Assembly: GCA_021740905.1 (NCBI GenBank)
Contig: JAIOYV010000023.1
Span: 1-64,000, forward strand
DNA length: 64,000 nt
DNA from: Bacteroidales bacterium
Lineage (GTDB): Bacteria; Bacteroidota; Bacteroidia; Bacteroidales; M50B96
Reading direction: 5' to 3'
Shown here: piece after piece, positions 1 to 64,000 of the stretch
Layout: every line of letters starts with the position of its first letter
Position numbering within the stretch: position 1 is the first letter of the stretch
Translations under genes and position numbers: made by a program
Notes under the pieces: generated by a model
What the model was told of the DNA's origin: nothing
Seen by the model: the letters and a program-made list of their open reading frames with translations, nothing else
Database searches by the model: none

Positions 1-192
1 GGGATGCTCTGAACCAACTGAGCTAATCGCCCTCTTTTTGCTTTTAGTTCAGCGGCTCTCGACCCTCCCGATGTAAAATCGGGATGCTCTGAACCAACTG
101 AGCTAATCGCCCTCTTTTTGCTTTTAGTTCAGCGGCTCTCGACCCTCCCGATGTAAAATCGGGATGCTCTGAACCAACTGAGCTAATCGCCC
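1..192 (-). repeat. Tandem 80-bp units with tRNA-Val-like 5' halves
   Basis: On the minus strand an 80-nt unit begins at 192 and again at 112 and 32; the last is cut by the window edge. The copies are identical where both can be read. Each starts like a tRNA: acceptor GGGCGAT, D arm GCTC-AGTTGGTTCA-GAGC, then an anticodon-arm hairpin TCCCGAT-TTTAC-ATCGGGA and a GGGTC variable region, which resembles tRNA-Val(TAC). The sequence then departs: no T loop and no 3' acceptor strand matching GGGCGAT is present, and the anticodon stem is too long for a normal 7-nt loop. A canonical functional tRNA is therefore not supported. It could be a degenerated tRNA array, an expanded tRNA-derived element or an assembly artefact at a contig edge. 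A strong promoter lies directly upstream (216-245). Confidence 0.6.
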
Positions 193-215
193 TTTTGCTG
201 TTTTAAAAAGCGATG

Positions 216-245
216 CAAAGATAAATGTCTATTTCGATTCTCCAA
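216..245 (-). promoter_or_regulatory. Bacteroidota-type promoter for the tRNA-like array
   Basis: Read on the minus strand, TTG (243-245) is followed after 19 nt by TATCTTTG (216-223), matching the Bacteroidota housekeeping consensus TTG-N19-21-TAnnTTTG. Transcription should start near 210 and run straight into the tRNA-like units beginning at 192. Its quality argues that the array is, or was, an expressed RNA unit. Confidence 0.55.
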
Positions 246-348
246 AAATAATTTCAGCAATAATCAGAAATATTTCTATGCTGGTTTTCACTCCAGGTCA
301 TAAGGTGAATTGTGAAGAAAATCAGCCTGATATGAGCAAATAGCAAGA

Positions 349-672
349 TCAATTTATGAGTTTAAGATTTCTGCACTTCTCGATTATGGCTTCAGTAACA
401 AAATCTTTTATCTTTAAAGTGTCCTGATGGGCGCAATAAATCTTAATTGATTTGTACAAATCTTTCGGGACAAAGATGGTTGTCCGTATGGATGAATTTT
501 CTGTGATTCCGGGTGTTGAAATCTCTACAGCCGATTTGGTGGAATTTTCTGAACTGTGCAAAGCTTTCACTTGTTCTTCAAGAGTATCAATTTCTTTTTC
601 AGGTTTGCCCAGCTCAATCTTTTTTTTCAATGTTGATCCCAGGCTGGGTCTTTCTGTACGTTTTGTTGCCAT
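349..672 (-). CDS. Small ribbon-helix-helix-like partner of ParA
   Basis: Product of about 107 aa with a charged, probably flexible N-terminal half and a C-terminal segment (TTIFVPKDLYKSIKIYCA... then two helices) that reads like a ribbon-helix-helix DNA-binding fold. It lies directly downstream of parA in the same orientation, the arrangement of small centromere-binding proteins (ParG/omega type) in ParA systems, where they bind the partition site and repress the operon. An ATG eight codons further upstream (696) exists, but it lies inside a 34-bp element that is also present upstream of parA, so I prefer the start at 672 (MATKRTERPS). The family is inferred from fold pattern and context, not from a named match. 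Confidence 0.55.
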   Translation of the reverse strand: MATKRTERPSLGSTLKKKIELGKPEKEIDTLEEQVKALHSSENSTKSAVEISTPGITENSSIRTTIFVPKDLYKSIKIYCAHQDTLKIKDFVTEAIIEKCRNLKLIN

Positions 673-693
673 AATTATTATTTTACATATAGA

Positions 694-727
694 CATAAAA
701 ACATATTAGCATAAATATGATAATGCG
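694..727. promoter_or_regulatory. Candidate partition/operator site, copy 1
   Basis: A 34-bp AT-rich element between parA and its small partner gene. It starts with cataaaaacatatt and ends with atatgataatgcg, and matches the element at 1467-1500 at 27 of 34 positions. A related pair flanking parA suggests binding sites for the RHH protein (parS or operator). Confidence 0.4.
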
Positions 728-738
728 GCGATATGTTT

Positions 739-1389
739 CTATTTCTTTTGAAGTTTATTTTCCAGGATTTCTATTACCTCGTTTGCGAGAGAGACACTTT
801 CTGCGGCTGCTTTTGGGTCTTTGTATTCGAATGCTCCAAGTCCACCCGAAATACATTCGGAAAAGGCGACCCGTGTATGTAGGATCGATTTTAATAAAGG
901 GATGGGCATATCGTTTAGCACATCCACCACCTCCTGTCCGAGGTTGCTCCGGTAGATGAATTGATTCAAGACAAAATTTGCGCTAAGTCCGTCGTTGAGG
1001 GTACGGACATTCTCGTACTTTTCAAGAAATTTTTCGGTAGCCCAAATATCCAATGGACCTGGCTTAATCGGGATCAACGCAATGTCGGCCAACAGAAGTG
1101 TTGTACTTGCCAATTCAGATAGGGCAGGGGTGCCATCAATAATCATAATATCGCAATCGGCATGTAATAGTTTAGCATTTTTACGAAGGGCATTCCCATC
1201 GTTCAGGGCCAAGGTAGTGATCCGTGGAAGGTCATCGGATCGCAAGCCAGACCATCTAAGGGAGCTTCCATTTACGTCCGTGTCGACCAGAGTTACTTTG
1301 TATCCTGAATGGGCATAGCAAACGGCTAGATTTTGGCTGATGGTAGATTTTCCTGTACCTCCTTTGAGGCTTACAACTGATATGATCAT
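739..1389 (-). CDS. parA: ParA/Soj family partition ATPase
   Basis: A 216-aa P-loop ATPase of the ParA/MinD superfamily. The deviant Walker A motif KGGTGKS is at residues 9-15 with the signature Lys before GG, followed by the switch region (VDTDVNGSSLRW, about 37-48) and a Walker B-like stretch (DIMIIDGTPALSE, about 80-92). The length is that of small plasmid-type (type Ib) ParA proteins without an N-terminal HTH. Such ATPases position plasmids or integrated elements by dynamic binding to nucleoid DNA, stimulated by a small centromere-binding partner, here probably the gene at 349-672. A TATTTTTG box (minus strand, 1413-1420) lies 23 nt before the ATG. No replication initiator is visible, so this may be a chromosomal orphan or an element remnant. 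Confidence 0.85.
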   Translation of the reverse strand: MIISVVSLKGGTGKSTISQNLAVCYAHSGYKVTLVDTDVNGSSLRWSGLRSDDLPRITTLALNDGNALRKNAKLLHADCDIMIIDGTPALSELASTTLLLADIALIPIKPGPLDIWATEKFLEKYENVRTLNDGLSANFVLNQFIYRSNLGQEVVDVLNDMPIPLLKSILHTRVAFSECISGGLGAFEYKDPKAAAESVSLANEVIEILENKLQKK

Positions 1390-1412
1390 ATTTGTGTTTA
1401 TTTGTTTTTATG

Positions 1413-1420
1413 CAAAAATA
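1413..1420 (-). promoter_or_regulatory. Possible -7 element of parA promoter
   Basis: TATTTTTG on the minus strand fits TAnnTTTG and lies 23 nt before the parA ATG. No clear TTG box is present 19-21 nt upstream, so the call is tentative; a repressor/activator site at 1467-1500 lies just upstream. Confidence 0.3.
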
Positions 1421-1466
1421 TATAAATGTTTCGACATAGAATTATAAAAATGATTATATGCGAAAT

Positions 1467-1500
1467 CATAAAAACATATTTATGATAATATGATAAAGCG
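1467..1500. promoter_or_regulatory. Candidate partition/operator site, copy 2
   Basis: A 34-bp element upstream of parA sharing its first 14 bases (cataaaaacatatt) and its end (atatgataa.gcg) with 694-727. It includes an inverted repeat CATAAA...TTTATG (1467-1484). The position upstream of parA is where type Ib partition operons keep parS. Confidence 0.42.
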
Positions 1501-1514
1501 TAATGATGTTTTGG

Positions 1515-1557
1515 GTTACTAATTGCTGGTTTTCAAGTTGAACAAGCAACTAGTAAC
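1515..1557. terminator. Hairpin downstream of folC
   Basis: Imperfect inverted repeat GTTACT..TTGCT (1515-1527) with AGCAA..AGTAAC (1545-1557), 17-nt loop. It follows the folC stop on the minus strand but lacks a T tract, so it is a possible transcript end structure rather than a clear terminator. Confidence 0.3.
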
Positions 1558-1575
1558 TTGCGACCAGTCAATGGT

Positions 1576-2865
1576 TTAAACCGCTTCGGCTACCACAAAT
1601 GTTGATCCTCCAATAAAAATCATGTCCTCCGTTTCTGCCTGACTTTTAGCTGCATTAATTGCTTGTTCAACAGAAGGAAAACAATCACCAGAAAGACCAA
1701 GCTGTAAAGCTTTTGTTTTTAGTTCTTGTTCGTTCAAGGCACGTGGGATGTTGGCTTTTGTGAAATAATATCGAGCATTTTTTGGAAGAAGTGAAAGGGC
1801 TTTTTCGATGTTTTTATCATTCACCATACCTACCACTATATGAAGTTTTTTGAAGGCTGTCTGGTTCAACTGATCTACGACCTGCTTGATTCCATCTTCA
1901 TTGTGTCCTGAATCGGCAACTATTAGTGGGTTTGCCCCTAAAACCTGCCACCGGCCAAGCAAACCGGTAAGTTTTGCTGTGTTTTTTAATGCTTCATAAA
2001 TATGTTCATCTTCAATAAGGATGGATTGCTCTCTAAGCTCATCAATGGCTGCCAGGCAGGTAATTACATTTTTCTTTTGATACATGCCAAGTAATTCAAC
2101 CGACAGATGATCATAAACCATCTGCCTGTTACTAAAAACATTAAAAACTTGGTGCCCCTCCATATTTCGAGTAGAGTAGGGGATGTCGTAAACCTGGTCG
2201 GCAAAAAAGATCGGGCTATTCAACTCCCTGGCTTTGTCAATAAAAACATGCCTTATTTCATCCTGGCTTTCTCCAATAATAACAGGTCTGCCAGCTTTAA
2301 TAATACCCGCTTTTTCAAAGGCAATTTTTTGGATGGTATCCCCCAGAAATTCGGTGTGATCGAACGAAATATTGGTGATGATTGAAAGTATCGGATCTAT
2401 GATGTTTGTTGAGTCCAGCCTTCCTCCCAGGCCCACTTCAACAATTGCAATATCTACCTGTTGACGGGCAAAATAATCGAAGGCCATAGCTACAGTCATC
2501 TCAAAAAAAGAAGGCTTTATCTCATCAATAATTGCTTTATGTTTTAACACAAAATCAACCACTTCCGATTCGGGGATCATTGCGCCATTTACTCGTACCC
2601 TTTCGCGGAAGCTTTTCATGTGGGGCGATGTGTACAAACCTGTTTTATAGCCCGCCGTTTGCAGGATAGATGCCAATAAATGAGAAACCGATCCTTTCCC
2701 ATTGGTGCCAGCCACATGCACCGACTTAAATTGCCGGTGAGGAGATCCAAAGTAGCTGTCGAGGAGCCTGGTGTTATTTAGATTTGATTTATACGCAGCC
2801 TTTCCAGTGCGCTGAAACATAGGTAATTGATCGTAAAGAAATTTGACAGCTTCGTTGAAGTTCAT
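1576..2865 (-). CDS. folC: Folylpolyglutamate/dihydrofolate synthase FolC
   Basis: A 429-aa Mur-ligase-fold enzyme that adds L-glutamate to (dihydro)folates with ATP, and possibly also makes dihydrofolate from dihydropteroate. The ATP-binding loop GTNGKGS is at residues 53-59, the folate-binding SPHMKSFRERVRVNG stretch follows near 80-95, the VEVGLGGRLDSTN motif near 140-155 and NISFDHTEFLG near 165-175. The C-terminal glutamate-ligase domain has DSGHNEDGI near residue 315. Length and domain order are normal for FolC. It is divergent from the secreted propeller gene at 2951, with 85 nt between the start codons. Cytoplasmic one-carbon metabolism. Confidence 0.93.
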   Translation of the reverse strand: MNFNEAVKFLYDQLPMFQRTGKAAYKSNLNNTRLLDSYFGSPHRQFKSVHVAGTNGKGSVSHLLASILQTAGYKTGLYTSPHMKSFRERVRVNGAMIPESEVVDFVLKHKAIIDEIKPSFFEMTVAMAFDYFARQQVDIAIVEVGLGGRLDSTNIIDPILSIITNISFDHTEFLGDTIQKIAFEKAGIIKAGRPVIIGESQDEIRHVFIDKARELNSPIFFADQVYDIPYSTRNMEGHQVFNVFSNRQMVYDHLSVELLGMYQKKNVITCLAAIDELREQSILIEDEHIYEALKNTAKLTGLLGRWQVLGANPLIVADSGHNEDGIKQVVDQLNQTAFKKLHIVVGMVNDKNIEKALSLLPKNARYYFTKANIPRALNEQELKTKALQLGLSGDCFPSVEQAINAAKSQAETEDMIFIGGSTFVVAEAV

Positions 2866-2950
2866 AACTTTTATTTTGCGCGTAAAAATAAATAAGTATT
2901 TTCATCAAAAATTATTGAGGATTGTGAAAGTGAAAAATATATATAAAGCA

Positions 2951-4048
2951 ATGATTAAGAGAGTTCTTCTATTTTTTCTGATTGGTTTGATCCAGTTATC
3001 GGCATTTTCTCAGTTGCTGAATTCTCCGGAGAGTATTGTATTTGATAATCAGCATAAAAGGTATATGATTTCAAACGCAGCGAATACTCGTAATGGTGGA
3101 AGTATTGTTTCGATGGATCCGGCTTCGCGAGATTATTCTGATTTTGTGACAACTGGTGTTAATTCGCCAAAAGGGTTGGTTATCGTAAATAATATTTTGT
3201 ATTGCACCGATGTGAATTCGGTCAAGGGTTTTAATTTAGAAGATGGGTCGCAAGTCTTTCAAGTCGATGTGCAGGGCTCCTCATTTCTAAACGATATCAC
3301 CAGCGATAATGCCAATTTATACATTAGCGATAGCAACACAAATGCAATTTTCAAAATTAATATAGCCTCTGAAAATGTCGAGGAAATATACAAAGACAAT
3401 GGATTAATAAAGCCTAATGGAGTTTATTTTGATGAAAAGCAAAATCGCTTGTTGATCTGTTCTTTCCGTCTAGCCTCACCAATCCAGGCTCTTGATTTAA
3501 AACTGAAACGTATATTTACGCTTAGCCCCATTACGCTTAATCAGTTGGATGGGATCGTTCTGGATAGGGATGGCAATTGTTATGTGTCGAGTTGGGCAGA
3601 CGATGCAGTGTATAAATTCGATCCTGGATTTAATGAAGAGCCAAAGGTATTTTCAAATGGCCATTTTGGTCCTGCAGATATTTTTTATTCACCTGATTTT
3701 AATCTCATTGCCATTCCAAATTTTAAGTCGAATGCAATTGATCTAATTGAGATTGGCGATAATAGCATCGAAGGTGAGATGAATCCTTATGAGATAATGG
3801 TTTACCCGAATCCTACAACCGGGGGCTTCTACATAAGTTACAACCTGAAAAAGCCTGAGCGTGTCCAAATATTCTTCATGAATAAAAGTGGATTGATTTT
3901 GTCGGAGCAAAAAGGCGACAACGACAAAATAGGTTCACATAAAATGAATTACGAGGCCAGTGCTTTAGGGCTTAGCAAGGGGGTTGTCTTTATTAAGTTG
4001 ATTATTGGGGAGAGTATATTTATGAAACGGCTCGCCATTTTGGAGTAA
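2951..4048 (+). CDS. Secreted SMP-30/NHL-like beta-propeller protein with T9SS sorting domain
   Basis: About 365 aa. I start it at the ATG at 2951 because the residues that follow (MIKRVLLFFLIGLIQLSAFSQ) form a clean signal peptide; the reading frame remains open further upstream but that part would overlap the folC start. The body has repeated propeller-blade patterns (SPKGLVIVNNILYCTD, LNDITSDNANLYISD, KPNGVYFDEKQNRLLIC, QLDGIVLDRDGNCYVSSW) typical of SMP-30/gluconolactonase/NHL proteins. The C-terminus (MVYPNPTTGGFYISY to KRLAILE, last ~80 aa) is a T9SS type A sorting domain, so the protein should cross the outer membrane and be attached to the surface or released. Substrate or partner unknown. 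Confidence 0.8.
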   Translation: MIKRVLLFFLIGLIQLSAFSQLLNSPESIVFDNQHKRYMISNAANTRNGGSIVSMDPASRDYSDFVTTGVNSPKGLVIVNNILYCTDVNSVKGFNLEDGSQVFQVDVQGSSFLNDITSDNANLYISDSNTNAIFKINIASENVEEIYKDNGLIKPNGVYFDEKQNRLLICSFRLASPIQALDLKLKRIFTLSPITLNQLDGIVLDRDGNCYVSSWADDAVYKFDPGFNEEPKVFSNGHFGPADIFYSPDFNLIAIPNFKSNAIDLIEIGDNSIEGEMNPYEIMVYPNPTTGGFYISYNLKKPERVQIFFMNKSGLILSEQKGDNDKIGSHKMNYEASALGLSKGVVFIKLIIGESIFMKRLAILE

Positions 4049-4091
4049 GTTCAGAGTTGGGAAGTTCCGAGTTCAAAGTTGAAGAGTTGAA

Positions 4092-4628
4092 TTACTTCTT
4101 TAAAGTGTATCTCCATAGTAAGTTAGCCCACACCTCTCCGGCATAGTCGACACCGATTCGTTTTCCGGTTATAATGACCGTTTTCTCAGGATTATCCTCC
4201 ACCCAAATTCTTTTTGAAGTGGATAAATCTTCACCATAAAAGCTCTTGTTAATTTGCAGGGCTTTGGTCAATTTTCCTGGCCCATCAAAGCCTTCAATAC
4301 CACGGATTAATGTGGCTTGAGGATGGTCTAATAGGCCGGTCACAAAGTTCAACATCCAGTACATCCCGTAGATAAGATAAACATAGATAAGTCCTCCTTC
4401 GTGGTACATCACGTCAGTCCGGGTGGTACGGCCTTTGCTGGCATGGCAGGCCAGATCTTCTTCGCCCCTATAAGCTTCTGTTTCAGTAATCTTGAATCTT
4501 GAAATATCTCCATTATCAAATTGCCTAACCAGGATTTTGCCAATCAAATCCGGCGCAACTTCAAGTACATCGCGCTGGAAGAAGGAGTGGGTGAGTTTTT
4601 GGTTTATTGCTTCGACTTTTATTTTCAT
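4092..4628 (-). CDS. mpg: DNA-3-methyladenine glycosylase (AAG/MPG family)
   Basis: A 178-aa base-excision repair glycosylase that removes alkylated and deaminated purines. The fold signature TETEAYRGEEDLACHASKG contains the residues equivalent to the human AAG catalytic Glu (E51, in TEAY), the intercalating Tyr (Y53) and active-site His (H62). It is followed by the family-typical GLIYVYLIYGMYWMLN segment near residues 80-95. Length equals typical bacterial members. I use the ATG at 4628 rather than a TTG two codons upstream. Single gene between a convergent propeller gene and the sdh operon. Confidence 0.92.
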   Translation of the reverse strand: MKIKVEAINQKLTHSFFQRDVLEVAPDLIGKILVRQFDNGDISRFKITETEAYRGEEDLACHASKGRTTRTDVMYHEGGLIYVYLIYGMYWMLNFVTGLLDHPQATLIRGIEGFDGPGKLTKALQINKSFYGEDLSTSKRIWVEDNPEKTVIITGKRIGVDYAGEVWANLLWRYTLKK

Positions 4629-4662
4629 TGGCAATGCTTTAATCCTGAAAAAAAAGTGGACT

Positions 4663-4719
4663 GAAATTGGAAATTAGAAATTAGATATTTGGCATGACCG
4701 AAATCCAATTTCCAATTTC
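4663..4719. repeat. 13-bp perfect inverted repeat
   Basis: GAAATTGGAAATT (4663-4675) is exactly complementary to AATTTCCAATTTC (4707-4719), separated by 31 nt, in the intergenic stretch between mpg and sdhB. Low-complexity words of this sort recur in this genome's spacers; function not apparent. Confidence 0.45.
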
Positions 4720-4737
4720 AAGTTTCTAATCTCAAAC

Positions 4738-4770
4738 GAAAAAAGCACCACAATCAAAATCATGGTGCTC
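4738..4770 (-). terminator. Terminator of the sdh operon
   Basis: Read on the minus strand, the stem AGCACCA/TGGTGCT (4744-4750 with 4763-4769) is followed by a run of six T residues. It lies 23 nt beyond the sdhB stop codon. Confidence 0.65.
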
Positions 4771-4792
4771 TCTACTATCTTCAATGTTAATA

Positions 4793-5536
4793 CTAATCGT
4801 TGAATTTTGCTTTGATGAATTCGCGGTTGAAACGGGCAATGTGCGCAAGGCTAATTCCTTTCGGACATTCCACTTCACAAGCTCCTGTGTTGCTGCAACT
4901 TCCGAATCCCATTTCGTCCATTTTGGCCAACATATTCTTGGCCCTGCGTTTGGCTTCAATTTTACCTTGTGGCAACAAAGCCAATTGCGAAACTTTTGCC
5001 GATACAAACAACATGGCCGATGAGTTTTTGCAAGTAGCCACACATGCACCACAACCTATACAAGTCGCGGCATCCATTGCTTCATCTGCTTCTGCTTTTC
5101 CTATCGGGATGGCATTGGCATCGGGTACACCCCCAGTGTTAACCGACACAAAACCACCAGCCTGCAAAATTTTATCGAATGCCGCGCGATCCACCATCAA
5201 GTCTTTGATTACCGGGAAAGCCGCTGCCCGCCAAGGTTCTATGGTAATGGTTTCGCCATCCTTGAACTTGCGCATGTGCAATTGGCAGGTTGTGATATCA
5301 TCATCGGGGCCATGTGCCCGTCCGTTCACAAAAAGCGAGCACATCCCGCAAATCCCTTCCCGGCAATCGTGGTCGAATGCCACAGGCTCAACGCCTTGCT
5401 GGATAAGGTTTTCGTTCATGACGTCCATCATCTCGAGAAAGGATGTATCGGGAGAGATATCGTTCACCTTATATTGTTCGAATTTCCCTTTTGCCGTGGC
5501 ATTTGCCTGGCGCCATACTTTTAAAGTTAAATCCAT
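4793..5536 (-). CDS. sdhB: Succinate dehydrogenase/fumarate reductase iron-sulfur subunit
   Basis: A 247-aa electron-transfer subunit joining the flavoprotein to the haem-containing membrane anchor. Ligands for the [2Fe-2S] cluster are C58, C63, C66 (CREGICGMC) and C84; the 4Fe-4S and 3Fe-4S clusters are served by [11 protein letters not shown] (C159, C162, C165, C169) and by C214, C220 and C224 ([12 protein letters not shown]). Last gene of the sdhCAB operon, 55 nt after sdhA, followed by a terminator. As in other Bacteroidota, the complex could run as succinate dehydrogenase or fumarate reductase; sequence alone does not decide. Confidence 0.93.
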
Positions 5537-5591
5537 TCTATTTATTTTTTACTATTTTGAACATTAACTTATTAGAAAACATGCTTATATC

Positions 5592-7532
5592 CTATTTGTA
5601 ATTGCGTTGTTTCACCTCAATAGCTTCGTACTTGAGAGCTTCTTTGTGCAATTCAGGCTCAGTGTTTTCTCCTTTAAATTCCCATGCAGCTGCATACGTA
5701 AAATCTACATCGTTTCGCATGGCTTCGCCTTCAGGGGTCTGGAATTCTTCGCGGAAGTGTCCACCACACGACTCTTCGCGGTTCAGTGCATCACGCGCCA
5801 TTAATTCGCCCAGTTCAAGGAAATCGGCGACACGGGTGGCTTTTTCAAGTTCACTGTTAACACCTTTAGTATCACCAGGTATCCGTACATCTTTCCAGAA
5901 TTCTTCGCGAATTATCTGAATCTCTTTGATGGCTTTTTCAAGACCAGTTTTATTTCTGGCCATGCCTACATAATCCCACATTATGTGGCCTAAGCGCTTG
6001 TGGAAGGAATCGACAGATTTACTGCCTTTTATGGCCATCAATGTATCGATCCTGGCCTTGATTTCATCCTCTGTTTTAACAAACTCTGGTGCATCGGTCG
6101 ACATACGAGGTGTATGGATTTCATCGGCCAGATAATTTTGAATGGTATAGGGCAAAACGAAATAGCCGTCGGCCAAACCCTGCATCAGTGCAGAAGCTCC
6201 AAGTCGGTTGGCACCATGATCTGAGAAATTCGCTTCCCCAATTGCAAACAATCCTGGTATAGAGGTCTGTAACTCGTAATCGACCCAAATTCCGCCCATT
6301 GTGTAATGGATTGCAGGATAGATCATCATGGGTGTTTTATAAGGATTTTCATCCACAATTTTTTCGTACATCTGGAACAGGTTGCCATAGCGTTCTTCGA
6401 TCACATTTTGCCCCAATCTTTCGATAGCCGATTTGAAATCGAGATAGACTGCAAGTCCTGTTGCGCCGACACCAAACCCTGCATCGCAGCGCTCTTTTGC
6501 GGCTCTTGAAGCCACGTCACGAGGGACAAGGTTTCCAAAGGCCGGGTATCTTCTTTCGAGATAATAATCGCGGTCTTCCTCTTTCAAATCTTCTGGACGA
6601 AGTTTTCCAGCCCTTATTTTTTCAGAATCTTCTTTTTTCTTTGGGACCCATATCCTTCCATCGTTCCGGAGGCTTTCGCTCATCAACGTAAGCTTCGATT
6701 GAAACTCTCCATGAACGGGGATGCAGGTTGGATGAATCTGCACGTAGCAAGGGTTTGCAAAGTATGCTCCCCGCTTGTAAATTTGCCAGGCAGCGCTTCC
6801 GTTCGAGCCCATTGCATTGGTCGACAGGAAGAACACATTGCCATAGCCACCAGTTGCAATTACCACCGCATGGCCAAAATGACGTTCGATTTCACCTGTA
6901 ATTAGATTTCGTACGATAATGCCCCGCGCTTTTCCATCAACTACAACCAGGTCAAGCATTTCTGTCCGTGGGTACATTTTCACAGTACCTTTTGCAATTT
7001 GCCGGTTCAAAGCACCATAAGCACCCAACAACAATTGTTGTCCGGTTTGTCCACGAGCATAAAAAGTACGCGAAACCTGTGCGCCGCCAAATGAGCGGTT
7101 GTCAAGCAATCCACCATACTCACGGGCAAAGGGAACTCCCTGAGCTACACACTGATCGATGATGTCGTTGCTTACCTGGGCAAGCCGGTACACATTGCTT
7201 TCACGGGCTCTGTAGTCGCCCCCTTTTACGGTGTCGTAGAAAAGCCGGTAGATGCTGTCTCCGTCGTTCGGATAGTTTTTGGCGGCATTTATACCTCCCT
7301 GGGCTGCAATGCTATGTGCTCTGCGAGGGCTATCCTGATAGCAAAAATTCTTTACATTGAAACCCAATTCGCCAAGACTTGCAGCCGCCGATGCCCCGGC
7401 CAAACCGGTACCAACCACAATTATGTCCAATTTCCGTTTGTTGGCTGGGTTTACAAGATTTTGATGTGCCTTGAAATTGTCCCATTTCTCTGCAACAGGA
7501 CCTTCAGGTATTTTAGAATTAATTTTACTCAT
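5592..7532 (-). CDS. sdhA: Succinate dehydrogenase/fumarate reductase flavoprotein subunit
   Basis: A 646-aa catalytic subunit interconverting succinate and fumarate. Dinucleotide-binding GTGLAG is at residues 41-46 and the covalent-FAD histidine is H73 in [11 protein letters not shown]. The dicarboxylate site signatures HPTCIP and [10 protein letters not shown], the IHYTMGG segment and the [17 protein letters not shown] motif are all present. Length is that of the B-type (single di-haem anchor) enzymes of Bacteroidota and Epsilonproteobacteria. It lies 18 nt downstream of sdhC and 55 nt upstream of sdhB. Faces the cytoplasm. Confidence 0.95.
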
Positions 7533-7550
7533 AACTAAAATTTTTACGGA

Positions 7551-8225
7551 TTATCCTGTTATTAAAAAGTAGATTGGAATAATAGCAAAGCCTATTGCAA
7601 TCAGGTAAGTATAGATTTGCCCGATCACATGAAGCCGTTTTCTCCAGACTATGTTGCTTAATCCAAGTGTCTGAAATGCAGACCAAAAGGCGTGCGAGAG
7701 GTGGAGACCAAGGAAAATGGCACCAATCACATAAATCACATCGAACCACCAGAATTTAAACAAGCCGGCAACCAGCCAATACGTGTCGTGCATTTCAACT
7801 CCATCTACTATTACAGAAGGAATGTCGTGTCCTCCAAGGACTTTTATTTTCCAATAAAAATTGATGATGTGGATCACCAAAAAAGTAAGGACCAAACCAC
7901 CCAGGACATACATGTTCCTTGAAGGCCATGTGCTGCTTTCCGATTGGTTTACAGTGCTGTAATTCTCGGGCCTTGCTTTTTGGTTTTGCAGGGTGAGGAT
8001 TGTAGCATACAGGATGTGGATAACAAAACCCAAGGCAAGCAAAGGTTCCATTATCTTAATGGCCGGGTTGGTGGCCATGAAGTGTGCACCTGCATTATAC
8101 GCATCGGCACTCACCAACATTAGGAGATTGATGCCCAGGTGGACCAGCAAAAATACGATAAGGAAGAGGCCGCTAATGCTCATTATCAGCTTCTTCCCAA
8201 TAGACGCGCTAAAAATACTGCTCAT
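7551..8225 (-). CDS. sdhC: Succinate dehydrogenase cytochrome b558 subunit
   Basis: A 224-aa membrane anchor with about five hydrophobic helices (near 14-38, 58-79, 105-125, 155-180, 198-222). Histidines H29, H70, H119 and H175/H178 sit within helices and are candidates for the four axial ligands of two haems b, as in the di-haem FrdC/SdhC of B-type complexes. It passes electrons between quinone and SdhB. First gene of the operon sdhC-sdhA-sdhB; the promoter at 8286-8316 matches the Bacteroidota consensus. Confidence 0.92.
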   Translation of the reverse strand: MSSIFSASIGKKLIMSISGLFLIVFLLVHLGINLLMLVSADAYNAGAHFMATNPAIKIMEPLLALGFVIHILYATILTLQNQKARPENYSTVNQSESSTWPSRNMYVLGGLVLTFLVIHIINFYWKIKVLGGHDIPSVIVDGVEMHDTYWLVAGLFKFWWFDVIYVIGAIFLGLHLSHAFWSAFQTLGLSNIVWRKRLHVIGQIYTYLIAIGFAIIPIYFLITG

Positions 8226-8285
8226 AAGATTTTTTTTAGTAATAATTTCTATATCTTGCGGATTGCATTATAAATCATACATCGA

Positions 8286-8316
8286 CAAATGTAAATTTTT
8301 ATATGTGTTTACACAA
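8286..8316 (-). promoter_or_regulatory. sdhCAB promoter with overlapping dyad
   Basis: On the minus strand TTG (8314-8316) is followed after exactly 20 nt by TACATTTG (8286-8293). A perfect-arm dyad TGTGTTTACACA (8304-8315) covers the TTG box, a position expected for an operator. Predicted start near 8280, about 55 nt before the sdhC ATG. Confidence 0.6.
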
Positions 8317-8356
8317 GGTTGAAAAACAACAATATGTAATTTAAATCAATTCTAAA

Positions 8357-9655
8357 ATGGAGCATGTTGAATTAGCGAAGGATTTTTTTATCAGAAATCG
8401 CAAAAAACTACAGAAGAAACTGAAAAAGAATTCTTTGGTGATCCTTCATTCCAATGATGAAATGCCACGCAATGGCGATCAGTTTTTTCCTTTCAGGCAA
8501 AATTCAGAATTATTCTATTTGTCTGGTCTTGAACAGGAGAAAACAATACTCTGCTTTTACCCCGACCATTCAGATGAAAAGATGCGTGAAATTGCCTTTA
8601 TCATTGAAGCTGAAAAGAGCCATGAAATTTGGTATGGGCACAAATATACCATTGAGGAGGCAACGTACATTAGTGGTATCGACACTGTAAAATTCCTTAA
8701 AGATTTCGACTCTATCCTTCGTGAATTGTTGCTACAAGCCGATCAGGTTTATTTGTTTCAGAATGAATATCCTAAATTTTCAACTGATGTCCCTGAGCGA
8801 AATTTACGTAATGCACGGCAGCTGATTCACGATTATCCTACAGTCCGCATCGAACGGCTTGGCCCTGTGTTGACTGGTTTGCGCGTGTGCAAAGAACCGG
8901 AAGAAATAGAACAGATAAAAGAAGCTTGCCGTATTACCAAACAGGCTTTTCATCGGGTGCTTAGTTTTGTAAAACCAAAAGTTTTTGAATATCAGGTGGA
9001 TGCTGAAATAACCCACGAATTTTTATGGAATGGCTGCAAGGGTCATGCGTATGCCCCTATAGTTGCAGCCGGAAAAAATGCCTGTACCTTACACTATGTG
9101 TCGAACAAATCCGTTTGCCAGGACGGTGATTTGCTATTGCTTGATTTTGGCGCAGAGTATAGGAATTATGCAGCTGATTGTTCGCGCACAATTCCGGTTA
9201 ATGGAAAATTCAGCAAAAGACAAAGAGAATGTTACGAGGCGGTTCTAAGAGTGTTCAAAAAGGCAAAGCAACTCTTTGTACCTGGAAATTCGATCAAAAA
9301 AGTGAACAACACAGTGAATAAATGGATGGAAGATGAAATGATCACACTTGGCTTATTCACAAAAGAAGAAGTTGAAAAACAGGACGAAAGAGATCCATTG
9401 TATAAGAAATACTTCATGCACGGGACATCCCATTTTTTGGGCCTCGATGTGCACGATGTGGGAGAAAAAGACAGGGTTTTTGAGAAAGGCATGGTCTTGA
9501 CCTGCGAACCGGGACTATATATAGAAGGAGAAGGGATAGGGATCAGGATTGAAAATGATATTATGGTCGATGAAATCCCGGTTGATTTAATGGCAGATAT
9601 TCCTGTAGAAGTGGATGATATTGAAAGACTAATGAAAAGTTATAAATTAAAATGA
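8357..9655 (+). CDS. pepP: Xaa-Pro aminopeptidase (aminopeptidase P), first copy
   Basis: A 432-aa pita-bread metallopeptidase that removes the N-terminal residue from peptides with Pro at position 2. The dinuclear metal ligands are visible: D263 (LLLDFGAE), D274 (AADCSRTIP), H359 (GTSHFLGLDVHD), E384 (TCEPGLY) and E399 (GIRIENDI). The N-terminal half is the AMP_N domain typical of PepP. It overlaps the next gene by 4 nt (ATGA), so the two paralogues should be co-translated. Cytoplasmic: no signal peptide. Confidence 0.92.
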   Translation: MEHVELAKDFFIRNRKKLQKKLKKNSLVILHSNDEMPRNGDQFFPFRQNSELFYLSGLEQEKTILCFYPDHSDEKMREIAFIIEAEKSHEIWYGHKYTIEEATYISGIDTVKFLKDFDSILRELLLQADQVYLFQNEYPKFSTDVPERNLRNARQLIHDYPTVRIERLGPVLTGLRVCKEPEEIEQIKEACRITKQAFHRVLSFVKPKVFEYQVDAEITHEFLWNGCKGHAYAPIVAAGKNACTLHYVSNKSVCQDGDLLLLDFGAEYRNYAADCSRTIPVNGKFSKRQRECYEAVLRVFKKAKQLFVPGNSIKKVNNTVNKWMEDEMITLGLFTKEEVEKQDERDPLYKKYFMHGTSHFLGLDVHDVGEKDRVFEKGMVLTCEPGLYIEGEGIGIRIENDIMVDEIPVDLMADIPVEVDDIERLMKSYKLK

Positions 9656-11052
9656 TGAGTATGTTTAACAAAGATGTTTATGCAAAAAGGCGAGATCAAC
9701 TTAGATCTAAAATTGATAGTGGTATTATCCTGATCCTTGGAAATGGCGATGCCCCAATGAATTACCCAGCGAACCCCTATCAATTCCGTCAGGATAGTTC
9801 GTTCTTGTATTTTTTTGGTTTGGATTATCAGAACCTGGCAGGGGTGCTTGATGTGGATGCTGGCAAGGACTATATTTTCGGGAACGATGTCGATATGGAC
9901 GACATTATCTGGATGGGGCCACAAGATTCGATAAGCGACCGGGCAAAGAAGGTAGGCATAGTTAATACGTCGGAATTCAGCGGTCTGGCTAAATTTGTAA
10001 ACGAAGCCATTTCAAAAGGTCGAAAGGTACATTTCTTGCCCCCCTATCGCGCCGAAAACATCATCTTGCTTGGCAGTTTGTTGGGGATCCGCAATACGAA
10101 TGTAAAGCAATATGTTTCAATCGATTTGATAAAAGCAATAGTAAGCCTTCGATCAATCAAGGATAAATATGAAATTGCCGAAATTGAAAAGGCGGCTGCC
10201 ATTGGCTACGAAATGCACACCACGGCCATGAAAATGACCAGGGCTGGTATTTATGAGCGGGAAATTGCCGGGCGCATGGAAGGAATTGCTTTGTCGGGTG
10301 GCGGTAAGGTTTCGTTCCCGGTGATACTATCTATACATGGTGAAACCCTCCATAATCATTACCATGGAAATAAACTTACCGAAGATAGGATGCTGTTGAG
10401 CGATGCCGGTGCTGAAACCGAAATGCGCTATTGCTCCGATTTTACCCGGACTTTTCCAGTATCAGGCAAATTTAGCCAGAAACAACGCGAGATATACGAG
10501 ATAGTGCTGGCTGCCAATAATGCTGCCACTTTAGCCACCAAGCCAGGCGTAAAATACCAGGATGTGCATTTGCTTGCTGCCCGTGTTATTGCCTCTGGCT
10601 TAAAAGACCTTGGCCTGATGAAAGGTGATGTTGACGAGGCTGTGAAAGCCGGTGCCCATGCCATGTTCTTCCCTCATGGGCTTGGGCACATGATGGGCCT
10701 TGATGTGCACGACATGGAAGACTTGGGTGAAAACTATGTAGGTTATGACGAACATACCAGCCGTATCGATCAATTCGGGACAGCCTATCTACGTTTAGGC
10801 AAAAAACTCGAACCGGGTTATGTAATCACCAACGAACCAGGCATCTATTTTATCCCTGCCCTCATTGATAAATGGAAAAATGAAAAGATTAACGAAGCCT
10901 TCATCAATTTTGATAAAGTGAACGAATACCACGACTTTGGGGGCATCCGCCTCGAAGATGATATTCTGGTCACTGATGATGGATGCAGATTATTAGGCGA
11001 TAGGATTCCGATTACTGTGGATGAAGTTGAAGCTATCATGCAAAATAGATAA
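9652..11052 (+). CDS. Xaa-Pro aminopeptidase (aminopeptidase P), second copy
   Basis: A 466-aa paralogue of the preceding gene. Metal ligands D251, D263, H346 (HGLGHMMGLDVHD), E395 (TNEPGIYF) and E435 (IRLEDDILV) are intact, with an AMP_N-type N-terminal domain. It carries a longer segment between the last two Glu ligands (about 40 residues) than the first copy (15 residues). The two proteins differ widely in sequence, so this is an old duplication or a pairing of two subfamilies with different substrate preference rather than a fresh copy. ATG at 9652 overlaps the upstream stop; another in-frame ATG follows at once. A terminator hairpin lies at 11124-11145. Confidence 0.92.
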   Translation: MMSMFNKDVYAKRRDQLRSKIDSGIILILGNGDAPMNYPANPYQFRQDSSFLYFFGLDYQNLAGVLDVDAGKDYIFGNDVDMDDIIWMGPQDSISDRAKKVGIVNTSEFSGLAKFVNEAISKGRKVHFLPPYRAENIILLGSLLGIRNTNVKQYVSIDLIKAIVSLRSIKDKYEIAEIEKAAAIGYEMHTTAMKMTRAGIYEREIAGRMEGIALSGGGKVSFPVILSIHGETLHNHYHGNKLTEDRMLLSDAGAETEMRYCSDFTRTFPVSGKFSQKQREIYEIVLAANNAATLATKPGVKYQDVHLLAARVIASGLKDLGLMKGDVDEAVKAGAHAMFFPHGLGHMMGLDVHDMEDLGENYVGYDEHTSRIDQFGTAYLRLGKKLEPGYVITNEPGIYFIPALIDKWKNEKINEAFINFDKVNEYHDFGGIRLEDDILVTDDGCRLLGDRIPITVDEVEAIMQNR

Positions 11053-11121
11053 AATATATTTTGTATGATATTGATATAATGATAATTAATATGTATTTTA
11101 GGATCTCTTGCAAAGAGATTA

Positions 11122-11145
11122 GAGCCGGTGAAAAGCCGGCTTTTG
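11122..11145 (+). terminator. Terminator after the pepP pair
   Basis: GCCGG (11124-11128) pairs with CCGGC (11136-11140), followed by TTTT. A second small hairpin CTCTT-gca-AAGAG lies just before (11105-11117). Confidence 0.6.
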
Positions 11146-11772
11146 TATTTGGGCTTTCTGATGCTTGGATTGAAAAAGGAAGGAAACTCGAATAATTGTA
11201 TAAATATTTATATATTAGTGACTTGTGATTTTGATTGAGCCTGTTGAGATTTTATTTATATCAATAAAAAGGACAGAAAAGGAATAGTTTTAAAAGTTTG
11301 TAGACAGATGAGAAAATTACAGAGCATTGTATCATTAGCATTTGTGGATGGCTGAATTATAGTGTGTTTCGTTGAGAAATAGAGCAAGGTCAATAGGCTA
11401 AAACCTACTGTTTTCAGGGCATATTATAAATAAAACATCAGATTTAATGAGGGTTTGCACAATGTTTTGCAATAAAAAAATAAAAAAGGGAGGTTGTTAT
11501 TTTGAAAATATTTTTTTATGTTTACTCTTTATTATAGAGGGAATGTTTTTTGACGGAAAAGTTTTATAAGTTGCAATAATAACAGCCTTGTTTGCAGGGC
11601 GGTAGTATAGAATTATGGAAGAAATAATTTCGTGCATAAAGAGCAAAATATTGCGTAAGATTTACGCTTTTCCGGCATTTTGAATTTTAACAAGGATGGA
11701 TTCAGCAGAAAATAGAAAGAATATAAATAGTAATAAATTAGTAAAACTAATCAATAATTTAAATTTTGAATT
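11146..11772 (+). promoter_or_regulatory. Long AT-rich leader region before the first giant gene
   Basis: About 630 nt with no supportable gene. It is very AT-rich with many short homopolymer runs. I found no convincing TTG-N20-TAnnTTTG promoter. Near its 3' end a perfect hairpin GCGTAA-GAT-TTACGC (11653-11667) is followed by TTTT, about 105 nt before the start codon, which looks like a small attenuator or terminator. The length is unusual for this window, where most spacers are under 250 nt, so it probably holds the regulation of the giant locus. Confidence 0.35.
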
Positions 11773-14700
11773 ATGAGAATATCTACTAGAAGGAGCGATT
11801 TGCCAGAGGGTAAATCACTAATTGCAAAAGTAAGGTATCTCGGCCTATTTGTGCCGGCCCTATTACTTTTGATGAGTTATCAAACGGCTAATGCCCAGTT
11901 TTCTTTGAGTGTCACAGTGCAATCAAATTACAATGGGGAAGACATTCGTTGTTTTGGTGGTAGTTCTGGAATCGCAAAAGCTACTCCGACGGGTGGTGTT
12001 ACTCCCTATACATATTTATGGAGTACCGGCCAAACAACGCAGTTAGCAGATGGATTGGCTGCCGGAAATTATAGCGTGACAGTGAAGGATGCTACTTTAG
12101 CAACCCTTTCCGGATCAATTACGCTTAATAATCCTCCGGACTTTGACGGAGCTGCCTCCATATTAGTGCCAATTAGTTGTTATGGCATGTGTGATGGATC
12201 GGTTACCGTAGATGTCAACCCTGCCATGCCTGGTGTTACTCCTTATGTTTACCTTTGGGGAACTGGGGAAACCAGTAAAACAATTATCAATGCTTGCCCT
12301 GGATATTACAGTGTGGTGGTTACCGATGCCAATGATTGTATTATAGACCCTAATCCTGAAGTATATTTAAGTGAACCCAGCGAAATTCAAATAGCTGCTT
12401 TCCCTAATAATGTTTCATGCAATGGGGGGAATAATGGATCAATAAGCCTTATAGTGGTAGGCGGGACCCCTCCTTATTTTTACACATGGAATACAAGTGC
12501 GACAACCTCAAGCATAAGCAACCTTACAGCAGGAACATACACAGTGACTATTGATGATACTGATGGATGTTCGAATACGAATTCATTTACAATTACACAG
12601 CCTACTGCAATTGCGATTACGACTGTTTCTACACAAGATGTTCTTTGTTATGGAGTTAATACTGGTGCTGCCGATATTTCAGTTGCTGGTGGAACATCTC
12701 CTTATACATATCTTTGGAGTACTGGAGCTACCACACAAGATGTGAGCGGGTTATCTTCAGGAACATATACCGTGACAGTTACTGATTTTAAAAACTGTCA
12801 AAAAACGGGTAGTGTTACTATAAATGCAGCCACTCAATATTCTATTATTACAGATAAACAGGATGTTACTTGTAATGGTAATGGAGATGGTTATATACAC
12901 CTTACCGTTTCGGGGGGGACCATGCCTTATATATTTAATTGGTCGAATGGTGCAACCATCGAAGATTTAGATAATTTATCAGGGGGATCTTACTCTTATA
13001 CCATTACTGACAATAATGGTTGTATTGCCAATGCCACTGTAGTGGTTGATGAAGCTTCTTCACTGGTAGCAGGTATTACTGCAACAAATGTTCTTTGTTT
13101 TGGGAATATGACCGGAATGGCCAATCTCACTGCTTCAGGAGGTAATGCACCATATACTTATAGCTGGACAAATAGTGCCACCACTGAAGATTTGATCAAT
13201 GTTGCAGCTGGAGCCTATCAGGTTACTGTGACCGATTTAAATAATTGTCAAGTAACAGCAGCTACTTTTATTACTCAGCCAGCAATCTTAGTAGCCACAG
13301 CTAGTGCAACAAACCTTCAATGCTACCACGATAATTCGGGTGCTGTTTCTTTAGTCGTAACAGGTGGAGTTGCATCCTATTCATATAATTGGTCGAATAG
13401 CTCGACACTTGGTAGTTTGAATAATGTAGCAGCCGGAACTTATAGTGTAACTGTAACCGATAGCAATAATTGTACAGCTACTGCTGAAGCTATTGTAACC
13501 GAACCTTCTGAATTTTATGCTTCTATAACAGGAACCAATGTAAACTGCCAAGGCAATGCCAATGGTGCTGCCGATTTAAGCATAGTAGGTGGGACTCCCC
13601 CTTACTCTTACCTTTGGGGTGGTGGAGAAATCACAGAAGATTTAACAGGCTTGTCGGGCGGAACCTACAGCGTTACCGTTACCGATGCTAATAATTGTAC
13701 TGCTCAAGCAAGTGTTCAGATATTGGAGCCAGCTACCCTTACCTTAAGTCTTACACAAGTAAATATACTTTGTAATGGCAATTCTACTGGTTCTATTAAC
13801 TTAACAATTTCAGGAGGTAATCCAAATTTCACAATACTCTGGAGCAATGGTGCTGTCACTGAAGATTTGACCGCTATAGCTGCAGGTCCTTATTCGGTAA
13901 CCGTAACCGATGCAAACGGATGTGTTGCTACAGCTGGAACCATAATTACTCAACCAGCATTACTAGTAGCTACAGCAAGTGCTACCAACCTGCAGTGTTT
14001 CCAGGATAATACAGGTGCTGTTTCTTTGGTTGTGACCGGAGGTGTTGCACCATATTCTTATATCTGGTCAAATACATCGACACTTGGAAGCCTAAATGGA
14101 TTGGCTGCCGGAACCTATGATGTGACTGTTTCTGATGCTAATGGTTGTACTGCCAATGCAGGTGCCACTGTTACTCAACCCGCAATTTTGGCAGCATCCA
14201 TAGCAGGAACCAATGTCAATTGCAATGGCAATGCTAATGGAGCTGCAGATTTAACTGTAACAGGAGGGACTGCTCCCTACACCTATCTTTGGGATGGCGG
14301 TGAAACTATTGAAGATTTAGCTGGTTTGTCGGGCGGGACTTATAATGTTACCATAACCGATGCCAATAACTGTACAGCACCTGCAAGTGTTGTTATTGTT
14401 GAGCCAGCTGCCCTTACTTTAAGTCACACACAAGTGAATATTTTATGTAATGGTAATTCTACCGGTTCTATTGATTTAACAATTGTTGGCGGAACAGCTA
14501 GTTACACAATAGCCTGGAGCAATTTAGCCAATACAGAAGATTTAAGCTCAATACCTGCCGGTCCATATTCAGTTAATGTAACTGACATGAATGGATGTGT
14601 TGCCACATTAGGTACTATCGTAACTCAACCAGCTGTTTTAGTTGCTACAGCAAGTGCAACTAACCTACAGTGTTACCAAGATAACACAGGAGCTGTTTCT

Positions 14701-17700
14701 TTGGTCGTAACAGGTGGAGTTGCACCATATTATTATAGTTGGTCAAATACATCAACACTTGGAAGCCTAAATGGATTGGCAGCAGGAACATATAATGTAA
14801 CCGTAACGGATTCTAATGGTTGTACCGCTAATGCAGGTGCTACTGTGACCCAACCCACATTATTGGCCGCTACAATAGCTGGTGGGAATGTAGGTTGCTT
14901 TGGTGCTGGAAATGGTCATGCCGATTTAACCGCTTCGGGAGGTACTCCTCCATATAGTTATTTATGGACTAATGGAGAAACTACTCAGAATATATCTGGA
15001 TTGTCAGGTGGGGTTTATGGAGTCACTGTGACCGATGCTAACAATTGTACTGCAACTGCAAGCACAACAATTATTGAATCTCCACAATTGAATTTAAGCC
15101 ACACACAAGTGAATATATTATGTAATGGTAATTCAACAGGTTCTATCGATCTGACCATTAGTGGCGGAACTCCAAGTTTTACTATTCTTTGGAGCAATGG
15201 TGCTGCAACTGAAGATTTGACTGCTATAGCAGCTGGTACTTATTCAGTAACAGTAACTGATGCAAACGGATGTGTTGCCACATTAGGAACCATCATAACC
15301 CAACCTGCCGTTTTGGTGGCTACCGCAAGTGCTACTAACCTAAAATGTTTCCAGGACAATACTGGTGCAGTTTCGTTGGTCGTTACAGGTGGAGTTGCAC
15401 CTTACTCTTATAGTTGGTCAAATTCATCAACATTAGGAAGCCTAAATGGATTGGCTGCCGGTACTTATAATGTAACCGTAACGGATGCTAATGGTTGTAC
15501 TGCCAATGCAGGTGCTACCGTGACCCAACCCACAATTTTAGCAGCCTCAATTGCAGGTGCAAATGTAAACTGCAATGGCAATGCTAATGGAGCTGCAGAT
15601 TTAACTGTAACAGGTGGTACTCCTGCATATACCTACCTTTGGAATGGTGGAGAAGTTACAGAAGATTTGACTGGTTTGTCGGGCGGGACTTATAGTGTTA
15701 CAGTAACCGATGCCAATAACTGTACGGCACCTGCAAGTGTTGTGATTGTTGAACCAGCTGCTCTTACTTTAAGTAATACACAAGTGAATGTTTTATGTAA
15801 TGGTAATTCTACAGGTTCAATTGATTTAACAATTGCCGGAGGTACTCCAAGTTTCACAATACTTTGGAGCAATGGTGCTGCCACTGAAGATTTGACTGCT
15901 ATTGCAGCTGGTACTTATTCAGTAACAGTTACCGATGCAAACGGATGTGTTGCCACATTAGGAACCATCATTACTCAACCTGCCGTTTTGGTGGCTACCG
16001 CAAGTGCTACCAATCTAAAGTGTTTCCAGGATAATACTGGTGCTGTATCCTTGGTAGTGACAGGTGGAGTTGCACCCTATTATTATAGTTGGTCAAACGG
16101 ATCAGCACTTGGAAGCCTAAATGGATTGGCTGCCGGAACTTATGATGTGACAGTAACCGATGCTAATGGTTGTACTGCTAACGCAGGTGCTACTGTGACG
16201 CAACCAGCAATATTGGTTGCTTCAATAGCTGGTGGTAATGTTGGTTGCTATGGTGCTGGAAATGGCCAGGCCGATTTAACCCCATCTGGCGGTACTCTTC
16301 CCTATAGTTATATATGGACTAATGGAGCAATTACACAGGATTTAACAGGTTTGTCGGGTGGTAACTATGGAGTCACTGTAACCGATGGTAATAATTGTAC
16401 GGCAACTGCAAGTACAACAATTATTGAAGCTCCAGAATTGACATTAAGTCACACACAAGTGAATATATTATGTAATGGTAATTCTACAGGATCTATTGAT
16501 TTGACCATTACTGGAGGTACACCAAGTTTCATAATTTCTTGGAACGATGGTATTACCACAGAAGATAGAAGTTCATTGCCAGCAGGATCATATTCTGTTA
16601 CGGTAACTGATGCGAATGGATGTGTTGCCACAGCCGGTTTCATCATTACTCAACCTGCCCTTTTAGTAGCCACAGCAAGTGCTACCAACCTAAAGTGTTT
16701 CCAGGATAATACTGGTGCTGTTTCCTTAGTAGTAACAGGTGGAGTTACACCTTATTACTATAGTTGGTCAAACGGATCAGCCCTTGGAAGCCTAAATGGA
16801 TTGGCAGCCGGAACTTACAATGTTACTGTTACCGATGCAAATGGTTGTACGGCAAACGCAGGTGCGACTGTGACCCAACCCACCATATTGGCAGCTTCAA
16901 TAGCTGGTACAAACGTAAACTGCAATGGCAATGCCAATGGCGCTGCTAATTTAAGTGTAACAGGTGGTACACCAGCATACAGTTACCTTTGGAATGGAGG
17001 AGAAACTACTGAAGATTTAACAGGTTTGTCGGGCGGAACTTATAGTGTAACCGTAACCGATGCCAATAATTGTACTGCACCTGCAAGTGTTGTGATAGCT
17101 GAACCTGCTACCCTTACTTTAAGTCACACACAAGTGAATATTTTATGTAATGGTAATTCTACAGGTTCAATTGATTTAACAATTGCCGGAGGTACACCAA
17201 GTTTCACAATACTTTGGAGCAATGGTGCTGCCACTGAAGATTTGACCGCTATAGCAGCAGGTTCTTATTCGGTGACCGTAACCGATGCAAACGGATGTGT
17301 TGCTACATTAGGAACCATCATTACACAGCCCGCTGTTTTATTCGCCACTGCAAGTGCAACTGACCTAAAGTGTTTCCAGGATAATACCGGAGCTGTTTCT
17401 TTAGTAGTAACAGGTGGAGTTACACCTTATTATTATAGTTGGTCAAACGGATCAGCCCTTGGAAGCCTAAATGGATTGGCAGCGGGAACTTATAATGTAA
17501 CCGTAACCGATGCCAATGGTTGTACCGCTACCGCAGGTGCTTCTGTTACTCAACCTTCTGTATTGGCTGCTTCTATAGTAGGGGCCGACGTTGACTGTCA
17601 TGGAAGTGCCAATGGTACTGCAAATTTAAGTGTAACGGGTGGTACACCTGCATATACTTACCTTTGGAATGGTGGAGAAGTAACTGAGGATTTAACTGGT

Positions 17701-20700
17701 TTGTCGGGTGGATCATATAATGTAACCGTAACCGATGCCAATAATTGTACTGCTCAAGCAAGCGTTGTTATATTCGAACCAACAGCAATTACTTTAAGTC
17801 TTAACTCACCCGCATGTAACGGATTTGAGATTTCGCAATTTGGTGCTAGCACAGGCATTATTAATACTACTGCCGGTGGTGGAACTGGAACTTTGCATTA
17901 TTTGTGGTCAAATAGTGCAACTACTGCATCTTTGAGTGCTTTACCAGCAGGTACCTATACTCTCACAGTGACCGATGATAATAATTGTACAAAGACAGGA
18001 AGTATTACATTAGATCAACCCCCTGCCTTGTTGATTACAGTTAGTTCGGTTTCCAATGTAAAATGCTACGGGGGTAGCTCCGGTGCTATTACCATTAGTG
18101 TTAACGGAGGGGTACCAACCTATTCATATACTTGGTCGAATGGTGCAGGAACTGCGAATCTTACAAATGTTCCAGCTGGAACATACACGCTTACTGTTAC
18201 TGATTTCTGTGGTGGAATTGCTACTGTAACAAGAACAATTACACAGCCTTTGCAAGCATTGACAGGTATTCTTATTGATACCGATTTCCTATGCTATGGC
18301 GATGATGATGGAAGCCTTTATGCTAACGCATCAGGTGGTACTTCACTTTACACTTTCCAGTGGTATCGTCAGTCGAATATGAATAACATGCTATACTCAC
18401 AGGCTGGAGTAACAGAATCTACTTATGATAATTATGGTAATGGTTTGGGCCCTGATAATTATTGTGTCGTAATAAAAGATGCCAATAATTGTGTTGTTAC
18501 ACGTTGTGCATTGATCGATACAGTCCCTCAAATTGTAGTTACTTTGGTTGATTCAGCCGAATATCCTATTGGCCCCGGCCCTTACAAATATGATGTAAGT
18601 TGCTATGGTGCCAGCGATGGATGGTTAGATATAACTGTTTCAGGAGGAACTCCTTTTGCACCAGCTCCAGAGTATGAATATAACTGGGGAAATAATTATG
18701 CCACAACGCAAAATGTGACTGGTTTATGGGCTGGAGCATGGGGTGTCCATATTTATGATGCCAACGGTTGTGAATTTGTTTGGCAGAAAACACTTAAACA
18801 GCCAGCTGCTATTACAACTATAGTGCAAAGTACGCATGATATAACCTGTTATGGAGATAATGATGGTGCAGCTCAAGTTATTGCAACTGGAGGAGCCGTT
18901 GGAACTACATTCTCATATCTATGGAGTCCCGGCGGACAAACTACTGCTGCGATTTCTGGATTGACTGCTGGTAATTATTGTGTCAGTGTTACAGATAATT
19001 TAACTGGTTGTGGAGTGTTTGATGCAGGTTCCGGTGTGGCCTTCCCAGCAAATTGGAATTATGGGCCAACAGGGACTAATCATACTGTCCTTGTACCAAC
19101 CGCAGCTGTTACAATAGATGGCACCCCACTTATGATAGGTGATTATATTGGTGTATTCTATTTGGATGGGACCACGCTTGGCTGCGCAGGTTATTCCAAG
19201 GTCTTAGGGGACTCTACTCTTATTGTTGTTTGGGGAGATGATAATTTGACTCCAGCTAAAGATGGTATGGATAATTTCGAGGCATTTACCTTTAGGTTAT
19301 TCCGTCCGTTTATTGGTGAATTTGTAACCAACAATCCTTTAAATCCAACAACCTATAACAATACGTATGATCCGCTCACATTTATAGATGGATATTTTTC
19401 AGTTGTTACAAATTTGGCTTCATTGGATCATTTACCTGTTTCTTCACTTTGCATTTACATGGATCAGCCCGATCTTCTTACCTTATCGGCTGCTCTTACC
19501 CATGTAGATTGTAATGGTAATATTAATGGTGCAATTAACCTAACAGTGATGGGTGGAACTGCCCCATATACCTATTCATGGGTAGGCCCAACTCCATTCA
19601 CTTCAGCAATGGAAGATTTAGTTGGTTTGGCCGCAGGTATGTACTCTGTAACTGTTACCGATGCACATGGTTGTATTGCAACAGGAGGTTGGACACTTAC
19701 TCAACCACTAAATCCGCTTAGTGTTTCATTGATTGGCACTAATGTGACATGTAATGGAGACGGAGATGGAGCAATCGATGCTACCATCGCTGGAGGGACT
19801 GCACCTTATAGTGTAGCATGGAGCAATGCAGCTGTTACCGAAGATATTTCAAGTTTAATACCTGGTATGTACACCATCAATGTTACTGATGCAAATGGAT
19901 GTACTACCAGTGCTTCTTATACTGTTACCGAGCCTGGTGTTCTGACTGCAACAGCGGTTATTACTCATGTTGTATGTAATGGTCAGTCAAATGGTGCTGT
20001 TACTCTAACTGTTAGCGGTGGTACTCTACCTATGAGTTATCTTTGGAGCAATGGAGCTGTAACGAAAGACATAAGCGCGCTTCAGGCTGGTAGCTATACT
20101 GTTACAATAACCGATGATAATGGATGTGTTTTCACTGCTACTTATGTAGTTACTGAGCCTAATGCTTTGGCAATTGTTGAAACAATCCCATTACATAGTG
20201 GATATGCTATTTCCTGTAATGGTGGTTCTGATGGAGCTATAAGTATTGTCGTTTCTGGTGGAACCGCACCATACACATATTTATGGGAAAATGGCGCTAC
20301 TGGAACATCTCGGACAGGTCTATCGGCCTTGACTTATTCAGTTACTGTAACCGATGCACATAACTGTGTTGCTATTGAAACATATACTTTAACACAACCA
20401 TCTCCAATTCAGTTTTCCGAAACACATATAAATGTTGATTGTTTTGGAAATGCTACAGGATCAATAGATCTTTCCGCTACGGGTGGTGTTGACAACTTTA
20501 TTTATTCATGGTCGAATGGTGCTGCTACGCAGGATATTTCAAGCTTAATTGCAGGAACATATACTGTTACTGTAACCGATGATAATAACTGTCAAGCAAC
20601 ATTCAGTGTCACGATTACTGAGCCTTCCCTTCTTGTAGTGACAGAAACACTCACACATGTTGATTGCAACGGAAATAATACGGGTGCAATTAGCCTAGCC

Positions 20701-23700
20701 GTAACCGGTGGTACTCTATCATATTCATTCCTTTGGAATGACGCATCCACTTTGCAGAATAGGACTGGCTTGATTGCCGGTACTTATGCTGTAACTGTTA
20801 CCGATGCAAAAGGATGTATTGTTATGGAAACATACATTCTTACCCAACCCGATGCAGTAATAGTAAACACAAGCATGAGTGCTGTTGATTGCTTTGGTAA
20901 TAGTACTGGATCGGTTACTGCTACGGTAACTGGTGGAAATGCTCCTTACGATTATGTTTGGAGCAATGGTACTACCAATTTAGCTGCTGGAGCTACCGAT
21001 ATGATTTCTAATTTGGCTGCTGGCAATTATTGTGTGACTGTTCACGATGTCAATGGATGTCCTACAATTCCTACTGCTGGAGCAACTCCACCATGGGCAG
21101 TACCTCCTACAAATACGTATGTAAGCCATACAATTTTGGTTCCTGCCAATATTCCAACCTTTGCCGGTGCACCCATTGTGTCTGGTGATTATCTTGGTGT
21201 ATTTTATAATAATGGTACTTCAATGGTTTGTGGAGGTTATGTTCAATATTTAGGAACTAGCACGACATTCTCTGCATGGGGAGACGATCCGTTTACTCCT
21301 GCAATTGATGGGTTTACCTTGGGCGATGTATTTGTCTGGAAAATATGGAGACAGAATGTTGGGGAATTTGATGCTGTAGCTACTTACCAAGCTATTGGTG
21401 GAACTATTACCGATACAGATCAATTTAATAATTCTGGTTTTGCCACTAGTGGATTGGCTTCGTTAGCTGAAAGTCCAATGGTGAACTTTATTTCTTGCAT
21501 TACAGTTACACAACCAACTTTGCTGACTGTTGTTGCAAATAGTGTCCCTGTAGTATGTAATGGCGACTCGACTGATATTTCTGCTGTTGCTTCAGGAGGA
21601 ACCCCTCCTTATACTTATGTTTGGAACACTACTCAATCAGGTTCTCCAATTGTTAATATTGCCGGGACTTATGTTGTAACAGCCACAGATGCTAATTTAT
21701 GTACTGCAACTGCAACTGTTACTGTTGCTGATCCTGCATTATTGGTACTTGCAAAATCGCAAACTGAAGTATCCTGTTTTGGTGGTAGCGATGGTACTGC
21801 TACTCTTACGGTAACAGGTGGTTATACTCCTTATGCTTATTTATGGTCGACTGGTGGTAATACAAATTCCATTAGTGGATTAATTGCTGGTACATACACA
21901 GTTACTGTTACTGATTTTGGCGGTTGTATTAAAACTGAATCCTTCACTATAACTGAACCAGGACAAATTGTTGTTACAACAACAATGACTCCGACTACTT
22001 GTTATGGAGGAAGCAATGGGACTGCTACTGCAGCTGTTACAGGTGGCACAGCTCCTTATAATTATTTCTGGAGCAATGGTGCAACCACCTTCAATATTGG
22101 TAATCTTACTGCAGGAACATATTGTGTTACGATACTTGATGCGAATGGATGTCCTGGCACTTCAACCGCTGGTACGGTTGTTCCTTGGACTTATACCAAT
22201 ACATTATTAGATCAGACTATCTTAATACCTATAAGTAGCCTTGATTTTGGTGGCGGACCTTTATTACCTGGTGACTACATCGGTGTATTCTTCGATGACA
22301 ATGGAACTCTTACCTGTGGTGGTTATGTTGAGTATACGGGAGTCAACACAGCAGTTCCTGCTTATGGCGACGATACGCAAACAACACCTAGTGTGAAAGA
22401 TGGATTTGATCTAAACGAAAGTTTTGCATGGAAAGTCTGGAGACCTAATTTAGGTGAATTTGACGCTGTTGCATCTTATAACGCTATTGATGGTATATTA
22501 TTTACAGCCGGAGGTTCTTATATCGGCACAGGAGAAACAAGTGGATTACAAACCTTGACAGTTGATCTTGGTTCTGTTGCTGTTTCTTGTGTACTGGTTA
22601 CCGAGCCTACCGAAGTTACAATTACTGGAACCTTATCTACCTTCGCAGGTGGTTGGAATATATCCTGTTTTGGTTATTCCGATGGTTCGATCAGCCTAAA
22701 CGTAACAGGTGGAACTGGTCCTTATGCCTATGGATGGTCAACTGGTGCAAGTACTCCAAATGTTAATAATCTCACTGCAGGTACATATACTGTTACTGTA
22801 GCTGATATCTATGGATGCTTGCAAACTGCTAGCTTTACCTTAGTTGAGCCTGCTCAATTAGTAGCAACAGCCTACATAACATCATGGTACGATGTAACAG
22901 GAAATGGTAATTTTTATAATACTCATTGTAATGGGGCTGACGGTAGTGCTTATGTAGAAGTTACCGGTGGTACACCTACGTACTCCTATTTATGGGCTCC
23001 AGGTGGTATGACAGATGATTCACTTACTACTATGGTTGCCGGTACATACTATGCCGATGTTTTGGATGTGAATGGTTGTACTGCACAAAGCAATACTATC
23101 ACTCTTACATCACCCGGGCCATATAATGTAGTGGCTACCCAGATTGATTCTTTATCATGCTATGGCGATTGCGATGCTTCTATCAATGTAACATGGAGTG
23201 GCGGTATCCCACCATTCGATGTGTACTGGAGCAACTGGAGCGGTGCACCAATTATCGATACTGCTACACATTCACTTACATTCCCATATTGTTATTGCCC
23301 ACTTCCAAATTGTAGTCATCCTGGATTCTGTGCCGGAACCTACTGGGCAGTGGTAGTCGATTCAATGGGTTGTGCTGTATTGACAAATCAGGTAACCGTA
23401 GTTCAACCTGACCCGATTGTTTTAGCACCTGGACTTACCAATGTTTCCTGCAATGGGTTAAGTGATGCGTTTATCGATCTTTCACAAACAACAGGTGGAG
23501 TTACTCCTTATGTATTTGTTTGGGATGCTTCAACAAATTATGCAACCACAGACATGCTTACTGGTCTTTCAGCAGGTGATTCACATTATGTGATGGCTTG
23601 GGACGGAAATAATTGTGCTTTTGGTGAACAATTTGATGTTACAGAACCTGCACTATTAGTAATTAATTCGGCAGTTGGAAGCAACGTGTTATGTACAGGA

Positions 23701-26700
23701 GCTACTGGAACAATTACAGTCACTGCTACTGGCGGAACTGCACCCTACAATTATTTTGTAGATGGAAATCTTGTTGGAAGTAGTAATGTAATCACTGGTT
23801 TGGCTGCTGGAACTTATAATGTTCAAGTTAAAGATGCTCATGCTTGTGAATCTAATATCATGTCAGTGACAATTTCTGCTACACCTTCACCTGCATTGGC
23901 ATTAGATGGAATAGTCAATGTTTTATGCAATGGAGGCAACAATGGCGCAATCAACATTACCGTAAGCAGTGGTACTGCGCCATTTACTTATATATGGTCG
24001 AATGGAGCTACAATTGAAGATGTTAGCGGATTAATGGCTGGGACATACGGAGTTACTATTACTGACTCGAACGGATGTACAGCAGACGGATCATATACTG
24101 TAACCGAACCAGCAGTTCTTACTCTTTCTGGCACGGTAACAAACGTAATGTGTTTTGGTGCCTCTACAGGTTCTATTAGTGCTACTGTTGCAGGCGGAAC
24201 AATGCCATATTCCTATAGCTGGTTATCGGGTAGTGCTGTTAACAGCAACTTGGCTGCCGGTGTATATAACCTTACAGTAAGTGATGCAAATGGTTGTACA
24301 GTAACTGGAAGTTATACAGTTACTCAACCTACTCAACTTACTCTAACGGGAGTGGTTGCTAATGTAACTTGCAATGGTGCTATGACTGGAGCTATTAACT
24401 TGTTTGCTTCTGGAGGAACAGGTACTATTACCTTCTTATGGTCGAATGGAGCAACTTCTGAAGATATTTCAGCTCTTGCTGCTGGTACTTATTATGTTGT
24501 AGCTACTGATGCCAATGCTTGCACAGCTCAGGCAAACTTCACTGTTACTGAGCCTTCGGCTGTTAGTGTCTTGCCAACTGTGGTTGATGCAAGTTGCTTT
24601 GGGTATTCCGATGGATCTGTTACTGTTTCGGTAACAGGTGGTGTCATGCCATATAATTACAATTGGTCGAATGGTGGTAATACTGCCGCTATTACAGGAT
24701 TATCTGCCGGTGTTTACGACCTTACAGTGATTACGGTGAACGGATGTATTTCTACCTATAGCTATACAGTGGGTGAACCTGCCTTATTGGTTGTTACTGG
24801 AATACCTACTGATGTGACTTGTCCTGCAGGAAACGATGGCGCAATAGATGCTACCATTACTGGTGGAACTATGCCTTATACAGTTGATTGGAATTCAGGT
24901 TTCGCTTCAACAGTGGACTTAACTGCGTTAGTTAGCGGAGCATATCACATAGATGTTATTGATGCACATGGATGTACTGCCTTTGCTGATTTCACATTAA
25001 GTGAGCCTGCTCCTTTTATGGTTACTGATAATATTACCAATGTATCATGCTTCGGCGGATCAGATGGTGAAATTGCTCTTAGCGTAAGCGGTGCAACAGG
25101 ACCTTATACATATACCTGGTCAACAGGAAGTGGTGCTACAAATAGCGGGTTAGCTGCAGGTAGTTATGACGTTACCGTGTACGATGCTAACATGTGTGAA
25201 TACACTAACACATACACAGTTAATGAACCAGCTGCTGTTAGTGCTACATTCATTGTAACTGATGTAAGTTGCAACGGTCTTTCAGATGGTGCCATTGAAG
25301 TTATTGCTGCCGGTGGAACAGCACCATATACATATACATGGTCAACAGGTAGTGGTGCTATCAATACAGGATTAGCTGCTGATAACTATGGTTTAACTGT
25401 TACTGATGATAATGGATGTACATTTACTGCAATGGTGCAGGTTACTGAGCCTGGCTTATTGACAGCTTCTGTTACGCCATTCGATACAGATTGTAATTTA
25501 AGTATTGGATCTATCTATGTAAATAGCATTTCTGGTGGAACAGCTCCTTTTACAGCAGAATGGTCTACTGGAGATTTGGGTCTTGTCCTTTTAAATGTTC
25601 CTAATGGTACCTACGAATTGACAATTACAGATGACAATAGTTGCACCTTTACCGGTTCATACTATGTAGGCATATCTAATGCAATGAGTATAGCATATTC
25701 TTCTTTTGAACCAACATGTAATGGTGGTAGCGATGGAAGTATCGACATTAGTGTGGCAGGTGGTAATGGAACATATACCTATAACTGGATGCCAGGTGGT
25801 TCAACTGATGAGGACATTAATGGACTTATGGCTGGAACTTATGATGTGACTGCTACAGACTCGAATGGATGTATTGCCATTGAGAGCATTACAATTGACG
25901 AACCGACTTCTGTTACTGCTTCCGTAAGCACTTCTGATGAAACTTGCTTTGGAGCCGCCGATGGTACAGCCATGGTTACTCCTGGTGGTGGAACACCTCC
26001 TTATGCTTATGCTTGGTTAGGTGGTAGTTCAACAGGGTTAGCACCAGGAATGTATGATGTTACTGTAAGTGATGCCAATGCTTGTTCGGTTGTTGTACCA
26101 TTCGAGATATTTGCTGCCACTCAAATTCAACTTACCTTAGTTGCCGATTCTGTACAATGTAATCAGGATACCGATGGTGCAATTGATCTCACTGTAAGCG
26201 GTGGAACATCACCCTATTTATTCTTATGGGACGATCCTGCACATTCAACAACTCAGAATCTTATGAATCTCGGAGCTGGAACCTATTCAGTTATTGTAGA
26301 GGATGCAAATGGATGTCAGGTTACTGGAAGTACAACTGTCGGTATTATTGACCCATTTGTGATTATCAGCGATCCTGTTACACATGTAAATTGTAATGGT
26401 GGTAGCGATGGTTCTGTATACGTTGAGATGTTAGGTGGACACTTCTGGTTTGAATGGACTGATGTACTCGGGAATGTAGTTGGTACTACCAATAACTCAA
26501 CAAATACATTGTTGAATAATGTGCCTGCTGGTATGTATTACCTCCAAATTACACTTCCATTGTATTCAAATTGTGTAATGAATGTTTCTTATGAGGTAAC
26601 TCAACCAGATGAAATAGTTCTTACTACTGTTGTCACACATGCACAGTGCTATAAAACAGCAACAGGTGCAGTTGATCTTACTGTAGCTGGTGGAACACCA

Positions 26701-27828
26701 CCTTATGCTTATCAGTGGACAATTGGTGCAAGTGTAATTACTACTAACCAGGATTTGGTTAATAGAAAAGCTGGTATTTACAAAGTGGTTGTTACCGATG
26801 CACATGGATGTTCTGCATTCAAGATTGTTACTATCAGTCAGCCTACTAATATGGTCAACACAATTGCCAGCACAGGTGTAACTTGTAATGGTGATAGCGA
26901 TGGTTCAATTATGGTCACTTCGATTGGCGGAACTGCTCCTTATTCCTATAATTGGATGGGCGGAATGATCGGATCTAGTTTAACGAATTTGGGCGGTGGA
27001 ACATACACTGTTTCCATAAGTGATGCAAACAATTGTATCTCGGTTAAGACTGCTGATGTACACGAACCACTACCACTTTCAGTTTTAGTTACTCCTACCG
27101 ATCTATCTTGTAATGGTTCGGATGATGGGGAAGCAACTGCTGATGTAGTAGGTGGAACATTCCCGTACAACTTTAGCTGGAATACTGGTTCAAGTAATGA
27201 GGATATAGAAAACCTCAGTGCTGGTATGTACACCGTAACTGTTATCGATGACCACGGTTGTCCATTTATTACTTCTACCAATGTTAATGAACCTGCTATT
27301 CTTGCAGTAACAATTACCAGTGTTGGTGGAACTGCCACAGCAACTGCAACAGGCGGGACTACAGCATATAGTTATGTATGGTCAAACGGTATAGTTGGAC
27401 CATCTACTCCTTTGCCAACTCCTCCATATTCAATCACTGTGACAGTGACCGATGCACATGGATGTACTGCACAGGCTACAATATCCAGCCCAGCACCTCC
27501 AGCATCGTCTTATGCTGGCAACGATCAAGGGTCGGATAATGACGCACCTTTCGTAAGTAAATTTAACAATCTCGAAGGAGCTGTCACCATTTATCCAAAC
27601 CCAAGTGCCGATGGATACTTTGTTGTTCAATTCGATAATATCGATCTTGAAAATGCACAATTGCACATCGTCGATGGATTTGGTAAAGTAGTCAATAACA
27701 AAATGGTTGTTGATCCTATAACACGACAAGTCGAACTCAAGCTAGAAGTAGCAAAAGGAGTGTACTATCTAAAGATAATTACTAAAGATCACGGAATAGT
27801 AACAAAACCATTAGTGATAACTGAGTAA
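11773..27828 (+). CDS. Giant SprB-repeat surface protein with T9SS sorting domain (5351 aa)
   Basis: Secreted repeat protein. A long signal region (residues 1-41, hydrophobic core LGLFVPALLLLMS, cleavage likely after TANA) is followed by about 61 SprB-type repeats of 70-75 aa up to about residue 5230. Each repeat follows the plan V.CNGG.DG.I.L.V.GG..PY.Y.WSNG.T.....L..G.Y.VTVTD.NGC......I.EP, giving two Cys per repeat. Repeats 7-26 form an exact 675-bp higher-order repeat (13280-17785). Three guest domains interrupt repeats near residues 2416-2556, 3097-3242 and 3461-3607. The last ~82 residues (VTIYPNPSADGYF to KPLVITE) are a type A T9SS sorting domain. SprB of Flavobacterium johnsoniae, with the same repeat type, is a mobile gliding adhesin; a comparable adhesive role is an inference here. 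Likely cotranscribed with the next gene. Confidence 0.9.
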   Translation: MRISTRRSDLPEGKSLIAKVRYLGLFVPALLLLMSYQTANAQFSLSVTVQSNYNGEDIRCFGGSSGIAKATPTGGVTPYTYLWSTGQTTQLADGLAAGNYSVTVKDATLATLSGSITLNNPPDFDGAASILVPISCYGMCDGSVTVDVNPAMPGVTPYVYLWGTGETSKTIINACPGYYSVVVTDANDCIIDPNPEVYLSEPSEIQIAAFPNNVSCNGGNNGSISLIVVGGTPPYFYTWNTSATTSSISNLTAGTYTVTIDDTDGCSNTNSFTITQPTAIAITTVSTQDVLCYGVNTGAADISVAGGTSPYTYLWSTGATTQDVSGLSSGTYTVTVTDFKNCQKTGSVTINAATQYSIITDKQDVTCNGNGDGYIHLTVSGGTMPYIFNWSNGATIEDLDNLSGGSYSYTITDNNGCIANATVVVDEASSLVAGITATNVLCFGNMTGMANLTASGGNAPYTYSWTNSATTEDLINVAAGAYQVTVTDLNNCQVTAATFITQPAILVATASATNLQCYHDNSGAVSLVVTGGVASYSYNWSNSSTLGSLNNVAAGTYSVTVTDSNNCTATAEAIVTEPSEFYASITGTNVNCQGNANGAADLSIVGGTPPYSYLWGGGEITEDLTGLSGGTYSVTVTDANNCTAQASVQILEPATLTLSLTQVNILCNGNSTGSINLTISGGNPNFTILWSNGAVTEDLTAIAAGPYSVTVTDANGCVATAGTIITQPALLVATASATNLQCFQDNTGAVSLVVTGGVAPYSYIWSNTSTLGSLNGLAAGTYDVTVSDANGCTANAGATVTQPAILAASIAGTNVNCNGNANGAADLTVTGGTAPYTYLWDGGETIEDLAGLSGGTYNVTITDANNCTAPASVVIVEPAALTLSHTQVNILCNGNSTGSIDLTIVGGTASYTIAWSNLANTEDLSSIPAGPYSVNVTDMNGCVATLGTIVTQPAVLVATASATNLQCYQDNTGAVSLVVTGGVAPYYYSWSNTSTLGSLNGLAAGTYNVTVTDSNGCTANAGATVTQPTLLAATIAGGNVGCFGAGNGHADLTASGGTPPYSYLWTNGETTQNISGLSGGVYGVTVTDANNCTATASTTIIESPQLNLSHTQVNILCNGNSTGSIDLTISGGTPSFTILWSNGAATEDLTAIAAGTYSVTVTDANGCVATLGTIITQPAVLVATASATNLKCFQDNTGAVSLVVTGGVAPYSYSWSNSSTLGSLNGLAAGTYNVTVTDANGCTANAGATVTQPTILAASIAGANVNCNGNANGAADLTVTGGTPAYTYLWNGGEVTEDLTGLSGGTYSVTVTDANNCTAPASVVIVEPAALTLSNTQVNVLCNGNSTGSIDLTIAGGTPSFTILWSNGAATEDLTAIAAGTYSVTVTDANGCVATLGTIITQPAVLVATASATNLKCFQDNTGAVSLVVTGGVAPYYYSWSNGSALGSLNGLAAGTYDVTVTDANGCTANAGATVTQPAILVASIAGGNVGCYGAGNGQADLTPSGGTLPYSYIWTNGAITQDLTGLSGGNYGVTVTDGNNCTATASTTIIEAPELTLSHTQVNILCNGNSTGSIDLTITGGTPSFIISWNDGITTEDRSSLPAGSYSVTVTDANGCVATAGFIITQPALLVATASATNLKCFQDNTGAVSLVVTGGVTPYYYSWSNGSALGSLNGLAAGTYNVTVTDANGCTANAGATVTQPTILAASIAGTNVNCNGNANGAANLSVTGGTPAYSYLWNGGETTEDLTGLSGGTYSVTVTDANNCTAPASVVIAEPATLTLSHTQVNILCNGNSTGSIDLTIAGGTPSFTILWSNGAATEDLTAIAAGSYSVTVTDANGCVATLGTIITQPAVLFATASATDLKCFQDNTGAVSLVVTGGVTPYYYSWSNGSALGSLNGLAAGTYNVTVTDANGCTATAGASVTQPSVLAASIVGADVDCHGSANGTANLSVTGGTPAYTYLWNGGEVTEDLTGLSGGSYNVTVTDANNCTAQASVVIFEPTAITLSLNSPACNGFEISQFGASTGIINTTAGGGTGTLHYLWSNSATTASLSALPAGTYTLTVTDDNNCTKTGSITLDQPPALLITVSSVSNVKCYGGSSGAITISVNGGVPTYSYTWSNGAGTANLTNVPAGTYTLTVTDFCGGIATVTRTITQPLQALTGILIDTDFLCYGDDDGSLYANASGGTSLYTFQWYRQSNMNNMLYSQAGVTESTYDNYGNGLGPDNYCVVIKDANNCVVTRCALIDTVPQIVVTLVDSAEYPIGPGPYKYDVSCYGASDGWLDITVSGGTPFAPAPEYEYNWGNNYATTQNVTGLWAGAWGVHIYDANGCEFVWQKTLKQPAAITTIVQSTHDITCYGDNDGAAQVIATGGAVGTTFSYLWSPGGQTTAAISGLTAGNYCVSVTDNLTGCGVFDAGSGVAFPANWNYGPTGTNHTVLVPTAAVTIDGTPLMIGDYIGVFYLDGTTLGCAGYSKVLGDSTLIVVWGDDNLTPAKDGMDNFEAFTFRLFRPFIGEFVTNNPLNPTTYNNTYDPLTFIDGYFSVVTNLASLDHLPVSSLCIYMDQPDLLTLSAALTHVDCNGNINGAINLTVMGGTAPYTYSWVGPTPFTSAMEDLVGLAAGMYSVTVTDAHGCIATGGWTLTQPLNPLSVSLIGTNVTCNGDGDGAIDATIAGGTAPYSVAWSNAAVTEDISSLIPGMYTINVTDANGCTTSASYTVTEPGVLTATAVITHVVCNGQSNGAVTLTVSGGTLPMSYLWSNGAVTKDISALQAGSYTVTITDDNGCVFTATYVVTEPNALAIVETIPLHSGYAISCNGGSDGAISIVVSGGTAPYTYLWENGATGTSRTGLSALTYSVTVTDAHNCVAIETYTLTQPSPIQFSETHINVDCFGNATGSIDLSATGGVDNFIYSWSNGAATQDISSLIAGTYTVTVTDDNNCQATFSVTITEPSLLVVTETLTHVDCNGNNTGAISLAVTGGTLSYSFLWNDASTLQNRTGLIAGTYAVTVTDAKGCIVMETYILTQPDAVIVNTSMSAVDCFGNSTGSVTATVTGGNAPYDYVWSNGTTNLAAGATDMISNLAAGNYCVTVHDVNGCPTIPTAGATPPWAVPPTNTYVSHTILVPANIPTFAGAPIVSGDYLGVFYNNGTSMVCGGYVQYLGTSTTFSAWGDDPFTPAIDGFTLGDVFVWKIWRQNVGEFDAVATYQAIGGTITDTDQFNNSGFATSGLASLAESPMVNFISCITVTQPTLLTVVANSVPVVCNGDSTDISAVASGGTPPYTYVWNTTQSGSPIVNIAGTYVVTATDANLCTATATVTVADPALLVLAKSQTEVSCFGGSDGTATLTVTGGYTPYAYLWSTGGNTNSISGLIAGTYTVTVTDFGGCIKTESFTITEPGQIVVTTTMTPTTCYGGSNGTATAAVTGGTAPYNYFWSNGATTFNIGNLTAGTYCVTILDANGCPGTSTAGTVVPWTYTNTLLDQTILIPISSLDFGGGPLLPGDYIGVFFDDNGTLTCGGYVEYTGVNTAVPAYGDDTQTTPSVKDGFDLNESFAWKVWRPNLGEFDAVASYNAIDGILFTAGGSYIGTGETSGLQTLTVDLGSVAVSCVLVTEPTEVTITGTLSTFAGGWNISCFGYSDGSISLNVTGGTGPYAYGWSTGASTPNVNNLTAGTYTVTVADIYGCLQTASFTLVEPAQLVATAYITSWYDVTGNGNFYNTHCNGADGSAYVEVTGGTPTYSYLWAPGGMTDDSLTTMVAGTYYADVLDVNGCTAQSNTITLTSPGPYNVVATQIDSLSCYGDCDASINVTWSGGIPPFDVYWSNWSGAPIIDTATHSLTFPYCYCPLPNCSHPGFCAGTYWAVVVDSMGCAVLTNQVTVVQPDPIVLAPGLTNVSCNGLSDAFIDLSQTTGGVTPYVFVWDASTNYATTDMLTGLSAGDSHYVMAWDGNNCAFGEQFDVTEPALLVINSAVGSNVLCTGATGTITVTATGGTAPYNYFVDGNLVGSSNVITGLAAGTYNVQVKDAHACESNIMSVTISATPSPALALDGIVNVLCNGGNNGAINITVSSGTAPFTYIWSNGATIEDVSGLMAGTYGVTITDSNGCTADGSYTVTEPAVLTLSGTVTNVMCFGASTGSISATVAGGTMPYSYSWLSGSAVNSNLAAGVYNLTVSDANGCTVTGSYTVTQPTQLTLTGVVANVTCNGAMTGAINLFASGGTGTITFLWSNGATSEDISALAAGTYYVVATDANACTAQANFTVTEPSAVSVLPTVVDASCFGYSDGSVTVSVTGGVMPYNYNWSNGGNTAAITGLSAGVYDLTVITVNGCISTYSYTVGEPALLVVTGIPTDVTCPAGNDGAIDATITGGTMPYTVDWNSGFASTVDLTALVSGAYHIDVIDAHGCTAFADFTLSEPAPFMVTDNITNVSCFGGSDGEIALSVSGATGPYTYTWSTGSGATNSGLAAGSYDVTVYDANMCEYTNTYTVNEPAAVSATFIVTDVSCNGLSDGAIEVIAAGGTAPYTYTWSTGSGAINTGLAADNYGLTVTDDNGCTFTAMVQVTEPGLLTASVTPFDTDCNLSIGSIYVNSISGGTAPFTAEWSTGDLGLVLLNVPNGTYELTITDDNSCTFTGSYYVGISNAMSIAYSSFEPTCNGGSDGSIDISVAGGNGTYTYNWMPGGSTDEDINGLMAGTYDVTATDSNGCIAIESITIDEPTSVTASVSTSDETCFGAADGTAMVTPGGGTPPYAYAWLGGSSTGLAPGMYDVTVSDANACSVVVPFEIFAATQIQLTLVADSVQCNQDTDGAIDLTVSGGTSPYLFLWDDPAHSTTQNLMNLGAGTYSVIVEDANGCQVTGSTTVGIIDPFVIISDPVTHVNCNGGSDGSVYVEMLGGHFWFEWTDVLGNVVGTTNNSTNTLLNNVPAGMYYLQITLPLYSNCVMNVSYEVTQPDEIVLTTVVTHAQCYKTATGAVDLTVAGGTPPYAYQWTIGASVITTNQDLVNRKAGIYKVVVTDAHGCSAFKIVTISQPTNMVNTIASTGVTCNGDSDGSIMVTSIGGTAPYSYNWMGGMIGSSLTNLGGGTYTVSISDANNCISVKTADVHEPLPLSVLVTPTDLSCNGSDDGEATADVVGGTFPYNFSWNTGSSNEDIENLSAGMYTVTVIDDHGCPFITSTNVNEPAILAVTITSVGGTATATATGGTTAYSYVWSNGIVGPSTPLPTPPYSITVTVTDAHGCTAQATISSPAPPASSYAGNDQGSDNDAPFVSKFNNLEGAVTIYPNPSADGYFVVQFDNIDLENAQLHIVDGFGKVVNNKMVVDPITRQVELKLEVAKGVYYLKIITKDHGIVTKPLVITE
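13280..17785 (+). repeat. 675-bp higher-order tandem repeat (about 6.7 copies)
   Basis: Three SprB repeats (types A: ATNL.C(F/Y)QDNTG, B: GTNVNCNGNANG or GGNVGC(F/Y)GAGNG, C: QVNILCNGNSTG) recur as a block of 225 codons. The word ggaagcctaaatggattgg occurs at 14086, 14761, 15436, 16111, 16786 and 17461, spaced exactly 675 bp, with a diverged version at 13411. Type B alternates between two versions among blocks. Confidence 0.92.
19018..19440 (+). other. Guest domain 1 inside a SprB repeat
   Basis: About 140 aa (residues 2416-2556) with the pattern W.Y..TGTNHTVLVP...GTPL..GDYIGVFY...L.CAGY....W.D..T..KDGMD..E.FTFRLFRP..GEF. It is inserted after the NGC-equivalent Cys of its host repeat and before the final strand (CIYMDQPDLL). 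The host has an extra Cys pair (YCV and CIY). Confidence 0.75.
21061..21495 (+). other. Guest domain 2 inside a SprB repeat
   Basis: Same domain type (residues about 3097-3242): SHTILVP, GAPIVSGDYLGVFYNNG, CGGYVQYLG, AWGDDPFTPAIDGF, FVWKIWRQNVGEFDA. Inserted between VNGC and SCITVTQP of the host repeat, with the extra Cys pair YCV/SCI. Confidence 0.75.
22153..22590 (+). other. Guest domain 3 inside a SprB repeat
   Basis: Same domain type (residues about 3461-3607): DQTILIP, GGPLLPGDYIGVFFDDNG, CGGYVEYTG, AYGDDTQTTPSVKDGF, FAWKVWRPNLGEFDA. Inserted between ANGC and SCVLVTEP of its host repeat; extra Cys pair YCV/SCV. Confidence 0.75.
23288..23334 (+). other. Cys-rich loop inserted in one SprB repeat
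   Basis: The stretch PYCYCPLPNCSHPGFCAG (CxC-x4-C-x5-C) sits between the WSN strand and the GTYWAVVVD strand of one repeat of the first giant protein. No other repeat in the window has four Cys here. Confidence 0.6.
27580..27825 (+). other. T9SS type A sorting domain of giant protein 1
   Basis: The last ~82 residues: YPNP motif, beta-rich body with IVDGFGKVV, GVYYLKI and a terminal KPLVITE. This is the canonical C-terminal signal recognised by the type IX secretion system and removed by the sortase PorU in studied species. Confidence 0.85.
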
Positions 27829-27847
27829 TATTGCAAACTAAATTAAA

Positions 27848-27877
27848 TAATCGGATGGCATTTTTGCCATCCGATTA
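27848..27877 (+). terminator. Strong hairpin between the two giant genes
   Basis: A perfect 13-bp stem (27848-27860 with 27865-27877) with a TTTT loop lies 20 nt after the first giant gene's stop and 24 nt before the second's ATG. No T tract follows on the plus strand, so partial termination, processing or mRNA stabilisation are as likely as full termination. Confidence 0.5.
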
Positions 27878-27901
27878 TGTAATTCTAAAAATATAAGCAT
27901 T

Positions 27902-30900
27902 ATGAGAAGAATTTACTTAATTTTTACCGTCTTAGTTCTGGCAACAATTGGAATGTCTGCCCAAAATATTCTTTTTGAGGAAGATTTTGAGTCATCCGCG
28001 CCAGGTTGGTCAACAGATGGTTCACCAGGAGTTTCAGATTGGCAGATTGGAACTGATTTAAGCTCTACGGGGTTTACGATCCCAGCGCATACATTTTATG
28101 CTGCATCAAATGACAATGCTTGCGTTTGTAATTTGATCTCAGATATTTATATATCTCCCGAAATTAGTTTTGGCAGCGCATCAGGGTTAAAAGTAAGTTT
28201 TGATTCTTACTTACCAAATCCTTATGCCTCTGGCGGGTTTACCGATTCGAAGGGATATATTATGGTGTTACAAGGTTCTACCTGGACCCAAGTTGCAGAA
28301 GTAACAGCAAATACTAATTGGACTAATGTTGAAATTAGTCTTGATGGTTTTGTTTCTGGAAATGCAAAACTTGGGTTTAAGCATAGCGACCAAGGGGCAT
28401 CAACTACAGGTTGGGCAATCGACAACGTTGTTGTTTCGGCCCAATGGGATTACGATATTGGTGTAACGGCTTGGACAAGCCCTATGACAGGCTGCCTTCC
28501 CAACAACGCAGATGTCGTTTTAGAGGTGAAAAATTTTGGCTCACAAACCATTACTTCATTTGATATTTATTATACCCTTGACGGGGTAAACAGTTCCGTG
28601 CAAACCGTCAGTCAGATTATGCTATCGGGCGACACATATAGTCACTCATTTAACGTAACATTGGATCTATCTGTAGGGGTTGAACATACATTTAATGCTA
28701 CAATAGCTTTGAATGGTTTTACCGATCAGGGAGCTGGAAATAATTCATTCGGCAGTGATGTTCTTGTTAAAAGATACGCAACACTGCCTTTTTCTTTTGT
28801 TGAAGGTTTTGCCGCTAACGAAAGTTATTATTGGAGCCTCGATGCCAATACCAATGGAAATGCACAGTTTGTAAACGAAACTGTAAAATTGACCGGTAAT
28901 GGCGCCATTGGATGGGTAGGAGGTATTAATACCACAACTGCTTCAAATGCCTGGAATGATAATACAAGTTATCATTCTATGTTGGAACTTACCTGTAATA
29001 GTGGAATGGTGGCGGCAGTCCCCGAAAATCTTGAGTTGGTCTTTGATTTAAGACAAGAAACTCATTATTCATTGAAATACTGCTGGTTTGGTGTATTTGT
29101 GAATGGGACTCAAATTGCAAATACTCTTGGTACATTGAATTTTAATCCATTGACTCAGAATTCTGATCCTTGGCAAGAACAGACTTTTAATTTATCGGCT
29201 TATGCAGGCACAGCTTTTACTATTGAATTAAAAGCAAGTTGCCAGTATGCCGACGATATGGTTTTGCTCGATAATGTTGTGATTCGTCCACGTAACGAAC
29301 AAGATGCTGGTGTTTCACAAATTATAGATCCTAAATCGAATTGCGGCTTAGCATCTGTTAATAATATTACTGTAGTTGTCAAAAACTATGGAGTAGAGTC
29401 AATATCAAATATACCGGTTTGGTATACCATTGATGGTGTCGTGACCGAATACTATGCAGGTACTGTGCCAGGACCAATTTTGGCAGGTGGAGTTTCAACT
29501 CCAGCTGTATTTCCAGCCAAACCAACTCCTGGTCTGGAAAATGTAGGACCGCACCAATTTACCGCATTTACCAAATTACCCGGCGATATTTATTTTCCCG
29601 GAAACGATGCTTTAACAATCGTTGTCACCAACCTTCCGGTGATTTCTGATTTTCCGTATAGCCAGGATTTCGAATCCGTTGGCTATTGGACACCTGGTGG
29701 TGTTAATTCCTCTTGGGAACTCGGCACACCAAATCCTTTAAATCCTGTAATTAATGTAGCAGGATCTGGTGCTAATTCATGGATGACAAATCTGAATGGC
29801 AATTATAATAACGATGAAAATTCCTACTTGTTAGGACCTTGCTTTGATTTTACTACAATGACCGATCCTTCGATCGATTTCAAAATATGGTATCATACCG
29901 ATGCCTATACTGATGGTTTGCAACTACAATCATCTGTAAATAATGGATCGACATGGGAAGTGGTTGGGACATCATACCCTGCACCAAATCTTGACAACTG
30001 GTATAATTATTCTGATGTTAGTGAATTTGGAACTGGACAACCTGCCTGGACGGATGTATCAGGAGGATGGATCTTGGCTCATCACTCGTTGGCTAGCTTA
30101 GCTCATGAACCGAATGTTAAGTTACGCTTTGTGTTTAAATCCGATGGCGACAACTTAGGTGGCAACCCTCAGGTGGTTCAAGATTATGACGGTATCGCAA
30201 TTGATGATATTTCGATCAGCGACCCACAAGCTACAAACGACATCCGTGTTATGGAATGGTTAAGCCCACTTGGTGGATACTATATGTCCGCAAACGAAGT
30301 GGTCAGCATAAGGGTGAAAAACTTAGGCTTGAATACTATCACAAGTTTCAGTGCCTATTATTCATTGGATGGTGGAGTAACCAACACCACTCCCGAAACG
30401 TTTACAGTGAATATTGCTACCAACGATTATGCAATTGTAAACTTTTCACAAACTGCCGATTTTGCAACATTTGGAACATACCCCTGTGAAGTTACGGTAG
30501 TACTTCCAGCTGACGAAAATGCGCTAAACAATATGGTTAGCCTTAATGTGGTATCTCTACCTTCGATTTCTATGTTTCCATACTATGAAGATTTCCAAAC
30601 TGTCGACCATTTCTGGACTGCTGGGGGGACTAATTCGAGTTGGGAATTTGGTATCCCTGCAGGAAGCACAATCCCTGTGGATCCAGGAGATATAAACCCT
30701 GCACTTGATTCAGCCTGGGTAACCAATTTGGATGGAGTATATAATAACAATGAATTTAGTTGGGTTGAAAGTCCTTTGATGGATTTCACTTCGCTGATTA
30801 TCCCTGCAATTTCGATGCGGATTGCTTATGATGCTGAAGGTTTTGTCAATGACGGGGCTTGTGTACAGTATTCAATCGGTGGAGGCGCGTGGACTACTTT

Positions 30901-33900
30901 GGGTACATTAGGCGTTCCCCCAAACAACGAAAATTGGTATATCAATTTTGTTGATGGTTTGGCTGGCGAGCCTGGATGGACCGATTATTCAAATGGATGG
31001 AAGTTAGCTACGCAAGATTTGCCGATAGCCCTTGGAGGTCAAACTGATGTTAAAATAAGAGTCCTTTTTGGTTCGGATGCAAATACTGTTTTAGAAGGTA
31101 TGGCTTTCGACGATGTTATGATTTTTGAAAATGCCCCACACGACCTTGCAGTTACTGAGTGGTCATCGCAAACGGTGGCTTGTGGTTTAAGCACTCAGGA
31201 AATCGTTACTGTAAAGATTGATAACTTGGGTTATTTTGATGAAAGCAATTTCCAGATTAAATATACTGTCAATGGAAATTCAGTTACCGAAACTGTTAGT
31301 GCAACCATTTTAGCCTTTAGTTCAGACTACTTTAGTTTCGCTACCCCGGTCGATATGTCGGCTCCTGGGGTGTATACCTGCTCGGTAGAAATTATTACTG
31401 CTGATAATGATATGGGAAATAATCTTTTAACGAAGAGCATCCTTTCATCTCCATTAATTTCCAGCTTTCCTTACCTTGAAGATTTTGAAGGTGGAAACGG
31501 AAATTGGGTTTCCGGTGGTACTAATTCAACTTGGGACTTGGGTGCGCCAAACGCTATAAACCCGTTTATTTCAACAGCTGGATCTGGTGTTAATTCATGG
31601 GTGACAAATTTGAATGGCGATTATAGTCCATTGGAAGAATCGTATGTGGAAAGCCCATGTTTCAATTTCCAAAATATTGGATGGCCAGCTATCTCCTTCC
31701 AGTTTATTTCTGACTGCGAATTCTATAGCTCAACATTTGGATTCGATGGAGCAATCTTAGAATATTCTACCGACGGAGGATATATGTGGGATCGCGTAGG
31801 CAATTTGGGCGACACTACTAATTGGTACAATGTGCCTCAGGTATGGTCGTTTGGAAACACCGAAGCTTGGGGAGCCCAATCAACAGGATGGGTAACTGCA
31901 GGTATCGATATGTTTTACTTAGGCGGAGAACCAAATGTTAAATTCCGCTTTAAGTTTGCCTCCGACGATTATAATTATCCTGCCGGATCGCATTACGATG
32001 GTTTTGGCTTTGATGATATTTTTGTATTCAATAATGCACCTTATCCAATATTGACTTATACTTCGATTGACAATATCTGTTATTTAGGTACTAATGGTTC
32101 TATTGATGTAACTATCACAGGTGGCAACCCTCCTTTTACTTTTGTATGGGGCGATGGAGCTACTACCGAAGATAGGAGTGGGCTTGCAGCAGGTACCTAT
32201 AATGTTACTTTAACTGATGCCAACCTGAACGTAGTTGATACCTTTATGACAATTGGTCAAGGTGCACCCTATTATGCCACAGTAAATGTAACCCAAGATG
32301 TTCTTTGTTTTGGTGGAAGCAATGGTGCATTAGAAGTTGTTGTTGCTACGGGTAATCCTCCTTATACATATTTATGGGATAATGGAGCTACCGATGCCAT
32401 TGCAACCGGCCTTATGGCAGGTACATATTGTGTTACAGTATGGGATGCAGATGGTTGTGTAGCACAAGGAAGTTCAAACATAGGGCAATCCTACGATTGG
32501 GGGTATTCAAACTCATTGGTTAGCCATAATATTTTAATAGATGTGACAGCTCAAATTACTGTTGATGGCACACCGGTGAATCCAAACGAATACCTGATTG
32601 GTGCTTTCTACGATAATGGTGGTGTTCTCGAATGTGCAGGATATGCCCAGTGGTCTGGTGCTGTTGCTGTATTCGAACTTGCAGGACAGGATTATCAAAT
32701 GCCTGATGGTTTTGCCTCTGGTGAAGCTTTCACTTGGAAAATGTACAGGATTGCTGACGGTGTAACACTTGACGCAACCGCTACTTATAACTACCCCGAT
32801 ACTTATTTTACAGGTGGGAACTTCGTTGATGGTGGATTTACTTCTATCGCAATGCTCGATGGAACTGCTTCAATGCCTTCTTCAAGCACATCTGTTTGTG
32901 GAACCTTATCCGAACCTGATGATTTGGTACTTACTCTTATACCTTCCAATTATGGTGGTTTTGGAATTAGCTGCAACGGTGGAAATAATGGACAGATTGT
33001 TGCCTCTACAATTGGAGGAACAGCACCCTATTCGTATGCCTGGAGCAATAGTGTGATCGGTGCTAATAACAATGGTCTGATTGCGGGTACATATACAGTT
33101 ACAGTAACTGATGGAAATGGTTGTACAAAAGATGGTTCGATAACTCTTACAGAACCTGCTTTGCTTACTATTTCGACTTTGGTGACTGATGTAAGTTGTA
33201 ATGGATATAGCGATGGTGCTATTCATCTTACTATGGGCGGCGGCGTTATGCCTTATACCTATAGTTGGAACACTGGGGCTAATTCACCTGCTTTAGTAAA
33301 TGTTCCTGCCGGATCGTATTTAGTCACTGTAACCGATGCAAATGGATGTTCAATAACTGCCGGTGCAACGCTAATGCAGTCAGTTTTACTTCCGTTGCAG
33401 GAGAATTTCGAAGCTGGCGTTTTACCTGCCGGATGGGAAAGCACTCATGCAACACCTTCAGTTGGTTGGGAATTTGGAAATAATTTAGGGACTCCTATCA
33501 CTTTTGAAATTCCTTCACATACAATTTATGCGGGTTCAAATGATGATAAGTGGGATGACTATACAGCTATGGTCAACGATGCTTCGATGGATTATTTAAT
33601 TACTCCCCCTATGGATCTCATGGGATATAGTTCAGTAAATCTTACTTTCGATGCATTCTTTTCAAATTCTTTCTATGGTTCAGTTGCTACAATTGAAATT
33701 AGCCTTGATGGAGGAGCTACCTGGACAGTAATTCATACATTATCAACAGATGCCAATTGGCAAGAAGATTTAGTCGTTTCTCTTTCGGCTTATGTCAATA
33801 TGTGTAATGTAAGGCTTGCCTTCCACCACAACGATAATGGAAACTGGGCTTCTGGTTTTGCCATCGATAATGTAAATATAATTGGTACTGTTCATGATCT

Positions 33901-36900
33901 GGAACTTACTGCATGGGTATCGCCAACTGGTGAGAATTGCGGTTTGACCAATAGCGAGCAAGTCTCTATTCAGGTTACTAACCTGGGTGCCCAAGCGGCA
34001 ACCGGTTTCGACCTGTATTATATCCTTAATGGTACAACTTATACTGAAACATATAATGGTAGCCTTGCACCTGGTGCAATGATGACCTATACATTTGCAC
34101 CTATCGATCTAACTGCGTTTGTTAATTATACTGCTTCTGCTGGTTTGAGTTATGCACTTGATACCGAAAACGGAAATGATATGATCACCGGTATTATGTT
34201 TGGAAACCATCCAACTATTTCAATTCCATATTTGGAAGATTTCGAGGATAACGAGATGGAATATTTTGGACAAACTGTTGGTGCCGATGCAACCTTAAAT
34301 ATTGTAAACGATGGATCTAATTCTACACTTGTTGTTACCGGACAAAATCCGAATGCCGGATGGTTTGGTGGCATTAACGCTACAGCTAACGATGCATGGA
34401 ATCTTAGTACTTCGCATCAGGTATCTGCACTTACATGGTGCTCGGTTGATGCAACAGGATTAAGTAGCCTCGAATTATTGATCGACCTACAGCAAATGTT
34501 TGCCAATGTGCCGAACAATAGCTGGTTCCGTGTCCTGGTCAATGGTGTTCAGGTTGGACCTGACTATAACCCAAGTAGCCAGACAGACCCAATGCAAACT
34601 ATACAGTGGGATTTGGATGCTTATGCAGGTACAATTTTCAATCTGACATTGCAATTCTCGAATAGGAGTTTGGACGATAAAGTTATTATTGACAACATAA
34701 TTTTGCGTGAAAAGATTGTTGACGTAGCTGCTGTTGCAATTACTTCTCCAATGGCATCTTGTCAATATTCATCAACGGAAGTTGTTACTGTTTCCTTAGA
34801 AAACCTGGGTGGACTTACTGCCAGTGGATTTGATGTGGTACTTAATATAGATGGTTCTATTATTACCGAAACTTACAATGGAGTTGCTATTATCCCTGGT
34901 GGATTTGGTACTCATACGTTTGCTGCCACTGCCGATCTTTCGGTAAACGGCCCACACACAATTTCTGTGGATGTAAATATTGCAAACGATGTCAATGCTG
35001 CGAATGATGTAGCTACCTTGAACCTTTTAAGTACACCTTATTATAATACTTATCCTTTTGCTGAAACTGCTGCTAACTTCGGTTCTTTCTGGACTGCCGG
35101 TGGTACTAATTCATCATGGGTATTTGGAACTGATACCTGGTCTACAGTTTTGAATAGTGGATCATACTTCAACGACGAAATGTCGTGGGTTGTAAGCCCA
35201 TGTTTCGACTTTTCAACATTGATTTCTCCGGTTATCGAATTGGATCTTAGCTACCTTACTGAAATTAATTTGGATGGTGCTATGCTTCAATATTCAACCG
35301 ATGGTGTTACCTGGAATACAATTGGCGCACAAGGTGATAATGATAATTGGTACAATACCGCCAATGGTTGGTCAGGTAATTCGGGTGGAATAATTACTGT
35401 CCGCCACGAATTGTTTGGATTAGCTGGCATGAGCAATGTACAGTTCAGAATGTACTTTAACTCTGACTATGCTACCAACGCTGTAGGTATTTCGTTCAGC
35501 AATGTGGAAATTTACGAACAGAATGATATAGGTGCTGTTGCTTCAGCTCCAGCCGGAGTTTGCGAAGGCAGTGATTTTTCTGTTGATATTACCATTCAGA
35601 ATTTTGGATACTCGGTTATCCCTGCGGGAGCAGTGATTGATGTTCAATACACATTGAATGGAAATACTGTGAACGAAATGATTGCACTTAGCAGTTCGTT
35701 GAATCCTGGTGGTACAGCAATGTTGAACTTTGCCACTGTTGAAAACATGATGGCTGGTACTTACAGCATTGATGCTACCGCCACAATGGTTGCCGATTTC
35801 AATGCCTCAAACAATGCTATGGTAACTGGATCAATTATGATTTACGCCTTACCTGTGGTTAGCCTGGGTGCTGATGTAAATATTTGTAATCAAGCCAGTG
35901 CAATATTAGATGCTGGAACATGGAACGCTTATTTATGGTCGGATGGAAGTACAGATCAAACGTTGACCGTTTCTGCTGCTGGAACATATAGTATTACCGT
36001 TACAGATGCGAATGGGTGTATGAATTCTGATGAAATTGCAGTAGGTATTTATCCACTTCCAATTGTTGATTTGGGAGCTGATGTTGCTTTCTGTGATGGA
36101 CTAAGTGCTACACTTGATGCAGGTCAATTTGTTTCTTACTTATGGTCTGACGGTAGTGCCAATCAAACATTGGCAGTTTCAACGGCCGGAACATATACTG
36201 TTACTGTTACCGATTCCAATGGTTGTCAGAATTCTGACGCTATTGTGGTAAGCGTTTATCCATTACCTTCTGCTGATGCTGGTTTGGACCAAACTATATG
36301 TTTTGGTGAAAGTGCTACATTAACAGCTAGTGGTGGTGATATTTACGTTTGGAATAATGGAGAAACAACAGCAAGTATTGTGGTAGCCCCTGCTGTAACC
36401 TCAACCTATACTGTTGTAGTTACTGAAACTACAAATGGGTGTTCAGCAAGCGATGATGTAGTAGTTAATTTGAACTATGGTCCTGTCATCGACAATGCTG
36501 TTGTTACTGATGTTACATGCTATGGATACAATAATGGAGCTATAGCCCTATCTGTTAGCGGAGGTGTTACTCCATATACGTATATTTGGTCGAATGCTGC
36601 AAGTTCTTTTGCTCTGAGCAATTTAGCACCGGGTACCTATACAGTTACTATTACCGATGGTGGAAGTTGCGATGAAATTGCCTCGTTTGTAATAACAGAA
36701 CCTGCACCTGTACTTGTTACAGTTATCGATATTTCTCAGAATGTTGGTTATGGCATCAGTTGTTTTAATACCAACGATGGTAATGTAATGGCTTTGTCAA
36801 CCAATGGAATTGGAACATTAAGCTATTTATGGTCGAACAGTGCAACTACTCAGGCAATTGATAACTTATCGCCTGGTAATTATACTGTTACAGTGACCGA

Positions 36901-39900
36901 TTCAAATGGTTGCATGGGTACAGGTAGCATTCTTGTTACCGAACCACCTGAGTTGACCGCTACTGTTTCAACAACAAATATTACCTGCTATGGATATAGT
37001 AATGGTACAGCTACTGTATCTCCTTTGGGCGGTACACCTCCGTATGATTTCTTATGGAGTAACAATGCAACCACTCAAACTGTGACGAATCTTGGACCCG
37101 ATCTTTACTCAGTGTGGGTGTCGGATGCTAATGGTTGTGTTATTGTTGTTGCTGATTATGTAGTTGAGCCAGCTGACTTGCTTTTATCAGCCACAGTTAC
37201 CTCAGATTTTAATGGTTATGGAGTGAGTTGTTTTGGAGCTAGCAATGGTTCTGCATCGTTGACTAATATGGGTGGTATTCCACCTTACACAGTGCTTTGG
37301 AGCAATGGTGCTACTACAAACTCGATAAGCAATTTGGTTGCTAATACCTATACTGTTACTGTAACTGATATGAATGGTTGTATTAAAGATACCAGTGTGA
37401 TTATTACGCAGCCCAACCCATTGCTAGGTGGTCTGAACAGTCCTTTGCATACAACCTATAACATTAGCTGTTTTGGTGGCTCAAATGGTGCTATAACTGT
37501 AAATGTAAATGGTGGTGTTCAACCCTATATTTATGTGTGGTCGAACGGTGCAACTGGAACAAACATTACTGGTCTACCAGCAGGTTCTTACTCTGTTACT
37601 GCTACCGATGCGAACGGTTGTTCAATATTCTTTAATAAGACTCTTACACAGCCTGCCTTGTTAGAAGCAAACGCATCTGTCAACATTCAATATAATGGCG
37701 AAGATGTTAGCTGCTTCGGCGGTTCAGATGGACAAGCTATTGTAAATGTTACTGGAGGTGTAAGCCTTAGTACAGTTTTATGGTCGAATAATGCCAATAC
37801 ATTAGTAGCGATTGGGTTGTCGGCAGGAAACTATACTGTCACCGTGACCGATAACAATGGTTGTACGGCAAATTCAGCGGTAACACTTACCGAGCCTATT
37901 GCTATTACCGGTTCTTCCATGGTTACTTCAAGTTATGGTACATATGGTACACATATCACTTGTTTTGGATCGACCGATGGTTCGGCATACGCAACTGCAA
38001 CAGGTGGAACAGGCTTATTATCTTATCAATGGGATTCTTCGCCGGTTCAAAATTCTGACACTTTAGTTAATGTTGGTGCCGGTATATACACTGTATCTGT
38101 TACCGATGCCAATGGTTGCTTGTTTACTTCTTCGGTTGAAATACTTAGTCCGGATGAAATTGTACTTTCTGCCTCTGTTACTTCCGATTACAACGGACAG
38201 GATGTTTCCTGCTATGGTTCATCAGATGGTGAAGGTACTGTTGTTGCAACTGGCGGGACTGGGACATTGTCCTATTTATGGAGTTCTGGTGCAGTAACTT
38301 CGGTTGCTACTGGATTGTCTGTAGGTACCTATTCAGTTACTGTTACCGATGAAAACGGATGTTTTGCTACCGCTTCTATTACTTTAACTGAACCAACTGT
38401 GGTTGCCGGGTCTTTAGAAGTAACTTCAAAAGCTCTTTTCCATGGACGTGATGTTTCATGCAATGGTGCTTCTGATGGTTCTTTGGCGGCTGTTAATGTT
38501 TCCGGAGGAACTCCTCCATACACGTATGCTTGGAGTACAGGTGGAACTGATGATGAAATCTTTGGTCTATCGGCAGGGTTTTACGCCTTGACTATCTACG
38601 ATGCCAATTTATGTCCAATCAATCCTCCTTTATTCAAACAAATTGTAAATCCCCCTGTTCTTGTTATCAATGCTACCGCTGCAGATTGCTTTGCCGGTAG
38701 TAATGGATGGGCTACTGCCACACCAGCTGGAGGTACAACACCTTATACATATAGCTGGTCCAATGGTCAAACCACCCAAACAGCTACAGGTTTAGTCGCA
38801 GGATCTTATGATGTTACTGTAACCGATGTAAACGGATGTACCGAAACACATAATTATATTCTTTCACCACTTCAGGTGTCGGGTGTAATTGCAGATATCG
38901 ACGGGTATTCGGTAAGTTGTTTTGGAGGATCTGATGGATCGATTGATCTCAGTCCTATTGACGGGGTTACTCCTTATTCATTTAGTTGGGATACCGGTGA
39001 AAATACGGAAGATGTTTCCGGTCTTATGGCTGGTATGCATTATGTTTCTGTAACGGATGATATTGGATGTCTTGTTGTAGACTCGTTCTTATTGACAGAA
39101 CCCGATCCAGTACAAGCAGAGGCAAGTGTCACCAGTAACTACAATGGTTATGATATCAGTTGCCCTGGAGCAATGAATGGGGCTGTTACAGTAGATGTAC
39201 TTGTTGGCTTCTCTCCATATACTTATCTTTGGAGTACAGGATCGACAAATCAAAATGTCAGCTACCTATTGGCTGGTACATATACAGTCACTATTACGGA
39301 TAATCATGGTTGCGAGGGAACTGCTTCGGTTACTTTGGAAGATCCTACCCCAATGGGATACACTGCAGTTGTAACGGATGCTGCATGTAATGGTACAGCA
39401 ACCGGTAGTATTGATATTACTGTATCGGGTGGAGCAACTCCTTATTTGTATTTTTGGAATTTTGGTGCACATACTGAAGATGTCAGCAACTTGACAGCAG
39501 GTACTTATTATGTACTTTTACTTGATGCAAACATGTGTTTCATTCCAAGCGAAGTGTTTGTTCTTGGACAACCTACTACTCTTATGGCCAATGCCGTGGT
39601 GACTACCGATTTCGATGGATATGGGGTGAGTTGCTTTGGTGCTGCTGATGCAGGTATCGATTTGACCGTGAGCGGCGGTACTACACCTTACGACTATGCT
39701 TGGAGCAATTCAGAAAGTTCAGAGGACTTAACGAATGTTGGAGTTGGTTCGTATGAAGTTACGGTAACTGATTTCATGGGTTGTTCTGTAATCGTTTCAG
39801 TTCAGGTTACCGAACCCGATTTATTTGTTGCTACTGCTCTTATCGATACTGATTTCAACGGATATGCTGTTAGTTGCGATGGAGCTACCGATGGCGAAGT

Positions 39901-42900
39901 TTCTGTGACATTAGACTACGGTTTTGCACCATTTACTTATCTCTGGAGCAATGGAAGCACTGAGGCTGCACTTATGGGTGTCGGCGTAGGTACTTACGAT
40001 GTAACAGTAACCGATAACCATGGATGTGTTTCTATGTCGTCCGTTACTTTAACAGGTGCTGATATGCTCACCATTTCTGCTTCTATTATGTCTGATTTCA
40101 ACGGATATTCGATAAGTTGTAATGGTGCTGCCAATGGTGAAATCATGACAACTGTTGCTGATGGAACTTCTCCCTATACCTATATGTGGAGCAATGGTGA
40201 AACCACCATGGACATTACCAATGCAATGGCCGGAGACAATACGGTTACTGTTACTGATGCTAATGGATGTACTGCTATAGCCACAGTAACTTTGACCCAA
40301 CCTGATGCATTTACTGCTACAGCTGTAAGTGGGATATTATATAATGGTGGCGCCCAAATTTCATGTCCTGGCGAAAGCGATGCTTCAATTGATCTTACTG
40401 TGATCGGTGGAGTTGCTTCAGTCGATTACTTGTACGCTTGGTCAAATGGTGAGACCACTCAAGACCTTACAGGGCTTGGTGCTGGAATTTATACTGTGAC
40501 AGTGACAGATGATAATGGATGTGTTACTACCGCTTCTCTTACTATTGTAGCACCTACTCCTGTTATATTGAATGTGTCAGTGTTCAATACTCCTTGCTAT
40601 GGAACATATTATGGATCGGCTACTGCCAATGCAACTGGTGGTACACCTCCTTATAACTTCTATTGGAGCAATTATGCCACTACTCAGTCAATCACTGCGA
40701 TGAATAGTGGGACTTTCTATGTGTATGCACTCGATCAGAACTTGTGTGCTTCCAATTCATATCCTGTCACTTTTGTTGAACCTACTGAATTGGTAGTTAC
40801 TTCAAGTATTGTAGGAACAAATAATTGTAATGGAAATACAAACGGTGCAATCGAACTTGCAGTTAGTGGTGGTACTCCATTCAATGTGGCTCCTTTTTAT
40901 ACTTATTCATGGGTGAAAACAGGTCAGGCTGGTATTTATGCGACTACTAAAAACATCAGTAATCTTGCCGCCGGTACTTACACTTGCACCATTAAGGATG
41001 CAAATAATTGCACGAAGATAGTTTCTGAGACAATTACCCAGCCCGCTTTAATTTCACTTCAGTTGGTTGAAACTCATGTGAATTGTTATGCAGAAGCTAC
41101 CGGTTCAATAATGGTTACTGTTACAAATGGTGTTCAGCCTTTAACTTACAATTGGTCGAATGGTGCAACCGTAGAGGATCTCGTAAATATTACTGGCGGG
41201 TTCTACTTCCTCACCGTTACCGATGCAACAGGCTGTACTGCAATTAGTGGTAAGTTTATTAGCGAGCCAAACGAGTTGATCTTATCGCTTGTTACAACTG
41301 ATCCTTTTTGCAACGGTTCAAGCAATGGTAGTTTGAATTTAAGTGTTTTCGGCGGATCTGCACCATACTCTTATTTATGGACGAATGGTGCAACGACTCA
41401 GGATATTTCTGGTTTAGCTGCCGGATTCTATGAGGTTACTGTAACCGATAGCCATGGTTGTACAGAAAGGATTGATGATATTCTGGTTGAACCAGATGTA
41501 TTAGCCCTTACCATGACTGGTATTGATGTGAACTGCAATGCAGGTGGAAACGGTACCATTGATCTTACGGTTACCGGTGGAATTTCACCTTATTCCTATA
41601 ACTGGAATAGTGGCTTTGCTACCACTGAGGATATTTCCGTAAGCACTTCTGGTACTTATGATGTAGTGGTTACTGATGCTAATGGTTGTACTGCAAGTGG
41701 AAGTCAAACACTTGGAACTGCTAGTGCTATCAGTTTGGCATTTACTGGTACAAATGTAAGTTGTAATGGTGGGGCAAATGGTTCTCTCAGTGTGGCAATA
41801 ACCAATGGTGTAGCTCCTTATGCTATTATGTGGTCAGGCCCTGGAATCGGACAAGCTACAACGTTCGATTGGACATACAACAATACAGGATCGAACCACA
41901 GCATACTTGTTCAGAGTACCATTAGTTCTAATATCGGTGGTGTTCCGTTAGCTGTTGGTGATTACATTGGGGTATTCTACAACGATGCCTTAGGAATGCT
42001 TCAATGTGGTGGTTACTTTGAATGGTCAGGTAACTCAGTTGCATTAGCTGCATGGGGTGCCGATGTTGGTTTTGATGGTTTTGCATCTGGTGAAACCTTC
42101 AAATGGAAAGTTTACCGTGCTTCCGATGGTATGGAATTCGATGCTGAAGTTAGCTACATGACAATGGCAAATGGCGATACATATATTACAAACGGAGTCA
42201 GTGGAATTAGTTCGATTACTGCCGGAATGGGCAACTCTATTAGTGGCCTTGCAATCGGAACTTATACAGCAACTATTTACGACGCCGCAGGATGTTATGG
42301 AGTTGGAACTTATACCATTACGCAACCTTCAGCTATAATAGCCAATGCCTCAGTACATAATGTCACTTGCAATGGCTTGAACAATGGATGGATTAGTTTA
42401 GTTGCTCTGGGTGGTGTTCCACCTTACACGTATAATTGGTCAAATGGAGTAACTACTCTTAATCCACAAAATCTTGCTCCTGGTGTATATTCAGTTACTA
42501 TCACAGATGCAAATGGTTGTACTAAAATCCCGGCACCGGTAACAATTACCGAACCTGCCGTATTAGATTTTACCTGGACAACTACAGATGTTGTTTGTAA
42601 TGGACAGTCGAATGGAACAGCCATGATCGACATTACTGGCGGTACAGCTCCTTATACTACCAACTGGGCTGGATTCAATCCAAATGCTTTGGCTGCTGGA
42701 AATTATACAGTGATTGTTAGCGGAGTCAATGGTTGCTCGGTATCTCATACAATAGCAATCGGTCAACCCGATGTAATCGCAATTACTGACATGATAACCA
42801 ACATAAGTTGTTATGGTGCTCAGGATGGTATGATAGATATTTCCGTAATAGGAGGTATTACACCTTACATGTACTCATGGTCGAATGGTGAGACTACCGA

Positions 42901-45900
42901 AGATCTGTCAGGACTTGATGTAGGTATGTACGACCTTACAGTTACCGATGCTAATCTTTGTGTTATGATGGCTAGTTATTCAATAACTCAGCCCGATATG
43001 CTTACTTTATCAGGTATGGAAACTGATCTCTTGTGCTACAATGTTCCAATAGGAGCTATAGACGTGACTGTTGATGGCGGTACAATGCCTTATACTTTTG
43101 CATGGTCGAACGGTGAAACCACCGAAGACCTGAGCGGGTTGTATGCCGGTATGTATGCACTTACTGTTACCGATGCCCATGGCTGTATTATAGATATGAG
43201 CTTCGACATAATGGAACCTGCCGAATTGATGATTACTGGAGCAGTAGTTACTGATGTAACTTGCTATGGTGGTTCCGATGGAGCCGTAGATATTACCGTA
43301 GATGGTGGCGTTATGCCATACTCATTCAACTGGTCGAACGGCGTAATGATGGAAGATATCGATATGCTTGTTGCAGGTACTTACGATGTTACTGTTACTG
43401 ATGCAAATGGATGTTCAGTTATGGGTACGTACATTGTGAACGAGCCTCTCGAAATTATCCTTGTCGGATATGTGACTAATGTTTCCTGTTATGGATTCGC
43501 TGATGGTGCTATCGATCTGACCGTAACCAATGGAGTTGCTCCGTTTGCTTACGCATGGTCGAATGGTGAAGCCACTGAAGATATTGCTGGTTTGCTCGCT
43601 GGAAATTATGACGTAGTTGTAACCGATGCGAATGGATGTGCTATAAGTATGATGTATACAATTACACAGCCTGATGAACTGGCTATCACTTCTGTTGTAA
43701 CTAATGTAAGTTGTTATGGTATGGGTGATGGTTCAATCGACATTGAAGTGTATGGTGGTACATCTCCTTATACATACGTATGGGGCGGATTAGAAAGTGT
43801 TGACTTCGACTGGGATTACACAAACACCGGTACAAACCACACTGTCGTGATAAGCAATGCAACACCTATCAACCTCAATGGTACAGGTATCGCAGTTGGC
43901 GATGTGATTGGAGTATTCTACGATTCACTTGGAACCCTTGTATGTGCTGGATATGTAACCTGGACAGGTGCCAATACGAATGTGGCTGCCTGGGGCGCTG
44001 AACTTAATCAGAGTACAGGACAGACCATTATGAATGGTTTTGCCATCAGTGAAGAATTCATGTGGAAAGTATGGCAAGCTTCAACGGGTATTGTTTACGA
44101 TGCCGTTGCTGATTACTTACCTGGATTCCTAGACAGTATGTATTATGTAACTGATGGTTCAAGCGGACTCGCTTCACTTACCGGAACAATCCCTTATGAA
44201 TTCACTGGAAGTGCACAAGACCTCTTCGGCTTATTGCCTGGTGCTTATCATGTTCTTGTAACTGATGACCACGGATGCGAATTGGAAGAGGACTTCATTA
44301 TATCTCAGCCTGATGAAATTATAGTTACTGGAGTTATGAGTAACTTTAGTGGATTTGGTGTAAGTGCTTGTGGTGCAAGCGATGGTGCGATTAATCTTAC
44401 TGTAACAGGTGGTGTGGCTCCGTTGAGCTTTGCATGGTCAAATGGTTCAAGTCTTGAAGACCTTGCTGGTCTAGATGCAGGGACATACACAGTTAATGTA
44501 AGCGATGCCAACGGATGTATGGGGTATGCTTCATTCGAAATAACCGAATTCTGTGATGTTCTTTACCTTGGTACTGTTCCAACTCATGTATCTTGCAATG
44601 GAGCAAGCGATGGTAGCATTAATCTTACTCTAACAGGTGGATTAGCGCCATTTACAATTCTCTGGAGCAACGCCATGAACAGCGAGGATATTTATGGGTT
44701 AGCTGCCGGTACTTATACCGTAACTGTAACCGATGCTTATTCGCAAGTAGTAGTAATCAGTGAAACGATTACTCAACCAGACGCATTGGCACATACCGCG
44801 AACATTTTTAATGCTACTTGCAGCGGATGTTCCGATGGTGCTATTGATATTACAGTTTCTGGTGGCACTACTCCCTATTCGTATGCATGGTCGAATGGTG
44901 CTGTTACCGAAGATGCAACTTTGCTTCCTGCCGGTTTATATGGTGTCCAGGTTACCGATGCAAATGGTTGCACATACTATGCTAACTTTGGTATTACTGC
45001 ACCTTTACCCTCGCCTTTAGAAATCGTTTCTATTGTACCAACAAATATTGTATGTGATGGAGCTTCAACTGGAGCTATTGACCTTACAGTTTCTGGTGGT
45101 GTAACACCTTATGGCTATCTCTGGTCGAATGGTGCAACTACTATGAATTTAGCAAACTTATCTGTTGGAACATATACTGTAACTGTAACTGATAATGCAA
45201 GTGCTGTGGTAACAGGAAGTGCTACTGTTGTTCAAATCGGAACAGCCATGAGTTCAACTTATGTGGCCACACCGGCTTCTTCGTGTAATTCTGCCGATGG
45301 TAGTATTGATTTGAGCCTTACTGGTGGAACTGGACCTTACAGTTACTTGTGGAGCAACGGAGCAACTGTCGAAGATCTTACCGGAATTATGGCAGATTCT
45401 TATGACTTAACTGTGACTGATGCAAATGGTTGCGAATATTTCACCACTGCTAATGTGGATGCACTTGGGATGATAGCTTCGGCTTTGGTTTCAAACAATG
45501 TTTGTTATGGCGATGCAAATGGTCAAATCCTATTATTCGTTTCACAAGGATTACCACCCTATACCTATCTATGGTCCAATGGTGGTACCGATTTCGTTAT
45601 CAACTCTCTTACACAAGGTTCCTACGTAGTAACGATTACCGATGCAGGTGGATGTACTCTTGTAGAAACCTATGCAATTGTTGACCCTGCTCCGATTGTT
45701 GTTACCATAACACCTAATGCAATTGGTTTATCTGCAACAGTGATTAGTGGAGCTGTTGGTAGTTACACTTATATGTGGTCGAACGGTAAGCCTTATCAAA
45801 GCATTAAAGGCTTGACCATTGGACAATCTTATTGTGTTACTGTTACCGATTCAAACGGATGTACTGGCGTTGCTTGTGCAACATGGCAAACAGCCCCAAC

Positions 45901-46210
45901 TGTTGCACTTAATGGCAGTAACCATAAGAATGAGGAATCAACAGTTGTAGAGGATCAGAGCATCAATCTCTATCCGAACCCAACCAAAGACGGTAAGTTC
46001 TATATCGACCTAACTAATCTTGACTTCGAGTCGCTCGTATTTGAAGTAATGGATGCTACAGGAAGAGTAATTTACAATCAGAAAGTTGAGGACAATATCA
46101 ACAGAAACATCTTTGTTGAGATTGAAAATGCAACAGTCGGTGTTTACTTCCTGAAGGTAATAACCGATGCAAATGCAATAGTTACCAAGCGCATTGTTAT
46201 TGTAAAATAG
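27902..46210 (+). CDS. Giant multidomain SprB-repeat surface protein with T9SS sorting domain (6102 aa)
   Basis: Signal peptide 1-20 (cleavage near SAQ). Residues ~21-1380 alternate jelly-roll modules of the MAM/choice-of-anchor type (recognisable by ...PY.EDFE....W..GG.NSSWELG..., AIDD or FDDI ends) with CARDB-like domains (DIGVTAWTSPMTGC...VEVKNFGSQTITSFDIYYTLDG). Four SprB repeats follow (~1380-1829), then more jelly-roll/CARDB pairs (~1830-2645), three Ig-like domains (LGADV.IC.G.SA.LDAG...YLWSDGS, ~2650-2860), then about 36 SprB repeats (~2860-6000), and a type A T9SS sorting domain (SINLYPNPTKDGKF to KRIVIVK, ~6020-6102). Three guest domains are inserted in SprB repeats near 1522-1663, 4648-4780 and 5295-5433. 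Probably a very long cell-surface adhesin or glycan-binding fibre acting with its neighbour. A clear terminator follows. Confidence 0.9.
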   Translation: MRRIYLIFTVLVLATIGMSAQNILFEEDFESSAPGWSTDGSPGVSDWQIGTDLSSTGFTIPAHTFYAASNDNACVCNLISDIYISPEISFGSASGLKVSFDSYLPNPYASGGFTDSKGYIMVLQGSTWTQVAEVTANTNWTNVEISLDGFVSGNAKLGFKHSDQGASTTGWAIDNVVVSAQWDYDIGVTAWTSPMTGCLPNNADVVLEVKNFGSQTITSFDIYYTLDGVNSSVQTVSQIMLSGDTYSHSFNVTLDLSVGVEHTFNATIALNGFTDQGAGNNSFGSDVLVKRYATLPFSFVEGFAANESYYWSLDANTNGNAQFVNETVKLTGNGAIGWVGGINTTTASNAWNDNTSYHSMLELTCNSGMVAAVPENLELVFDLRQETHYSLKYCWFGVFVNGTQIANTLGTLNFNPLTQNSDPWQEQTFNLSAYAGTAFTIELKASCQYADDMVLLDNVVIRPRNEQDAGVSQIIDPKSNCGLASVNNITVVVKNYGVESISNIPVWYTIDGVVTEYYAGTVPGPILAGGVSTPAVFPAKPTPGLENVGPHQFTAFTKLPGDIYFPGNDALTIVVTNLPVISDFPYSQDFESVGYWTPGGVNSSWELGTPNPLNPVINVAGSGANSWMTNLNGNYNNDENSYLLGPCFDFTTMTDPSIDFKIWYHTDAYTDGLQLQSSVNNGSTWEVVGTSYPAPNLDNWYNYSDVSEFGTGQPAWTDVSGGWILAHHSLASLAHEPNVKLRFVFKSDGDNLGGNPQVVQDYDGIAIDDISISDPQATNDIRVMEWLSPLGGYYMSANEVVSIRVKNLGLNTITSFSAYYSLDGGVTNTTPETFTVNIATNDYAIVNFSQTADFATFGTYPCEVTVVLPADENALNNMVSLNVVSLPSISMFPYYEDFQTVDHFWTAGGTNSSWEFGIPAGSTIPVDPGDINPALDSAWVTNLDGVYNNNEFSWVESPLMDFTSLIIPAISMRIAYDAEGFVNDGACVQYSIGGGAWTTLGTLGVPPNNENWYINFVDGLAGEPGWTDYSNGWKLATQDLPIALGGQTDVKIRVLFGSDANTVLEGMAFDDVMIFENAPHDLAVTEWSSQTVACGLSTQEIVTVKIDNLGYFDESNFQIKYTVNGNSVTETVSATILAFSSDYFSFATPVDMSAPGVYTCSVEIITADNDMGNNLLTKSILSSPLISSFPYLEDFEGGNGNWVSGGTNSTWDLGAPNAINPFISTAGSGVNSWVTNLNGDYSPLEESYVESPCFNFQNIGWPAISFQFISDCEFYSSTFGFDGAILEYSTDGGYMWDRVGNLGDTTNWYNVPQVWSFGNTEAWGAQSTGWVTAGIDMFYLGGEPNVKFRFKFASDDYNYPAGSHYDGFGFDDIFVFNNAPYPILTYTSIDNICYLGTNGSIDVTITGGNPPFTFVWGDGATTEDRSGLAAGTYNVTLTDANLNVVDTFMTIGQGAPYYATVNVTQDVLCFGGSNGALEVVVATGNPPYTYLWDNGATDAIATGLMAGTYCVTVWDADGCVAQGSSNIGQSYDWGYSNSLVSHNILIDVTAQITVDGTPVNPNEYLIGAFYDNGGVLECAGYAQWSGAVAVFELAGQDYQMPDGFASGEAFTWKMYRIADGVTLDATATYNYPDTYFTGGNFVDGGFTSIAMLDGTASMPSSSTSVCGTLSEPDDLVLTLIPSNYGGFGISCNGGNNGQIVASTIGGTAPYSYAWSNSVIGANNNGLIAGTYTVTVTDGNGCTKDGSITLTEPALLTISTLVTDVSCNGYSDGAIHLTMGGGVMPYTYSWNTGANSPALVNVPAGSYLVTVTDANGCSITAGATLMQSVLLPLQENFEAGVLPAGWESTHATPSVGWEFGNNLGTPITFEIPSHTIYAGSNDDKWDDYTAMVNDASMDYLITPPMDLMGYSSVNLTFDAFFSNSFYGSVATIEISLDGGATWTVIHTLSTDANWQEDLVVSLSAYVNMCNVRLAFHHNDNGNWASGFAIDNVNIIGTVHDLELTAWVSPTGENCGLTNSEQVSIQVTNLGAQAATGFDLYYILNGTTYTETYNGSLAPGAMMTYTFAPIDLTAFVNYTASAGLSYALDTENGNDMITGIMFGNHPTISIPYLEDFEDNEMEYFGQTVGADATLNIVNDGSNSTLVVTGQNPNAGWFGGINATANDAWNLSTSHQVSALTWCSVDATGLSSLELLIDLQQMFANVPNNSWFRVLVNGVQVGPDYNPSSQTDPMQTIQWDLDAYAGTIFNLTLQFSNRSLDDKVIIDNIILREKIVDVAAVAITSPMASCQYSSTEVVTVSLENLGGLTASGFDVVLNIDGSIITETYNGVAIIPGGFGTHTFAATADLSVNGPHTISVDVNIANDVNAANDVATLNLLSTPYYNTYPFAETAANFGSFWTAGGTNSSWVFGTDTWSTVLNSGSYFNDEMSWVVSPCFDFSTLISPVIELDLSYLTEINLDGAMLQYSTDGVTWNTIGAQGDNDNWYNTANGWSGNSGGIITVRHELFGLAGMSNVQFRMYFNSDYATNAVGISFSNVEIYEQNDIGAVASAPAGVCEGSDFSVDITIQNFGYSVIPAGAVIDVQYTLNGNTVNEMIALSSSLNPGGTAMLNFATVENMMAGTYSIDATATMVADFNASNNAMVTGSIMIYALPVVSLGADVNICNQASAILDAGTWNAYLWSDGSTDQTLTVSAAGTYSITVTDANGCMNSDEIAVGIYPLPIVDLGADVAFCDGLSATLDAGQFVSYLWSDGSANQTLAVSTAGTYTVTVTDSNGCQNSDAIVVSVYPLPSADAGLDQTICFGESATLTASGGDIYVWNNGETTASIVVAPAVTSTYTVVVTETTNGCSASDDVVVNLNYGPVIDNAVVTDVTCYGYNNGAIALSVSGGVTPYTYIWSNAASSFALSNLAPGTYTVTITDGGSCDEIASFVITEPAPVLVTVIDISQNVGYGISCFNTNDGNVMALSTNGIGTLSYLWSNSATTQAIDNLSPGNYTVTVTDSNGCMGTGSILVTEPPELTATVSTTNITCYGYSNGTATVSPLGGTPPYDFLWSNNATTQTVTNLGPDLYSVWVSDANGCVIVVADYVVEPADLLLSATVTSDFNGYGVSCFGASNGSASLTNMGGIPPYTVLWSNGATTNSISNLVANTYTVTVTDMNGCIKDTSVIITQPNPLLGGLNSPLHTTYNISCFGGSNGAITVNVNGGVQPYIYVWSNGATGTNITGLPAGSYSVTATDANGCSIFFNKTLTQPALLEANASVNIQYNGEDVSCFGGSDGQAIVNVTGGVSLSTVLWSNNANTLVAIGLSAGNYTVTVTDNNGCTANSAVTLTEPIAITGSSMVTSSYGTYGTHITCFGSTDGSAYATATGGTGLLSYQWDSSPVQNSDTLVNVGAGIYTVSVTDANGCLFTSSVEILSPDEIVLSASVTSDYNGQDVSCYGSSDGEGTVVATGGTGTLSYLWSSGAVTSVATGLSVGTYSVTVTDENGCFATASITLTEPTVVAGSLEVTSKALFHGRDVSCNGASDGSLAAVNVSGGTPPYTYAWSTGGTDDEIFGLSAGFYALTIYDANLCPINPPLFKQIVNPPVLVINATAADCFAGSNGWATATPAGGTTPYTYSWSNGQTTQTATGLVAGSYDVTVTDVNGCTETHNYILSPLQVSGVIADIDGYSVSCFGGSDGSIDLSPIDGVTPYSFSWDTGENTEDVSGLMAGMHYVSVTDDIGCLVVDSFLLTEPDPVQAEASVTSNYNGYDISCPGAMNGAVTVDVLVGFSPYTYLWSTGSTNQNVSYLLAGTYTVTITDNHGCEGTASVTLEDPTPMGYTAVVTDAACNGTATGSIDITVSGGATPYLYFWNFGAHTEDVSNLTAGTYYVLLLDANMCFIPSEVFVLGQPTTLMANAVVTTDFDGYGVSCFGAADAGIDLTVSGGTTPYDYAWSNSESSEDLTNVGVGSYEVTVTDFMGCSVIVSVQVTEPDLFVATALIDTDFNGYAVSCDGATDGEVSVTLDYGFAPFTYLWSNGSTEAALMGVGVGTYDVTVTDNHGCVSMSSVTLTGADMLTISASIMSDFNGYSISCNGAANGEIMTTVADGTSPYTYMWSNGETTMDITNAMAGDNTVTVTDANGCTAIATVTLTQPDAFTATAVSGILYNGGAQISCPGESDASIDLTVIGGVASVDYLYAWSNGETTQDLTGLGAGIYTVTVTDDNGCVTTASLTIVAPTPVILNVSVFNTPCYGTYYGSATANATGGTPPYNFYWSNYATTQSITAMNSGTFYVYALDQNLCASNSYPVTFVEPTELVVTSSIVGTNNCNGNTNGAIELAVSGGTPFNVAPFYTYSWVKTGQAGIYATTKNISNLAAGTYTCTIKDANNCTKIVSETITQPALISLQLVETHVNCYAEATGSIMVTVTNGVQPLTYNWSNGATVEDLVNITGGFYFLTVTDATGCTAISGKFISEPNELILSLVTTDPFCNGSSNGSLNLSVFGGSAPYSYLWTNGATTQDISGLAAGFYEVTVTDSHGCTERIDDILVEPDVLALTMTGIDVNCNAGGNGTIDLTVTGGISPYSYNWNSGFATTEDISVSTSGTYDVVVTDANGCTASGSQTLGTASAISLAFTGTNVSCNGGANGSLSVAITNGVAPYAIMWSGPGIGQATTFDWTYNNTGSNHSILVQSTISSNIGGVPLAVGDYIGVFYNDALGMLQCGGYFEWSGNSVALAAWGADVGFDGFASGETFKWKVYRASDGMEFDAEVSYMTMANGDTYITNGVSGISSITAGMGNSISGLAIGTYTATIYDAAGCYGVGTYTITQPSAIIANASVHNVTCNGLNNGWISLVALGGVPPYTYNWSNGVTTLNPQNLAPGVYSVTITDANGCTKIPAPVTITEPAVLDFTWTTTDVVCNGQSNGTAMIDITGGTAPYTTNWAGFNPNALAAGNYTVIVSGVNGCSVSHTIAIGQPDVIAITDMITNISCYGAQDGMIDISVIGGITPYMYSWSNGETTEDLSGLDVGMYDLTVTDANLCVMMASYSITQPDMLTLSGMETDLLCYNVPIGAIDVTVDGGTMPYTFAWSNGETTEDLSGLYAGMYALTVTDAHGCIIDMSFDIMEPAELMITGAVVTDVTCYGGSDGAVDITVDGGVMPYSFNWSNGVMMEDIDMLVAGTYDVTVTDANGCSVMGTYIVNEPLEIILVGYVTNVSCYGFADGAIDLTVTNGVAPFAYAWSNGEATEDIAGLLAGNYDVVVTDANGCAISMMYTITQPDELAITSVVTNVSCYGMGDGSIDIEVYGGTSPYTYVWGGLESVDFDWDYTNTGTNHTVVISNATPINLNGTGIAVGDVIGVFYDSLGTLVCAGYVTWTGANTNVAAWGAELNQSTGQTIMNGFAISEEFMWKVWQASTGIVYDAVADYLPGFLDSMYYVTDGSSGLASLTGTIPYEFTGSAQDLFGLLPGAYHVLVTDDHGCELEEDFIISQPDEIIVTGVMSNFSGFGVSACGASDGAINLTVTGGVAPLSFAWSNGSSLEDLAGLDAGTYTVNVSDANGCMGYASFEITEFCDVLYLGTVPTHVSCNGASDGSINLTLTGGLAPFTILWSNAMNSEDIYGLAAGTYTVTVTDAYSQVVVISETITQPDALAHTANIFNATCSGCSDGAIDITVSGGTTPYSYAWSNGAVTEDATLLPAGLYGVQVTDANGCTYYANFGITAPLPSPLEIVSIVPTNIVCDGASTGAIDLTVSGGVTPYGYLWSNGATTMNLANLSVGTYTVTVTDNASAVVTGSATVVQIGTAMSSTYVATPASSCNSADGSIDLSLTGGTGPYSYLWSNGATVEDLTGIMADSYDLTVTDANGCEYFTTANVDALGMIASALVSNNVCYGDANGQILLFVSQGLPPYTYLWSNGGTDFVINSLTQGSYVVTITDAGGCTLVETYAIVDPAPIVVTITPNAIGLSATVISGAVGSYTYMWSNGKPYQSIKGLTIGQSYCVTVTDSNGCTGVACATWQTAPTVALNGSNHKNEESTVVEDQSINLYPNPTKDGKFYIDLTNLDFESLVFEVMDATGRVIYNQKVEDNINRNIFVEIENATVGVYFLKVITDANAIVTKRIVIVK
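32041..33380 (+). repeat. First SprB repeat block of giant protein 2 (4 repeats)
   Basis: Residues about 1380-1829: repeats starting at DNICYLGTNGSIDV, VLCFGGSNGALEV, GISCNGGNNGQIV and DVSCNGYSDGAIHL. The second contains guest domain 4. Unlike repeats 7-26 of the first giant gene, they are diverged from one another. Confidence 0.8.
32464..32890 (+). other. Guest domain 4 inside a SprB repeat
   Basis: Same domain family (residues about 1522-1663 of giant protein 2): SHNILIDVT, GTPVNPNEYLIGAFYDNG, CAGYAQWSG, MPDGFASGEAFTWKMYR. Inserted after the NGC-equivalent Cys (DADGC) with the extra Cys pair YCV/VCG. Confidence 0.72.
41842..42240 (+). other. Guest domain 5 inside a SprB repeat (alternative insertion site)
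   Basis: Residues about 4648-4780: FDWTYNNTGSNHSILV, GVPLAVGDYIGVFYND, CGGYFEWSG, AAWGADVGFDGFASGE, FKWKVYR. Here the domain follows the MWSGPG strand and precedes SGLAIGTYTATIYD, so it sits in the middle of the host repeat rather than near its end; no extra Cys pair. Confidence 0.75.
43783..44200 (+). other. Guest domain 6 inside a SprB repeat (alternative insertion site)
   Basis: Residues about 5295-5433: FDWDYTNTGTNHTVVI, GTGIAVGDVIGVFYDS, CAGYVTWTG, AAWGAELNQ, MNGFAISEEFMWKVW. Inserted after the YVWGG strand and before LFGLLPGAYHVLVTD, the same mid-repeat site as guest domain 5; no extra Cys pair. Confidence 0.75.
45960..46207 (+). other. T9SS type A sorting domain of giant protein 2
   Basis: The last ~82 residues have SINLYPNPTKDGKFYI, MDATGRVIYN, VGVYFLKVI and terminal KRIVIVK, the standard type A T9SS C-terminal domain, closely related to that of the first giant protein. 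Confidence 0.85.
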
Positions 46211-46231
46211 CATAGCAGCTTTATGATATTG

Positions 46232-46258
46232 AAAAAGCCCGGTTTTACCGGGCTTTTT
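46232..46258 (+). terminator. Terminator of the giant gene pair
   Basis: 11-bp stem AAAAAGCCCGG/CCGGGCTTTTT with loop TTTTA, followed by further T residues, 22 nt after the stop codon of the second giant gene. Confidence 0.85.
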
Positions 46259-46305
46259 TTATGTCTTATTTTTATTTTGGAGTGTACTTTACAGTGATTG
46301 ATCCT

Positions 46306-47085
46306 TTAAATTTTCACTTCAAAATCATCTGCATCCAACCAGGCTGGAAACTTCTCCCTAAATTGTTGCAGTTCATTGTAAGATAGTTTTACAATCTCTA
46401 CCCTTTCTTCGCCCTCTGGAATTTCTGAGATGATTTCCCCTTTTGGGTCAATGACCATTGAATTCCCCGAATATTCATATCCGTTTTCATCTTTGCCAAT
46501 CCGGTTTACGCCGATCACAAACGAAATGTTTTCAATAGCCCTTGCCTGTAAGAGGATTTGCCAGACTTTCTTTCTCGGGGTGGGCCAATTTGCCACATAC
46601 AATAAAAGGTCGTAATTTTCCTTGTTTCGGACCCATACAGGGAAGCGCAGGTCGTAGCATATTTGTGGGCATATTTTCCAGCCCTTCAACTCAACAATTA
46701 ACTTCTTGTTACCTGCCGAAAAATGATCTTGCTCGCCCGATAGTCGAAAAAGATGGCGTTTGTCGTAATGAGAAAAAGTACCTTCGGGGGTAACCCAAAT
46801 CAGACGGTTGAAATATTTACCTTCCTCTTCAATGATCAGGCTGCCTGTAATGCAAGAATTCTTTTGTTCTGCCATATCCTTCATCCAGTTTACAGCTTTG
46901 CCATCTATGTTTTCGGCCATGTCTTTCGAGTGCATGGAAAAACCTGTCGAAAACATTTCAGGAAGCACAATAAGGTCAACCGGCTGATTTATGTGTGAAA
47001 GCAATTCTGAGAAATTTTGCAGGTTGCCTTCAATAATTTCCCACAGAATATCGGTTTGGATCAGAGCTATATGTAAATCTTTCAT
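46306..47085 (-). CDS. Carbon-nitrogen hydrolase, omega-amidase (YafV/NIT2) type
   Basis: A 259-aa nitrilase-superfamily enzyme. The catalytic triad is E43 (LPEMFSTGF), K109 (HYDKRHLF) and C143 (ICYDLRFPVW). These motifs and the length fit the YafV/NIT2 branch, which hydrolyses alpha-ketoglutaramate and alpha-ketosuccinamate left after glutamine or asparagine transamination. Cytoplasmic. A TATTTTTG box (minus strand 47090-47097) ends 4 nt before the ATG, so if it is the promoter the mRNA would be nearly leaderless; otherwise it could be read from icd upstream despite the hairpin at 47100-47123. Specificity is inferred from motifs only. Confidence 0.85.
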   Translation of the reverse strand: MKDLHIALIQTDILWEIIEGNLQNFSELLSHINQPVDLIVLPEMFSTGFSMHSKDMAENIDGKAVNWMKDMAEQKNSCITGSLIIEEEGKYFNRLIWVTPEGTFSHYDKRHLFRLSGEQDHFSAGNKKLIVELKGWKICPQICYDLRFPVWVRNKENYDLLLYVANWPTPRKKVWQILLQARAIENISFVIGVNRIGKDENGYEYSGNSMVIDPKGEIISEIPEGEERVEIVKLSYNELQQFREKFPAWLDADDFEVKI

Positions 47086-47099
47086 GATGCAAAAATAAT

Positions 47100-47123
47100 A
47101 AAGGCCGTAATTTTACGGCCTTT
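47100..47123 (-). terminator. Terminator of icd
   Basis: AAAGGCCGTAA (47100-47110) pairs with TTACGGCCTTT (47113-47123); on the minus strand it is followed by TTATTATTTTT. It lies 38 nt after the icd stop codon. Confidence 0.75.
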
Positions 47124-47160
47124 AAAATGATATTATGAATTGATCAATTGTCAATTATCA

Positions 47161-48387
47161 TTAATAAAGCTTTTTTTTCAGATTTTCATCCAGAGCTTCG
47201 AGGAATTGCTCAGTTGTCAGATAATGTTCATCTTTTAAGTCTTTGCCATAAATTGTGAGGGCAAGGTCTTTTGTCATTTTTCCTGATTCCACTGTTTCTA
47301 CACAAACATCTTCCAATGCCTGGCTGAAATCGATCAGTTTCTGGTTTCCGTCCAATTTACCTCGGAAGGCCAATCCACGTGTCCACGCATAAATGGAAGC
47401 AATAGGGTTAGTCGAAGTAGGTTTGCCTTTTTGGTGCATCCTGTAGTGACGGGTAACCGTGCCATGGGCAGCTTCAGCCTCCATTGTTTTTCCATCGGGT
47501 GTAACCAGGGTCGAAGTCATCAATCCCAAAGAACCAAAGCCTTGCGCCAGGGTGTCGGATTGTACATCTCCATCGTAGTTTTTGCAAGCCCAAACAAAGG
47601 CACCTTCCCATTTCAGGGCAGCTGCAACCATATCATCAATAAGGCGGTGTTCGTATATAATGCCGGCTTTTTCAAATTTGTCTTTGTAATCGTTCTGAAA
47701 AATCTCTTCAAAGATGTCTTTAAAACGACCATCATATTTTTTAAGAATGGTGTTTTTGGTCGATAGGTAAAGAGGCCAGTTTTTCATTAATGCCTGGTTG
47801 AAACAAGAATGAGCAAAGCCTTTAATCGATTCGTCGGTGTTGTACATGGCCAGGGCAACTCCATCACCTTCAAAATTGTACACATTGTATGATTGTATTT
47901 CTCCACCATTTTCAGGTTCGAAAGTAATGGTTAATTTACCTTTTCCTTTGGTGAGAAAATCGGTAGCCCGATATTGATCGCCAAACGCATGACGACCAAT
48001 GCAAATTGGGTATTTCCATCCGGGAACTAAGCGCGGTACATTCTTAATCATGATTGGTTCACGAAAAACTGTCCCGCCCAAAATATTCCTTATTGTTCCA
48101 TTTGGGGAACGGTACATTTCTTTTAATCCAAACTCTTCAACTCTTAACTCATCGGGGGTAATGGTAGCACATTTTATTCCTACTCCGTATTTCTTTATCG
48201 CATTGGCTGAATCAACGGTAACTTGGTCGTTTGTTTCATCGCGATGCTCCATGCCAAGGTCGTAATATTTGATATCGATGTCGAGGTAGGGGAAAATCAA
48301 TTTATCTTTTATGAATTTCCAGATTACACGGGTCATTTCATCACCGTCCAGCTCAACAACCGGATTTGCAACTTTTATTTTTTCCAT
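47161..48387 (-). CDS. icd: NADP-dependent isocitrate dehydrogenase, subfamily II (eukaryote-like)
   Basis: A 408-aa homodimeric enzyme converting isocitrate to 2-oxoglutarate with NADPH production. Isocitrate-binding residues S94, R100, R109 and R132 fall at the same numbers as in human IDH1 ([29 protein letters not shown]), and metal-binding Asp residues lie in the DDMVAAALK segment. This is the dimeric type found in mitochondria and in many Bacteroidota, not the E. coli type. Single-gene unit with its own promoter (48436-48466) and terminator. It feeds the same cycle as sdhCAB at 4.8-8.2 kb. Confidence 0.95.
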
Positions 48388-48435
48388 CTTCTAAATCTTT
48401 AATAGCGATTTTTTTATCATTCATTATTCAGGCAT

Positions 48436-48466
48436 CAAAAGTAAAGAAGCTTTGCATTTCTTCCAA
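48436..48466 (-). promoter_or_regulatory. icd promoter
   Basis: Minus strand: TTG (48464-48466), exactly 20 nt, TACTTTTG (48436-48443). It matches the Bacteroidota consensus; predicted start near 48430, about 40 nt before the ATG. Confidence 0.6.
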
Positions 48467-48604
48467 AAATATATGTAAAAATGTAGATATTTAAAGATGA
48501 ATATTTTTGGGAGGGATTAATAGGTTGCCATCGTATTGAATTGAGGTGAATTTGAAATTTCATTCTGGTAATTGTAATTCACAAAACTCAACCAATCCAT
48601 TACC

Positions 48605-49033
48605 TTATTCATAGTCAAGAAGAGCAAGCTTTACCTCCTCTAAAGTTTCTTCTGCCACCCTTGAGAATTTCTGGACAATTTCCAAAATCTCTCTTGTGGC
48701 TGTTGGCGAATATGTCTCATTGTCGAAAACAATGGGCACTGCTACCGATGAACTTAGGTCAATGCCCTCGTTGTTGCTGTGTTTTCGGCAAAGATGGTCG
48801 AGTTTATGTAGCTCGTTAGCCATTTCGTGAAGACCAAACACCCGGATGGTCTCTTTGGCAAAAAAGGCTTCGCCTCCAAGCAGATACCATTTGCCATCTT
48901 CTGCAAAAGTATTCATTTGGATGCTGAATTTTTTTAGCTGAAGAATGAATATTTCGAGCATGTTCTTTTCGATCTTTTTGTTGCTACGAGAATGTTCGCG
49001 CAGATAATCTAAATTGATATATTGGTATCCCAT
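48605..49033 (-). CDS. Hpt-like protein lacking the phospho-accepting histidine
   Basis: A 142-aa soluble protein, all helical in appearance. Residues 7-80 follow the plan of a histidine phosphotransfer domain: INLDYLREHS, a LEIFILQLKKF helix, then KWYLLGGEAFFAKETIRVFGLHEMANELHKLDHL. In Hpt domains the pattern is W.xxL....AH..K......G...L...L..L; here the residue at the His position is F57 while the following Lys (K60) and Gly (G67) are kept. If the assignment is right it cannot carry phosphate and may act as a binding or decoy protein. It could also be an unrelated helical bundle. No signalling gene adjoins it. Confidence 0.5.
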   Translation of the reverse strand: MGYQYINLDYLREHSRSNKKIEKNMLEIFILQLKKFSIQMNTFAEDGKWYLLGGEAFFAKETIRVFGLHEMANELHKLDHLCRKHSNNEGIDLSSSVAVPIVFDNETYSPTATREILEIVQKFSRVAEETLEEVKLALLDYE

Positions 49034-49235
49034 ACGATGTTAATTAAGAATATCCCACAAAAATAGTTTAAAGAATCGACTCTTAGTTTGTTGGGTGTAC
49101 GACAAAATCCACTCAATTTATTACCACTAGGGATTTTGAGAATTGGTAGAAGCATTGGGCAATTTTCATTTCTCAGTTTACAATTCATCGCTCCGACACT
49201 CCGTCGCACACTCCACTCCCTAATGCCCAATAAAA

Positions 49236-49264
49236 AAGGCTGTTATCGAACAAATAACAGCCTT
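49236..49264 (-). terminator. Terminator of the POT transporter gene
   Basis: 11-bp stem (49236-49246 with 49254-49264), 7-nt loop, followed on the minus strand by a TTTTTTA run. It is 23 nt beyond the stop codon at 49287. Confidence 0.75.
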
Positions 49265-49286
49265 CTTTATTGAATATCAAAGTTTT

Positions 49287-51077
49287 TTATTTGGTTGCCT
49301 TTTCAAGGCGTTTCATAATAGAGAAAATAAATGCGGCCGATATTAAACAGCAAATAATGAAAATCGACCAAACTTGCCATATTTCAATCTTGGCCCACAT
49401 AAAGCTTCCAACAAACAATAGCTTGTTCCCAACGGCAGTGGCGAGTAGCCAGCCACCCTGCATAATCCCTTGGAATCTTACAGGAGAAACTTTTGAAACA
49501 AATGATATCCCCATAGGGCTTAAGAACAATTCAGCAAATGTCAATATCAAATAGGTATTTATCAACCAATAGGGCGAAACACGGTCGGGTGATGGGCTGC
49601 CACCCAAATCACCGGGCGAAAGAAGGCTTAAAGAGCCCCAAACCATCACCATGAACCCAATTGCGGCCAGGATCATCCCGATACCAATTTTCTTGGGTGT
49701 TGTGGGTTCCATCTTTCTTTTGCGTAAAAATGCGAATACTCCCAATATAAATGGAGTAAGGATCACAATAAAGATGGGGTTGAACGATTGGAAAATTTCT
49801 GGTTCGATAGGATTGCTGGCAGGTACGTGGGTATATCTGTAAAGAGCATACACAAGCCCAGCCAATGCAATCAAGGCACTAATTATTTTGGTTTTCATCG
49901 AGGAATCTTTTCCGAGGAAAGTGGAAATGGCGATTATGACAGATAGGATGGAGATCATCCCCCCAAAATCAAAAAACAGGAAGGTAAATGCACCCACTGC
50001 CTTATCGGTGTAATCGCGTGCGAAAAATGAAAGGGTCAACCCGTTTTGGTGGAACGACATCCAGAAAAAGATGACAACACCAAATACTAGCAATAAGGCT
50101 GTAACTTTAGGTTTTTCTTCTTTTGTTGAAGCCAATGAAATCCAGGAAATAAAACTGGCAAACAAACCAATTGCGAGGCCAGAATATAAGTCTTTAAGAT
50201 AATAAACACCCACAGCCACAGCGCCACCAATAATCAACGAATATATTATGTGCATTGGGTTTGCGGGGGCTTTTGCGGTATTGTTCGCTTTTTCTGCCAA
50301 GGCTTCTTCCGATTGAGAACCAGTCGGTAACATTTTTTGGAAGAATACATAAACCAACAAGGATATTACCATAGAAACAGCTGCAACTCCAAATGCATAG
50401 TTGTATCCGGTCGAAAACACCTGAAGGTAGTCTGATGCAAAAGCGGTAAGATCGACGACCTGGCTCCCGGTTACATTATCGGCAAGGGTTTGTAGTGTGC
50501 TTGTATCGGTAATAGTTTTGTCAAGCATTTGGTGGCACAACGAAGGCAAGTCGGCATCGTACAAATACCCATGCGTACTCAACAACCAGTTACGGATACC
50601 ATTGGCGGCATGAGGGGCAACCAATGCCCCCATGTTTATACCCATGTAGAAAATGCTAAAAGCAGAATCCCGGAGTTTTGAGTATTTTGGGTCATCATAC
50701 AACTGGCCAACAATTGCCTGCAGGTTTCCTTTGAATAGCCCATTTCCGAAAGCAATTACATAAAGTGCTATAAGCGTAAATGTCAGGTTCATCCCGGGGG
50801 TGGCCATTAAGATGTAACCGATAAGCATAATCAAAATACCAGTAAATATTACCGCTTTGTATTTTTTGGTCTTGTCAGCAATAATACCACCGACTAGTGC
50901 CAGTGCATAGATGGCAAAATAAAAATTGCTGTAATGTCCACCAGCTTCTTCCGCATTCAGACCAAATTTGGCCTGCAAAAAGTACACTAAGCAAGCCATC
51001 ATGGTGTAGAACCCAAACCGTTCTCCCATATTAGCAAAGAAGGCTACATATAATCCTTTTGGATGTCCTTTAAACAT
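49287..51077 (-). CDS. POT/PTR family proton-coupled peptide transporter
   Basis: A 596-aa inner-membrane protein with about 14 hydrophobic segments. The N-terminal signature MGERFGFYTMMACL (E19, R20, F21, Y24) corresponds to the ExxERFxYY proton-coupling motif of POT transporters, with Asn at the first Glu position (N16). A central loop holds a hydrophilic stretch (SQSEEALAEKANNTAKAPANP). Members import di- and tripeptides with protons. The aminopeptidase P pair at 8.4-11 kb would suit downstream use of such peptides, but there is no physical link. Monocistronic, with a terminator downstream and a TATATTTG element at 51119-51126 upstream. Confidence 0.9.
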   Translation of the reverse strand: MFKGHPKGLYVAFFANMGERFGFYTMMACLVYFLQAKFGLNAEEAGGHYSNFYFAIYALALVGGIIADKTKKYKAVIFTGILIMLIGYILMATPGMNLTFTLIALYVIAFGNGLFKGNLQAIVGQLYDDPKYSKLRDSAFSIFYMGINMGALVAPHAANGIRNWLLSTHGYLYDADLPSLCHQMLDKTITDTSTLQTLADNVTGSQVVDLTAFASDYLQVFSTGYNYAFGVAAVSMVISLLVYVFFQKMLPTGSQSEEALAEKANNTAKAPANPMHIIYSLIIGGAVAVGVYYLKDLYSGLAIGLFASFISWISLASTKEEKPKVTALLLVFGVVIFFWMSFHQNGLTLSFFARDYTDKAVGAFTFLFFDFGGMISILSVIIAISTFLGKDSSMKTKIISALIALAGLVYALYRYTHVPASNPIEPEIFQSFNPIFIVILTPFILGVFAFLRKRKMEPTTPKKIGIGMILAAIGFMVMVWGSLSLLSPGDLGGSPSPDRVSPYWLINTYLILTFAELFLSPMGISFVSKVSPVRFQGIMQGGWLLATAVGNKLLFVGSFMWAKIEIWQVWSIFIICCLISAAFIFSIMKRLEKATK

Positions 51078-51118
51078 AATTTTTCAGTTTTATTTATTAT
51101 TCATTTTCATAAGGTGGA

Positions 51119-51126
51119 CAAATATA
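51119..51126 (-). promoter_or_regulatory. -7 element upstream of the POT gene
   Basis: TATATTTG on the minus strand, about 40 nt before the ATG. The nearest TTG lies 25 nt upstream instead of 19-21, so only the -7 box is convincing. Confidence 0.4.
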
Positions 51127-51253
51127 AAAATCATTTCCATAATTCCTTATGCAAAACATCCAAAGTTATTAATTCATTTTTCTTTTGAAAGTAAAAATTC
51201 AACTTACTGAACGATTTTGCAGAGATTTTTTTTTTAAATCTCAGTTAATCTTT

Positions 51254-51261
51254 TAAATTTG
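51254..51261 (+). promoter_or_regulatory. -7 element and Shine-Dalgarno of the NAD(P)HX repair gene
   Basis: TAAATTTG fits TAnnTTTG; transcription would start near 51267. The leader is then about 14 nt and contains AAGGAG just before the ATG at 51281, a strong Shine-Dalgarno for a phylum that seldom uses one. Confidence 0.4.
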
Positions 51262-51280
51262 TAAGAAAAAGGAGACCATC

Positions 51281-52795
51281 ATGAAAATTCTCAGTGTAAA
51301 TCAAATCAGGCAAGCAGACCAAAATACCATCTCAAATGAGCCTATCGAATCGATCGATTTGATGGAAAGGGCTGCAATTCAGCTGGAAAAATGGATTGTG
51401 GAGCGTTTTTCCACCGATAATAGATTCAAAATATTTGCCGGTCCGGGCAACAATGGGGGCGATGGTTTGGCACTCGCCCGGCTGTTGGCCGAAGGTGGAT
51501 ATAAGGTGGAGGTGTTTATGCCTTATATTTCCGATTCCCTGAGCCAGGATTGCCAAATCAACCTGAACCGCCTCACTGAACAGGGCAAAATTCAGGTTCA
51601 AAATCTCGACGAACATGATTATCTACCCGAATTGTCACCCGACGATGTAGTGGTGGATGCTTTGTTTGGGTCGGGCCTCAATAGGGTGTCAGAGGGTTTT
51701 GTGGTGCAGGTTATTCAGCATATCAATGCAAGCGGTGCAACCATTATTTCTATTGATATCCCATCGGGTTTGTTTAGCGAAGATAATTTGAGCAACCTGC
51801 CCGAAGGAATTGTGCAGGCCGATTATACCCTTAGCTTTGAGTTTCCAAAACTGGCTTTCTTTTTCCACGAAAACTACGAGTATGTGGGCGAATGGTTTGT
51901 GCTTCCCATTCACTTGATAATCGATTTTATCGACGATTCTGAGATTAATTATTATTACTGCTCGGGCTGGGAATTATCGCGAAAATTAATAAAGCGGAAG
52001 CGGTTCGACCACAAGGGAAAATTTGGGCATGCCTTTCTGATCTCAGGAAGCTATGGGAAAATCGGAGCTGCCGTGCTTGCAGCTAGGGCTTGTTTGAGGG
52101 CAGGAGTGGGGCTGCTCACTGTCCATATCCCTCGTTTTGGCTACGAGATTATCCAAACAGCTATCCCCGAAGCCATGACGAGTATTGACAAGTACGACAA
52201 GGTGATTTCGAAAATCCCTTCGATGGAAAATTATTCTGCTGTAGGGATTGGTCCTGGCATTGGCAGGTCGCGCCAGGCTACATTTGCGTTGAAGGATTTG
52301 CTCGAAAAAGCAACCGCCCCTTTGATCATCGATGCAGATGCGATTAACATTATTTCTGAAAACAGGGAAATGATCCAGTTTATCCCACAAAACAGTATTC
52401 TTACTCCACATCCAAAGGAGTTTGAACGTCTTGTTGGAAAGTCTGACGGGGATTTCGACAGATTACAAAGGCAGATTCAATTTTCGAAAGAAAACAACGT
52501 AGTTGTTGTTCTTAAAGGCGCTTTTACTTCGGTGTCGTCAACTGAAGGGAAAGTTTACTTCAACACCACTGGTAACCCCGGCATGGCCAAAGGGGGCTGC
52601 GGCGATGTGCTTACAGGGATAATCCTCGCACTATATGCACAGAACTATAGTCCTTACGAGGCTGCCATACTCGGTGTTTTTCTTCACGGCCTGGCTGCCG
52701 ATCTTGCCATTCAGGAAACTAGTCAAGAGGCTCTCCTTTCGTCCGACATTATTAATTATCTAGGAAAGGCTTTCACTGCCTTGAAAAAAATGTAA
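51281..52795 (+). CDS. nnr: Bifunctional NAD(P)HX epimerase/dehydratase
   Basis: A 504-aa two-domain repair enzyme. Residues ~1-215 are the YjeF_N epimerase domain with FAGPGNNGGDGLALARLL near 49-66 and DALFGSGLNR near 126-135. Residues ~225-500 are the ribokinase-like ADP/ATP-dependent dehydratase with GIGPGIGRS, LTPHPKEFERL and the anion-hole signature NPGMAKGGCGDVLTG. Together they convert damaged hydrated NADH/NADPH back to the normal cofactors. Length and fusion are the common bacterial arrangement. Single gene in the cytoplasm. Confidence 0.94.
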   Translation: MKILSVNQIRQADQNTISNEPIESIDLMERAAIQLEKWIVERFSTDNRFKIFAGPGNNGGDGLALARLLAEGGYKVEVFMPYISDSLSQDCQINLNRLTEQGKIQVQNLDEHDYLPELSPDDVVVDALFGSGLNRVSEGFVVQVIQHINASGATIISIDIPSGLFSEDNLSNLPEGIVQADYTLSFEFPKLAFFFHENYEYVGEWFVLPIHLIIDFIDDSEINYYYCSGWELSRKLIKRKRFDHKGKFGHAFLISGSYGKIGAAVLAARACLRAGVGLLTVHIPRFGYEIIQTAIPEAMTSIDKYDKVISKIPSMENYSAVGIGPGIGRSRQATFALKDLLEKATAPLIIDADAINIISENREMIQFIPQNSILTPHPKEFERLVGKSDGDFDRLQRQIQFSKENNVVVVLKGAFTSVSSTEGKVYFNTTGNPGMAKGGCGDVLTGIILALYAQNYSPYEAAILGVFLHGLAADLAIQETSQEALLSSDIINYLGKAFTALKKM

Positions 52796-52901
52796 TTTTG
52801 GGGCTTTGATTTTGAGTTTTTCATGTAATCTGGTTTAGGTCGTTTCGATAAATATCCAATTTTGTACAAAAGAGGTTTAATTGGATTCAATTTTAAGGTG
52901 T

Positions 52902-54083
52902 ATGATCAGAAATAAATATTTTACAGTAGCTATTTTGCTAAGTTCCCTTTTTGCCATCTCGTGCAGCAACTATAGGATTTATAATCTGAATGATGCCCCA
53001 TGTATTGAAATAGAGGATCATGGGCTAATTTACGCGCTCCCCAAAACTGTTTTAAGGGTAGAAGTGGAAACCAGAAAAGTTGAATACAAAGCTGGGTCTT
53101 ATGCTTCGTATGCCGAAAAATACCTTGGTATACAGAATGTGCCGAAAAAAGATAGCATTGCCTGGTATATTTCAGATGTGCAGATCAGCTCCTACGCCGT
53201 ACCGGATAGCGGACATTATTATTATATCGAATCGGACCACCCTACTCAATCCGACTTCCTCCAGCTTTCGCAGCAAGGATTGATTGTTTCGATTAATAGC
53301 CCAGTCGATGAACAAGTCGATGAAACCAATACGGATCTGTTCCTAAACAAGGTTTTCAATAAGTCCATCAAGCATACCCAATTGCCTGTAATGGATGCCC
53401 AAACCGAAAGGATCGATACCACTTTCCGTACTATAGTAACCGATTCATCCTTTTTAAGGATACCGGTACTTCATAAGCAACAAGTAAATAAAACGATGGA
53501 AGAGAAGGCATCCGAAATCGCCGATTTAATCCTCGAATTGCGCGAAGAAAAGGTAGCTCTAATTACAGGCGACATCAATAAGTTTCCCGATGGTGATGCA
53601 TTAGGTATCATTATAAGTGAGTTTAAAAAAATTGAAGATCAATATCTGCCTTTATTTACAGGCACCCAGTCGGAGCAGGTTGTCCGTTCCGTGTATGATT
53701 TTACGCCCAGCCTGCAAAACCAAAAGAGCAATAATGTCCTATTCCGGTTTTCTCCTCATAAAGGGATCCTTTCGAACACCGATTTGTCTGGGGTTCCGGT
53801 AATGGTAGTGGCCTCCGATCAGCGATACACCAAAAATGTGGAGTCGTTTATTCAACACAAAGATACTATTGTCGAAAAAGCCAAAGGTTTGTTTTACCGG
53901 ATACCTGAGGAGGCCGTAGTTCAGATAGTAGAAGATTCGAAAGTAATAGCCTCAAAACGGATACAGCTTGCCCAATACGGAAAAAACAATATTCTTCCTT
54001 TCCGGTTTATCAAGAATAAAAATTTGAAGATTGAATTTTATCCCGGAACGGGGGCTTTAAAGGGAGTCTCCAGTCTTCAGTAG
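52902..54083 (+). CDS. DUF4831-like lipoprotein
   Basis: About 393 aa. The ATG at 52902 is preferred over a TTG seven codons upstream because it starts a normal lipoprotein signal (MIRNKYFTVAILLSSLFAISC, lipobox Cys at about residue 21). The mature part is mixed alpha/beta, with conserved-looking stretches ALPKTVLRVEVE, EVEYKAG-type and AEKYLGI followed by a Ser/Tyr-rich segment; this recalls the DUF4831 family of Bacteroidota, which has no known function. Probably anchored in the outer or inner membrane facing the periplasm. Not evidently in an operon with nnr (106-nt gap). Confidence 0.65.
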   Translation: MIRNKYFTVAILLSSLFAISCSNYRIYNLNDAPCIEIEDHGLIYALPKTVLRVEVETRKVEYKAGSYASYAEKYLGIQNVPKKDSIAWYISDVQISSYAVPDSGHYYYIESDHPTQSDFLQLSQQGLIVSINSPVDEQVDETNTDLFLNKVFNKSIKHTQLPVMDAQTERIDTTFRTIVTDSSFLRIPVLHKQQVNKTMEEKASEIADLILELREEKVALITGDINKFPDGDALGIIISEFKKIEDQYLPLFTGTQSEQVVRSVYDFTPSLQNQKSNNVLFRFSPHKGILSNTDLSGVPVMVVASDQRYTKNVESFIQHKDTIVEKAKGLFYRIPEEAVVQIVEDSKVIASKRIQLAQYGKNNILPFRFIKNKNLKIEFYPGTGALKGVSSLQ

Positions 54084-54214
54084 GCAAATGGCAATCGGCT
54101 CTCCGTTCCAATATGCTGGACTGATGATGATTTTCTCTGTAAAGTTTAGTTCAATATTTGTTCAAGTAATATCAAGAATGACTTGTCCTTTTACATCTAC
54201 TTATTGGAAGTACT

Positions 54215-54319
54215 ATGACAACAAAATTAATAAATATCAAAAATGACAAGGCCTTGGAAGTGCTTAAGAGCCTTGAAAATATACACTTTATTGAGTTCGT
54301 GGACGAATGTTATTATTGA
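54215..54319 (+). pseudogene. Truncated antitoxin-like gene
   Basis: A 34-codon frame starting MTTKLINIKNDKALEVLKSLENIHFIE, which resembles the N-terminus of small antitoxins that precede PIN toxins in Bacteroidota (KALELLKDLE.L..I pattern). After that it runs out of frame into the remains of a PIN-domain gene. It appears that the antitoxin's 3' part and the toxin's first bases were lost in one deletion. Confidence 0.45.
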
Positions 54320-54671
54320 AGTATTGAAGGAAAACCAAAATGTAGTTTCAAATATTGAAATTATTGGAATGGATTTTACATACATCAGTACTATAACAGC
54401 AGGAGAGTAATATTTCGGTGCCTTAAACAAGTCAGAACTAATTTTAATTCAGAAGAAATTAGCTTCTATTGTCCATATTCCTATAAACGTGGCAATCTCT
54501 GACAAATTTGAGGAGCTAATGATTAAATATTCATTAAGCCATAAATTATCAATTCCTGATGCAATCATTGCTGCCAAGGCATTGCACTATGATATTCAAT
54601 TGTACACATACAATGTAAAGGATTTTCGGTTTATTGAAGGTTTTCGATTATTTGATTTCAAGAAAGGATGA
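54303..54671 (+). pseudogene. VapC-like PIN-domain toxin, broken
   Basis: In one frame the DNA encodes TNVIIEVLKENQN... then ISTITAGE, a TAA stop (54408-54410), YFGALNKSEL..., and a C-terminal half with YSLSHKLSIPDAIIAAKAL and LYTYNVKDFRFIEGF. These match the PIN (VapC) toxin plan: N-terminal D-TN, the AGEL-YFGA Glu and the C-terminal PDA and N-KDF acidic motifs. The start codon and first Asp codon are missing or out of frame, and the TAA replaces a codon that is normally Leu (one-base change from TTA). The gene should be non-functional. The last 60 codons (54489-54671) remain open. Confidence 0.7.
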
Positions 54672-54697
54672 AAAGCATAGGTAAGGATTTAAGGTAA

Positions 54698-54720
54698 GGT
54701 GCGGATTTACAATCCGCACC
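54698..54720. repeat. Perfect small palindrome (REP-like)
   Basis: GGTGCGGATT (54698-54707) pairs exactly with AATCCGCACC (54711-54720) across TAC. It is G+C-rich in an AT-rich spacer and stands just after the dead toxin gene. It looks like a dispersed palindromic element, but no second copy is present in this window. Confidence 0.45.
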
Positions 54721-54826
54721 AGTGCAGGGAAGTTTTATTTGTATGAAGGAAGTCCCCATCTGGTTGTCTTCAGTTCACTTATATTTAAGTTTATTCAACT
54801 ATGGCTTCGCAATACCAATAGTATTT

Positions 54827-55543
54827 TCAATTTTCCGAATTATTCTTCAGACGATCTTCACCACCCCACGGACGAATCTTTTCAGCCTTGAATTGGTTCT
54901 TTGAAGTCATTTTACCAATTATCTTTATTTTTTCACCAACACGCATTCTCACCGATGAAATTATATCAGCACCATGAAAATCTACTGTCCATTTAGTTGC
55001 GTTAAAATCGCTCAAACTGAAAGCAGAGTCGTTTAAGGATTCAATCGTCCCTGAAAGATATCCTTCGTCAGGCATGCTCCACATTTTAATTTTTTTATCC
55101 TGTACACTTTCATAAAGGCTGACATTAATGGCAAAAGAATTTTCCAGCCATTTTGCACCTCCGCTGATAAAAAAGAAAGTTCCAAGCAAAATACTTAAAG
55201 CGGTGCAATAACTTAGTAGTGAAATAGCGGTGAACTTATATCCTTTTTTTGATTTTCTAAAACTGAAAAAGGAAATGGAAAGTAAGATAGCAAGGGAAAT
55301 AATCCAGAAAAATGGAACTAATCCGAGGGCAAATTCGAACCATGAGTGAGACATGTGAATGATCAGGTTAAAGTCGATTTGCTGGATAGCAAACAAGATA
55401 ACAGAGAACGCCAAAGATCCAATAACAATTGCAAAAAGGAATATCAGCAATACTGTTGCATTTTGAAATGAATGCCACCATTTTGGTTTTGGGTTTAGGT
55501 TTTGCCCCCTGATTTTTTCGATAAGTTTTTCCGCATTATCCAT
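54827..55543 (-). CDS. Membrane protein, probable anti-sigma factor
   Basis: A 238-aa protein with a short cytoplasmic N-terminus (1-27), three hydrophobic helices (about 28-52, 68-92, 103-126) and a soluble C-terminal domain (about 130-238), probably beta-rich. It starts 16 nt after the ECF sigma factor gene in the same orientation, the usual place of a cognate anti-sigma factor. It lacks an obvious zinc-finger ZAS motif, so the role rests on context. The final residues RPWGGEDRLKNNSEN are hydrophilic. Confidence 0.5.
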   Translation of the reverse strand: MDNAEKLIEKIRGQNLNPKPKWWHSFQNATVLLIFLFAIVIGSLAFSVILFAIQQIDFNLIIHMSHSWFEFALGLVPFFWIISLAILLSISFFSFRKSKKGYKFTAISLLSYCTALSILLGTFFFISGGAKWLENSFAINVSLYESVQDKKIKMWSMPDEGYLSGTIESLNDSAFSLSDFNATKWTVDFHGADIISSVRMRVGEKIKIIGKMTSKNQFKAEKIRPWGGEDRLKNNSEN

Positions 55544-55559
55544 GATGTCTGTCTAATCT

Positions 55560-56141
55560 TTATTGAAAGTATTTTTTAAAAGAAGCTAAATCTCTAAATT
55601 TCTGTTTTGCCCTGTTTATGCGGATTGCAACCGTGCCTTCAGGTATCTTTAAAATATCAGAAATCTCTTCGTAACTTTTTTTCTCAAGAAATTTAAGGAT
55701 TAGAACCTCTCTGTATTTTATTGGTACGAGGTTCAATGTCTCATAAAGAAGAATTTGCTCCTCTTCTTCATCTTCTGAATCGGGTTTATTGTCATCCGTA
55801 ATGAGATGTTCACAATTCTTAATATCAATTGTTTTGTTTTTCCCATAGGATTTATTTCTCCTGATAGAAGAAACCACTTCATTGTGAACAATCCGGTAAA
55901 TCCAACTGGAAAGTTTAAGGTCCTGATCAAATTTTTTCAGGTTTCGCCATATTTTGATGAATGATTCCTGAAGGATGTCTTGAGCCTCTTCAGCAGTTAT
56001 TCCAGTCATCCGTTGAATATAGCGAAGCAATTCAGGCTCAAATCGTTTGTAAAGGCATGAAAAATAGTCGAGATCTTCAAGCGACTTCTTAACGATTTCG
56101 TTATCACTTAAATCTTCGCAGCTATCCTGGGGCTTTATCAT
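55560..56141 (-). CDS. ECF-type RNA polymerase sigma-70 factor
   Basis: A 193-aa sigma factor. Region 2 spans about residues 25-95 (YFSCLYKRFEPELLRYI, ILQESFIKIWRNLKKFD, SWIYRIVHNEVVSSIRR) and region 4 spans about 125-185 (LVPIKYREVLILKFLEKKSYEEISDILKIPEGTVAIRINRAKQ), joined by an acidic linker (DDNKPDSEDEEEEQ). It should direct a small regulon and be held by the membrane protein encoded just downstream. The divergent exported-protein gene at 56298 is a plausible target. Confidence 0.92.
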   Translation of the reverse strand: MIKPQDSCEDLSDNEIVKKSLEDLDYFSCLYKRFEPELLRYIQRMTGITAEEAQDILQESFIKIWRNLKKFDQDLKLSSWIYRIVHNEVVSSIRRNKSYGKNKTIDIKNCEHLITDDNKPDSEDEEEEQILLYETLNLVPIKYREVLILKFLEKKSYEEISDILKIPEGTVAIRINRAKQKFRDLASFKKYFQ

Positions 56142-56297
56142 GCTGATTGATTATTCAAAAAAAGAATTATTTAAGCTGAAAAATAAAATTGACAAATTAG
56201 AACCCTTAAAAATGAAAGAAAACGATACCATTAGCGTATTAAAATTAAGATCAAGTATTTATTATCAATTTTCAAAAATAATTAAAAAACAGGAAAG

Positions 56298-56705
56298 ATG
56301 AAAAAGCTATCAGTACTAAAGTCGGGAATGGCAATGTTAATATTAGGATTGCTGCTCTCTTTCGCTTCAAACAGCATTGCACAGGAAGTAATTGAAATCC
56401 AGGTTTCACCGAATGTGCTTAATCTTCAGAACAATGGTCAGGTGGTGACGGTACATACCAACATTGCCTATTCAACAGTTGTGTCTGAAACTGTTTCCAT
56501 GAATGGTGTCTTAATCAACAGCTGGAAAGCAGACGACCAGGGGAATTTTGTTGCCAAGTTCCTGATGGAGGAAATAGTCGGTTTATCCTTGGTTATTGGT
56601 GATTACAATGAACTGACCCTCGAAGGCGTAAAAAGTGATGGGTCAACCTTTTCAGGTACAGATTCGATACTTGTGATCAATAATATCCCCACAGGAAAGA
56701 AATAA
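56298..56705 (+). CDS. Small exported protein of unknown function
   Basis: A 135-aa product with a signal peptide (MKKLSVLKSGMAMLILGLLLSFASNSIAQ, cleavage near residue 29) and a ~106-aa beta-rich mature domain (VIEIQVSPNVLNLQNNGQVVTVHTNI... LTLEGVKSDGSTFSGTDSILV). The plan recalls an Ig-like or cohesin-like fold, but I do not recognise a family. It is divergent from the ECF sigma factor gene (156-nt spacer) and ends in a strong terminator, so it may be a target of that sigma factor. Confidence 0.65.
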   Translation: MKKLSVLKSGMAMLILGLLLSFASNSIAQEVIEIQVSPNVLNLQNNGQVVTVHTNIAYSTVVSETVSMNGVLINSWKADDQGNFVAKFLMEEIVGLSLVIGDYNELTLEGVKSDGSTFSGTDSILVINNIPTGKK

Positions 56706-56735
56706 TTGATTTAACGATTTTTCCAATCGATTTAT

Positions 56736-56767
56736 AAAAAGCCCGTTGTACAGTCAACGGGCTTTTT
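56736..56767 (+). terminator. Terminator after the exported-protein gene
   Basis: 13-bp stem AAAAAGCCCGTTG/CAACGGGCTTTTT with loop TACAGT and following T residues, 30 nt after the stop codon. Confidence 0.85.
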
Positions 56768-56867
56768 TGTAAATTTGCCCCAGCGTAGGAGTTAAACCTT
56801 CTGCTGTCCGATGATTTCTCACTGCCGATTAGTTACTGCTGAATGAAGACTGGGGACTGCCAACAAA

Positions 56868-59800
56868 CTACCTGCTTGGCAAACTAAACGAAAACCTGCT
56901 TCCTTTTCCCGGTTCGCTTTCAACCCAAAAGCGTCCCTGGTGGCGATCGATAAAATCGCGGCAAAGGTTCAGGCCCAAACCGGTACCTTTTTCGTTTTTC
57001 GTACCCCTTGTGCTTAAATTATTTTCTTTTGATAATATGGATTTAAGATTTTCTGGTGATAGGCCCATGCCCGTGTCTGAAATGGAAAATAGTGTTTCTG
57101 TATCAGATTCTGATGCCTGCATAGATATTTTGCCATTTTCAGGGGTGAATTTTATGGCATTTGATAGCAAATTCCTGATAATGGAGTTTAACATGTTTTC
57201 GTCGGCAAAAATGTGAATATCCGCCAGGACATCTGATTCAATCCTTATTTTTTTCGACTCGATGGCCATATAGGCAACCTGAAGATTGTAATCAATGATG
57301 TCTTCGAGATTGAGTTTTCTGGGTAGGTATTCAATTTTTCCCGATTGGCTCATTGCCCATTGGAGCAAATTATCCAACAAGTGATAGGTGTTTTCGGATA
57401 CTTCGTTAATCGTTTTTAGATTCGCTATCCTTTCCTTATCAGTCATCTGCTCGTATTCGTCCAACAGTAATTCCGAAAAACCCAGCAGCGAAGAAAAGGG
57501 TGACTTCAGGTCGTGCGAGATGATCGACAGAAATTTGTCCTTTGTTTCGTTCGATTCCTTTAGCTGTCCCTCAAACTCGACCCGGTCGGTAATATCATGG
57601 ATAATCAGAAAGTAAGCATCAGAATCATAGAGGCCGATACGACTGAAAAAAACCTCCACATTTCTAGTCGTATGGTTTTTCAGTTCAACGTTGCCCGTAA
57701 AATTCCCTTGCTTTTGATCATGCAGGTTATTGATTATTTCAATGGATTTACCGTCGGTGAATAGTTTGGCCAATTTCAAACCGGTAAGGGCTTGTTGCGG
57801 ATACCCTGTAAAATTCAAAGCGGCCTGGTTGCATTGAATAATTTTCAGCTCCAGCGAATCGGCCATCAACATTACGGCATTGCTGTTTTCCACCATTTGT
57901 TGGTAGCGTTTCTCGGAAGCTTCTAATTTCTCGGTTTTTTCTTTTACCATTTCTTCGAGGCGCAAGGTCCATATTCTTGAAGAGTAGTAGTAATAAAGCC
58001 ACCTTGCAATAAGCAAAAGCCCGGTAGCTATCAGCAATAAAAACCACCAGGTACGGTAAAAGGGTTTATCGATTTGAATGATAGGCGAGGCCTGGGCTTC
58101 GCCCCAAATACCAAAAGCATTCTTCGATTTCACCCAAAAGCGGTATTTTCCACTGGGCAAATTGGTATACGATTTTGTATTGTAAACCGGGAGTAATTCT
58201 TTGCTCCAGTCGTTGTCGAAGCCTTCCAGTTTTACCAAATACCGGATGGCGTTTTCGTTGATATATGATTTCGACGAGAAAGTAAAACTGAGGTTGTTGT
58301 TTCTGTGCGAAATACGGTTGCCGTTGGTAGTCGAAAGGTTGATGAGGTTGGCCTGGATGCTTTCAATTTTTACAGGCTTTGGTGATAAAATGGCATCTTG
58401 AAAGAGGTATTCCTGATTCAGCTTTGAAAGCCCCCTGTCACTACCAAACCATAAATTGCCTTGCGAGTCAACAATGCCTGCGCTCCTGTTGACTTCAACA
58501 CCCGAGAAACCGTTTTTTACAGTATGAAAAAGACTTTTATGCCCATTCCAGCAATACAATCCATTATCGGAGCCAAACCAGAGAATGCCATCCTTTTTTA
58601 TTATAAGGAACACCGGCCTGTCGTTTAGGTCTTCAATGAGATTGTATTTTACCAGGGAATCATTTTGAATGGTGTACAAGCCATCCAGTGTTCCGATTAG
58701 GGCTTCGCCGTTTTCGTCTTCATAAAAACTATAAATGCAATTGGCTTTTGGGTTGTTGTGGGCAAGATATTGGGTGATCCCATCTTTGTCGTATTTAAAA
58801 AGACCCGATCTAAAAGTGCCGATCATTAGTTCGCCATTACGATTTAAAAACAATTTACGAATGGTAATATTTCTGAACTTTTTTGTTAGCACATGGGGCA
58901 CGAGGGTTTTATCCGCATAAGTATAAATCCTTGAAAAGCCCGACACCCAAATTGTGCCGGCACTGTCAATGACGACTGAAGTAGTTTGGTCGTCACCATT
59001 CCGGGTGGAATCGACCCATGAAATTTCCCCTTCTTTTTCAATAACCCCAAAACCGAGTTGACTGCCAGCCAGGTAAATAGTGCCATCAATATCGTGGGCA
59101 ATATCCAATATCCTTGTGAGATTCCTTAGCGTGTAGGTAGTTTCAAATTCGATGGTACTAGTTACTTTCCCGTCCCAAAAGCTTAGGCCGGTATTATGGC
59201 CAAATACAAATTTGCCCGGAAGATATTCGTCGATGGCCGATACCTCATTGGATAATAATCCATTGTTTGAGTTGTAATTGGTAAACAGATTGATGGGTAT
59301 TTTACATACACCACGTGTTGAACATTGCCACAGGTTTTTTTCTTTGTCGGTGTATAGCGAACAAGCACCATCGGAAATAGCCCCATTTTTTATGCCTATG
59401 GTTGATATTTCTGATTTAGTGTGATCGTAATGCCAGGTCATTAGATTGTTGGCAAAATATAACCCGCCCAAATAATCGGGTTCTGCCACAAGAGGTTTGT
59501 TCAGTTCAAGAGTAAGGTCGGTCACATGATGCAAACTATCTTTTGAAAAGAAACTGATTGATTTCTTGTCAATCAACCAGATTTTTTCGTTTGACGACCC
59601 GGGTTGCTCAACTGTAAGCCCTAGTAATTTTGAGTTTGTTGAATGGAATGGATAGGTCGAAAAACCATTCGTGCCATATTTAAAAATACCTTTTTCTGAA
59701 GCTATCAAAATACCTTTCGATGTATTTTCAATGGCAAATATATTAGCCCCAACTTCTGACTTAGGGCTTACGTTCCATTTGTTCCCATCGAAATAATAAA

Positions 59801-60254
59801 GGCTTCTTTCATTGGTGCCTACAAAGCAAAGCGTGTCGTGGCCATCTATTAAAACCTCAAACGATTTAATCCCTTTTATTTTGAAAGCGGTATCGAGAGG
59901 GTGAAAGTCGTTCCATTTTTCATCAGAAAAAAAAGAAACATACAAAAAGGGGGACATGGCCACGGACCAGACTCCACCATCCTGATCTATCCGAAGCTTT
60001 TCAATGGACATATTCCGAAGGCCCTTTGTGGAGTAAAACGATGCCCAGTCAAGACCATCGTAGCGACTTAGGCCAATACGGGTGGCAAACCACATATCCC
60101 CATTTTTATCCTGGGCCACATCGTTTACATAAGAACTGATAAGGCCCGTGCTTTCGGTATAATGATGGGTCAATAAGGTTTGGGCAGAGAGCATTCCGCT
60201 CATCTGAAAAAAAATAAAAAGTATGAAAAGTATGAACCTTATATGATTTCCCAC
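56868..60254 (-). CDS. Large propeller/YYY/PAS sensor histidine kinase
   Basis: About 1128 aa from a GTG at 60254, chosen because it begins a signal peptide (GNHIRFILFILFIFFQMSGMLSAQ); an ATG 49 codons upstream (60401) would add a non-signal-like stretch. The periplasmic part holds Reg_prop beta-propeller repeats (NGDMWFATRIGLSRYDG, GILWFGSDNGLYCWNG, GNLWFGSDRGLSKLN) and a Y_Y_Y domain (VKLEGFDNDW...SGKYRFWVKSKN). After one membrane helix (WWFLLLIATGLLLIARWLYYY) come a PAS domain, HisKA with the phospho-accepting His in SIISHDLKSPFSSLLGFSELL-type H box, and HATPase with N box (RNLLSNAIKFTPENGK) and G boxes (DTGMGLS, GTGLGL). No receiver or AraC domain follows, unlike hybrid HTCS sensors of carbohydrate use, and no response regulator gene adjoins it. 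Confidence 0.88.
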   Translation of the reverse strand: MGNHIRFILFILFIFFQMSGMLSAQTLLTHHYTESTGLISSYVNDVAQDKNGDMWFATRIGLSRYDGLDWASFYSTKGLRNMSIEKLRIDQDGGVWSVAMSPFLYVSFFSDEKWNDFHPLDTAFKIKGIKSFEVLIDGHDTLCFVGTNERSLYYFDGNKWNVSPKSEVGANIFAIENTSKGILIASEKGIFKYGTNGFSTYPFHSTNSKLLGLTVEQPGSSNEKIWLIDKKSISFFSKDSLHHVTDLTLELNKPLVAEPDYLGGLYFANNLMTWHYDHTKSEISTIGIKNGAISDGACSLYTDKEKNLWQCSTRGVCKIPINLFTNYNSNNGLLSNEVSAIDEYLPGKFVFGHNTGLSFWDGKVTSTIEFETTYTLRNLTRILDIAHDIDGTIYLAGSQLGFGVIEKEGEISWVDSTRNGDDQTTSVVIDSAGTIWVSGFSRIYTYADKTLVPHVLTKKFRNITIRKLFLNRNGELMIGTFRSGLFKYDKDGITQYLAHNNPKANCIYSFYEDENGEALIGTLDGLYTIQNDSLVKYNLIEDLNDRPVFLIIKKDGILWFGSDNGLYCWNGHKSLFHTVKNGFSGVEVNRSAGIVDSQGNLWFGSDRGLSKLNQEYLFQDAILSPKPVKIESIQANLINLSTTNGNRISHRNNNLSFTFSSKSYINENAIRYLVKLEGFDNDWSKELLPVYNTKSYTNLPSGKYRFWVKSKNAFGIWGEAQASPIIQIDKPFYRTWWFLLLIATGLLLIARWLYYYYSSRIWTLRLEEMVKEKTEKLEASEKRYQQMVENSNAVMLMADSLELKIIQCNQAALNFTGYPQQALTGLKLAKLFTDGKSIEIINNLHDQKQGNFTGNVELKNHTTRNVEVFFSRIGLYDSDAYFLIIHDITDRVEFEGQLKESNETKDKFLSIISHDLKSPFSSLLGFSELLLDEYEQMTDKERIANLKTINEVSENTYHLLDNLLQWAMSQSGKIEYLPRKLNLEDIIDYNLQVAYMAIESKKIRIESDVLADIHIFADENMLNSIIRNLLSNAIKFTPENGKISMQASESDTETLFSISDTGMGLSPENLKSILSKENNLSTRGTKNEKGTGLGLNLCRDFIDRHQGRFWVESEPGKGSRFSFSLPSR

Positions 60255-60563
60255 CTTGTGAATTAGATTTCCCCTATTATACTTAACCGGAACAAAATAG
60301 GAAATTTCTAATGATAATTCCACTTCCTTTTGACCGACAGTTATTAATCTTTGACCAATACGAAGAAATGGGTTTTGTGTTTCGTGCTTCGTGTTCCACA
60401 TTTGGTGCGGTTAGGTAAGGATATTCGTGTTTCTATTGAATAATATATTTAGGATAATCAATCTAAACCTCACAACATGGCCAAATTTTAATTTTCAATC
60501 CATCAGCCCGAAACCCAAAGCACCGTCGTTTGATAAAGCTACGGATGGCAGGTGAAACCTTTA

Positions 60564-60588
60564 CCCTACGAAGCTTTAGCGTAGAAGG
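60564..60588. repeat. Palindromic intergenic sequence
   Basis: CCCTACG-AAGCTTTAG-CGTAGAAGGG: CTACG (60566-60570) pairs with CGTAG (60580-60584) around an AAGCTT core, with CCC/GGG flanks offset by two bases. It lies between the kinase start and the thioredoxin gene stop; it may serve as a transcript end structure for the thioredoxin gene or be a dispersed palindrome. Confidence 0.3.
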
Positions 60589-60598
60589 GCGAAACCGG

Positions 60599-61636
60599 TT
60601 ATTGAATTTTACTCTGAAACGATTGCCTGAAAGTCTCCCATTGATCGGTCTTGTATTTGTCTTCGCCGATGAAATAGAGAATAGGTTCGAGCCCTGTGGG
60701 GATCATGTATCCACTTATTTTGTTGATTATTTTTGATGTCTCGTCCAAATACAAAAGGGTAGGGTAAAACATTTCGCCGCCCAAAAGCGCAATGGGCAAT
60801 TGGTGTGGATAGTTTGGCACTTTCATTTCGTTGAAGAAGACCTGCTCGCCAATGGTAATGGTATCGGTGCGTTCGGCTTCAAGTTTTACTGCGTAAAATT
60901 TTTCATTGATGTATCCGGCAATTTCGGGATTGGTCAAGGTTGTTTTGTTCATTATTTCCGAGCCCCGGTTGAATTTTGAGTAAATATCGATCATTATTTT
61001 TTTGGGTTGGAGTTGGTTCAGCGCAAGGGCATCTTCAAAATTCATCCATTTAATCAATTCGGGCGGCGATTTCTTTTCCTGAAATACTTCGGCAAAGGCA
61101 AGTTTGAAATCGTCGAAGGGCGCCGATTTGTGGATCCGTTCGGCAAAATACACCAGCACAGGTTCAATTTTATCGGGGGTTAAATAGCCCGGCACCGGGT
61201 TCACGTTAAACTGGTCGTCGATGTAGACAATGGTGGGGTACGACATTTTGCCATGGAGCAATTGAACGGCCAGGTCGTGTGGCGGGCGTCGGCCTTCGCC
61301 TTTGTTTGTATATGTAGTCCCTTTGTACACCACTGAGTCTTTTCTTTCCGCATCGAACTTGACCGGGTAAAAATTCTGATTGATGTACCCGGCAATGGCA
61401 GGGTGCGAAAATGTTTCAGCATCCATTTTTTTGCACCAGCCGCACCAATCGGTGTACATATCAATCATTATTGTTTTGGGTTGCTGTTCCTGCAAGGCAA
61501 CCGCTTCCTCGAAAGTGTACCATTTGATTGGTGATTCTGTTGGCTGGACGGTGCTTTCAGCTCCGGCTTCTTGCTGTGCTTGTGAGATTTGACTCAAAAA
61601 AGCGACAATAACTAAAAATAATACGGCTTTTTTCAT
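60599..61636 (-). CDS. Secreted double-thioredoxin-like protein, second domain inactive
   Basis: A 345-aa protein with a signal peptide (MKKAVLFLVIVAFLSQISQAQ). Two similar thioredoxin-fold domains follow. Domain 1 (about 38-175) has an intact redox site YTDWCGWCKK (C65, C68). Domain 2 (about 196-340) repeats the same landmarks (FEDALALNQLQPKKIMIDIY, HPAIAGYINQNFY matched by NPEIAGYINEKFY, YPTLLYLDE) but has YSKFNRGSE where WCGWC should be, so it lacks both cysteines. It probably acts in the periplasm in thiol-disulfide exchange, with domain 2 used for binding. A DsbD-like gene lies 1.5 kb away at 63113 and could supply electrons. Confidence 0.82.
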   Translation of the reverse strand: MKKAVLFLVIVAFLSQISQAQQEAGAESTVQPTESPIKWYTFEEAVALQEQQPKTIMIDMYTDWCGWCKKMDAETFSHPAIAGYINQNFYPVKFDAERKDSVVYKGTTYTNKGEGRRPPHDLAVQLLHGKMSYPTIVYIDDQFNVNPVPGYLTPDKIEPVLVYFAERIHKSAPFDDFKLAFAEVFQEKKSPPELIKWMNFEDALALNQLQPKKIMIDIYSKFNRGSEIMNKTTLTNPEIAGYINEKFYAVKLEAERTDTITIGEQVFFNEMKVPNYPHQLPIALLGGEMFYPTLLYLDETSKIINKISGYMIPTGLEPILYFIGEDKYKTDQWETFRQSFQSKIQ

Positions 61637-61667
61637 GGCTGCTAAAATAGTGTGTTTGGGATGGATT

Positions 61668-62972
61668 TCAAAATATTGCGACTGTTGTGTTCCGATGTTG
61701 AGTGTCGGAGTGACTCCCAGTCATGCCTACACTCCGATTTCTCAACATTACAAACGGCGACAACACCAACAGCCCTAGCGATACAAAGCCAAGCGATGCA
61801 CCAAGCCCATATACATCGGCCAGCCAGCCGATAGTTGGGGCGATGATGGCAGCAAACACCGAAATGGCCTGCGACTCGACCGACAAAACAGTGGCCAGTA
61901 TTTTTTTGTCGAACATCTCGGTGACCAGCGAAATGCCAATGGGTTTGCGGAGATTTTCAATCAGGAATATGCCCGGGAAAATGATTACTGCCAGTAAGGG
62001 AAAATCGTACATATACAGGAAACCTGTGGCCATGCCCAAAATTAGCCCAAAGACTAAACTCAGATTGAGGGGTATGTGCAAGTTTCGGAACAGGTCGGCG
62101 AACCTGCCCGATCTCCGCGAAGCAAAAGAGGTAAGGAGGAAAATGAAAAAATAAACGATCCCTACCAGAATGGCCGACCTTTTATCTTCATTGAGGTACA
62201 ACAAAACAGGCAGCGAAAGGGCCAGGGTTTGGATTATGGGTTGAAGGAAATCTTTCGATGCCTTGTAATATCCACTGAACAACGACAGGCTGCCGAGTGC
62301 CCGAAACACTTCGCGCACCGAAAACGACCGACCTAGTTTTTGCACTACATCCTTAAAAGCCTGGTAGATCAGCTTTCGGTCGAAGGGGATTTTTTCGCCA
62401 TCCAGTTCTTTGGGATAGGAGATCATCAGCAATAAATCGAGGATGTAAGGAATGCCTGTGAACAGAAAAATCAGGCTATAGTTTCCTGAGTAAAAAACAA
62501 TGCCGGCTGCAATCAACGAGGAAATGGCCGACCCCATTTGCGACCACGAGCGGGTATGTCCGTAATAGTGCACCTTTTGGTTTTCCCAACCCTTCATGAT
62601 CAGGTATTCGAAAATCATGGCTTTGTGGGTGCCGGTGCGGAAAGCATCGCCAAATGAAAAGAAGAGCATGGCCAGCACAAACAAGGCAAATGACGACGAA
62701 AAATAGAAAATCAGGAAGGAAATGATGTAGGCCACAAACGACTGGATCATGGTTTTGCGGCGGCCCAACACATCGGCAATCACACCGGTTGGGATTTCCA
62801 GCACATTGGTCAGGATTTCACGGATGCTGTACAAAATTCCGATTTGCAGGAAGCTGACTCCTTTTTCAAGAAAGAACAAAATAAGGAAAGCCTCGAAAAA
62901 CTTCAGGTTTTTCAAGAACCCGTACGCGCAGAACTTGGCGTATTGCAGGTCTTTTTTAAAGGTCTTTGCCAT
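61668..62972 (-). CDS. Major facilitator superfamily transporter
   Basis: A 434-aa inner-membrane protein with about 12 hydrophobic segments. The loop after helix 2 has the MFS motif A variant GVIADVLGRRKTM, and a long central loop (SYPKELDGEKIPFDRKLIYQAFKDVVQKLGRS) separates the halves. The sequence resembles uncharacterised permease branches; the substrate cannot be read from it. Its own promoter (62996-63027) and the terminator at 63032-63055 separate it from the DsbD-like gene upstream. It lies 31 nt upstream of the thioredoxin gene in the same direction, so those two may be cotranscribed. Confidence 0.83.
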   Translation of the reverse strand: MAKTFKKDLQYAKFCAYGFLKNLKFFEAFLILFFLEKGVSFLQIGILYSIREILTNVLEIPTGVIADVLGRRKTMIQSFVAYIISFLIFYFSSSFALFVLAMLFFSFGDAFRTGTHKAMIFEYLIMKGWENQKVHYYGHTRSWSQMGSAISSLIAAGIVFYSGNYSLIFLFTGIPYILDLLLMISYPKELDGEKIPFDRKLIYQAFKDVVQKLGRSFSVREVFRALGSLSLFSGYYKASKDFLQPIIQTLALSLPVLLYLNEDKRSAILVGIVYFFIFLLTSFASRRSGRFADLFRNLHIPLNLSLVFGLILGMATGFLYMYDFPLLAVIIFPGIFLIENLRKPIGISLVTEMFDKKILATVLSVESQAISVFAAIIAPTIGWLADVYGLGASLGFVSLGLLVLSPFVMLRNRSVGMTGSHSDTQHRNTTVAIF

Positions 62973-62995
62973 GTTTGATTTCTGATGAATTTCAA

Positions 62996-63027
62996 CAAAA
63001 GTATAAAAGATAAGGAAGCAATAGCAA
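62996..63027 (-). promoter_or_regulatory. Promoter of the MFS gene
   Basis: Minus strand: TTG (63025-63027), 21 nt, TACTTTTG (62996-63003), about 25 nt before the ATG. Good fit to the Bacteroidota consensus. Confidence 0.55.
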
Positions 63028-63031
63028 ACAA

Positions 63032-63055
63032 AAAGCCCCGGTTTCCCGAGGCTTT
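63032..63055 (-). terminator. Terminator of the DsbD-like gene
   Basis: 10-bp stem (63032-63041 with 63046-63055, one G-T pair) and a 4-nt loop; on the minus strand the stem is followed by TTTTTGTTTG. It lies 58 nt after the stop codon. Confidence 0.75.
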
Positions 63056-63112
63056 ATTTATCATTCAAAGTTCAATCCCGCATGGGTGGGATTTCGCTAT
63101 GCTCAAAATCCT

Positions 63113-64000
63113 CTATGGGTGTCTTTTTTTAAACTCAGCCAACCCTTTATCCAGGAAATCCACAAATTCATCCACATCCAGATTGTAGCCTCGAGGTGTC
63201 ACTAAGCTTTCTTCGTTGTGGTCGAGGAGTACATAAAATGGCTGGGCGTTTACATTGTATTTGGTAATCTGAAGGTCGGCCAGTTTCTTGCCCAGGGTTT
63301 TCTTTATTTTTCCGTCGTACGTCGAAGTTATCCATTCTTCTTCGGGGAGTTTTATTTTTTTATCATCCACATAGAGAGCCACAACAACAAATTCGTTTCT
63401 GAGCCGCTTCAGTACTTTCGGATCGGACCACACATTGGCTTCCATTTCGCGGCAGTTCACACAACCATGCCCGGTAAAGTCGATAAACACGGGTTTGTTT
63501 TGTTTTTTGGCACAGGCAAGTGCCTGGTCGTAGTCGAAAAAACCTTCCAGCCCATGAGGCAGATGCAAATGATCGGCATACTTAGGTTTTTCGCAAAGAG
63601 CTTCTGGTCTTGAATTTTCAGAGCTACCTAAATTTCCACCATTTTCTTTAATGAAATCCTGCACCATAAAAGCATTTTCCCTGATCTCGCTACTTATATC
63701 AAAATCTTGTGTTGTTTGGGGTGGAAGGTAGCCCGACAATGCTTTCAGGGGTGCTCCCCACATACCAGGGATCAGGTAAATTACAAAGGTGAACGTAACA
63801 ATGGACATTAACAATCGGGGAACGCCAACATGAGGCAGGTCGCTGTCGTGCGAAAATTTCAGTTTTCCGAGAAGGTAGAAGCCCATCAAGGCAAAAATCA
63901 CAATCCAGAAAGCAAGGTATATTTCTCGGTCTAAGATTCCCCAATGGTAAGTTTGGTCGGCAATGCTCAGGAATTTTAAGCCAAGTGCCAATTCGAGGAA
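63113..64000 (-). CDS. DsbD-like thiol:disulfide interchange protein, C-terminal part
   Basis: The frame is open to the window edge, so only the last ~295 residues are seen. They begin in a membrane helix region (YHWGILDREIYLAFWIVIFALMGFYLLG, then LLMSIVTFTFVIYLIPGMWG) and end in a C-terminal thioredoxin-like domain with the redox motif GHGCVNCREME. This order matches the end of DsbD/ScsB-type proteins that carry electrons from cytoplasmic thioredoxin to periplasmic thiols. The domain has an extended insertion before a cis-Pro-like NAQPFYVLLD stretch, common in Bacteroidota versions. The start and transmembrane core lie outside the window. Confidence 0.85.
   Translation of the reverse strand, partial: FLELALGLKFLSIADQTYHWGILDREIYLAFWIVIFALMGFYLLGKLKFSHDSDLPHVGVPRLLMSIVTFTFVIYLIPGMWGAPLKALSGYLPPQTTQDFDISSEIRENAFMVQDFIKENGGNLGSSENSRPEALCEKPKYADHLHLPHGLEGFFDYDQALACAKKQNKPVFIDFTGHGCVNCREMEANVWSDPKVLKRLRNEFVVVALYVDDKKIKLPEEEWITSTYDGKIKKTLGKKLADLQITKYNVNAQPFYVLLDHNEESLVTPRGYNLDVDEFVDFLDKGLAEFKKRHP

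Follow-up and report, generated by a model that had tools for sequence, protein, structure and literature searches.

The repeat family PF13573 takes its name from SprB of Flavobacterium johnsoniae, which itself carries such repeats. SprB is a gliding adhesin of 6497 residues (PMC9870892). T9SS cargo with a type A C-terminal domain exits with PorV and then either becomes anchored or is set free, while type B cargo exits with PorP/SprF (PMC12618676, PMC9143113, PMC10994853). In an exchange of tails in F. johnsoniae, SprB carrying the RemA tail was surface-bound and immobile, SprB carrying the AmyB tail was mostly released, and other proteins given SprB's own tail were directed to the gliding machinery (PMC12618676). 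The rule has exceptions: RemA has a type A tail, yet participates in gliding, and when it bore its own tail, 86% of the cells with signal showed foci that were highly mobile but non-helical and 55% showed immobile ones (PMC12618676), so that a type A tail is compatible with movement.

Two adjacent genes, A and B, are described here from a 64,000-base stretch of a Bacteroidales genome (the window). Like SprB, their products combine giant size, a probable T9SS route and SprB repeats; unlike SprB, they have type A instead of type B tails, there is no SprF/PorP gene beside them or on their contig, and they are conserved as a tandem pair. They resemble RemA as probable surface adhesins with a type A tail and a PorV route; RemA, on the other hand, has a lectin domain and takes part in gliding, and no giant SprB array is described for it in the passages cited (PMC12618676). 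A third comparison is with predicted T9SS substrates in which SprB repeats are likewise combined with a T9SS tail and which adjoin TANFOR toxin genes (PMC7073777); no TANFOR model was among the NCBIfam matches of six window sequences, which included the C-terminal half of each of the two giants. The fourth is GhpA of Aureispira sp. CCB-QB1 (PDB 9flw, 9flp, 9fly, 9g8b, 9fls), also a giant surface protein built of Ig-like bead chains. A literature search, which reached a minority of the subscription papers, returned no paper on natural SprB giants with type A tails.

Architecture of the gene pair

The first-pass annotation had reported two head-to-tail reading frames with about 100 SprB repeats. 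The frames are exactly as it gave them, and 73 bases separate A from B (Table 1). Both N-termini look like signal peptides by eye (approximately residues 1-42 of A and 1-20 of B). The repeat number also stands: PF13573 accounts for 57 stretches of gene A (31+26) and 37 of gene B (6+31), and a 74-position model made from the window's own repeats finds 62 and 46 (E<1e-3), the latter amounting to about 42 true repeats, since two repeats, each interrupted by an inserted domain, are counted twice, and two further hits resemble PKD domains by eye. Two Cys are present in 53 of the 62 gene A repeats and in 33 of the 46 gene B hits. Both proteins are strongly acidic, with 382 D+E against 58 K+R in A and 577 against 78 in B.

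Table 1. Positions in the window of the features of the A-B locus.
Feature	Position	Strand	Remarks
Gene A leader	11053-11772	+	720 bases, without an ORF of 100 aa (ORF list)
Gene A	11773-27828	+	Giant SprB-repeat ORF, 5351 aa, no internal stops
Part of gene A built of a three-repeat super-unit	13291-17790	+	Unit of 675 bases; DNA identity by lag
Inserted domain, copy A1	19036-19443	+	Profile match
Inserted domain, copy A2	21073-21504	+	Profile match
Inserted domain, copy A3	22165-22593	+	Profile match
Type A T9SS sorting domain of gene A	27589-27819	+	TIGR04183, 56.3 bits (cut-off 23)
A-B junction hairpin	27848-27877	+	13-pair stem, 4-base loop, no U-run behind
Gene B	27902-46210	+	Giant SprB-repeat ORF, 6102 aa, no internal stops
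N-terminal head of gene B	27902-32041	+	No SprB hits; one MAM-like match just under cut-off
Inserted domain, copy B1	32477-32896	+	Profile match
Second head-like block of gene B	33386-35842	+	Related to first head; CARDB and Reelin-type matches
Main SprB-repeat stalk of gene B	36275-45901	+	Pfam and own repeat model
Inserted domain, copy B2	41849-42253	+	Profile match; splits a SprB repeat
Inserted domain, copy B3	43790-44218	+	Profile match; splits a SprB repeat
Type A T9SS sorting domain of gene B	45968-46201	+	TIGR04183, 73.4 bits (cut-off 23)
Terminator-like hairpin with T-run, 3' of gene B	46232-46260	+	By eye

Gene A consists almost entirely of repeats and three inserted domains, and between residues 283 and 2006 its repeats start at an exact spacing of 75 residues. 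Over residues 207-2006 the mean DNA identity is 0.72 at a lag of three repeats and 0.50 at lags of one and two (means lowered by the first repeat, which is one residue out of register), indicating that much of the stretch is made of copies of a three-repeat unit. The period is absent from both gene A orthologues (2915 and 3035 aa, with 31 and 29 repeats); since these are also barely over half as long, the comparison suggests that the array grew recently in the lineage of the window. Gene B is organized differently along its length: a head of about 1380 residues is followed by an inserted domain flanked by two SprB repeats on either side, a second head-like block and a long stalk.

The leader of gene A contains a terminator-like hairpin at 11121-11143, which may end the pepP transcript. 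At 11308-11355 a short frame, MRKLQSIVSLAFVDG, runs by eye into a stop and resembles a relic of a signal peptide. The contig start (window 1-193) is occupied by an 80-base direct repeat in 2.4 copies, 100% identical, resembling by eye a piece of a tRNA gene; ARAGORN did not call it.

Genes so rich in repeats, in an assembly of 160 contigs, raise the question of whether the frames were joined artificially through repeat collapse. No sign of such a join was found. In neither gene does an exact DNA repeat reach 75 bases, and the same tandem pair with the same neighbours is present in another genome (G200, see below); both observations argue against an assembly artefact, to which we give almost no weight and which was rejected.

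Sorting tails and the probable export route

Type A sorting domains (TIGR04183/PF18962) lie above the curated cut-off at the C-termini of both proteins, confirming what had been read from the letters. The contig of the window (C61, 75.7 kb) has no match to PF11751 (PorP/SprF), and none of the genome's 20 matches to the type B domain (TIGR04131) falls on it; the view that the pair has neither an SprF partner nor a type B tail was therefore upheld. No T9SS component was seen by Pfam among 20 neighbouring proteins of the window, a scan that took in all but the ORFs at 2843-4048, 56298-56705 and 63113-64000.

The absence of T9SS genes, claimed earlier for the locus, thus holds for the scanned neighbours and not for the genome (6.54 Mb, 97% complete), which contains SprA (2695 bits), GldM, GldJ (459 bits, barely over the cut-off of 458.2), nine of ten PorV-family matches over cut-off, with PorV at 421 bits, and two PorU over cut-off. 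With 11 PorP/SprF matches elsewhere in the genome and 14 of the 20 type B matches over cut-off, the hint that SprF or the T9SS might be missing was rejected. Type A domains number at least 150 among 688 candidates. The second PorU sortase adjoins a PorP gene and GldJ (C65:19559-26063).

The pair has many relatives in its own genome. The contig stretches that were fetched, being those with SprB hits or with PorP/type B pairs, contain at least 39 ORFs with two or more SprB repeats, holding at least 459 repeats together (150 of 707 SprB candidates were scored in the genome); among these ORFs A and B are the richest in repeats and the second and third longest, the longest having 6331 aa (on C5). 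Further giant frames in the genome are located at C52:59369-59773 (7308 aa), C141:1443-1838 (5335 aa) and C5:58815-77810 (6331 aa), the first and the last of which exceed gene B in length.

Three of the 39 SprB ORFs end at a contig edge and ten were left out of the tail tally. NCBIfam assigned type A to 18 of 19 tails, the remaining one (C87, 1045 aa) having no T9SS tail match; seven further SprB ORFs match type B, four of them over cut-off. When only ORFs longer than 2000 aa with their C-terminus on the contig are counted, 12 of 13 are type A (one of the 13, on C139, is cut N-terminally) and a single one is type B (C67, 3113 aa). In this genome, long SprB proteins as a rule have a type A tail, and the combination seen in the pair is not unusual there. 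The classic SprB-SprF layout coexists with the type A giants: the SprB-repeat ORFs of type B on C67, C50 and C19 each have a PorP gene directly 3'.

The type A tails predict a PorV/PorU route for A and B, and not SprF, in agreement with the separate secretion and attachment route proposed for them earlier; the two proteins are probably exported by a route other than that of SprB. In the light of the published tail swap, in which SprB became immobile or was released, the pair is read as static or shed fibre adhesins, and the earlier suggestion of a role other than gliding gains support from the same experiments (PMC12618676). Alternatively, A and B could be the gliding adhesins of the organism, moved by the GldJ/SprA machinery despite their type A tails; the presence of GldJ, GldM and SprA would fit, as would the mobile foci of RemA as a precedent, but in the published swap SprB with a type A tail was either immobile or released (PMC12618676), and the type B SprB ORFs with PorP neighbours suit gliding better. 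We regard gliding adhesins of this kind as improbable.

Predicted folds of the repeat and of an inserted domain

A triple SprB repeat is predicted to fold as a row of Ig-like beads (pLDDT 95.9). The top five Foldseek hits of this model are fragments of GhpA (E 5.0e-8 to 5.6e-7), making GhpA the best fold match of the predicted structure; the sixth, NCAM, is nearly tied with them at E 5.9e-7. VIA-align likewise places 9flw first (Z 11.3, rmsd 4.1, 211 aligned), ahead of NCAM (Z 9.4), titin (Z 9.2) and further GhpA rows (Z 8.0-9.2). As NCAM and titin score close to GhpA, much of the match is attributable to the common Ig arrangement. At the sequence level no match to GhpA was obtained at E 0.1, whether by phmmer with residues 1-4999 of A and with B or with the repeat profile, a result that is still compatible with a distant relationship. 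Against PDB sequences the SprB profile gave seven matches (E 7e-6 to 0.008), namely phage neck-whisker, decoration and Hoc proteins, a '32 kDa protein' and cellulosomal scaffoldins, and gene A matched two decoration proteins (E 0.007 and 0.016).

The hooks of a predator are described as heptameric and secreted by the T9SS (PMC11205867). Going by the PDB titles, these would be the grappling hooks of Aureispira, made of GhpA. It is conceivable that the pair builds organelles of this type, cell-catching fibres such as those of the predator Aureispira, as the five leading Foldseek hits, the 9flw row of VIA-align and the existence of T9SS-secreted heptameric hooks (PMC11205867) might be taken to indicate. 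We consider this unlikely in view of the near tie with NCAM, the Z scores of NCAM and titin, and the lack of a GhpA sequence match for the queries listed above. Moreover, neither a hook-forming part nor any sign of a heptamer or a hook was found in A or B. A more elaborate version, in which A and B would co-assemble into a static, two-component organelle resembling a grappling hook and confined to one Bacteroidales family, with an RNA hairpin at the gene junction setting the ratio and the inserted domain acting as a replaceable binding module, is also given little credence.

The inserted domain has about 136 residues and is present in three copies in each gene. In 29 aligned copies the invariant positions are W, G, C, G and G, within a motif around GDYIGVFY...CGGY...DGF..GE.F.WKVW. 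There are at least 146 matches in the own genome at E 0.001 (199 candidates), in frames of up to 7308 aa and also in frames outside the SprB matches listed; in the phylum the domain is rare, being found in 8 of 198 sampled genomes at E 1e-10, the own genome included. Pfam has no name for six copies at E 10, NCBIfam returned for three copies only acylphosphatase (E 0.046, one distant copy), and a search against PDB sequences gave nothing at E 1. The predicted structure is a seven-stranded beta fold (pLDDT 91.5) with no Foldseek match at E 0.001. The best VIA-align row is the lipoxygenase 5ek8 (residues 35-189, Z 6.3), followed by a transthyretin-like chain and others with Z <5; naming the domain after lipoxygenase or transthyretin was dropped, because these matches are too weak. 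Judged by these searches, the domain is undescribed and much expanded in this genome.

Conservation of the locus and a proposed model

The head of gene B was searched in 60 genomes, its own included. A match is present in 20 of the 60 at E 1e-20, and over the full 1380 residues the head recurs in only two other genomes, G198 (44% identical) and G200 (43% identical), which belong to the family of the window and to a different genus; a third genome of the same family (G199, 90% complete) has no full-length gene B head. The locus in G200 reads sdhBAC-pepP-pepP-A'(2915 aa)-B'(5089 aa)-CN hydrolase-icd, matching the order in the window, and G198 has the identical order up to the contig end inside gene B; the pair is thus seen in two further genomes, both from a single genus. 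The three tails that can be read (A' and B' of G200, A'' of G198) are all type A.

Outside the family the location is not shared in the loci compared. Of 80 named pepP loci, 68 extend 3 kb or more beyond pepP (10 kb being the most that is visible), and in none of the 68 does a SprB array follow pepP; for these loci, conservation of the location beyond the family was rejected. The order sdhB-sdhA-sdhC-pepP-pepP is kept in 10 of the 80 loci, without giants in the DNA visible (8 of the 10 with at least 3 kb downstream), so that the pair seems to have been added specifically in this family. In two Marinifilum loci (L071, 11661-21389; L076, 11660-21385) a giant ORF of >3240 aa lies directly 3' of pepP and runs beyond the locus end; with one SprB hit each, an Ig-like appearance by eye and a weak alignment to gene A (23-24%), it is by this comparison a different protein at the equivalent position. 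A SprB ORF with nine hits is located upstream of pepP in L097.

The hairpin between A and B is conserved with the pair. It has counterparts at the A-B junctions of L201 (2831-2860) and L203 (7731-7760), giving three genomes in all, with folding energies of -21.3 to -21.6 kcal/mol. Across these three sequences the outer 11 pairs of the stem are identical, and 2 of the 13 pairs, both inner, differ but stay paired (compensatory changes). The window holds a single instance of the core pattern, against 0.00 expected in window shuffles, and among 206 loci the pattern is confined to these A-B junctions; its ten-base arm is found at five other sites, always without a partner. No T-run follows the junction hairpin, in contrast to the hairpin 3' of gene B. 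No known RNA family matches the window at gathering level, the best sub-gathering match of the hairpin having E 0.047. With moderate confidence, we propose that the junction hairpin is an RNA element tuning the amount of gene B product relative to that of gene A.

An inverted repeat so nearly perfect, known from three sequences, which are too few to tell an RNA element from an operator, might instead be a DNA operator or a terminator, A and B then being adjacent genes of common origin that do not work together. The identical outer pairs and compensatory inner changes, the missing T-run and the same gene order in two genera speak against this explanation, which we consider rather doubtful, though deserving of attention.

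We favour, at a probability of roughly two in three, the reading of A and B as a conserved two-gene module encoding giant acidic bead-chain surface fibres that are exported by PorV/PorU and are static or shed. The two proteins would enter the periplasm by means of their signal peptides and leave through SprA; PorV would pick them up by the type A tail and hand them over to the PorU sortase, which would remove the tail, so that the fibre is either fixed to a surface glycolipid or freed into the medium. The Ig-like SprB beads would form a stalk, a few hundred nanometres long if straight (estimated from the usual size of an Ig domain), with the head of gene B distal to the C-terminal anchor; this head and the inserted domains are the putative ligand-binding parts. 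Given the type A tails, we expect adhesins that stay in place or matrix fibres that are shed, in neither case carried on gliding tracks as SprB is, and the junction hairpin probably tunes the output of gene B relative to gene A.

In the F. johnsoniae swap, SprB with a type A tail leaves the gliding track and is fixed or free (PMC12618676), and A and B resemble a natural version of this arrangement on a giant scale. Retained in two genera of the family, the pair offers a direct test of whether the fate of a SprB fibre depends on its tail, and the unnamed domain and the hairpin provide two additional concrete objects of study.
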